DNA from: a virus
Virus record (IMG/VR): IMGVR_UViG_3300045944_000194
Coordinates: 1-31,199 of that record
Strand: one strand, 5' to 3'
Length of the DNA stretch: 31,199 nucleotides
Shown here: one piece after another, positions 1-31,199 of the stretch
How positions within the stretch are numbered: the stretch's first letter is position 1
Layout: every line of letters begins with the position of its first letter
Position numbers and translations under genes: made by a program
The notes under the pieces: model-generated
What the model was told of the DNA's origin: nothing
Database searches by the model: none
The model's input: only the letters and a program-made list of their open reading frames with translations

Positions 1-2
1 AG

Positions 3-1574
3 TTCTGCGAAAAGGAGATGACGCTCACAGACGGCGGCGACGTCCACATGATGGATTCGTTCAAGTTGTGGGCCGAAGATCTCCTGGCTTGGTTCGTGTT
101 CGTCGAACGTGAGGTCTGGGACAACGAACTTGGTCAGTTCGTAACCAAGACGATTAAGAAGCGTTTGCGCGATACGCAGTACCTGATCGTCGCTCGAGGT
201 GGCGCCAAGTCGATGTACGTCACGTTCCTTCAGGCGTACTTCCTCACGGTCGACACTTCGACGACGCATCAGGTTACTGTGGCGCCGACGATGAAGCAGG
301 CGGAGGAGGTCCTGGCTCCGATCAAGACGGCTATCACTCGGTCGTCAGGACCCCTCTTCAAGTTCCTCACCGATGGCTCGATCAACAACACTACCGGTTC
401 CAAGGCCGGACGACAGAAGCTCTGCTCCACCAAGAAGGGCATCGAGAACTTCCTGACGAACTCGTTGCTCGAGATTCGTCCCATGAGCGTCGACAAGCTT
501 CAGGGCTTGCGGACAAAGTACAACTCAGTGGACGAATGGCTCTCCGGCGAGACCAGAGAGAACGTCATCACCGCGTTGATGCAGGGCGCGCGCAAGTTCG
601 AGGAGCCGATCCTCGTCGCCATCTCGTCGGAAGGAACCATCCGAAACGGCGTAGGCGATACCATCAAAATGGAACTGAATCTCATCCTTCGGGGCGAGAT
701 GATCCAACCCAACGTCTCCATCTTCCACTACAAGTTGGACGACGTTAAGGAAGTAGCCAATCCGGCGCTCTGGGTCAAGGCCCAGCCGAACATCGGCATC
801 ACCGTCTCGTACGAAACCTACGCTCAGGACGTAGAACGAGCCGAACAGCTCCCGGCGTCTCGCAACGAGATTCTGGCCAAGCGGTTCGGTATGCCGATGG
901 AGGGCTACACCTACTTCTTCACCTACGAGGAAACTCTACCGACGTTCCACGACTACAAGCCGGGTCGATTCATGGGCCTGCCTTGTTCGTTGGGCATCGA
1001 CCTGTCGCTTGGTGACGACTTCTGTGCCTTTACCTTCCTGTTCCCGCTTCCTCGAGGCGAGTTCGGAGTCAAGACACGCAGCTACATCACACGCAGGACA
1101 CTTGAGATGCTTCCGGGCGCGAAGCGGATGAAGTACGAAGAGTTCATGGCCGAGGGAACCCTCATCATCTTCGAGGGCAACGTTCTCGACGACATGGACG
1201 TCTACGACGACATCTCTGCGCACTGGGAGTTGATGGAGTACGACATCAGAACGGTTGGTTTCGACCCGTACAACGCCAAGGCGTTCATGGAGCGTTACGA
1301 ACGAAACTGGGGCCCCTATGGAATCGAGAAGGTCATCCAAGGTGCCCGTACAGAGTCGGTTCCGCTCGGTGAGCTGAAGATCCTTGCAGGCCTGAGGGCC
1401 TTGAAGTTCGATGAGAAGATCATGAGCTTCACTATGGGTAACGCTGTGACCTGGGAAGACACCAACGGAAACCGCAAGCTCGTCAAGCGTCGTACGGACG
1501 AGAAGATCGACAACGTGTCTGCGTTGATGGACGCATACGTGGGCTACAAGAACCAGATCGACTTCTTTGGCTAG
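3..1574 (+). CDS. terL: Terminase large subunit (5' end outside window)
   Basis: This is the ATPase/nuclease motor that packages DNA into the prohead. Numbering from the ATG at 18, a Walker A-like segment RGGAKS lies at residues 60-65, a Walker B-like YNSVDEW has D172/E173, and the RNase H-like nuclease acidic residues are in GIDLS (D328), GFDPYNA (D416) and KIDNVSALMDA (D498), all in the right order and spacing. The frame is open to the window edge; the AAGGAG before the ATG at 18 directly abuts it, too close for a ribosome site, and the residues upstream (FCEKE) continue the usual TerL N-terminus, so the true start is probably outside the window. The portal gene follows after 12 bases. The gene contains no copy of the ATATT motif that is common further right. 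Function is well supported. Confidence 0.95.
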   Translation, partial: FCEKEMTLTDGGDVHMMDSFKLWAEDLLAWFVFVEREVWDNELGQFVTKTIKKRLRDTQYLIVARGGAKSMYVTFLQAYFLTVDTSTTHQVTVAPTMKQAEEVLAPIKTAITRSSGPLFKFLTDGSINNTTGSKAGRQKLCSTKKGIENFLTNSLLEIRPMSVDKLQGLRTKYNSVDEWLSGETRENVITALMQGARKFEEPILVAISSEGTIRNGVGDTIKMELNLILRGEMIQPNVSIFHYKLDDVKEVANPALWVKAQPNIGITVSYETYAQDVERAEQLPASRNEILAKRFGMPMEGYTYFFTYEETLPTFHDYKPGRFMGLPCSLGIDLSLGDDFCAFTFLFPLPRGEFGVKTRSYITRRTLEMLPGAKRMKYEEFMAEGTLIIFEGNVLDDMDVYDDISAHWELMEYDIRTVGFDPYNAKAFMERYERNWGPYGIEKVIQGARTESVPLGELKILAGLRALKFDEKIMSFTMGNAVTWEDTNGNRKLVKRRTDEKIDNVSALMDAYVGYKNQIDFFG

Positions 1575-1586
1575 GGAGGTGAGACA

Positions 1587-2918
1587 GTGGGTAGAGTTAT
1601 TCGAGCGCTCAAGCACGGCTTCAATGCGTTCGCCTACGAGGACGAACACAAGTTGGGTCCGGAGTACTACGGCGGCATGTCGGGATCTCCTCGGCAGACG
1701 CGGACGAACTACCGGTTCCTCAACGACAAGTCCTTGATCGGGTCCATCTACAACCGCATGGCGCTGGACCTGAGTTCGGTGGAATTCTTCCACTGCAAGC
1801 TCGATGAGAACGACGTCGCGGTTGAGATCATTCGCGACGGACTGCACGATCGCATATCCTTGGACGCCAACATCGACCAGTCGGCGCAGGCCTTCAAGAT
1901 CGACGCGGCCATGACGATGTTCGAGATCGGGCACTGCGCCTTGGTTCCGATCGACACGACGTTGGACCCGAACACCAGCACAAGCTACGATATTCAGTCG
2001 ATGCGAGTCGGCCGAGTGGTCAACTGGCGGGCTCGACGTGTGACTGTTGAGGTCTATGATGACCGTGAGACGGATGGTAAGGGTAATCCGATCAACGGCG
2101 GCATCGTAAAGCAGCTCACCATGCCCAAGGACCAGGTCTGCATCATCGAGAACCCGTTCTACACCGTCATGAACGAGCCGTCTGGAACGCTCCAGCGACT
2201 CCTTCGCAAGCTGTCTCTCCTCGACGGGATGGACGAAGCGGCGGGTGCCGGAAAGCTGGATCTCATATTTCAGCTGCCCTACACCGTCCGCAGCGAGACG
2301 CGAAAGAAGCAGGCCGAGGAACGTAGAGCGGATCTTCGATCGCAGATGCGAGAGGACGAACTGGGCATCGGCTACATCGACGTGTCGGAGAAGGTTATTC
2401 AGCTGAACCGACCGATCGACAACAAGCTGCTGACTCAGATCGAGTTCTTGACTGCTCAGCTGTACACCAACCTGAGCCTGACGCCGGAGATCTTGAACAA
2501 TACGGCGAGCAAGGAAGTGATCGACCGTTACTACGACCGTACGATCGAGCCGATCGCCGAAGCCATGCGTCTTGAGATGAAGCGGAAGTTCCTGACCAAG
2601 ACCGCACGGACTCAGCGCCACTCGATCGAGATCTACCGCGACCCGCTCAAGCTTATTCCGGTGAGCGAGTTGCCGGAGGTTGCGGACAAGCTTATTCGCA
2701 ACGCGGTCGTCACGGCCAACGAGTTCCGTCCGAAGATTGGCTTCCGCCCGTCCAAGGACCCGAACGCGAACAAGCTGCAGAACCCGAACATGCCGATCGA
2801 CGACCAGCTTGCCGGAGCTCCCAAGGCGCTTCCGGCGAGTGAGAAGTTGAAGGCTACGCCGCTGCGCAAGAAGGAGGTGGAAAACCCAAATGACCGTGGA
2901 CTACGTAGGATTGTATAG
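1587..2918 (+). CDS. Portal protein
   Basis: This 443-residue protein is most likely the dodecameric portal through which DNA enters and leaves the capsid. It lies directly after the terminase and before the head-maturation genes, has the usual portal length, and shows a mixed alpha/beta N-terminal wing followed by an amphipathic stem/crown-like section around residues 230-340 (the segment with EFLTAQLYTNLSLTPEILN). The GTG start at 1587 has a GGAGG ribosome site at 1575-1579. Its 3' end overlaps the next gene by 29 bases, suggesting coupled translation. The assignment rests on position, length and overall similarity to HK97/SPP1-type portals seen by eye; no single catalytic motif exists for this family. 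Confidence 0.85.
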   Translation: MGRVIRALKHGFNAFAYEDEHKLGPEYYGGMSGSPRQTRTNYRFLNDKSLIGSIYNRMALDLSSVEFFHCKLDENDVAVEIIRDGLHDRISLDANIDQSAQAFKIDAAMTMFEIGHCALVPIDTTLDPNTSTSYDIQSMRVGRVVNWRARRVTVEVYDDRETDGKGNPINGGIVKQLTMPKDQVCIIENPFYTVMNEPSGTLQRLLRKLSLLDGMDEAAGAGKLDLIFQLPYTVRSETRKKQAEERRADLRSQMREDELGIGYIDVSEKVIQLNRPIDNKLLTQIEFLTAQLYTNLSLTPEILNNTASKEVIDRYYDRTIEPIAEAMRLEMKRKFLTKTARTQRHSIEIYRDPLKLIPVSELPEVADKLIRNAVVTANEFRPKIGFRPSKDPNANKLQNPNMPIDDQLAGAPKALPASEKLKATPLRKKEVENPNDRGLRRIV

Positions 2919-4443
2919 CGCCGGCGAATCGGTCGACGATATTCTTCACTACGGCGTACGAGGCATGAAGTGGGGTGTCCGAAAGGATGGCCCTGGTTCC
3001 AAGCTACGTGCGCATCGCGACAAGGTCGACAAGAAGCACCTCGCCAACGAGAAGCTTCCGACAAACAAGAAGCCTCTCCAGAAGGCGCTTGTTACCGACT
3101 ACACCCTTTCGCCATATCGTTCGGTGGGTCGTCTTCGTCGTAAGCAGGAGCGCTCGGTCTTGAGCCCGCTCAAGGGTATCAAGTTCGAAGACCTGACAGG
3201 CAAGCAGCAGTCGAAGCTCTACAAGTCCCTCGCGCGCGACCGCGAGCGCATCATGCGAAAGAAGCTCGGCACAGACAACGCCAAGCCGGTAAAGGACTAT
3301 CTGAAGGAGATCAAGGGCAATCCGAAGCTCCGCGATCAGATGGTTCGCAACCACGCTTCGCTGTTCAAGTTTGCAAAGCGCGACGCTCAGCACGGCGAGA
3401 CTCGTGGCAAGTACCTGCTTTCGCAGACTAACTGGCCGCGTCTTCTTCCGATCGGCGGAGCTTGGGGCTTCAAAACCAACCTTGCAATGAACACTCTCGG
3501 CGTCAGCGCGGTTGGTCTACTCGTTGGTTCCAAGAGCGCTCGTCACAGTGACGATATTTCACCCCAGGACTACATCGGCACCCCTCCCGAGGGCTACGAG
3601 ATTATCCACTACGGGGTAAAAGGAATGAAGTGGGGCGTTCGGCGGGATCGCGATGGCGGTCCTCGTCCCACTAGAGCGCGACGCAAGGAAGACGCCGAAA
3701 ACGAGAACGCCAAGAAGATGGATCAACTCATCCGAGGGCGTAACGAAGTTCACTTGGGTAAGTCTGACCTCGTCAGCACCAAGGGTAACAAGCAGATGTC
3801 CACGAAGGAAGCTCTCGAGGCCTACGACAAGGACATCAACAAGCTTGCAAAGAAGTCTCCGGCAGCCAAGAAGGTGTTGGACGACGCCAAGCGCGCGGCC
3901 AAGGAAGACGGGACGCTCACTCCGTCGAGTGACACCCAGAAGTACAACGCGATTCGTCGACAGGCGATGGAACAGGGCGTTGGCAGCTTGAACAACGAGC
4001 AGCTGAAGTTCCTGAACACTCGAGCCGAAGCCCTCACCAAGGCCAAGACTCAGTTCGCGGACAAGCAGTCGTGGCTGTCCAAGTCGTTGGAGGCGGCAAC
4101 CAACCGCGCCCTCAACGAGGCGCTCAACATCGGTCTTCGCGAGGTCAATGCGGCCATCGAGAAGTCCAAGGAGCCGAAGGCCAAGCCCTCGCTTACCGTC
4201 AACATCGGTCGGCGAGACAAGGGCGATAAGAGCTTCGACTATTCCGACTACGTCGGCAATCGCAAGGCCAAGCCATACAGCAAGACGTTCCCGTCGGCGC
4301 CTAAGCGGACCTACACTCCGTCGACAACGCCGGCTTGGGGCAGCATGGTGAGCCCTGGGTTTGGTTCCCAGCCGCTCAAGGCTCTACCGAGTCCCGTCTT
4401 GCGGACTCGTCGCAACGCCGACGGATCCTACGAGGTCATCTGA
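2890..4443 (+). CDS. Head-region protein with duplicated HYGV[KR]GMKWGVR motif
   Basis: This 517-residue, strongly basic protein sits between portal and protease/capsid. It carries two nearly identical short motifs, H-Y-G-V-R-G-M-K-W-G-V-R-K-D at residues 20-33 and H-Y-G-V-K-G-M-K-W-G-V-R-R-D at residues 240-253. This motif recurs in phage proteins encoded beside portals, and its function is not established to my knowledge. Each copy is followed by a Lys/Arg-rich, largely helical region, so the protein looks like two concatenated modules. The first module ends in a short hydrophobic stretch (about residues 203-215). The start at 2890 has an AAGGAGG site at 2871-2877 inside the portal gene. 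It could be a minor head protein, scaffold-like component or internal capsid protein; I cannot choose among these. Confidence 0.75.
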   Translation: MTVDYVGLYSAGESVDDILHYGVRGMKWGVRKDGPGSKLRAHRDKVDKKHLANEKLPTNKKPLQKALVTDYTLSPYRSVGRLRRKQERSVLSPLKGIKFEDLTGKQQSKLYKSLARDRERIMRKKLGTDNAKPVKDYLKEIKGNPKLRDQMVRNHASLFKFAKRDAQHGETRGKYLLSQTNWPRLLPIGGAWGFKTNLAMNTLGVSAVGLLVGSKSARHSDDISPQDYIGTPPEGYEIIHYGVKGMKWGVRRDRDGGPRPTRARRKEDAENENAKKMDQLIRGRNEVHLGKSDLVSTKGNKQMSTKEALEAYDKDINKLAKKSPAAKKVLDDAKRAAKEDGTLTPSSDTQKYNAIRRQAMEQGVGSLNNEQLKFLNTRAEALTKAKTQFADKQSWLSKSLEAATNRALNEALNIGLREVNAAIEKSKEPKAKPSLTVNIGRRDKGDKSFDYSDYVGNRKAKPYSKTFPSAPKRTYTPSTTPAWGSMVSPGFGSQPLKALPSPVLRTRRNADGSYEVI

Positions 4444-4500
4444 CTTGGGGTTAGTCATCGAGACAACATCCCGTCTACGAAGTAGCGAGGAAACTTCAAA

Positions 4501-6495
4501 ATGAAAGCAAAGACTCCCAACTTCTCGGGGTACGTCACCAAGGCGAACCTCAAGTGTGAAGACGACCGAGTCATCCTGCCCAACGCGTTCAAGCACCAGG
4601 ACGGCGGGCGCGTTCCGCTCGTCTTCCAGCACCAGCACAACGACGTCGGTCAGGTCCTGGGTCACGTCATCCTGACCAACAAGGCCGACGGCGTCTGGGG
4701 CGACGCGTTCATCAACGAGGGCACCCCTCAGGGCAAGAACGCTCTGGCTCTGGTCAAGCACGGCGACATCGACAAGTTCTCCATCTGGGCGAAGAACCTT
4801 ACCCAGCGCGGCAACGTCGTGTCGCACGGCGACATCAAGGAGGTCTCCCTGGTGCTCGCCGGGGCGAACCCCGGAGCTCTCATCTCCGAACTCGCGCTGG
4901 CCCACTCGGGCTTCGACGAGGACGAGAACCTGGTCGTGGTCGGCAACGAGATCGTTCACGCCGACGACGATGACGACGATGACGACGCCGGGGACACGGG
5001 TGTCACCATCGGAGAGGTCCTCAACACGCTCGACGAGGACCAGACGGCAGCAGTCAACCAGCTCATCGAAGAGGTTGTTACCGAAGCCGTTGCTGCGGCG
5101 GAGGCCCAGGCCGCTGTCCAGCACAGCGCTCTCATGGAACTTTTGGAGGATAACCAGATGTCTCGCAACGTCTTCGACAACTCGTCGACTGCGACGCCGG
5201 AGAAGGCCCAGCTCAAGCACGCCGACCAGCAGGCCTTCCTCAAGGCTGCTCTCGACGGCAAGGTCGACTCGCTGAAGGACTTCGTCGCGGCCCAGGGCAA
5301 CGAGCTCATGCACGCCGGCGACTACGGTGTCGACAACATCGAGATCCTGTTCCCGGACGCCCAGGCCCTGATGCGTACGCCCACCTGGGTCGACCGCCGT
5401 CAGGAGTGGGTCAAGACCTTCATCAACGGTACCAGCAAGTCGCCCTTCTCCCGCATCAAGACCATGTTCGCCGATATTACTGCGGACGAGGCTCGTGCTC
5501 GGGGTTACATCAAGGGCAACCAGAAGGTCGAAGAGGTCTTCCCGGTGTTCAAGCGCACCACCGGTCCGGCCATGATCTACAAGAAGCAGAAGCTCGACCG
5601 GCAGGACATCATCGACGTCACCGACTTCGACATCGTCGCCTGGATGAAGGGCGAGATGCGGATGAAGCTCGACGAGGAGCTCGCGCGCGCGGGTCTGTTC
5701 GGCGACGGTCGTCCGGTCATGGTCGGCGGCGAGATGAACCCCGACAAGGTCCAGGAGCCGACCGGCAACTCCGGCGACGGTATCCGTTCGGTCCTCAACG
5801 ACAACGACCTCTACACCATCGACATCGGTGTGGGTCTGCCGGCGAACCCGACCGACGACGACTGGCACGCGCTGATCGACGTCGCGACGACTTCGCGCGA
5901 GGAGTACCTCGGATCGGGCAACATCACCGCCTTCATGTCCTTCAAGACGGTGGCCGGTCTGCTCACGGTCCGCGACCAGTTCGGACGTCGGGTCTACCGC
6001 AACATGTCCGAGCTCGCTGCGGACATGGACTTCAACCAGATCGTCCGTGTGCCGTCCTCGCTGTTCCCGGAGGACGTTCTCATCGTGGCGCTCGACCTCG
6101 CCGACTACAACTTCGGCACGAACGCCGGTGGTCAGGTCTCGCTGTTCGACGACTTCGACATCGACTTCAACCAGTACAAGTACCTGATGGAGACCTACCT
6201 GTCCGGCGCTCTGACGCTGCCGTACAGCGCCATGGTCTTCCGTCGCGAGACTACGGGCGAGGGTGGCACCGACCAGGTGACCGCCACCGCTCCGACCTTC
6301 GTCGACGGCACCGACGGCACCGGCACGATCGAGATCCCGGTCGAGCAGGGTATCTCCTACAAGATCGGCGCGATTGCTCAGCCGGAGGGCACCACCATCA
6401 CGATCAACAAGCCCACCACTGTCAAGGCCGTTGCCAACCCCGGCTACACCCTGTCGGGTACGGCTAGCTGGACCTTCACGCCGACTGGCGGCTGA
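4501..6495 (+). CDS. Prohead protease - major capsid protein fusion
   Basis: One 664-residue ORF joins a capsid maturation protease to the HK97-fold major capsid protein. The protease part (about residues 1-150) shows the S78-type signature: His residues in VFQHQHND (44, 46) and the serine in DIKEVSLV (S116). A run of eight Asp (155-162) leads to a helical, scaffold-like linker (about 165-218). The capsid part begins near M220; residues such as KRTTGPAMIYKKQKL and the following acidic spine-like helix are typical of HK97-type shells. The last ~70 residues form a separate beta-rich domain resembling the C-terminus of the major tail protein. Codon use is distinctly more GC-rich than in neighbours, as expected for an abundant protein, and there is only one ATATT. 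An internal start at 5158 should give capsid protein alone. Confidence 0.88.
   Translation: MKAKTPNFSGYVTKANLKCEDDRVILPNAFKHQDGGRVPLVFQHQHNDVGQVLGHVILTNKADGVWGDAFINEGTPQGKNALALVKHGDIDKFSIWAKNLTQRGNVVSHGDIKEVSLVLAGANPGALISELALAHSGFDEDENLVVVGNEIVHADDDDDDDDAGDTGVTIGEVLNTLDEDQTAAVNQLIEEVVTEAVAAAEAQAAVQHSALMELLEDNQMSRNVFDNSSTATPEKAQLKHADQQAFLKAALDGKVDSLKDFVAAQGNELMHAGDYGVDNIEILFPDAQALMRTPTWVDRRQEWVKTFINGTSKSPFSRIKTMFADITADEARARGYIKGNQKVEEVFPVFKRTTGPAMIYKKQKLDRQDIIDVTDFDIVAWMKGEMRMKLDEELARAGLFGDGRPVMVGGEMNPDKVQEPTGNSGDGIRSVLNDNDLYTIDIGVGLPANPTDDDWHALIDVATTSREEYLGSGNITAFMSFKTVAGLLTVRDQFGRRVYRNMSELAADMDFNQIVRVPSSLFPEDVLIVALDLADYNFGTNAGGQVSLFDDFDIDFNQYKYLMETYLSGALTLPYSAMVFRRETTGEGGTDQVTATAPTFVDGTDGTGTIEIPVEQGISYKIGAIAQPEGTTITINKPTTVKAVANPGYTLSGTASWTFTPTGG
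5145..5160 (+). promoter_or_regulatory. Internal ribosome binding site for free capsid protein
   Basis: GGAGGA at 5145-5150 followed by ATG at 5158-5160, lying in frame within the protease-capsid ORF at the junction of the linker and the capsid domain. The codons used here (TTG GAG GAT) depart from the GC-rich choices of this gene, consistent with selection for a Shine-Dalgarno sequence. Confidence 0.6.
5158..6495 (+). CDS. Major capsid protein from internal start (in frame)
   Basis: Inside the fusion ORF, an ATG at 5158 is preceded by GGAGGA at 5145-5150 with 7 bases between, one of the best ribosome sites in the window. Translation from here gives a 445-residue protein starting MSRNVFDNSS, a normal length for an HK97-type major capsid protein plus a small C-terminal domain. 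Known HK97-type heads need many more capsid subunits than proteases, and an internal start would provide that ratio without a separate gene. I infer this product; the sequence shows the site but not its use. The alternative is that the fusion is the only product and is cut by its own protease. Confidence 0.6.
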   Translation: MSRNVFDNSSTATPEKAQLKHADQQAFLKAALDGKVDSLKDFVAAQGNELMHAGDYGVDNIEILFPDAQALMRTPTWVDRRQEWVKTFINGTSKSPFSRIKTMFADITADEARARGYIKGNQKVEEVFPVFKRTTGPAMIYKKQKLDRQDIIDVTDFDIVAWMKGEMRMKLDEELARAGLFGDGRPVMVGGEMNPDKVQEPTGNSGDGIRSVLNDNDLYTIDIGVGLPANPTDDDWHALIDVATTSREEYLGSGNITAFMSFKTVAGLLTVRDQFGRRVYRNMSELAADMDFNQIVRVPSSLFPEDVLIVALDLADYNFGTNAGGQVSLFDDFDIDFNQYKYLMETYLSGALTLPYSAMVFRRETTGEGGTDQVTATAPTFVDGTDGTGTIEIPVEQGISYKIGAIAQPEGTTITINKPTTVKAVANPGYTLSGTASWTFTPTGG

Positions 6496-6503
6496 TATTT
6501 CCC

Positions 6504-6824
6504 ATGAAGTACTCGGGGAAAGTCGGCTTCGCGACACAAGTCGAGACTTCTCCCGGAGTCTGGGACGACACGATCGTCGAAAAGGACTACATCGGCGACG
6601 TCGTCCAGAGGACGGAGAGGCTGGACAACGCGGAATCTATCACACCTAGATACCGCACCACGACCAGCTTCTCCGTCCTCGCAGACGCTGTTCTAAACGA
6701 ACGGCGCTCCGATATTCGATACATCAGATACAAGGGGGTGGCTTGGGCAGTGTCTTCGGTCATTCTCAAGTACCCCCGCATGGAGATGTACATCGATGAG
6801 GAGTACAATGGGCCAACGGCTTGA
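6504..6824 (+). CDS. Probable head-tail connector protein
   Basis: This 106-residue protein follows the capsid gene by 8 bases and precedes a tail-terminator-like gene, the usual place of a head-tail connector or stopper. Its sequence is beta-rich (alternating hydrophobic residues in FSVLADAVL, RYIRYKGVAWAVSSVIL) like small head-closure proteins. No diagnostic motif is visible. The 5' side has only a weak ribosome site (GGCGG within the end of the capsid gene) and an ATATT motif in the 8-base spacer region. It overlaps the next gene by 17 bases. Confidence 0.6.
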   Translation: MKYSGKVGFATQVETSPGVWDDTIVEKDYIGDVVQRTERLDNAESITPRYRTTTSFSVLADAVLNERRSDIRYIRYKGVAWAVSSVILKYPRMEMYIDEEYNGPTA

Positions 6825-7113
6825 GTTGCACGCAATTCTTAAGGGTATTCCCGAGGTCGAGGATGCATATTTCCAGCCGAAGCAGAATACTCAACTGACC
6901 TACCCGTGCATCACGTATCAGCTCTCCGATCACTACGTGGAGCACGCGAACAACGCGAACTACTGGCGGAAGAACCGATATTCCGTCACGGTCATCGACC
7001 GAAACCCCGACAGTTCGATCGTCGAGGCGGTGGCGGATCTCCCGTACACGGAGTTCGATCGTTTCTTCGTGACGGAGGGGCTGAACCACACGGTTTTCCA
7101 GACGTTCTTCTAG
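6808..7113 (+). CDS. Probable tail terminator / tail completion protein
   Basis: This 101-residue protein lies directly upstream of the major tail protein, the common site of the tail terminator that caps the tail tube before joining it to the head. The start at ATG 6808 is chosen over ATG 6796 because GAGGAG (6798-6803) lies just before it. The sequence (an N-terminal helix, then PCITYQL, a central YSVTVID strand and a helix around VEAVADLP) fits the alpha/beta layout of tail-completion proteins, but this is a structural impression and position is the main evidence. Confidence 0.6.
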   Translation: MGQRLELHAILKGIPEVEDAYFQPKQNTQLTYPCITYQLSDHYVEHANNANYWRKNRYSVTVIDRNPDSSIVEAVADLPYTEFDRFFVTEGLNHTVFQTFF

Positions 7114-7129
7114 GAAGGAACATATCTCA

Positions 7130-8017
7130 ATGTCCAAGTTGGTCTGGGACAAGATCGAGGAGCGGTTCTTCGAGACCGGCACCGATCGAGGTGTCCTCTA
7201 CATGCAGGAGAACGGTAACTACAACAACGGCGTGGCCTGGAACGGCCTGACCGGCGTTACCGAGTCTCCTTCGGGCGCAGAGCCCAGCAAGCAGTACGCG
7301 GACAACATCGCCTACGTCACCCTGATGTCGGCCGAAGAGTTCGCGGGCACGATCGAGGCGTTCACCTGCCCCGACGAGTTCTTCCAGTTCGACGGCATCG
7401 TCACCACGCCGTCGGGCATGAAGATCGGTCAGCAGAAGCGTCCGGACTTCGGCTTCGCCTACCGCACCAAGAAGGGTTCGGCGGCGGACGAGGACCTGGG
7501 CTACAAGCTGCACCTCGTCTACGGCGCCAAGGCTTCGCCGTCGGAGAAGGCCTACAAGACGGTCAACGACTCTCCCGAGCCGCTTACCTTCAGCTGGGCT
7601 TTCACCACCACTCCGGTCAACGTCACCGGCTTCCGCCCGACCTCGATCGTCACGATCGACTCGACGGACCCGCGCGTCTCCGCGAGTGCACTGCAGAACC
7701 TCGAGGACATCCTCTACGGCACCGACGACGGTGGAGGCGGCGGCAACGACCCGCGTCTTCCGCTTCCCGACGAGGTCAACACCATCCTCGAGGCCGGCAT
7801 TCAGCTGGTCACGCCGACTGCTCCGTCCTACAACGCGGCGACCGACACCATCACCATCCCGGCTACCACCGGTGTCGTCTACAGCATCAACGGCGACGAC
7901 AAGGACCCGAACGAGGCCGTCGTCATCACCGAGGACACGGTTGTCCGTGCCCGTCCGGCTGCCGGCTACAGCTTCACCGGCACCTACGTCAACCAGTGGT
8001 ACATCGCATTCACCTAA
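7130..8017 (+). CDS. Major tail protein
   Basis: This 295-residue protein is the likely tail tube subunit. It follows the terminator-like gene, has very GC-rich optimised codons and no ATATT motif, both signs of very high expression, and has the expected length. It ends in a ~70-residue beta domain after a Gly-rich linker (DDGGGGGNDP, about residues 200-209); that domain resembles the C-terminus of the capsid protein. The segment from VWDKIEERFFETGTDRGVLY onward is clearly related to the protein at 8554-9357, so the phage has two tail-tube-like paralogs. Given its codon bias, this copy is the better candidate for the main tube subunit. Confidence 0.85.
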   Translation: MSKLVWDKIEERFFETGTDRGVLYMQENGNYNNGVAWNGLTGVTESPSGAEPSKQYADNIAYVTLMSAEEFAGTIEAFTCPDEFFQFDGIVTTPSGMKIGQQKRPDFGFAYRTKKGSAADEDLGYKLHLVYGAKASPSEKAYKTVNDSPEPLTFSWAFTTTPVNVTGFRPTSIVTIDSTDPRVSASALQNLEDILYGTDDGGGGGNDPRLPLPDEVNTILEAGIQLVTPTAPSYNAATDTITIPATTGVVYSINGDDKDPNEAVVITEDTVVRARPAAGYSFTGTYVNQWYIAFT

Positions 8018-8034
8018 GAAAGTAGGCGAAGAGA

Positions 8035-8541
8035 GTGCTCGAGCTGAAGGTTCTCACAGAGGACAAGATCGTGACATGCAGGTTCGAGCACTCTCTTCTG
8101 TCTCTGTCAAAATGGGAAGCGATTCACAAGAAGCCCTTCCTCAACGAGCGTGCAAAGACTCCATCGGAGATGATCTCCTACTACGAGTGCATGCTCGTCG
8201 CCCCGGCGAACCGAGATCTCGTGGTAATGCTCACGCCCGAGCAGATGGACGAGATGGGTAAGTACATCAACGACTCTCGAACTGCTTCTTCCGTCCCGGA
8301 CCTCGACACACCTCAGCGCGGTCCCAGGGAGACAGTGACGAGCGAGCTGATCTACTACTGGATGGTAGGTCTGCAGATCCCCTTCGAGGCCGAGAAGTGG
8401 CATATTTCTCGGCTTCTCATGCTCATTCGCATCACCAACTTCAAGCAGCAGCCCGCCGAGAAGCAGGACAAGCAGAAGCTCTGGGCTCGCTACCGTGAGA
8501 TGAACGAGCGGAACAAGGAGAAGTACAACACCAGTGGATGA
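8035..8541 (+). CDS. Probable tail assembly chaperone
   Basis: This 168-residue protein begins at GTG 8035 after an AGGCGAAGAG region. It sits between the major tail protein and its paralog and upstream of the tape measure, where siphoviruses encode the chaperone that wraps the tape measure protein. It is mainly helical, with a C-terminal segment (YWMVGLQIPFEAEKWHISRL) typical of proteins in this slot, and a charged tail (EMNERNKEKYNTSG). I saw no slippery sequence or downstream open frame that would give the classical -1 frameshifted longer form, so either this phage lacks it or the protein has another role. Confidence 0.55.
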   Translation: MLELKVLTEDKIVTCRFEHSLLSLSKWEAIHKKPFLNERAKTPSEMISYYECMLVAPANRDLVVMLTPEQMDEMGKYINDSRTASSVPDLDTPQRGPRETVTSELIYYWMVGLQIPFEAEKWHISRLLMLIRITNFKQQPAEKQDKQKLWARYREMNERNKEKYNTSG

Positions 8542-8553
8542 GAGGAGGGATAG

Positions 8554-9357
8554 ATGCTTGAGTGGGACAAGCCCAACGAACGCTACTTCCACCATGGCGT
8601 CGATCGAGGCGTTCTCTATATTCCTGGAAAGGATCCAGTCGCTTGGTCCGGACTTACGTCAGTTGAGGAGCAGGGAGGTGGAGGAGCTAGTATTCTCTAC
8701 CGAGATGGCAGAGTTACTCTAGCCGAAGTCGACGCGTCGGACTTCTCCGCCAACGTCAACGCCCTGTTCTTCCCCAACGAGTTCTCCGAGTGCCTCGGTG
8801 TTCCAGAAGTAGCCGAAGGCCTGTACGTGGACAACCAGAAGCCGAAGCGCTTTGGCATGTCCTATCGCACTTTGGTCGGAAGCGGAACCGACGGCGACAT
8901 GTTCGGCTACCAGATCCATCTGGTCTACAACGCTGTTGCCTCCCTCGGTACCAAGACCCGCAAGACGCTTACCGACACTCCAGAACCGTTGGAGATGTCG
9001 TTCGGTCTCGTTTGTACTCCAGTAAAGCTACCGGAGTACCGCCCCTCGGCTCACTATATTCTGGACACCAGAGGAATGGGCCCTGGCGCTATTGCCGAGA
9101 TCGAAGCTCTACTGTACGGAACGCCGACAGAGGAAGGTCGACTTCCCACGGCCATCGAGTTGTTCGAGATGCTCAACTTCGGAACGACTCTGAAGGTCCA
9201 CGACAACGGCGACGGAACGGTAGAGATCAAGGCTGGCGCGCAGTACATCACCGCCAACCCGAACGGATCGGCAACGATCACCAACATCAATGCCGTAACA
9301 AACGTCGACGGTACATATTCCATCAGTGACGGAGGCGATACCGTCATCGTGCCATAG
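8554..9357 (+). CDS. Second major-tail-protein-like protein
   Basis: This 267-residue protein is a paralog of the major tail protein: both start with a W-D-K-x-x-E-R-[YF]-F core, then DRGVLY, share the patterns F.YRT / SYRT, GY(K/Q)(L/I)HLVY, DSPEPL/DTPEPL, a (F/Y)RP segment and an (I)LYGT motif before the linker. Codon bias is ordinary and three ATATT motifs are present or adjacent, unlike the first copy, so it is probably made at a lower level. Its C-terminal ~50 residues form a different small beta domain. It may form the last rings of the tail, a tail-tip adaptor or an alternative tube subunit. An ATG at 8554 follows a GAGGAGGG ribosome site. Confidence 0.75.
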   Translation: MLEWDKPNERYFHHGVDRGVLYIPGKDPVAWSGLTSVEEQGGGGASILYRDGRVTLAEVDASDFSANVNALFFPNEFSECLGVPEVAEGLYVDNQKPKRFGMSYRTLVGSGTDGDMFGYQIHLVYNAVASLGTKTRKTLTDTPEPLEMSFGLVCTPVKLPEYRPSAHYILDTRGMGPGAIAEIEALLYGTPTEEGRLPTAIELFEMLNFGTTLKVHDNGDGTVEIKAGAQYITANPNGSATITNINAVTNVDGTYSISDGGDTVIVP

Positions 9358-9367
9358 GGAGGCTTAA

Positions 9368-9856
9368 GTGGCAACCGTCCAGGTGCTGCAACTCAGCAAG
9401 GCCATGGAGATCCTTGGCGAATCGGTCGTGGCAGGATCCATCAACGAGGCCGGCCACTTGATCCTCACCAGAGGCAACGGCGAGGTTGTCGACGCCGGAG
9501 ACTTCAGTGCTGCCATCAGCAGCCTCATCAACGGGGCGATCGCAGCGGCTACGCTGCTCGATATTCTGATCAGCTCTTCCGCAGTCGACAAGGTGACTCT
9601 TCGCGCCAAGCGAAAGGCCTCCCAGACTGCGGATATTTTCCAGGTGCTGGCAGAGAACGGCACCACCGTCCTGGGCAAGATCGACAAGGACGGCAAGTTG
9701 GCGATCACACTCAAGGGCTCTTCGATCAACGCCGCAGAGAACACGTTGACCAACGTCGACGCGGTCAAGATTGCCGGCTCCAAGGTCACGATCGACAACA
9801 CCGCTCCGTCGTCGCCTGCGGCGAACGATATTTGGATCAAGCCGAACGGGACGTGA
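9368..9856 (+). CDS. Minor tail protein, putative
   Basis: This 162-residue protein starts at GTG 9368 after GGGAGG. It has an N-terminal region with an A/I-rich helix, a central repeat-like beta section (KVTLRAKRKASQ, NGTTVLGKIDKDGKLAITLKG) and a C-terminal APSSPAANDIWIKPNG segment of a type seen at the ends of tail-fibre-like proteins. The FN3-containing tail protein follows after 5 bases. No enzymatic motif is visible. A virion surface or tail fibre role is inferred from context and the short beta-strand repeats. Confidence 0.55.
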   Translation: MATVQVLQLSKAMEILGESVVAGSINEAGHLILTRGNGEVVDAGDFSAAISSLINGAIAAATLLDILISSSAVDKVTLRAKRKASQTADIFQVLAENGTTVLGKIDKDGKLAITLKGSSINAAENTLTNVDAVKIAGSKVTIDNTAPSSPAANDIWIKPNGT

Positions 9857-9861
9857 TCTGA

Positions 9862-10974
9862 GTGGCACTCACCAGCACGTCCAAGGACTACCAGGACGCA
9901 GACTTCTATGCGTCGAAGGCTGGTGGCATCCGAGCTTGGGTCTACACCGAAGTCAGTTCTGAATCGTCGACACAGCGAACGATCAAGTACATATTTGGCT
10001 TCGACCAGGACAACACCTACTCGGACAACCAGGACTTCTACGCCTCGATCGACGGCACCATCGTCTACGACGAAACGATCAACAACAGCAAGGGCGCGGG
10101 GTCGTACTACTTCTACACCACGACCCGGACGTACAACAAACCCGCATACGGAAGTTCCTCGGGGGAGCACGAAGCCCGAGCGCAGGTCTCAGGAATCTAC
10201 GACGGCCCCACCAGTAACACTGGTACGCACACGGTCGATACGAAGGTCCCTGCCAAGGCCGGTACTGTCCTTGGTGCTCCGAAGAATCTCGTAGTCACCT
10301 ACAAGACTTCGACGCAGATCAACTACGACTGGGAGTGGCCCGACACCGACGGCGTTGGTCCCGATCCCAGCAGCTTCTGGTTGCAGGTTGCCACCGACTC
10401 CGGTTTCTCCAACCTGGTCTACAACGCCGACGTCGGCAGTGGCTCCTACAAGAACGTCACGGGTCTGAACCGAGCGACGACCTACTACGCTCGCGTGCGG
10501 GCGATCAACTCGGTTGGTTCTGGTTCCTGGTCCTCGACCAAGTCCGAGACCACCAACGCCACGGTTCCTGATCAGCAGGCTGCTCCTGCGGTGATGAGTC
10601 CGACTTCGAGCGGATTCACCGTCGACTGGGCCGCACCGAACAACGGCGGATCGGCTCTGACGTCGTACGACATTCAGATCAGTCGAGACAACTTCGCAAC
10701 CGTCGAACAGCAGATCAACGGGTTCGTCGGCTCTTCACGAGTCATGACTGGGCTTGCACCGGGCGTAAAGTACCGAGCTCGAACTCGAGCCAACAACGCA
10801 GTAGGCAGCGGTGCTTGGTCTGGCGCTTCGGCGGAGATCCAGACTCTTGGCGGTGTCAAGATCTGGACCGGTTCGGCTTGGGGCGAAGGCATCGTCCGAA
10901 TGTGGGATCCGACCTCTGGGACATGGAAGGTCGTCATCGTCCGCAAGTGGAACGGAAGCGCGTGGGTTGTATGA
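9862..10974 (+). CDS. Minor tail protein with two fibronectin III domains
   Basis: This 370-residue protein has a beta-rich N-terminal domain (about 1-130), then two fibronectin type III domains: one near residues 138-230 (GAPKNLVVTYKTSTQINYDWEW ... YYARVRAINSVGSGSWS is the classic pattern, split here) and one near 234-325 (YRARTRANNAVGSGAWS). The last ~40 residues contain repeated W-x-G-S-A-W units. FN3 domains are common add-ons of exposed phage tail proteins and may bind host surface sugars weakly. The GTG start at 9862 has little ribosome site of its own, suggesting coupling with the previous gene. The stop overlaps the next start as ATGA. Confidence 0.8.
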   Translation: MALTSTSKDYQDADFYASKAGGIRAWVYTEVSSESSTQRTIKYIFGFDQDNTYSDNQDFYASIDGTIVYDETINNSKGAGSYYFYTTTRTYNKPAYGSSSGEHEARAQVSGIYDGPTSNTGTHTVDTKVPAKAGTVLGAPKNLVVTYKTSTQINYDWEWPDTDGVGPDPSSFWLQVATDSGFSNLVYNADVGSGSYKNVTGLNRATTYYARVRAINSVGSGSWSSTKSETTNATVPDQQAAPAVMSPTSSGFTVDWAAPNNGGSALTSYDIQISRDNFATVEQQINGFVGSSRVMTGLAPGVKYRARTRANNAVGSGAWSGASAEIQTLGGVKIWTGSAWGEGIVRMWDPTSGTWKVVIVRKWNGSAWVV

Positions 10975-11351
10975 TCCGCACAACTTCCGAAGGCAACTTC
11001 GACAGCACTATGCGCTTCTTGGATCGGGCCATTCATCTCAATCCGATGGCCAAGATCCACAGATTGGCGCAACGTGGGGTTCGAGAACTGGCCCAGGCCA
11101 CACCCAGAGACAGCGGGATTACCGCCGATTCATGGGGCTACGAAATTCGTCAAAATGGAAGTCAGATCGAGATCTGGTGGACGAACGACAACATCGTAGA
11201 CGGTTCCTACAACGTGGCGATCGGCATCCAGTATGGCCACGGAACCGGCACCGGCGCTTACGTCGAGGGCGAGGATTACATCAATCCCACCTTGAAGCCG
11301 ATCTTCGATGAGATCTCCAACGCTGTGTGGGAGGAGGTGCAGAGACTGTGA
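10971..11351 (+). CDS. HK97-gp10-like neck/tail completion protein
   Basis: This 126-residue protein resembles the HK97 gp10-like family: an N-terminal helix, an ATPRDSG(I)TADSW segment, a strand with NDN, then IQYGHGTGTGAYVEG and a PIFDEISNAVW C-terminal helix. Family members usually act at the head-tail junction and are encoded between capsid and major tail protein. Here the gene is displaced to just before the tape measure. It is coupled on both sides: ATGA with the FN3 gene, GTGA with the tape measure. Confidence 0.75.
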   Translation: MIRTTSEGNFDSTMRFLDRAIHLNPMAKIHRLAQRGVRELAQATPRDSGITADSWGYEIRQNGSQIEIWWTNDNIVDGSYNVAIGIQYGHGTGTGAYVEGEDYINPTLKPIFDEISNAVWEEVQRL

Positions 11352-14300
11352 ATTCTGTAGACAATCGCGTAGTACGCATGGTCTTCGACAACAACCGATT
11401 CAAGGCTGCGGCCGAAGCCACTAGAACTGCGCTAAGTCGAGTCAACGATTCGATCAGCAAGATCAGCGGTAACCGAGGTCTTCTGAACCTCGAGAAGGAC
11501 ATGAACTCCGTCTCCATCAAGGCCAGCAAGATGCAGGTCGCGGTGGGCGCAGCGATTGGTACGATCTCGTCCAAGGCTACTGCCGGCGCAATGGGAATGA
11601 TCAACTCCCTGACGTTCGGTCCGATCAGCCAGGGCTTCAACGAGTACGAGGCGCTTCTCACCAAGCAGCTCGTCATTCAGAACGCAACGGGTAAGAGCGC
11701 CACCGAGGTCAAGGGCGTTCTCTCCGAGCTCAACAAGTACTCGGACGAAACCATCTACTCCTTCGGCGACATGACGTCCTCGATCACGAAGTTCGTGAAC
11801 GCGGGTGTTCCGTTGGACCAGGCGGTCAAGTCGATCCGAGGTATCGCCAACATGGCGGCCTACGCCGGTGCCTCCACGGAGGAAGCAAGCCGGTCGATGT
11901 ACGCGTTCTCTCAGTCGATGTCGCTGGGCTATATCCAGTACCAGGACTGGATGCAGATCGAGAACGCCAACATGGGTACTCAGGGTTTCAAGAAGGAGAT
12001 CCTGAAGTCGGCCGAAGCCATGGGCATGCTTCGCAAGTACGGCAAGGACTATATTACTCGCTCGGGTGTTCTGGTCAACTCCACCAACAAGTGGAAGAAC
12101 AGTCTGCAGGAACAGTGGGCAACCACCAACGTTCTGAACGACGCCCTGTCCAAGTACAACAAGGGTGCCGGCGAGCTGGGCGACAAGGCATTTCTTGCGG
12201 CCACACAGGTCAAGACGTTCAGCCAGTTCATGTCCACGCTCAAGGAAGGCATTGGTTCCGGTTGGGCCAACGTCTTCACTCAGGTCTTCGGTGGGCTTGA
12301 AGACGCCACCTCGATGTGGACCTCCATCAGCAATGCGGTAGGCGGAGTAGTCAAGGCATATTTCGCCTTCCTGGAGGTCTCGCTCAAGACCTGGCGAGAG
12401 ATGGGCGGCGCAGTCAAGATCGCTCAGGCGTTCAAGAACGTCATTGCTCCGTTCGTGGCCCTCTTCAAGGCCGTGGGCGACGCGTGGAAGGCTGCGTTCC
12501 CCAACACCGGCAAGGGTGCAGGTGGCGCGCTCTACGGCATATCTGTAGCCATCGAACTCCTTACTCGACCGCTGATGTGGCTGGCAAAGCTGATCAGTTT
12601 GCTAACCAAGCCGTTGACGCTGTTCTTCCAGGTTATTCATCTGGGTGGCGTTGTCATCGGGTCAGTCATCGGCAAGGTCGTGGACTTCGTCAAGGGTCTG
12701 GTGGACCTGGTCGACTTCAAGGCTCCGTCTTCCGGCGGCATGTGGGACTACATCAAAAAGGTGGCTTCGGCCATATCCGATGCGGTTGCGCAGGCCACCA
12801 AACTCATCGAGGCGGGAGAGTCGATCGGTGGGGCGTTCAAGAAGGTGGACTTCAGCCTTCCGAAGATGCCCGACTTTGGGGGCTTCAGCCTGGGCGGACT
12901 GTTCGGTGGAGGTGGCGGCGACAAGGAAGCCACCAAGATGGAGACGGTCAGCACTGCAGCAATGCAGATGGTGGCCAGCGTCAAGGAGCTCGGCAACACC
13001 GGTGGAACGGTCAACCTCAAGCAGCTGACCGACAACATGGACGGGCTCGACGTCGCCGTTCAGAACGGTACTACCAACATCAAGCAGCTCACCGACGACA
13101 TGGACGGTTATATTCCCACCATGGAGGAAGCCTCTGAAAAGGGGCAGACTCTCATGGACGTCATCAAGGGAATCGGCCGTTGGGTCGGAGACCTGTTCAG
13201 CAAGATCACCAGCGAGGACATCGCCACGAGTCTCAACTTCGCCGTGTTGGCGACGATGGGTCTCACGATCGCGAAGACGATGCGGTCCTTCAGCAAGATG
13301 ATGGACAGCTTCAGCGATATTGCCGGCGGCGCAAGCGAGCTGTTGGGTGGTGCGGGCGACGCTCTCAAGTCCTTCCAGACCAGAGCCAAGGCCAAACTCC
13401 TCATCGCGATCGCCATCGCTCTAGGCGTTCTGGCAGCTGCTCTTTGGGTTCTCTCCAAGATCCCGAAGGACAAGCTGTTCACCGCCCTCAAGGCGCTTAC
13501 TGGCGCCATTGCGGCAATGTCGGTTATTCTGATCGTCTTCTGGAAGGTCGTCGACAAGCTAGACGGCGACAAGATGGGAAGACGAGTCATCGCGCTTGGT
13601 TTGGCCATGATCGGCATGGGCTTGGGCATCCTGCTCATCGCCAAGGCCATGAAGGCCATGCAGGAAGTCGGCGTGGCTGCGATCATCAAGACTCTGTTGG
13701 TGACGCAGGTCATATTCTGGAACCTCATCATCCTAGGCGACTTGGCTGAAAAGTCGGGACGCAAGATGATCGCGGCAGCCACATCCATGGTGATCATATC
13801 CGTGGCGTTGGCACTGCTTGCCGGAGCTATCAGGCTCTTCCAGTTTGTCGACCCAGTGCAGATGATCAAGGCCGGCATTGCGCTGGCTGCCATGACGGGT
13901 GCTCTGTTCCTCCTTGGCAAGGTCCCAGCATCGGCTCTGTTTGCAGCAGGTCTGGCGATCGTGGCAACGGCGTTCGCTCTCAACATCATCGTGGTTGCGC
14001 TACTCGCGTTGGCCTTGGTGAAGTGGGAGTCGATCGCCAAGGCTGCGGTTATTCTGGGAGTGCTTGCGCTGTCGCTTGCTCTGATGATGATCACGGGCGG
14101 ACCTACGGGTGCCGCTGCGATTGTCGCCATGGCGGGAGCGTTGGTTCTCATTGCCATCGGTTGTCTCATGCTACAGAAGGTCAACTGGGAGACGATCGGC
14201 AAGGCTGCAGCAGTTCTCGGTTTGCTTATTGTTGCCTTCGCCCTGTTCATGGGCGTCGTATATTTGGCAGCTCCTGCCATCGCGGTCCTCGTACCGTTGG

Positions 14301-16543
14301 CTGTGGGCTTGGGTCTGTTGGCCGTCGGCATCGCGCTGTTGGTCACAGCCTTCACCGTTGCACTACCTCTACTGGCAGCAGGTACGGCGGCCTTTGCCGT
14401 CTTCGCTGCAGGTGCTGCGGTAGCCATTGCGGTGTTCCTCCAGACGCTTGCTCTGGAAGCACCGAACATGAAGAAGTCTGCGATCGTTATTCTGCAGAAC
14501 TTCGTCGACGGTGTTGTCGAATCTGTTCCGATCATCATCGACGGCATCAAGCGAGTCATCAAGGCCATCCGGGATCAGTTTACCTCCCCGGAGTCCAAGG
14601 CCAAGATCGCAACCAGCGGTGACGGACTGCTTCAGAAGCTCAAGGACAAGCTCCGCGAGTTCGGCAAGAAGCTGATCGAAATTGCAATCGAGTGGATCGA
14701 AGCACTTGCCGAAGGCCTGCAGGGAAACATGCAGCCGATCACCGAGGCAGTCGTGGAGATTGCTCTGTCCCTCCTGCGAGGCCTGGCTTCGAAGGCGGAC
14801 GACCTCGTCGAGTTGGCCGGATATTTGATCGGTCAGCTGATCATCGGACTTGGCAAGGCTCTCGGCAAGTTGGTCGAGGCCGGCGTCGATCTGATCATCA
14901 ACTTCATCAACTCTCTGGCAAAGACCATCGACAGCAGAGCTGGCGGGTTCGGCGAAGCAATTGCGAACCTAATTGCGTCCTTCCGTACGCTCGGTCTCGA
15001 GTGTATGAACGGCATCATCAAGGGCATGACCGGCATCGACTTGAAGGCGGCACTTCAGCCGATCCTCGACAAGCTGCCTGGTTGGGCCAAGAAGATCCTG
15101 CGAATCGAATCGCCCTCCAAGGTATTCATGGAGATCGGCAAGTTCCTCGCCTTGGGTATGGCGAAGGGCATCCAGGACCACGCCGCTGCGGCCATCGTGG
15201 CTACGGCAAGCATGGTCTCGGGTCAAATCGCAACCGCAAGTTCCTATATTTCGAAGTACATCCAGGACTTGGACCAGAAGGCAATCGCCGCTCGTGCGAA
15301 GGCCGATGGACTCGCGTTGGCGGCAGAACGGGCTTCCGATCTCGCCAGCAAGACCAAGACCACGGTGGACGACGATCAGGCCAAGGCCCTCAAGGAGAAG
15401 GCGGACCGCGAGCAGGAGAAGGCGGACGAAGCCACCGAGAAGGCCGAAAAGGCGAAGGAACGCGCGGATCGCAAGGATCAGTACAAGGACGCAACGAACA
15501 TCGAGAAGGCGAAGATGAAGTCCGAGGATGCGCAGGCAGCCCTGGACGACGCCAAGGAGTACGAAGAGAAGGCAGCCAAGAACCTCCAGGCTGCCAAGGA
15601 ACTGGAGAAGGCAGCCAAGGGCAAGGGCGGCATGTCCGAGTCCGAACGCAAGAAGCTCCAGGCCGAAGCGAACTCTCTCCGCAAGCAAGCAGAAGCGCTC
15701 AAGGACTCGAAGGCGGTACACCAGGACTGGACGCCCAAGGGCGAAACCACTGGTGGATCCGACAACTCGAAGAAGAGAGCGGAGCTGGAGAAGAGGGCCA
15801 AGGAGATCGAGGCCAAGATTGGTCCTGCACAGCTCACCGACGCCGAGAGAAAGAAGATCCTCAAGGAGGCGGACGAGCTGCGAGACAAGGCCGAGGAACA
15901 GGCAAAGGCGGCAAACGCTGCTCGAGAAGAAGCCAAGAAGCTGGCGGGCGAAGCACTTACCTACCAGAAGAAGGCGGGCGAGGAAGCAGCCAAGTCGTTC
16001 GAAGCCGAGTACAAGGCTCAGGCGGCCGAAGAGGCACGGGCAGAAGCGTTCGAGAAGATGACCGACGCCGACAAGGCGGCGACTCGTCGAGAAGAGGCAG
16101 CTGCTCTGCAGAAGAAGGCCGACGACAATCTCGCCAAGGCCAAGAAGCTCGCATACACCGACTTGGACAAGGCCAACGAACTGGCACAACAGGCCATGGA
16201 TCAGGCGGCACAGGCACGTGACTACCTCCGTGAGGCGGAAGACTACGACCAGGCGGTGCGAGACAAGGAGAAGGAAGAGGCGGACAAGAAGGCTGGGGCG
16301 GGCACGTCCATCCCCATCACCGGAACGACCAACCTCGACCTGACCGCCTCGGACGCGGCAGCAGCGGCATTCCAGCAGTACACCGACACATATTCTCAGT
16401 CGGTTGCTGCAGCAGCTGCTGGAAACACGTTCGAGTTCAAGCAGTACAACACCTCCCCGGAGTCACTGTCTCCGACGGAGATCTACCGTCAAACCAACAA
16501 CCTGCTTACCCAGGCCGCAGACAAGCTTGGCGCAGCAGCATAA
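11348..16543 (+). CDS. Tape measure protein
   Basis: This 1731-residue protein sets tail length and is ejected with DNA. The GTG at 11348 is preferred over the GTG at 11327 because GAGGAGG (11331-11337) precedes it and it overlaps the previous stop as GTGA. The N-terminal ~300 residues hold the tape-measure core domain (QGFNEYEALLTKQLVIQNAT and following). Residues about 684-1038 are strongly hydrophobic with many membrane-length segments, suited to forming a channel. Residues about 1308-1650 are an unusually long Ala/Lys/Glu-rich coiled coil, followed by a short tail. At about 1.5 Angstrom per residue a tail near 260 nm would be expected. ATATT motifs occur in it in all three codon frames. 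Confidence 0.95.
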   Translation: MNSVDNRVVRMVFDNNRFKAAAEATRTALSRVNDSISKISGNRGLLNLEKDMNSVSIKASKMQVAVGAAIGTISSKATAGAMGMINSLTFGPISQGFNEYEALLTKQLVIQNATGKSATEVKGVLSELNKYSDETIYSFGDMTSSITKFVNAGVPLDQAVKSIRGIANMAAYAGASTEEASRSMYAFSQSMSLGYIQYQDWMQIENANMGTQGFKKEILKSAEAMGMLRKYGKDYITRSGVLVNSTNKWKNSLQEQWATTNVLNDALSKYNKGAGELGDKAFLAATQVKTFSQFMSTLKEGIGSGWANVFTQVFGGLEDATSMWTSISNAVGGVVKAYFAFLEVSLKTWREMGGAVKIAQAFKNVIAPFVALFKAVGDAWKAAFPNTGKGAGGALYGISVAIELLTRPLMWLAKLISLLTKPLTLFFQVIHLGGVVIGSVIGKVVDFVKGLVDLVDFKAPSSGGMWDYIKKVASAISDAVAQATKLIEAGESIGGAFKKVDFSLPKMPDFGGFSLGGLFGGGGGDKEATKMETVSTAAMQMVASVKELGNTGGTVNLKQLTDNMDGLDVAVQNGTTNIKQLTDDMDGYIPTMEEASEKGQTLMDVIKGIGRWVGDLFSKITSEDIATSLNFAVLATMGLTIAKTMRSFSKMMDSFSDIAGGASELLGGAGDALKSFQTRAKAKLLIAIAIALGVLAAALWVLSKIPKDKLFTALKALTGAIAAMSVILIVFWKVVDKLDGDKMGRRVIALGLAMIGMGLGILLIAKAMKAMQEVGVAAIIKTLLVTQVIFWNLIILGDLAEKSGRKMIAAATSMVIISVALALLAGAIRLFQFVDPVQMIKAGIALAAMTGALFLLGKVPASALFAAGLAIVATAFALNIIVVALLALALVKWESIAKAAVILGVLALSLALMMITGGPTGAAAIVAMAGALVLIAIGCLMLQKVNWETIGKAAAVLGLLIVAFALFMGVVYLAAPAIAVLVPLAVGLGLLAVGIALLVTAFTVALPLLAAGTAAFAVFAAGAAVAIAVFLQTLALEAPNMKKSAIVILQNFVDGVVESVPIIIDGIKRVIKAIRDQFTSPESKAKIATSGDGLLQKLKDKLREFGKKLIEIAIEWIEALAEGLQGNMQPITEAVVEIALSLLRGLASKADDLVELAGYLIGQLIIGLGKALGKLVEAGVDLIINFINSLAKTIDSRAGGFGEAIANLIASFRTLGLECMNGIIKGMTGIDLKAALQPILDKLPGWAKKILRIESPSKVFMEIGKFLALGMAKGIQDHAAAAIVATASMVSGQIATASSYISKYIQDLDQKAIAARAKADGLALAAERASDLASKTKTTVDDDQAKALKEKADREQEKADEATEKAEKAKERADRKDQYKDATNIEKAKMKSEDAQAALDDAKEYEEKAAKNLQAAKELEKAAKGKGGMSESERKKLQAEANSLRKQAEALKDSKAVHQDWTPKGETTGGSDNSKKRAELEKRAKEIEAKIGPAQLTDAERKKILKEADELRDKAEEQAKAANAAREEAKKLAGEALTYQKKAGEEAAKSFEAEYKAQAAEEARAEAFEKMTDADKAATRREEAAALQKKADDNLAKAKKLAYTDLDKANELAQQAMDQAAQARDYLREAEDYDQAVRDKEKEEADKKAGAGTSIPITGTTNLDLTASDAAAAAFQQYTDTYSQSVAAAAAGNTFEFKQYNTSPESLSPTEIYRQTNNLLTQAADKLGAAA

Positions 16544-16555
16544 GAAGAAAGGTCC

Positions 16556-17419
16556 GTGATGCTCGCAGAAGTTGTCATTCAGTCCTCGGACCCGATGACG
16601 CTCAAGGTAGAGGACGTCGACCCCGACGAAATCCTGATCCTCAAGAGCATCACGGGCCTTTCTCCAGACGGTATTATCACCCTCTTCACGGGTGACTACG
16701 CAAGAGACGGTGGGTACTACCAAGGCCGTCGTGTGGGCAAGCGCGCCTACAGCCTGAACTTCAAGCTCAACCCCAACTACAAGTTGGACATCGGGGCCAG
16801 CGATATTCGTGAGCTCCTCTACAAGATGTTCCTCGAGCCGCAGGTTACCTCCGATCAGCTCACGATCGTAGTACGAGAGGACTTGGTTGGATCGCCGCCA
16901 GAGCGGCGTCGGCCCGACCGATATTTCGTCGCGATCGCCGAGGGCATCAACACCGACATGTGGGACTACAACCAGTCCGCGCAGGTCAACATGGTGGCAG
17001 TCGATCCATATTTGCGGTCGGTCGACGAGACTGCCGATGCAGACGCCGCTGGATGGCTGTCTGTCCCGATTGCCTACGACGGCAGTGCCGAGACCGGCTT
17101 CAAGCTCCAGGTCAAGGTCACCACCGTAACGCCCACGATCACGATCGACCTCAACGGTCAGCTCATGACGCTGGGCATCGACCCGCCTACGCTGTCTACC
17201 AACTTCGCGTTGAACGACATCATCGACATCAACACCAATCTCGGCGAACGCTCCATCAAGCGCAACGGCGTCGACGCGATGAACCTGCTGTACGGCACTC
17301 CCGTGTGGCCAAAGCTCAGCTCTGTTGCCAACACGCTCAAGGTGTACGGTGCAGCGGAGAACGACGGCAAGGTCAAGGCCATGTCATATTCCTACCGCTC
17401 TGCGTGGTGGGGTATCTAA
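16556..17419 (+). CDS. Distal tail protein (Dit-like)
   Basis: This 287-residue protein follows the tape measure by 12 bases, in the place of the Dit protein that forms the tail-tip hub. The N-terminal half (ITGLSPDGIITLFTGDYARDGGYYQGRRVGKRAYSL, quoted here only as a region at about 32-66) has the belt pattern of Dit/minor tail proteins, with Y-L-x-F/N-F-K strands next. The C-terminal half is a beta-sandwich-like domain. GTG 16556 and ATG 16559 are adjacent; either may be used, with AAGAAAGG before them. The stop overlaps the next gene as TAATG. Confidence 0.75.
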   Translation: MMLAEVVIQSSDPMTLKVEDVDPDEILILKSITGLSPDGIITLFTGDYARDGGYYQGRRVGKRAYSLNFKLNPNYKLDIGASDIRELLYKMFLEPQVTSDQLTIVVREDLVGSPPERRRPDRYFVAIAEGINTDMWDYNQSAQVNMVAVDPYLRSVDETADADAAGWLSVPIAYDGSAETGFKLQVKVTTVTPTITIDLNGQLMTLGIDPPTLSTNFALNDIIDINTNLGERSIKRNGVDAMNLLYGTPVWPKLSSVANTLKVYGAAENDGKVKAMSYSYRSAWWGI

Positions 17420-18045
17420 TGTTCCGTACCAAGACCAAGGACGGAACTACGCGCCTCGACGGTGCTGCACCATTGACGCTGTCGAGCGCAATCAACCTGT
17501 TCTATCCTGTCGGCTCTCTATATTTCAGCACGGATGCCACCAATCCTGGGACTCGGTTCACGGGAACGACATGGGTGGCTTGGGGTGCGGGCAGAGCAGT
17601 CGTAGGTGTAGGCAACAACGGCTCCAACAGCTACACCGTGGAGCAGACTTGGGGTGCCGACAGCATCACCCTTAGCGCCGCGCAGTGTGCAGTCAACGCA
17701 CACAGCCACACGCTCGGCGGTAGCACCGGCGGTCGAAGCGCGGGTCACACCCACAACGGCCCGTCCCACAGCCACGAGCTGGACTGGAACTACGTCACCG
17801 GTGTCAACCCGTCGGGTACGACGTTGAAGTTCGCAGTCTCGATCGGCGGTACTTTCAACTCCGACGGAGCGGACTCTACTGGTAACACGGAAGCTGCAGG
17901 CACGGGCGCCACCTCTGGTGAAACCGTGGACCACAGCCACACGTTGCCGTCTACTACCGGCGCCGTCAACGCTCCAACAGCAGCAACGTCGCACGACAAT
18001 CGTCAGCCGTCGATCGCGACCTATATTTGGAAGAGGACTGCCTGA
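17419..18045 (+). CDS. Tail tip / receptor-binding protein, collar-like
   Basis: This 208-residue protein resembles the C-terminal domain of baseplate and short-tail-fibre proteins (T4 gp10/gp12-like): INLFYPVGSLYFS near the start, a GAGRAVVGV core, AHSHT, and a C-terminal H-D-N-R-Q-P-S-I-A-T-Y-I-W-K-R. It is rich in H-x-H pairs (AHSHT, HTHN, HSHE, DHSHT), which in T4 gp12 coordinate metal along a trimer axis. It is therefore a good candidate for a trimeric receptor-binding or tail-tip protein. The start at ATG 17419 overlaps the previous stop and the stop overlaps the next ATG. Confidence 0.75.
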   Translation: MFRTKTKDGTTRLDGAAPLTLSSAINLFYPVGSLYFSTDATNPGTRFTGTTWVAWGAGRAVVGVGNNGSNSYTVEQTWGADSITLSAAQCAVNAHSHTLGGSTGGRSAGHTHNGPSHSHELDWNYVTGVNPSGTTLKFAVSIGGTFNSDGADSTGNTEAAGTGATSGETVDHSHTLPSTTGAVNAPTAATSHDNRQPSIATYIWKRTA

Positions 18046-19145
18046 TGGATCTCATCAAGCTCAACTCTAACCACCAGGCAAGCACGCTTGTGGAAAACTA
18101 CGACAGCCTGATTTGGACAGAACGCTACAACACCGTCGGGGACTTTGTCCTGACTGCCGGCGATGCTGCAATGTTCATGAGTCTACTTCCGGAGGGTCAA
18201 GTTGTATCTCTGCGAGAGTCCACCGTGCCGATGGTTGTGGAGAACCATCTCATCCAGCGCAAGAAGAATACTCCAGAGAAGATCACCATCACAGGTCGAG
18301 CCTGCGAATCATATCTCGACCGGCGAGTCGTCGTACCTGCTGTGGCTGCAAACGCGACCGACTGGCTTGTCAGTCTCGTCAGAACGCCATCGGATGTAGC
18401 CTGGTACATCGTCGACCAGATCTGTCGGGCGGGCATCTTGGATGCGGCGGATATTTTCCCCTCCTCCAAGGTCGTCTTTCCGACACCTGCTGGGTACAAC
18501 GCAAGCTCCGGTCCTCTGCGGACCTTCTCGGTGGCGAAGGGAAACCTACTAGCCACCGTACTGGGCTTGATCCAAGTCTCGGCGAGAGCAGATACCAGCA
18601 CGACACCCACTACTCCGGCGGTCGTGCCCTACGGAATCAAGGCCGTTCGTCCAAGTGCGAGCGGTACGGCGATTTCGATCGAGTTCTATGTCGGTACGGA
18701 CAAGTCGGCGTCGGTGTACTTTGACGCCACTCGAGACATGATGGACGACGGCAACTACCTCTTCAGCAAGAAGGGGTCTGCTACCGCCGCCTATATTCTC
18801 GGACCCAACAACGCAGCCAAACTCAACAAGTCCACCACCGTTCCTACGGGGCTCGATCGCCGAGTCATCCTGGTGGACGCCACAACCTCGGGCGAGGCCT
18901 CTATATCCGTACTGCAACAGCAGGCGGAACAGTCTCTCACCGAGGCCAGCGAGATCGCCATGTTCGACGGCGCGATCAACATCGACACATCCCAGTACAA
19001 GTACAACGTCCACTACGGACTTGGGGACATCGTGCGGTTGGTCGGTGACTACGGCATGGACCGAAAGGTTCAGGTTACCGAGTATATTCGCAGCGAAGAC
19101 AACACGGGCATCAAGTCCTACCCCACGTTTGCCTACGTCGCGTAG
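18045..19145 (+). CDS. ReqiPepy6 Gp37-like tail protein
   Basis: This 366-residue protein matches, by eye, the siphovirus Gp37-like family named for Rhodococcus phage ReqiPepy6. Signs are the N-terminal LIWTERYN(T/E)VGDF(V/Q)L segment, an early ITITGRACESYLDRRVV region, a middle beta domain, and the C-terminal YGLGDIVRLVGDYG ... VTEYIRSED pattern. Such proteins are found at the tail tip and may act as a baseplate hub. The gene is the last structural gene recognised here; after it come a spacer and the first of five 19-bp repeat elements. Confidence 0.8.
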   Translation: MDLIKLNSNHQASTLVENYDSLIWTERYNTVGDFVLTAGDAAMFMSLLPEGQVVSLRESTVPMVVENHLIQRKKNTPEKITITGRACESYLDRRVVVPAVAANATDWLVSLVRTPSDVAWYIVDQICRAGILDAADIFPSSKVVFPTPAGYNASSGPLRTFSVAKGNLLATVLGLIQVSARADTSTTPTTPAVVPYGIKAVRPSASGTAISIEFYVGTDKSASVYFDATRDMMDDGNYLFSKKGSATAAYILGPNNAAKLNKSTTVPTGLDRRVILVDATTSGEASISVLQQQAEQSLTEASEIAMFDGAINIDTSQYKYNVHYGLGDIVRLVGDYGMDRKVQVTEYIRSEDNTGIKSYPTFAYVA

Positions 19146-19146
19146 C

Positions 19147-19181
19147 AAAAACACGCCTTAAGGTGCAGGACACAGTCCACC
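19147..19181 (+). promoter_or_regulatory. Repeat/promoter element P1 with 5' hairpin
   Basis: First copy of the AAAAACAC-N2-CTYAWRGTG element (AAAAACAC at 19147-19154, CTTAAGGTG at 19157-19165). It begins just after the Gp37-like stop. The 3' part can be read as a -10-like TAAGGT. A small hairpin follows directly: GGT (19162-19164) with ACC (19179-19181), and GGAC (19168-19171) with GTCC (19175-19178) closing a 3-base loop. The ribosome site AAGGAG (19184-19189) comes right after the hairpin. Confidence 0.6.
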
Positions 19182-19195
19182 GCAAGGAGAATTCC

Positions 19196-19492
19196 GTGCT
19201 TAAACGGCTCAAAGGCCAAGTCCAGTCCTACAAGAAGGAACGCCAGCGTCTCCTGGAGTATGCCGCCAAGCAAGACCCCGACAGCGAAGCATACCAGTCC
19301 ACGATGGACCGCATTGACCAGCTCGACAAGATCATCAAAAGATCTCGCGAGAGTGTCAAGGTCATCGTCCCGGCCGGTATCACCGCTGCCAGTCTCGCGG
19401 GCATCTACATGCTCCAGCAGAACCTAGGCCAACTTCCTCGGGCTATCGACTCGATCCTCGGTCGCAATCACCACAACCGACACGAAGACTAG
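19196..19492 (+). CDS. Small membrane protein with N-terminal coiled coil
   Basis: This 98-residue protein starts at GTG 19196, placed 6-7 bases after AAGGAG. The first ~60 residues are highly charged and helical (QVQSYKKERQRLLEYAAK, DRIDQLDKIIKRSRESVK), followed by one membrane segment around residues 62-78 (VIVPAGITAASLAGIYML) and a His-rich tail. It heads a run of small membrane proteins expressed from repeat element P1. A holin-like or membrane-remodelling role is possible, but nothing in the sequence decides this. Confidence 0.7.
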   Translation: MLKRLKGQVQSYKKERQRLLEYAAKQDPDSEAYQSTMDRIDQLDKIIKRSRESVKVIVPAGITAASLAGIYMLQQNLGQLPRAIDSILGRNHHNRHED

Positions 19493-19497
19493 TCCCC

Positions 19498-19542
19498 TGC
19501 AAAAAAGCCATATCGCCCCTAACAAGGCGTTATGGTTTTGCA
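19498..19542 (+). terminator. Strong stem-loop, probable terminator
   Basis: TGCAAAA (19498-19504) pairs with TTTTGCA (19536-19542), CCATA (19508-19512) with TATGG (19531-19535), and CGCC (19514-19517) with GGCG (19526-19529). There is one T/T mismatch, a three-base bulge (AAG) and an 8-base loop. It lies 5 bases after a stop codon and before the next promoter-like element, so it is probably a transcription terminator, though no clean U-tract follows (the next bases are AAATTTCC). It contains an AT-rich palindrome and could act in both directions. Confidence 0.6.
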
Positions 19543-19586
19543 AAATTTCCTGGGCGGGATATTTCATCTCAAAGTTAAACCGCAGA

Positions 19587-19605
19587 AAAAACAAACGTCA
19601 TAGTG
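19587..19605 (+). promoter_or_regulatory. Repeat/promoter element P2
   Basis: Second copy of the element: AAAAACAA at 19587-19594, two bases, then GTCATAGTG at 19597-19605. The sequence TCATAGTGAGAA is identical over 12 bases with copy P3. The terminal GTGAGAA is also the first strand of the three-way-junction structure that follows. Confidence 0.6.
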
Positions 19606-19649
19606 AGAAGCACCGTCTGTATACGGGTTCGAAAGAACACGCTTCTCAC
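19603..19649 (+). ncRNA. Three-way-junction RNA structure in a 5' leader
   Basis: GTGAGAAGC (19603-19611) pairs perfectly with GCTTCTCAC (19641-19649). Inside are two further hairpins: CCGT (19613-19616) with ACGG (19623-19626) closing a 6-base loop, and GTTC (19627-19630) with GAAC (19635-19638) closing a GAAA tetraloop. Only A19612 and AC 19639-19640 are unpaired at the junction. It is followed by an unstructured stretch and AGGAG (19671-19675) before the ATG at 19684. It is probably the structured 5' end of the mRNA for the next gene; a separate small RNA is possible. Confidence 0.55.
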
Positions 19650-19683
19650 CCTTTATGTCCATCTATCCCCAGGAGCAATCCGC

Positions 19684-20088
19684 ATGGGTGCAAGACTCGA
19701 CAAGTGCAAGGCGCACTTCGTCCGCAACAAGAAGTTCTATGCCGGGATCGGTCTCGGCATTCTGGCGGGTGGCACGGCCGTCTACCTGACCAAGAAGACC
19801 ACCATCAAGATGCCCGAACTGCCGCCGATCGAGAACAACGGCATCCTCAACAACATCGGCGTGGTGGAACAACTGCACAGCCACACTCATATCCTCAACG
19901 AGGATCCGGTCAAGCGACTCAGCTACATCACCAAGGTCGAAGACCAGTACTTCGAAACGCAGCGCGAAGCCGCCAAGTTCATGGGTGTCAGCGAACTGCA
20001 TCTGTCCAAGTTCCTCAACGGGAAGTCGGACATGGCCAACCTCAACGGCTATATTCCGGAACGCGTCGGAGTAAGAGCCGAGGGGTAA
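19684..20088 (+). CDS. Membrane-anchored protein with helix-turn-helix-like domain
   Basis: This 134-residue protein has one membrane segment near residues 19-35 (FYAGIGLGILAGGTAVYL) after a basic N-terminus, a spacer with a His cluster (HSHTH), and a C-terminal domain, TQREAAKFMGVSELHLSKF(L)NGK at about residues 97-119. This last part resembles the short DNA-binding modules found at the ends of homing enzymes and in Xre-type regulators, where residues of the second helix contact DNA. A membrane-tethered DNA-binding protein would be a plausible genome anchor, but this is inference. The start at ATG 19684 has AGGAG at 19671. Confidence 0.65.
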   Translation: MGARLDKCKAHFVRNKKFYAGIGLGILAGGTAVYLTKKTTIKMPELPPIENNGILNNIGVVEQLHSHTHILNEDPVKRLSYITKVEDQYFETQREAAKFMGVSELHLSKFLNGKSDMANLNGYIPERVGVRAEG

Positions 20089-20089
20089 G

Positions 20090-20108
20090 AAAAACACACC
20101 TCATAGTG
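20090..20108 (+). promoter_or_regulatory. Repeat/promoter element P3
   Basis: Third copy: AAAAACAC at 20090-20097, AC, then CTCATAGTG at 20100-20108. It starts one base after the stop codon of the previous gene. It runs directly into a long stem beginning at 20106. Confidence 0.6.
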
Positions 20109-20203
20109 AGAACCCCTGTAGGGATTGCTTGCCTTTGGCTCGCCTTCCGTAATCGAGATCTTTCTTGCCTTTGGCTCGACTGGTCTACTGCAGGGGTTCT
20201 CGC
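20106..20203 (+). ncRNA. Long 5'-leader stem-loop enclosing a 15-bp direct repeat
   Basis: The segment 20106-20121 pairs with 20188-20203 over 16 base pairs, with two G-T type pairs (T20107/G20202 and T20119/G20190). The 66-base loop contains CTTGCCTTTGGCTCG twice (20128-20142 and 20164-20178). The stem is immediately followed by a pyrimidine stretch and TTAGGAG before the ATG at 20223. No convincing ORF lies in the loop. It is probably a structured mRNA leader; the repeated loop segment suggests a binding site for a protein or complementary RNA. Confidence 0.55.
20128..20178 (+). repeat. Direct repeat, 15 bp, two copies
   Basis: CTTGCCTTTGGCTCG occurs at 20128-20142 and exactly again at 20164-20178, 36 bases apart start to start, both within the loop of the leader stem at 20106-20203. 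A CGAG at 20154-20157 could pair with the CTCG end of either copy, but four base pairs is weak. Confidence 0.75.
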
Positions 20204-20222
20204 TTTTCTCTTAGGAGAATTC

Positions 20223-20390
20223 ATGGACGCACTGCTAGACATCTGTGCTGCAATCATGCTGCTTACAGGCGGCTTCATATTTGCGACTGTTTGGCTGGTG
20301 ATCGTCATCCTCATCGTAGTCGAGGTGCGTGACCAGATCAAGGAGCGCAAGTCTCCCAAGGAGGATAATCGTGTTCTGGAGCAAGACTAA
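20223..20390 (+). CDS. Small single-pass membrane protein
   Basis: This 55-residue protein starts at ATG 20223 after TTAGGAG. It consists almost wholly of one long hydrophobic segment (about residues 5-34, ICAAIMLLTGGFIFATVWL then VIVILIVVEV), then a short charged tail (RDQIKERKSPKED). It overlaps the next gene by 20 bases. It belongs to the run of small membrane proteins behind element P3. Function unknown. Confidence 0.65.
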   Translation: MDALLDICAAIMLLTGGFIFATVWLVIVILIVVEVRDQIKERKSPKEDNRVLEQD

Positions 20391-20511
20391 ACGAGACACC
20401 CGCATCTCCGACGTTCATATGGCGATCGGAGCGCTGGCTATCGCGCTGTACAAGGTCATCATCACCTACCGCGAGTACAAGATCGACTCGCAGAAGGCAG
20501 TGAAACAGTGA
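20371..20511 (+). CDS. Small membrane-associated protein
   Basis: This 46-residue protein starts at GTG 20371 after AAGGAGG (20359-20364 region) within the end of the previous gene. It has a basic N-terminus (FWSKTKRDTR), a hydrophobic helix around residues 17-30 (AIGALAIALYKVII) and a charged tail. The stop overlaps the next start as GTGA, indicating coupled translation. Function unknown. Confidence 0.6.
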   Translation: MFWSKTKRDTRISDVHMAIGALAIALYKVIITYREYKIDSQKAVKQ

Positions 20512-20684
20512 AACTGCTCTCCGTCATGCGCTTCATCGGTGGCTTTGCCACTGCTGGCGCCGGACTGGGAGTTCTCCTCGTCGGCCTCGCGGCTGCGTTC
20601 CAGGAGGACTCCAACAGCGTGTCCAAGTACAACCCGAACCCCACCTACATCCCCCACAAGGAGGTCAACAGTGAAGATGCCTAA
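20508..20684 (+). CDS. Small membrane protein (short GTG-start gene)
   Basis: This 58-residue protein begins at GTG 20508, overlapping the previous stop. It reads MKLLSVMRFIGGFATAG and continues into a Gly/Ala/Leu/Val membrane helix to about residue 31, then a polar tail (QEDSNSVSKYNPNPTY). The reading frame fills the gap between the flanking genes exactly, and its last bases carry the ribosome site AAGGAGG for the next gene, so it is very likely real. It could be a membrane protein or have a signal anchor. Function unknown. Confidence 0.65.
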   Translation: MKLLSVMRFIGGFATAGAGLGVLLVGLAAAFQEDSNSVSKYNPNPTYIPHKEVNSEDA

Positions 20685-21459
20685 CATCGCCGGCGTGATC
20701 AACGTCGGTAAGGGTCTTGTCATGGCCCACCGGCCTGAGATCCTGCTCGGTGCCGCTATCGCCGCAGGCGTTGGCGCTGTCGTTCTGGCCGCTCGTGGCG
20801 GCTACAAGTCGGGTCAGGAAGTCCTGATGGCGGAAGCCGAAAAGGGCGAGCCGATGACGGTCCAGGAGAAGGCTGTTCTGACCTGGCAGAACTACGTTCC
20901 GGCCGCTGCAGCTCTGGTGGTCGGTGTCGGGTCTACTGCGGCCCTGCACGTCGTCCACGTCAAGACCCAGAAGGCTCTCATCGCTACCGGTCTGGCGGCC
21001 GTAGAAGAAATTCGAACGTCCGCCAAGGCCTACATCGACGACCTTCACAAGTCCATCGACGAGAACTCCACGCCCAAGACGGCAGACAAGATCGAAGAGG
21101 GTCTGCACTCTCGACTCGCCGAACGAGGCGTGATTGACTTCACCCACGACGCCTGGTACGAGCCGGTATATCCGGTCCGGGACAAGCGAACGGGTCGCGA
21201 TCGGCCCTCCAACCGCATCGAGATCGAGGAGGCGATCCACGAGATCAACAATCGCCTCTCCAAGAACGAGCCGGTCGACCTCAACTCGTTCTACCACCTG
21301 GCAGGGTACGACTCCATCCCCGACGGCGATATTGTCGGCTGGAACGCAGGGGAGCACGTGAACCTCGTGTGGGAACTGACCAGCCGTGACGACGGCCAGC
21401 CCACCAAGGTGTTCTCGTTTCGACCCCAGCCCAACGACAGGTACGACTCCTCGCGTTGA
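20671..21459 (+). CDS. Membrane protein, DUF6353-like (copy 1)
   Basis: This 262-residue protein starts at GTG 20671 after AAGGAGG (20658-20664). Two hydrophobic segments lie near residues 24-44 (EILLGAAIAAGVGAVVLAAR) and 72-92 (NYVPAAAALVVGVGSTAALH), followed by a soluble domain with DDLHKSIDE, then FTHDAWYEPVYPVRDK, an E-I-E-E-A-I-H-E-I-N-N helix and VDLNSFYHLAGY. The order of two membrane helices, a coiled region and this C-terminal domain matches the protein at 23636-24550 and, from memory, phage proteins called DUF6353. Members occur in many phages; the function is not known to me. The second half would lie on one face of the membrane. Confidence 0.65.
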   Translation: MKMPNIAGVINVGKGLVMAHRPEILLGAAIAAGVGAVVLAARGGYKSGQEVLMAEAEKGEPMTVQEKAVLTWQNYVPAAAALVVGVGSTAALHVVHVKTQKALIATGLAAVEEIRTSAKAYIDDLHKSIDENSTPKTADKIEEGLHSRLAERGVIDFTHDAWYEPVYPVRDKRTGRDRPSNRIEIEEAIHEINNRLSKNEPVDLNSFYHLAGYDSIPDGDIVGWNAGEHVNLVWELTSRDDGQPTKVFSFRPQPNDRYDSSR

Positions 21460-21702
21460 AGGACTGGAGGATATTCAGGACTGCCCGCCGCTTCCGGATG
21501 CTATCTACCGGACTGCGACTGTCCCGATGAATTCCCCTCCATTCACATGTCAGTGCCCGACGTGCGAGCCCGACTTCGGCTAGTCAGCGACGACTATCTG
21601 ATGTGGAAAGCACAGAAGTAGCAACAGGGGGGACACGCCCGGATCCCGCGTGTCTTAAACGACAGGTATTGCGCCCCCATCCTACATCCCGAGGGGATAT
21701 TC
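21460..21702 (+). other. Spacer with overlapping micro-ORFs
   Basis: No gene of normal size is visible in this 243-base stretch, but it holds a chain of very small frames: TTG 21456-21530 (24 residues, Arg-rich, overlapping the previous stop as TTGA), ATG 21527-21583 (18 residues with CQCPTC, overlapping the first as ATGA; the same frame is open back to an ATG at 21386), and ATG 21547-21621 (24 residues ending DDYLMWKAQK; the same frame is open back to the DUF6353-like stop). None has a clear ribosome site except GGAGG at 21466-21470. Two ATATT motifs lie here. Confidence 0.35.
21632..21654 (+). terminator. Stem-loop in spacer
   Basis: GACACGC (21632-21638) pairs perfectly with GCGTGTC (21648-21654) around a 9-base loop; it is followed by TTAAACG rather than a U-tract. 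A terminator or processing site is possible. Confidence 0.4.
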
Positions 21703-21987
21703 GTGTTCAAGAAGCGCAAGGAACGACGCTCTCAGGTCGACATCGACACCATCAACATGTACATCACGTGGGTCGAAGAACTGTCTGCAACCGAGACCAA
21801 ACTCAGGGCCGATATTCAGGCCTTGGAGCAGGGTAGGGACGAGCAGGACACGAACTACCAGCAGATGATCCTGGATTTTCGTGACGCTCTAGAGGACATG
21901 GCTCGGAAGAATCTAGAGCTGCAGAAAGAGCTCGACTACTACAAGCTCATGGATGCGCTCGACGACTCTCAAAAAAACACCTCTTAA
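21703..21987 (+). CDS. Small coiled-coil protein
   Basis: This 94-residue protein starts at GTG 21703 after GAGGGG. It is highly charged and predicted to be a coiled coil over most of its length (WVEELSATETKLRADIQALE, DFRDALEDMARKNLELQKEL). It lacks a membrane segment. Its last codons (K-N-T-S) are formed by the A-rich block of repeat element P4, so the promoter-like element lies within the end of this gene. Function unknown; it may assemble with the neighbouring membrane proteins. Confidence 0.65.
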   Translation: MFKKRKERRSQVDIDTINMYITWVEELSATETKLRADIQALEQGRDEQDTNYQQMILDFRDALEDMARKNLELQKELDYYKLMDALDDSQKNTS

Positions 21988-22006
21988 GATGAAGCCCAAT
22001 CCATCT
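21973..22006 (+). promoter_or_regulatory. Repeat/promoter element P4 with 5' hairpin
   Basis: Fourth copy: AAAAACAC at 21973-21980, CT, CTTAAGATG at 21983-21991, with TAAGAT the best -10-like match of the set. AGATG (21987-21991) pairs with CATCT (22002-22006) around a 10-base loop, and GGAGG follows at once (22009 on). Confidence 0.6.
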
Positions 22007-22018
22007 ATGGAGGACACC

Positions 22019-22372
22019 ATGTCCAACAAGCAGCGCATTCAGTCCAACGTCCGCATCATCGACGGTGAGACCGTTCCCACCGAGACCGCCGAGGTCCCCG
22101 AGTCCGACGCTGTCGAGGCTCCCAAGGAGAAGAAGACCGCCAAGGTCCGCTCCCTGCCCGCTCGTACCACCCAGTTCGTCAAGACCCACAAGGTCAAGAT
22201 CGCGCTGGCTGGTGCGGCCGTGGCGGGGTTCGCGGCCAAGACGGCCTTCGACTCCCGCAAGAGCACCGACACGCCCGAGCTCGAGGCCTCCTCCGAGGTC
22301 TCCCAGGACGAGCCCATCTACATGTTCGTGTACGAGCCTGAGACCGCCGCTGACGACACCGTCGCTCAGTAG
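22019..22372 (+). CDS. Small membrane protein with acidic linker
   Basis: This 117-residue protein starts at ATG 22019, with GGAGGAC at 22009-22015. It has a polar, acidic N-terminal half (PTETAEVPESDAVEAPK), a basic patch (KKTAKVRSLPARTTQFVKTHK) and one membrane-like segment around residues 63-75 (IALAGAAVAGFAA), then an acidic tail ending YEPETAADDTVAQ. Codons are strongly optimised, suggesting abundant expression from element P4. Function unknown. Confidence 0.65.
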   Translation: MSNKQRIQSNVRIIDGETVPTETAEVPESDAVEAPKEKKTAKVRSLPARTTQFVKTHKVKIALAGAAVAGFAAKTAFDSRKSTDTPELEASSEVSQDEPIYMFVYEPETAADDTVAQ

Positions 22373-22391
22373 TACGAAGCCACTTCAAGTC

Positions 22392-22418
22392 CCCTAACCG
22401 ATTAACACCCGGTTAGGG
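22392..22418 (+). terminator. Stem-loop terminator
   Basis: CCCTAACCG (22392-22400) pairs perfectly with CGGTTAGGG (22410-22418) around a 9-base loop, then TCTTGTC. It lies 19 bases after a stop codon. The same 3' flank (GGGTCTTGTC) follows the hairpin at 29576-29609, which supports a shared terminator design with a weak U-tract. Confidence 0.6.
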
Positions 22419-22450
22419 TCTTGTCCAGTCATATTCACGAGAGGCCGCAA

Positions 22451-23023
22451 ATGTCCGTCGTAGTCGCCTTCAAGGTGCACAGCGAAGAGATCACCTTCAC
22501 CAACCTCCAGGGCAAGACCATCAAGGAGGAGCTCCACTTCCTGATCGACCCGTACAAGCTCATGGTCCTCATGTCGGACTACACCCCGAAGAAGGTCCGA
22601 AGCGGCAACCCTGCACTCAACGGCAAGGACGCTCCCGTCACCGACCGCGAGCAGCTGGAGATGGTTCGCTCGCTCGTCATCGAGGCGGCGGGCTGGCCCA
22701 GCGAGGACGGCAACGGGTGGGTCCAGAACTACGACTTCCCCGAGAGCCTCGCCGGCAAGACGTTCCTGGCCAAGCTGGTCGCCAGCGACGAGATCCGCAA
22801 GTCCTTCACTCAGGTCGCCATCTTGGAGCCGTTCCGCACCTTCGTCACCCTCTTCGAGGCCGTGCCGGAGAACACGGAGAAGGAGAAAGAGGATATTCGA
22901 AAGCAGCTGGCGCAGATGGAGAACATCTTCAAGGCGCCTTCTGGCGAGACCGCCGAGCAGCGTCGTCAGCGTCTCACCGCCGAGCTGGCGCAGCTGGAAG
23001 ACAACAACGCACCGTCCGAGTAA
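22451..23023 (+). CDS. Phage protein of unknown function (190 aa)
   Basis: This 190-residue protein starts at ATG 22451 after GAGAGGCC. The N-terminal part is beta-rich (VVVAFKVHSEEITFT), the middle alpha/beta, and the C-terminal ~60 residues are a charged coiled coil (ENTEKEKEDIRKQLAQMENI, then QRRQRLTAELAQLED). No membrane segment or catalytic motif is visible. Codons are well optimised. The next gene starts one base after its stop. Unrecognised; the coiled coil suggests oligomerisation or partner binding. Confidence 0.65.
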   Translation: MSVVVAFKVHSEEITFTNLQGKTIKEELHFLIDPYKLMVLMSDYTPKKVRSGNPALNGKDAPVTDREQLEMVRSLVIEAAGWPSEDGNGWVQNYDFPESLAGKTFLAKLVASDEIRKSFTQVAILEPFRTFVTLFEAVPENTEKEKEDIRKQLAQMENIFKAPSGETAEQRRQRLTAELAQLEDNNAPSE

Positions 23024-23626
23024 GTGGTCCAGTTCCCCAACAAGGCAGAGAGCCAGGACGCTGGTCCTCCGCCGAAGAAGACTATTCAGGCAGTCGTGTC
23101 CGGGGCGACGCAGAAGCCCAGGCCGCCATCGAAACGCCTGTTCGGAGCCATATTTGCCGAGTCCCCTAGGAACCTGGGCTCGCAGGTAGGGCGAGAAGTT
23201 GTACTGCCCCGCATGAAGATGGCCTTGGAAGAGGCTGTCATGGGGCTGGTTCGAGGCATGCTGTGGGGAAACGAGAGGCCAGTCGACAACCTCCTCGTGC
23301 AACGTGCCATGCAGCGTAGCAACATGCGGGACTACAGTGGCATTTCCACAAGTCAGACTGCCATTCCGCAAACGCCAACTCGTTCCTCGGGAAACTACGA
23401 GGACTTGATTCTGCCCGACATGCGATCGGCCGAACGGCTTCTCGCATATTTGGCGGAACTCATCAACGAGTACCGCTGTGTCGCCGTTGGCGACCTCTAC
23501 GAGGCTGCTGGAATCACCGGCATGCCTTCCGACAACGCCTTTGGGTGGACATCTCTCACTGGCGCTCGCATATCTGCAACACGTGGCGGCTTCCTCCTGG
23601 AGCTTCCGCGTCCGACACTTCTCTAA
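23024..23626 (+). CDS. Conserved phage protein with C-terminal DLY-GW-LP domain
   Basis: This 200-residue protein starts at GTG 23024. A basic, Pro-rich N-terminus and a hydrophobic helix region (ALEEAVMGLVRGMLW) lead into a C-terminal domain of about 75 residues: YEDLILPDMRSAERLL, then VAVGDLYEAAGITG, DNAFGWTSL and GGFLLELPRP. I recognise this last arrangement as recurring in phages of Gram-positive hosts, usually near DUF6353-like genes, without known function. Next gene's ribosome site AAGGAG overlaps its stop. Confidence 0.65.
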   Translation: MVQFPNKAESQDAGPPPKKTIQAVVSGATQKPRPPSKRLFGAIFAESPRNLGSQVGREVVLPRMKMALEEAVMGLVRGMLWGNERPVDNLLVQRAMQRSNMRDYSGISTSQTAIPQTPTRSSGNYEDLILPDMRSAERLLAYLAELINEYRCVAVGDLYEAAGITGMPSDNAFGWTSLTGARISATRGGFLLELPRPTLL

Positions 23627-23635
23627 GGAGCGTAA

Positions 23636-24550
23636 GTGTACAAACTCTCACGCGCTTGGGGTGCAGCACAGCTCGCCCTGAAAGCGAACTCTCCGCGCAT
23701 TCTCGTGGTCGGCGGCATCGTCGTCATGGGTGCGGCGGCGATCGTGGCCTGCAAGCAGACCCTGAAGCTCGAGGACGAGATCGAGCCCGAGGTTCTCGAG
23801 ATCGAAGAGGTCAACGACGTCACCTCGCAGCCGGGCATCCACAACATGGACGTCTACAACAAGCGTAAGTACAAGGCCTACCGAGGCGTAGCCGTCAAGT
23901 GCGGCAAGCTCTACGTCCTTCCGGCCGGCATCTTCCTGCTTGGAGCGGGCATGACGTTCAAGGGTCACATGATCCTGGAGAAACGCAACGCCGCCCTGGC
24001 CCTGGCCTTCACGGCTCTCAAGCGCAGCTTCGACGACTACCGAGCTCGGGTGATCGCGAAGCACGGCGACGAGTGGGACCAGCGCCTGCTCAACGGCGAG
24101 AAGTGGGACGAGGTCGACGGCTTCGCCGACAAGGTCGTCACCCGTGACTGGGAGGCCTCGGAGAAGGATCCGTACAACCGGGTCTTCTCTCAGTCCACCT
24201 CGCGGCACTGGCAGGACGATCTCGGCTCCAACAAGTACTTCCTCGAGTGCCAGCAGCGCTTCGCTCAGGAGCGTCTGAACCGGCGTGGCTACATCTACCT
24301 GTCCGACATCTACGAGGACCTCGGCTTCTCCGAGAGCGATATTTCTCGTCAGGTCGGCTGGAAGATCACGACGAACGAGGACGGCACTCGCAACGTTCCG
24401 TGGGTGGACTTCGGTCTGAACAAGAACATGCCGAAGGACTGGACCTACAACCGCGAGAAGGCCGTCTACCTGGACTTCAACTGCCAGGGTCTTATCATCG
24501 GTGGCAAGATCCAGGATATTCTGGAGAAGGCCGCACGAGGAAGCGAGTGA
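23636..24550 (+). CDS. Membrane protein, DUF6353-like (copy 2)
   Basis: This 304-residue protein starts at GTG 23636 after AAGGAG. Membrane segments lie near residues 21-39 (ILVVGGIVVMGAAAIVAC) and 96-112 (LYVLPAGIFLLGAGMTF), separated by an acidic region. The C-terminal half contains FSQSTSRHWQDDLGSNKYFL, then ERLNRRGYIYLSDIYEDLGF, a VGWKI strand, and VDFGLNK, a pattern I associate with DUF6353 proteins. It has the same membrane topology as the protein at 20671-21459, so the two look like diverged paralogs. It is coupled to the next gene by a GTGA overlap. Codon use is optimised, suggesting abundance. Confidence 0.7.
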   Translation: MYKLSRAWGAAQLALKANSPRILVVGGIVVMGAAAIVACKQTLKLEDEIEPEVLEIEEVNDVTSQPGIHNMDVYNKRKYKAYRGVAVKCGKLYVLPAGIFLLGAGMTFKGHMILEKRNAALALAFTALKRSFDDYRARVIAKHGDEWDQRLLNGEKWDEVDGFADKVVTRDWEASEKDPYNRVFSQSTSRHWQDDLGSNKYFLECQQRFAQERLNRRGYIYLSDIYEDLGFSESDISRQVGWKITTNEDGTRNVPWVDFGLNKNMPKDWTYNREKAVYLDFNCQGLIIGGKIQDILEKAARGSE

Positions 24551-25047
24551 GGACGCCACTGGGGCTGTCTCTGGTGTGGACCTCGGGCCTGTGTGTAGGC
24601 CTCGGTCTGGCCTGGCTGAGAGAGAAGCCCGAGCCGGAGTCTAGCGTCGTCATCGAGTACCGCGATATTCCAAGGTCGGAAGAGGAGTTCCCTCTCGTCA
24701 TGCCTACGACGGCTACCGTCGAGGAGATGAAGGCGAGGCTCGCTACGGCCTTGGAGGAAAACAAAAGGCTCACTGCACCCTATGCGCCATCTGGGGCGGA
24801 GGGGGCGTCATATTTGACGCAGATCTCCGAGGAGTCATACCACGAGGACGACGACTACGACAAGTCGGTCGTTGAGATCTTCCGTTCAGACAGCGGGGAT
24901 CACGTCATCGTGGACGGCACAGAAGACGACAACTGGCAGCACACGCTCGGAGCAGATCTTCTCGACATCATGGTCGGGATGACTGGCATCTACGTCCGTA
25001 ATGAGAACCTCAAGACGGACTTCGAGGTGGGCTGGGGACAACCGTGA
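24547..25047 (+). CDS. Membrane-anchored protein of unknown function
   Basis: This 166-residue protein starts at GTG 24547, overlapping the previous stop. An N-terminal signal-anchor-like segment (LGLSLVWTSGLCVGLGLAWL, residues 5-24) is followed by a polar acidic region with a short coiled coil (VEEMKARLATALEENKRL) and a C-terminal soluble part (DKSVVEIFRSDSGDHVIVDG). Two ATATT motifs fall in it. It is translationally coupled to the DUF6353-like gene before and the gene after (GTGA), so the three probably act together at the membrane. Confidence 0.6.
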   Translation: MRTPLGLSLVWTSGLCVGLGLAWLREKPEPESSVVIEYRDIPRSEEEFPLVMPTTATVEEMKARLATALEENKRLTAPYAPSGAEGASYLTQISEESYHEDDDYDKSVVEIFRSDSGDHVIVDGTEDDNWQHTLGADLLDIMVGMTGIYVRNENLKTDFEVGWGQP

Positions 25048-25604
25048 TCGGCGGAGAGGCATTCGTTGCACGGTACTATGCTTGGCTGCTCGAGCAGGCT
25101 TACGCCACGAACGCTCGGCGTCAAATGTACGGTGGCGTGCTACGAGTTCTCTTCGACATCCCGTTCTACTGGACGATCGTGCGGGATGACGACAGAGCAG
25201 GCGACGCCAGCGTATACAGGCGCTACGAAGCGTGGCAGCTCGAATCCGAGCCGAACACGGTAAATCCGGAATGGCTGGCAAACTGGGTTCAGTCGACGCC
25301 CAGCGTGCTGGAGGTACTGGTGGGAATTGCGGAAAGGTGGTCTCAGTTCTTCGAGAAGCCTGTTCCGTACTACTTCAACCACCTATATCGCAACATGGGC
25401 TTCCACATGTACAGAGGCGCACATCTACGCCCGAGTGAAGAGGAGGCCGTCAGGTGGACAGTAGACAACTGGCTCAATCGTCGGATCGAGTACAACGGCG
25501 AGGGTAGCCCGTTCCCAATCAGAGCGAATCGAGGAACAATCGACATGCGACTGATCCCGATCTGGGAGCAGATGAACGCATATTCACGTCAACACTTCAT
25601 GTGA
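25044..25604 (+). CDS. Conserved phage protein of unknown function (186 aa)
   Basis: This 186-residue protein starts at GTG 25044, overlapping the previous stop. It is Trp/Tyr/Arg-rich with an N-terminal YYAWLLEQAY helix, LFDIPFYWTIVRDDDRAGD, SVLEVLVGIAERW, and a C-terminal FPIRANRGTIDMRLIPIWEQM. I recognise the same series (YFxWL, DxNRAxDG, SVLExLV, GxxFPL, WxQM) from phages of other Gram-positive hosts, often near DUF6353-like genes and a DNA polymerase. No catalytic motif is known to me. It lies 11 bases before the replication gene. Confidence 0.65.
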   Translation: MIGGEAFVARYYAWLLEQAYATNARRQMYGGVLRVLFDIPFYWTIVRDDDRAGDASVYRRYEAWQLESEPNTVNPEWLANWVQSTPSVLEVLVGIAERWSQFFEKPVPYYFNHLYRNMGFHMYRGAHLRPSEEEAVRWTVDNWLNRRIEYNGEGSPFPIRANRGTIDMRLIPIWEQMNAYSRQHFM

Positions 25605-25615
25605 GGGGAGGGTAG

Positions 25616-28600
25616 ATGGACTTCATTCGAATCGGAGTGAAAGAGAACAAAGACGGCACGAGGGAGTACTTCCCCTCACTGCAAGTGGCATACACCAACG
25701 ACGTAGTGGTGCGTGGCGGCGGCTTCGTGGCTATCTGGGACGAAGACACAGGGCTATATTCCAGGAGCGTTTCCGAGGCCGCCGACATCATCGACCGTTC
25801 GTTCGCCAGAATGGTGGGCGACAAGCTGCGTCCAGGCGACAACATCCGCAAGATGAAGGTGTACGACAACCAGTCCTGGAACAAGTTTCACTCCTGGATG
25901 AAGAACGTCGGCGAGGTCGGTCCGGATCTAGACAAGAAGCTAGTCTATGCCGATCAGGTGGCAACCAAGCAAGAAGCGGCAACGTTCAAGATGTCATATT
26001 CTCTCACCTCGGCCCCGCCCAAGGCCTGGGAGAGAGTTGTCGGAACGCTGTACGACGAGAACGAGCGTCTGAAGATCGAGTGGGCGATCGGGTCGGTGCT
26101 TTCTGGCGATGCCGCAACGCTGATTCACAAGATGTACGTGTTCTTCGGTGCACCGGGCTCGGGCAAGTCGACGATTCTCAACATCATCGATTTGCTATTC
26201 GAAGGACACACCGCTGCTTTCTCTGCCTATCACTTGGGCCGAGCAGACAGCGCGTTTAACCTCGAGCCGTTTCACAAGAACCCTCTTGTGGCGATCGACC
26301 AAGATGCAGACCTGTCTCGGATCGACACCAACAAGAATCTGAACAGCCTCGTGTCCCACGACAAGATCACAATCAACGCCAAGGGACGAAGCATCTTCGA
26401 GATCGTCCCTCGATCGACGCTGTTCATCGGCACCAACGAGCCGGTCAAGATCTCAGACCGAAAGTCGGGCATATTCAGACGCCTTGTGGACATCCAACCC
26501 ACAGGGACGCTCATTCCCGAGTCCGAGTATCACCAGCTCATGAGCCAGATCAAGTTCGAGTTGGGCGCGATTGCTGCCCGGTGTCTTCGCGTCTACCAAC
26601 ACTACGGCCCGGCATATCTGTCGAGCTACCGGTCTACGGAGATGATGTACAGGACAAACGACGTCTTCAACTTCGTGGAAGACAACCGCATGGTCTTGTC
26701 TCACGGGGTAACCCTGAAACAAGCGCACAAGATGTACGTGAACTGGTGTGAGGAAACCGACACCAAGATCGTACTGAAGCAGTACAAGCTACGCGATGCC
26801 TTGAAGGAGTACTTCGAGGAGTTCCACGAGCAGATCATGATCGACGGCGAACGCTATCGGTCCTACTTCAAGGGACTCAAAGCCGTCGAGAAGTTCGGCT
26901 ACGTTCAGGTGAAACACGAGCCTCGATCGTGGCTGATGCTGGAGGAGCAGGACTCGCTACTGGATCGATATCTGGCCCAGTCTCCAGCACAGTACAGCAC
27001 CGGCGACGAGAAGCACCCACTCAAGAAGCCTTGGGCGCAGTGTGACTCAAAACTGATGCAACTGGACACGTCGCTGGAGCACTACGTCCAGGTTCCGACA
27101 CAGCACATCGTCATCGACTACGACTTGAGGGATTCCAGTGGAGCAAAGAGTCTCGCCCTCAACCTCCAGGCGGCCAGTGGATGGCCTCCTACATATGCTG
27201 AGGTTAGTCGCGGCGGACAAGGGCTACACCTTCACTACGATTACGTGGGCGACGTTGGTGAGCTTGCCAGCGTGGGCGGTGGTGGAGCTTTCGAAGTCAA
27301 GACACTGCTTGGTAACGCAAGCCTGCGTCGAAGGCTGTCTCAGTGTAACGCTATATCCGTCGCAACGCTATCTGGCGGACTACCTCTCAAGTCTGAAGGA
27401 AGGGGGAACGTGCTCTCATCCGAAATGGCTATGAGCGACAAGGGCTTGAGAGAGCTCCTCGTTCGGGCCTTGAAGAAGGAAGTACATCCCAATACCAAGC
27501 CCAGCATGGACTTCATCAAGAAGGTGCTGGACGACGCAACGGCCCAGGGCATGTCCTACGACGTGACGGACATGTACGAAGACTTCTTCAACCTGGCCAT
27601 GAGCAGCTCCAACCAGCGCGATATCTGCCTGGAGATCCTGGCGCAGCTCAAGCTCAAAAGCGAAGACGAGATCCCGGCGGGGCCCGAGGGCAGCGCTCCG
27701 ATCGTGTTCTTCGACTGTGAAGTGTACCGCAATCTGTTCCTCATCTGCTGGATGTACGACGAGGACGACGCCGAGGTTGTCACCATGATCAACCCGACGC
27801 CGGAGGAAGTGGAGAAGCTGCTGGGCTATCGGCTCATCGGCTTCAACAACCGCCTCTACGACAACCATATCCTCTGGGCTCGAACCCTGGGATACACCAA
27901 CGAGGCGCTGTACAACCTCAGCCAGCAGATCATCACCGAGTCCGACAACAACAAGAAGTTCGGTGCTGCATATTCTCTCCACTACGCGGACGTGCACGAC
28001 TTCGCATCGGAGAAGAAGAGCCTGAAGAAGTGGCAGGTGGAACTTGGCATTCCGCACATGGAAATCGACATTCCTTGGGATCAGGATGTCCCTGAGGACC
28101 GAGTTCTCGATGTCGCCGAGTACTGCGCAAACGACGTCCGAGGAACGCGTGCTGTTGCGAAGGCGCGATCTGGTGATTTCGCGGCACGGCAAATCCTTGC
28201 TGCGCTGTCCGGTCTCGAGGTCTGCAACACAACTAAACAGCACACCGAACGACTTGTCTTCGGCGAGACCAAGGACCCGTCTGGGGAGCTGGTCTACACC
28301 GACCTGGCAAAGACGTTCGTAGGCTACAAGTTCGATCGATTCGCCCCCGGCAAGGAGAAGAGCACCTACAAGGGCGAGAAGATTGGAGAGGGCGGCTATG
28401 TCTACGCAGAACCAGGGATGTACGACAACGTTGCTCTGCTCGATGTGGCATCGATGCACCCTACGAGCATTGTCGAACTCGACTTGTTCGGACGCCATAC
28501 GCTTCGCTTCAAGGAGCTGATGGACGCTCGCCTCGACATCAAGCACAAGCGGCTGGAAGATGCAGCCAAACGCTTCGACGGCAAGCTGGCACCATATCTC

Positions 28601-29347
28601 GACAACCCGAAGCAGCTGAGCGATGCCCTCAAGATCGTGATCAACACGGTCTACGGTCTGACCGCAGCCGGCTTCCCCAACAAGTTCAGAGACGATCGCA
28701 ACCTCGACAACATCGTGGCCAAGCGTGGCGCTCTGTTCATGGTGGACTTGAAGGAGTTCATTCAGCAGAAGGGCTTCACCGTAGCCCACATCAAGACCGA
28801 CTCCGTCAAGATCCCAGACTGCACGCCCGAGCTCATCGAGGAAGTCAAGGAGTTCGGGGCCAAGTACGGCTACACCTTCGAGCACGAGGCGACGTACGAG
28901 AAGTTCTGCCTCGTCAACGATGCGGTGTACGTGTGCTACACCGGCGGTCACTGGGAGGCAACAGGTGCCCAGTTCGCCCACCCCGTGGTGTTCAAGACGC
29001 TGTTCACCCAGGAGCCGATCGACCCCGAGGACTACATCGAGATCAAGCAGGTCCAGAAGGGCCACATGATATTGATGGACACCCCCAACGGAGTGCATTC
29101 GCGCATTCGTTTCGTCGGTCGTTTCGGCGCTTTTCTGCCAATCGTCAACGGCTCGACGCTATATCGCGTGGACGGCGAGAAGACGGCAGCAGTCACCGGC
29201 ACCAAGGGTTATCTGTGGGAGCTCGCCGACGAGGCGATCAACCGTGGGTACGAGATCGACGTCTCCTACGCACAGGCCTTGGTGGACGAGGCACGGGAGG
29301 CGATCGAGAAGTTCGGTTCCGTATCCAAGTTCACGTGGACCGGGTAG
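25616..29347 (+). CDS. Helicase-primase-exonuclease-family B DNA polymerase fusion
   Basis: This 1243-residue protein joins four replication modules. SF3 helicase (about 140-330): Walker A GAPGSGKST at 178-186, Walker B-like LVAIDQDAD near 224-232, sensor STLFIGTNEP at 267-276 and arginines in RKSGIFRR. A helical linker follows. AEP-like primase (about 480-600): HIVIDYDLRD with D501/D503, and SRGGQGLHLHY with H538/H540, then EVKTLLG. DEDD exonuclease (about 695-850): D700 and E702, YD at 748-749, Y836 and D840 in YCANDV. Family B polymerase (about 900-1240): motif A LLDVASMHP with D943, motif B KIVINTVYG at 1006-1014, motif C KTDS at 1060-1063 with D1062. All key residues are present, so the enzyme should be active. 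Start ATG 25616 follows GGGGAGGG. Confidence 0.85.
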   Translation: MDFIRIGVKENKDGTREYFPSLQVAYTNDVVVRGGGFVAIWDEDTGLYSRSVSEAADIIDRSFARMVGDKLRPGDNIRKMKVYDNQSWNKFHSWMKNVGEVGPDLDKKLVYADQVATKQEAATFKMSYSLTSAPPKAWERVVGTLYDENERLKIEWAIGSVLSGDAATLIHKMYVFFGAPGSGKSTILNIIDLLFEGHTAAFSAYHLGRADSAFNLEPFHKNPLVAIDQDADLSRIDTNKNLNSLVSHDKITINAKGRSIFEIVPRSTLFIGTNEPVKISDRKSGIFRRLVDIQPTGTLIPESEYHQLMSQIKFELGAIAARCLRVYQHYGPAYLSSYRSTEMMYRTNDVFNFVEDNRMVLSHGVTLKQAHKMYVNWCEETDTKIVLKQYKLRDALKEYFEEFHEQIMIDGERYRSYFKGLKAVEKFGYVQVKHEPRSWLMLEEQDSLLDRYLAQSPAQYSTGDEKHPLKKPWAQCDSKLMQLDTSLEHYVQVPTQHIVIDYDLRDSSGAKSLALNLQAASGWPPTYAEVSRGGQGLHLHYDYVGDVGELASVGGGGAFEVKTLLGNASLRRRLSQCNAISVATLSGGLPLKSEGRGNVLSSEMAMSDKGLRELLVRALKKEVHPNTKPSMDFIKKVLDDATAQGMSYDVTDMYEDFFNLAMSSSNQRDICLEILAQLKLKSEDEIPAGPEGSAPIVFFDCEVYRNLFLICWMYDEDDAEVVTMINPTPEEVEKLLGYRLIGFNNRLYDNHILWARTLGYTNEALYNLSQQIITESDNNKKFGAAYSLHYADVHDFASEKKSLKKWQVELGIPHMEIDIPWDQDVPEDRVLDVAEYCANDVRGTRAVAKARSGDFAARQILAALSGLEVCNTTKQHTERLVFGETKDPSGELVYTDLAKTFVGYKFDRFAPGKEKSTYKGEKIGEGGYVYAEPGMYDNVALLDVASMHPTSIVELDLFGRHTLRFKELMDARLDIKHKRLEDAAKRFDGKLAPYLDNPKQLSDALKIVINTVYGLTAAGFPNKFRDDRNLDNIVAKRGALFMVDLKEFIQQKGFTVAHIKTDSVKIPDCTPELIEEVKEFGAKYGYTFEHEATYEKFCLVNDAVYVCYTGGHWEATGAQFAHPVVFKTLFTQEPIDPEDYIEIKQVQKGHMILMDTPNGVHSRIRFVGRFGAFLPIVNGSTLYRVDGEKTAAVTGTKGYLWELADEAINRGYEIDVSYAQALVDEAREAIEKFGSVSKFTWTG

Positions 29348-29348
29348 G

Positions 29349-29376
29349 AAAAACACTCCTTAAAGTGACCACTCAC
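29349..29376 (+). promoter_or_regulatory. Repeat/promoter element P5 with 5' hairpin
   Basis: Fifth copy: AAAAACAC at 29349-29356, TC, CTTAAAGTG at 29359-29367, starting just after the polymerase stop. GTGA (29365-29368) pairs with TCAC (29373-29376) around a CCAC loop; AGGAGG follows within 3 bases and the ATG lies at 29389. Confidence 0.6.
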
Positions 29377-29388
29377 ATAGGAGGACAC

Positions 29389-29568
29389 ATGAAGTCCAGT
29401 ACGTTCAAGAACGTCTCCATCGGAGTTTCGTGTCTCGTCACTTCCGTCGCTTGCGTCGCTGCCATTGCCGGCAGCCTCAAGATGATGCAGGACCTGACCA
29501 ACGACCTCTCCGACACGGAGGAAGTTCCCGACAACGTCGCCAAAATCGATTCCGAATTCCGTCAGTAG
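29389..29568 (+). CDS. Small membrane protein
   Basis: This 59-residue protein starts at ATG 29389 after AGGAGG. A polar N-terminus leads to a membrane segment near residues 10-30 (SIGVSCLVTSVACVAAIAG) and a polar, acidic tail (SDTEEVPDNVAKIDSE). It resembles the other small membrane proteins behind elements P1-P4. A signal peptide is an alternative reading. Function unknown. Confidence 0.65.
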   Translation: MKSSTFKNVSIGVSCLVTSVACVAAIAGSLKMMQDLTNDLSDTEEVPDNVAKIDSEFRQ

Positions 29569-29575
29569 TCACAGG

Positions 29576-29609
29576 CTCTGGGCCCTTGTAGAAATACAGG
29601 GGCTCAGGG
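29576..29609 (+). terminator. Fifteen-bp GAAA-capped stem-loop
   Basis: The segment 29576-29590 pairs with 29595-29609 over 15 base pairs (three of them G-T type pairs) closed by a GAAA tetraloop. It lies 7 bases after a stop codon and is followed by TCTTGTC, the same flank as the stem at 22392-22418. A terminator is likely; since the next ribosome site (AAGGAG) lies close downstream it could also be a leader structure that protects the mRNA end. Confidence 0.65.
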
Positions 29610-29628
29610 TCTTGTCTTAAGGAGAGAC

Positions 29629-30192
29629 ATGCCCGAGAACATGGTATCGCCGCCCGAAGAGGAACCGCGTCCCGACATCGCCAAGCTGGAGGCGCTCCGG
29701 GCCGAGAAGGCGGAAGAGGAAGCCGAGATCCGCGAGCGTCTCGAGGTTGTCGAGGAGCGGATGGAAGGCCCAAAAGAGGATCTGCCGGAAGAGGCGCCGA
29801 TCGGCGAACTGCAGCCCACGGAGCCGGTGCTGGAGCCCTCTCCGCAGAAGGTCTCGATCGGTCGCGTCGTCGTCTACAGGTCGCGAACGGGCAACTACAG
29901 CGTCCCGGCGATTGTGAACTGCACCCTGGACAGCATCTACCAGCCGGGAGTGGAGGCGGGGTTTGTACCTGCCCTGACCAAGGCGGACAACGTACACCTG
30001 ACCGTGTTCAGTCCGGGGAGGCCTGGGATGAGAGTGACCCAGGAAGAAACCCCGGGAGCCGAAGCGTTCGTCGTCCAACCGACCCACGGTATGCCGATCT
30101 CTGAGAACGTGGCCGGCTGCTACCAGGAGTGGGACATCCCCTACGACGAAGCCGGCTCTCCGGGCACCTGGATGTGGCCTCCACGCGTATGA
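29629..30192 (+). CDS. Phage protein with N-terminal coiled coil and conserved C-terminal domain
   Basis: This 187-residue protein starts at ATG 29629 after AAGGAGAG. Residues about 15-50 form a very acidic coiled coil (KLEALRAEKAEEEAEIRERL), then a Pro/Glu-rich linker. The C-terminal ~115 residues contain GRVVVYRSRTGNYSVPAIV, PALTKADNVHLTVFSPG and a terminal PGTWMWPPRV. I recognise the latter pattern from small actinophage proteins of unknown function. Stop overlaps the next start as ATGA. Confidence 0.65.
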   Translation: MPENMVSPPEEEPRPDIAKLEALRAEKAEEEAEIRERLEVVEERMEGPKEDLPEEAPIGELQPTEPVLEPSPQKVSIGRVVVYRSRTGNYSVPAIVNCTLDSIYQPGVEAGFVPALTKADNVHLTVFSPGRPGMRVTQEETPGAEAFVVQPTHGMPISENVAGCYQEWDIPYDEAGSPGTWMWPPRV

Positions 30193-30422
30193 CATATCCC
30201 CCTAGGTACGACGTGAAAGTGAGGTTCGGATGTCTGGGGTGTCTAATCAGCCTGTTGCTGATGGTGGCTGCAGTCTGGGCGATATCGTGGCTGATAGTGA
30301 ACTGGCCAAGCGAGGACCGCACGAGTGGCCCACCGACGGTGAACACCTCTGGGGTTCTTGGCAGGCCTTCAGCCGATCCAAGTACTACCGCACGTGCGTT
30401 CATCCCAAGTGCTCGGCCGTAG
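30189..30422 (+). CDS. Small membrane protein, overlapping next gene out of frame
   Basis: This 77-residue frame starts at ATG 30189, overlapping the previous stop (ATGA). It has a basic N-terminus (MTYPPRYDVKVRFG), one strong membrane segment near residues 16-37 (CLGCLISLLLMVAAVWAIS) and a Ser/Pro/Thr-rich tail. The tail (residues about 45-77) looks like low-complexity shadow coding of the overlapping gene at 30230-30454, so the N-terminal half is the better supported part. Confidence 0.5.
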   Translation: MTYPPRYDVKVRFGCLGCLISLLLMVAAVWAISWLIVNWPSEDRTSGPPTVNTSGVLGRPSADPSTTARAFIPSARP

Positions 30423-30454
30423 AGTACAAGAATCCGCCAAAGGAGTACACGTGA
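30230..30454 (+). CDS. Small Cys-containing protein, overlapping previous gene
   Basis: This 74-residue protein starts at ATG 30230 with GTGAGG upstream. Its C-terminal half (HEWPTDGEHLWGSWQ, KYYRTCVHPKCSAVEYK) looks like a small phage protein with a C-x4-C pair, a possible metal site. Its stop overlaps the next GTG start (GTGA), and its last bases contain the ribosome site AAAGGAG, which supports it as a real gene. It overlaps the frame at 30189-30422 by 193 bases in a different phase. Function unknown. Confidence 0.6.
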   Translation: MSGVSNQPVADGGCSLGDIVADSELAKRGPHEWPTDGEHLWGSWQAFSRSKYYRTCVHPKCSAVEYKNPPKEYT

Positions 30455-30525
30455 GCTGGGAATTCTGGATCGTAGTCGTGGCCATCGCCTTCCTGGTGGC
30501 CCTGGCAGTCAAGAGGTGGTTCTGA
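30451..30525 (+). CDS. Very small membrane protein (24 aa)
   Basis: GTG 30451, six bases after AAAGGAG and overlapping the previous stop, opens a 24-residue frame: MSWEFWIVVVAIAFLVALAV and then KRWF. This is a single membrane helix with a basic end, typical of phage micro-proteins. Function unknown. Confidence 0.6.
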   Translation: MSWEFWIVVVAIAFLVALAVKRWF

Positions 30526-30824
30526 TAGACGCCAAGTTCAACGTCGAGGGGGACCATATTCCTCGCATCGAAGTGGGTCGACAGCTCGTGTGGGAATGGG
30601 CTGCGGAGGCCTTGGGTGTGGGCAAGGAACACCCCACGTTCAGCGTCGAGGAGGTGTACTGCGTTTGGTTCTGCAAGACCCTGCAGCACTGGAAGGCGCT
30701 GTACTCCACCACGATTCCGGACAAGCGGTACTACGAGGTGACCTACAACGGCGATCGAGACGAGGTCTACATCGACACCTACAGCAAGACTCACAACATA
30801 AACGTCAACGAGGTGTATCGATGA
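30516..30824 (+). CDS. Conserved small phage protein (DUF6275-like)
   Basis: This 102-residue protein starts at GTG 30516 within the end of the previous gene. The core (EEVYCVWFCKTLQHWKALYS, TTIPDKRYYEVTYNGDRD, then YIDTYSKTHN) resembles small phage proteins I recall as DUF6275, of unknown function. The stop overlaps the next start as ATGA. Confidence 0.65.
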   Translation: MVLIDAKFNVEGDHIPRIEVGRQLVWEWAAEALGVGKEHPTFSVEEVYCVWFCKTLQHWKALYSTTIPDKRYYEVTYNGDRDEVYIDTYSKTHNINVNEVYR

Positions 30825-31111
30825 AGTGGTACAAGTCCAGGCCGGTGCAAATCCAGGCTCAACACTGGAACGGCAGTACCCCCAACGCCGAGTACATCGT
30901 CAGTTGGATACTCGAAGAAGGCGGGACTGCTCGCTTCAAGTGCGGAGGTCAGTGCTGCGAAAACGAGCTGGCCATCTACATCGACACGCTCGAGGGTCGC
31001 ATGAAGGCCTCGCCTCAGGACTACGTCATCCGGGGGACCAAGGGCGAGTTCTATCCGTGCAAACCCGATGTCTTCTACGAGAAGTACGAAGAGGTAAAGG
31101 TTCATGGCTAA
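30821..31111 (+). CDS. Small phage protein, PGDYG-like
   Basis: This 96-residue protein starts at ATG 30821, overlapping the previous stop. The N-terminal KWYKSRPVQIQAQHW, a Cys cluster (CGGQCCENE) and the C-terminal SPQDYVIRGTKGEFYPCKPD match a common small phage family whose core reads P-G-D-[YW]-[IV]-[IV]-[RK]-G, here with Q in place of G. Function unknown. It overlaps the next gene by 8 bases. Confidence 0.7.
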   Translation: MKWYKSRPVQIQAQHWNGSTPNAEYIVSWILEEGGTARFKCGGQCCENELAIYIDTLEGRMKASPQDYVIRGTKGEFYPCKPDVFYEKYEEVKVHG

Positions 31112-31199
31112 GGTCTTGCGATGGGAAGTTCCCATCAACGGCAAAGACGTCGTCATCAAGGACATGATGGGGCGCCATACCGGCATCGTCAACCTGGTG
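31104..31199 (+). CDS. Small phage protein, cut by window end
   Basis: ATG 31104 opens a frame that runs off the window (32 codons seen): MAKVLRWEVPINGKDVVIKD and on. The opening K-V-x-R-[WY]-E-V-P pattern is common in small actinophage proteins of unknown function (DUF7352-like in my recollection). Only the N-terminus can be judged. Confidence 0.55.
   Translation, partial: MAKVLRWEVPINGKDVVIKDMMGRHTGIVNLV

Follow-up and report, generated by a model that had tools for sequence, protein, structure and literature searches.

What leads a phage to write the same five letters dozens of times on one strand of its DNA and never on the other? The stretch analyzed here (the window, 31,199 bases at 58% GC) is a partial genome, 31 kb long, from a relative of the Streptomyces phages Rima and Bing, and it first drew attention through a strand asymmetry of ATATT that our recount reproduces exactly, with 57 copies on the + strand and 0 on the − strand. 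The copies recur about every 0.5 kb and overlap the protein code, the first starting at 1990 and the last at 30556. Left of the major tail gene (7130–8017), which contains none, the sequence count places + strand sites at 1990–1994, 2265–2269, 2939–2943, 3554–3558, 5474–5478, 6495–6499, 6712–6716, 6867–6871 and 6978–6982. To its right, sites on the same strand lie at 8402–8406, 8618–8622, 9056–9060, 9315–9319, 9561–9565, 9633–9637 (72 bp past its neighbor, the smallest distance between any two copies in the window), 9828–9832, 9991–9995, 12051–12055, 12358–12362, 13110–13114, 13317–13321, 13712–13716, 14260–14264, 14821–14825, 15246–15250, 16390–16394, 16803–16807, 16921–16925, 17008–17012, 17386–17390, 17520–17524, 18023–18027, 18451–18455, 18793–18797, 19084–19088, 19559–19563, 20051–20055, 20277–20281, 21329–21333, 21471–21475, 21697–21701, 21812–21816, 22431–22435, 22893–22897, 23150–23154, 23446–23450, 24339–24343, 24516–24520, 24665–24669, 24810–24814, 25580–25584, 25756–25760, 25996–26000, 26471–26475, 27970–27974, 29069–29073 and 30556–30560. 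In the window, capsid and major tail genes are indeed poor in copies, as the original prediction described.

The count of 57/0 is far from what a mononucleotide model (10.6/13.4) or a dinucleotide model (4.7/6.2) of the window predicts, and ATATT exceeds the dinucleotide model by more (z 24) than any other of the 1,024 pentamers. It also ranks first in the window against shuffles that preserve both protein and codon use; 52 copies are coding, compared with a mean of 5.3 and a maximum of 12 in 300 such shuffles, an excess of sense copies of about 10-fold. Because the shuffles fall so far short, codon, amino-acid or composition bias is ruled out as the cause, as had been argued from the occurrence of the motif in spacers and in all three codon phases, both of which we observe (8/27/17 copies in phases 0/1/2). 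Synonymous changes within the sites are likewise suppressed, with 7 seen versus 34.1 expected between Bing and pSt2402, and 15 versus 52.9 between Rima and Madamato. The codon-shuffle excess and the suppressed synonymous change bear out the proposed selection on the nucleotide sequence, and these comparisons show that ATATT is under selection at that level and not by way of protein or codon use.

The bias is shared by relatives, as the original prediction required, with + and − counts of 116/3 in Rima, 104/2 in Bing and 116/2 in Gordonia phage Secretariat, and each genome or fragment holds about 50–115 copies, mostly intragenic and in every codon phase. Antisense copies are avoided within coding sequence, where Secretariat has 2 versus 23.4 expected, Pepy6 has 4 versus 24.4, and Count has 5 versus 22.9. 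Nearly all genes in this phage family point rightward. A first-pass tally of 46 + versus 2 − copies in 'leftward' blocks proved to be largely a gene-calling artefact, and the ten better-supported leftward genes, a class almost absent from the family, give ATATT counts of 14 versus 10. Since all members are transcribed one way, sequence separates roles in transcription, replication polarity and RNA only partly.

The flanks and spacing of the copies define the element further. A pyrimidine directly follows ATATT at 52 of the 57 window sites, and an A precedes it at none of them and at 0 of 570 sites in six genomes, an avoidance we connect with the antisense copy that AATATT would contain; the proposed consensus, BATATTY, is upheld. 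Across 824 sites, the sequence at +7 to +12 on the 3′ side is directional, with G raised and T lowered, which is only suggestive of a transcript start at the motif. Pairs of copies within 35 bp of each other are nearly absent (2 seen versus 51 expected), and those 35–70 bp apart are depleted (17 versus 51.5), the scarcity reaching to about 75 bp, while other words have flat spacing with no such exclusion zone. We conclude from these patterns that ATATT is a real signal, with selection maintaining both the copies and their mutual spacing, and that it forms a single, selected, directional DNA element, readable as (C/G-rich)-ATATT-Y with a G-rich, T-poor half-turn on its 3′ side. Escape from Type III restriction by an enzyme requiring head-to-head sites would give a single orientation as well, and ATATT resembles in this respect the 36 EcoP15 sites of T7, all of which share one orientation (PMC3874151); it departs from those sites in the strong excess and the conservation of its sense copies. 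Evasion predicts loss of one orientation without gain in the other, so it covers the missing antisense copies but not the excess over codon shuffles, the synonymous conservation or the spacing, and a single enzyme specificity for such different hosts is implausible; we give this explanation almost no weight.

Phages and prophages from Actinobacteria, from Firmicutes and, it appears, from further phyla have the same core, with 5′ extensions that are lineage-specific. The extended motif is TGATATTT in Faecalibacterium phage FP_oengus (33/0), and other genomes have TTATATTT (21/0), AAGATATT (24/0) and GCATATT (39/1), all four encoding the polymerase described below. In one 4.3 Mb MAG, 37 of 99 TTGATATT copies lie on the + strand within a 32 kb block that has 1 on the − strand and the polymerase gene at its end. 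Lytic actinophages carry the motif across most of the genome, FP_oengus and the MAG prophage mainly in the early region. In several relatives the motif is densest in early and middle regions and sparse in late genes, and temperate relatives have hardly any copies, or none, in the late structural region. In Secretariat and Pepy6 the copies grow denser on approach to the polymerase end; the right-most kilobases lack sites, the right-end region being sparse even in Rima.

An RNA-level role, in which AUAUUY in phage mRNA would be cleaved or bound by a phage or host RNA-binding protein, such as a RegB-like or RNase-like protein handling early mRNAs, agrees with the rightward genes and with the sparse late structural genes of several relatives. 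Purging of antisense copies, however, is needless for an RNA signal, and retention of the core across hosts of different phyla argues against a host RNase. The suggested match to the RN-WUU preference of RNase E also finds no support, as generic RNWUU is not enriched and the other RNWTT pentamers number 78 versus 167 expected in the window; overall we consider an RNA-level role improbable. The distribution also bears on a polar signal in virion DNA, whether Chi-like protection, packaging or ejection orientation, or T5-like strand-specific nicking. One-strand orientation throughout the genome and the gradient in Secretariat and Pepy6 would suit such a signal, but Chi-type signals do not purge the reverse orientation, and neither the site-free right end nor the nearly empty late region of temperate relatives fits, which makes it similarly doubtful. 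The genome-wide Chi/KOPS-like polarity first proposed is weakened by the sparse late region of temperate relatives.

Most relatives examined have one-way ATATT, and all of those carry their own unusual RNA polymerase, a two-barrel protein of about 900 residues (phrog_4291) that contains a DFDGD motif and has sigma-70 region-4/HTH matches at both ends. Its predicted fold matches QDE-1 (E 5e-11) and P74 gp62/P23-45 gp64, while a PDB sequence search with the protein returned no relative. It is present in about 250 sequenced phage records from Actinobacteria and Firmicutes and in prophages of gut bacteria, under annotations such as 'RNA-dependent RNA polymerase', 'HTH protein' and even 'tail fiber', and we found no report in the literature of its recognition target. 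In a tree of the polymerase the motif is not restricted to one clade; many of the loci in the tree span only the right-end region, and whole-record counts are mostly biased. The window stops short of the expected position of this gene, known here from relatives, in which it lies about 10 kb to the right of a DNA primase/polymerase gene (phrog_4210; 25616–29347, + strand in the window) that is a marker of the phage family and not the signal itself. The two genes occur in essentially the same records, so they could not be separated by occurrence, and the link between motif and RNA polymerase is a correlation.

That co-occurrence also suits replication polarity, in which ATATTY would be a priming site on the lagging-strand template for the phage primase/polymerase, with 5′-AAUAU as primer and Y as the unread 3′ base. 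Antisense copies would then misprime the leading template, which accounts for polarity and antisense avoidance. The fork, however, also crosses the late structural region, where temperate relatives have little or no motif; the composition signal lies downstream of the motif and a primer would be made upstream; and priming gives no ground for the 35–75 bp exclusion. We regard replication as an unlikely, though not negligible, explanation.

Of the ideas first raised, we favor the one in which a phage protein binds the motif, and ATATT may well mark binding or initiation sites of the phrog_4291 RNA polymerase, a reading we hold tentatively. It draws on the codon-shuffle excess, synonymous suppression, antisense depletion, exclusion zone and directional +7 to +12 stretch, on a core shared across phyla by genomes with the same polymerase, on the MAG block ending at the polymerase gene, on the DFDGD motif, HTH matches and QDE-1-like fold, and on the lack of ATATT strand bias in phages R4 and phiC31. 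The polymerase would recognize the element through its sigma-region-4-like helix-turn-helix segments as a minimal, promoter-like loading or initiation site. A sense copy would start it rightward, the direction of nearly all genes, and antisense copies would be purged because antisense transcription would start there; copies closer than about 35–75 bp would be useless or harmful because a bound polymerase would cover the stretch. The polymerase may also be packaged in the phage particle and act on the early region. Against polymerase sites stand the polymerase-bearing Arthrobacter phage Mudcat, Lactococcus phages 1706 and P162, and MT835495, which show no ATATT bias, and the placement of the copies, most of which are intragenic, unlike known promoters. 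Intergenic copies are spread uniformly within gaps at no fixed distance from start codons, which also rules out start-codon-linked promoters. Host-promoter −10 elements were rejected as well: in Bing, few of the gaps have ATATT close to an intergenic repeat that carries TATAAT. Lsr2 binds AT-rich DNA without strand specificity and was rejected on that general ground.

Known phage polymerases offer partial parallels. Thermus phage P23-45 has a QDE-1-like polymerase and a short start motif absent from polymerase-less relatives, and its vRNAP/nvRNAP work gives 23 mapped early-transcription starts with motifs just upstream (PMC10770324); here, by contrast, a genome or fragment has about 50–115 copies, most of them intragenic and spread over every codon phase. 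YonO of SPbeta, at about 100 kDa, is likewise a single-chain two-barrel phage RNAP, with a promoter sequence not determined in that study (PMC5467207), but it serves a late operon, whereas ATATT in several relatives is sparse in late genes. Chi, KOPS and DNA uptake sequences are also short, polar, over-represented words found throughout genes; they differ in that the reverse orientation of ATATT is purged, its copies keep an exclusion distance, and in temperate relatives it is limited to a region.

ATATT is one of the few clear examples in which a dense regulatory code is superimposed on coding sequence and obeys a spacing rule, and it provides a concrete target to examine for the phrog_4291 polymerase. 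It is possible, if less probable than not by some distance, that the copies form a genome-spanning one-way array of minimal loading sites for a polymerase that needs only a 5–6 bp element. If so, these phages would have rewritten their genes to hold a one-direction site every few hundred base pairs, with the opposite orientation barred and the sites held a polymerase-width apart, and direction would belong to the whole phage DNA rather than to individual promoters.

The 31,199-base virus record is a siphophage fragment related to the Streptomyces phages Rima, Bing, Madamato and pSt2402, with approximately 72% identity to them across the terminase and head genes. Gene calls cover 94% of the window, which starts with the terminase (18–1574) and extends past a DNA primase/polymerase of phrog_4210 (25616–29347). 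A phrog_2152 pair of unassigned function (20539–21459 and 23636–24550) flanks other small genes 5′ of the DNA polymerase.

A recount of the window gives 57 copies of ATATT on the + strand and 0 on the − strand, exactly as in the original prediction; composition predicts 10.6/13.4 (mononucleotide) or 4.7/6.2 (dinucleotide) on the +/− strands. Codon use had been dismissed as a cause, and indeed 300 shuffles that preserve every protein and the genome codon use did not reproduce the 52 coding copies (mean 5.3, maximum 12 of 300); antisense coding copies number 0 versus 4.8 expected. With our gene calls, the sites are found in spacers as well as in every codon phase, as had been claimed. No other of the 1,024 pentamers is as strongly over-represented as ATATT, whether in the window or in Rima, Bing and the Gordonia phage Secretariat.

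The same asymmetry (ATATT/AATAT) is seen in the whole genomes of Rima (116/3), Bing (104/2) and Secretariat (116/2), in 50 kb of pSt2402 (91/2), Madamato (89/1), Rhodococcus ReqiPepy6 (79/5) and Microbacterium Count (105/8), and in 23 kb of Microbacterium Camille (47/3) and Curtobacterium Daddyjeff (30/0); the control Streptomyces phages R4 (0/0) and phiC31 (2/2) lack it. A limited search of the open-access literature returned no report of the motif. Two further features were observed in these relatives. Many gaps between small genes in Bing (26138–34992) carry an inverted repeat, GTAGGGGTCKCA...TATAAT...TGAGACCCCTAC, which is probably a regulated host-type promoter and of which a few copies are overlapped by ATATT, and pSt2402 (10869–11906) encodes a SLOG-like YAcAr domain fused to a putative phage ssDNA-binding domain (PF24083).

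Selection on the sites is evident at synonymous positions. For conserved amino acids whose codons have their third base inside a site, with the same codons elsewhere as the expectation, changes fall below expectation in all three phage pairs: 7 versus 34.1 for Bing–pSt2402, 15 versus 52.9 for Rima–Madamato, and 32 versus 47.1 for Rima–Bing. Coding-sequence AATAT is depleted in Secretariat (2 versus 23.4 expected), Pepy6 (4 versus 24.4) and Count (5 versus 22.9). In annotated relatives, spacers carry sites at roughly three times the density of genes, consistent with placement wherever coding constraint permits.

Across 570 sites in six genomes, the base 5′ of ATATT is never A, a restatement of the antisense rule since AATATT would contain an antisense copy, and the 3′ base is a pyrimidine in 88%, with no strong preference farther out. 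When 824 sites from nine genomes were corrected for codon phase, positions −1 and −2 were rich in C/G, and +7 to +12 were enriched in G (z 2.5 to 5.1) and poor in T (z −2.2 to −4.2); these asymmetric flanks indicate that the element points rightward. The sites also avoid one another: pooled over eight genomes, 2 pairs lie less than 35 bp apart versus 51 expected, and 17 at 35–70 bp versus 51.5, with a ratio of about 1 beyond; the same analysis found nothing comparable for other common words. Binned more narrowly, the distances show nearly complete exclusion up to ~35 bp that fades by ~75–85 bp. Because chance copies make up only about a tenth of all sites, the exclusion may reflect either harm from close pairs or a mere lack of benefit.

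All motif-bearing relatives fetched encode a ~880–990 residue protein of the phrog_4291 kind, a two-barrel RNA polymerase with a DFDGD signature and sigma-70 region-4/HTH matches near both ends. Its predicted fold (mean pLDDT 79.9) best matches QDE-1 and the phage P23-45/P74-26 RNA polymerases in the PDB, with TM-scores of ~0.3, so that it is the core that matches. The window does not include this gene, which is present in the contig (L013/L062, one record) that carries a related DNA polymerase. Public names for this protein are inconsistent (RNA-dependent RNA polymerase, HTH protein, structural protein, tail fiber, transcription factor D5, excise); the depositors' label "structural protein" in phage 1706 hints at a virion polymerase. 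Of the environmental contigs tested, most show an ATATTC bias towards the strand of the polymerase in whole-record counts (e.g., 35/1, 52/5 and 36/3). The bias expected of related phages holds in Rima, Bing, Secretariat and others, but Arthrobacter Mudcat is among the exceptions for ATATTC, and the bias is absent from Lactococcus phages 1706 and P162 and gut record MT835495. Whole records of 1706 (19/45) and P162 (29/52) show the opposite ATATTC skew, possibly owing to the base composition of AT-rich genomes.

In bacterial-assembly loci, whose host assignment is uncertain because several are metagenome-assembled contigs, ATATT often sits within the most asymmetric 7–8-mers with lineage-specific 5′ bases (TTATATTT, AAGATATT, CGATATTT, TTGATATT and GCATATT). 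The FP_oengus word, TGATATTT (33/0), is dense 5′ of the polymerase gene and sparse in structural genes. In a 4.3 Mb MAG with 99 TTGATATT copies, 37 on the + strand and 1 on the − strand lie within one 32 kb block that stops at the polymerase gene start, with none in the next 20 kb downstream; spacing in this prophage array (L184, G028:C45:119944-151929) tightens towards the gene. Several prophages with an extended motif show a similar exclusion of shorter range. It is absent from L209 (CANQZG010000029.1, binned as Muribaculaceae), whose 14.1 kb (59% GC) contain the word at extreme density, with 81 ATATT versus 2 AATAT, in the longer form GCATATT(TG).

In temperate relatives the motif is restricted to one region, which speaks against a signal required chromosome-wide, and the purging of antisense copies points to recognition of DNA rather than RNA. 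As the hosts differ widely, the reader of the core is likely a common phage protein and not a host factor. Against the polymerase in this role, gene starts are not marked by sites, and the DNA primase/polymerase co-occurs with it; leftward genes are almost absent, so transcription and strand are hard to separate. Two-barrel polymerases of P23-45 use short start motifs (PMC10770324), and the promoter of YonO was not determined as of 2017 (PMC5467207). The polymerase, which carries sigma-like HTH segments, is the leading candidate for the reader, and 35–75 bp would be a plausible footprint for it.
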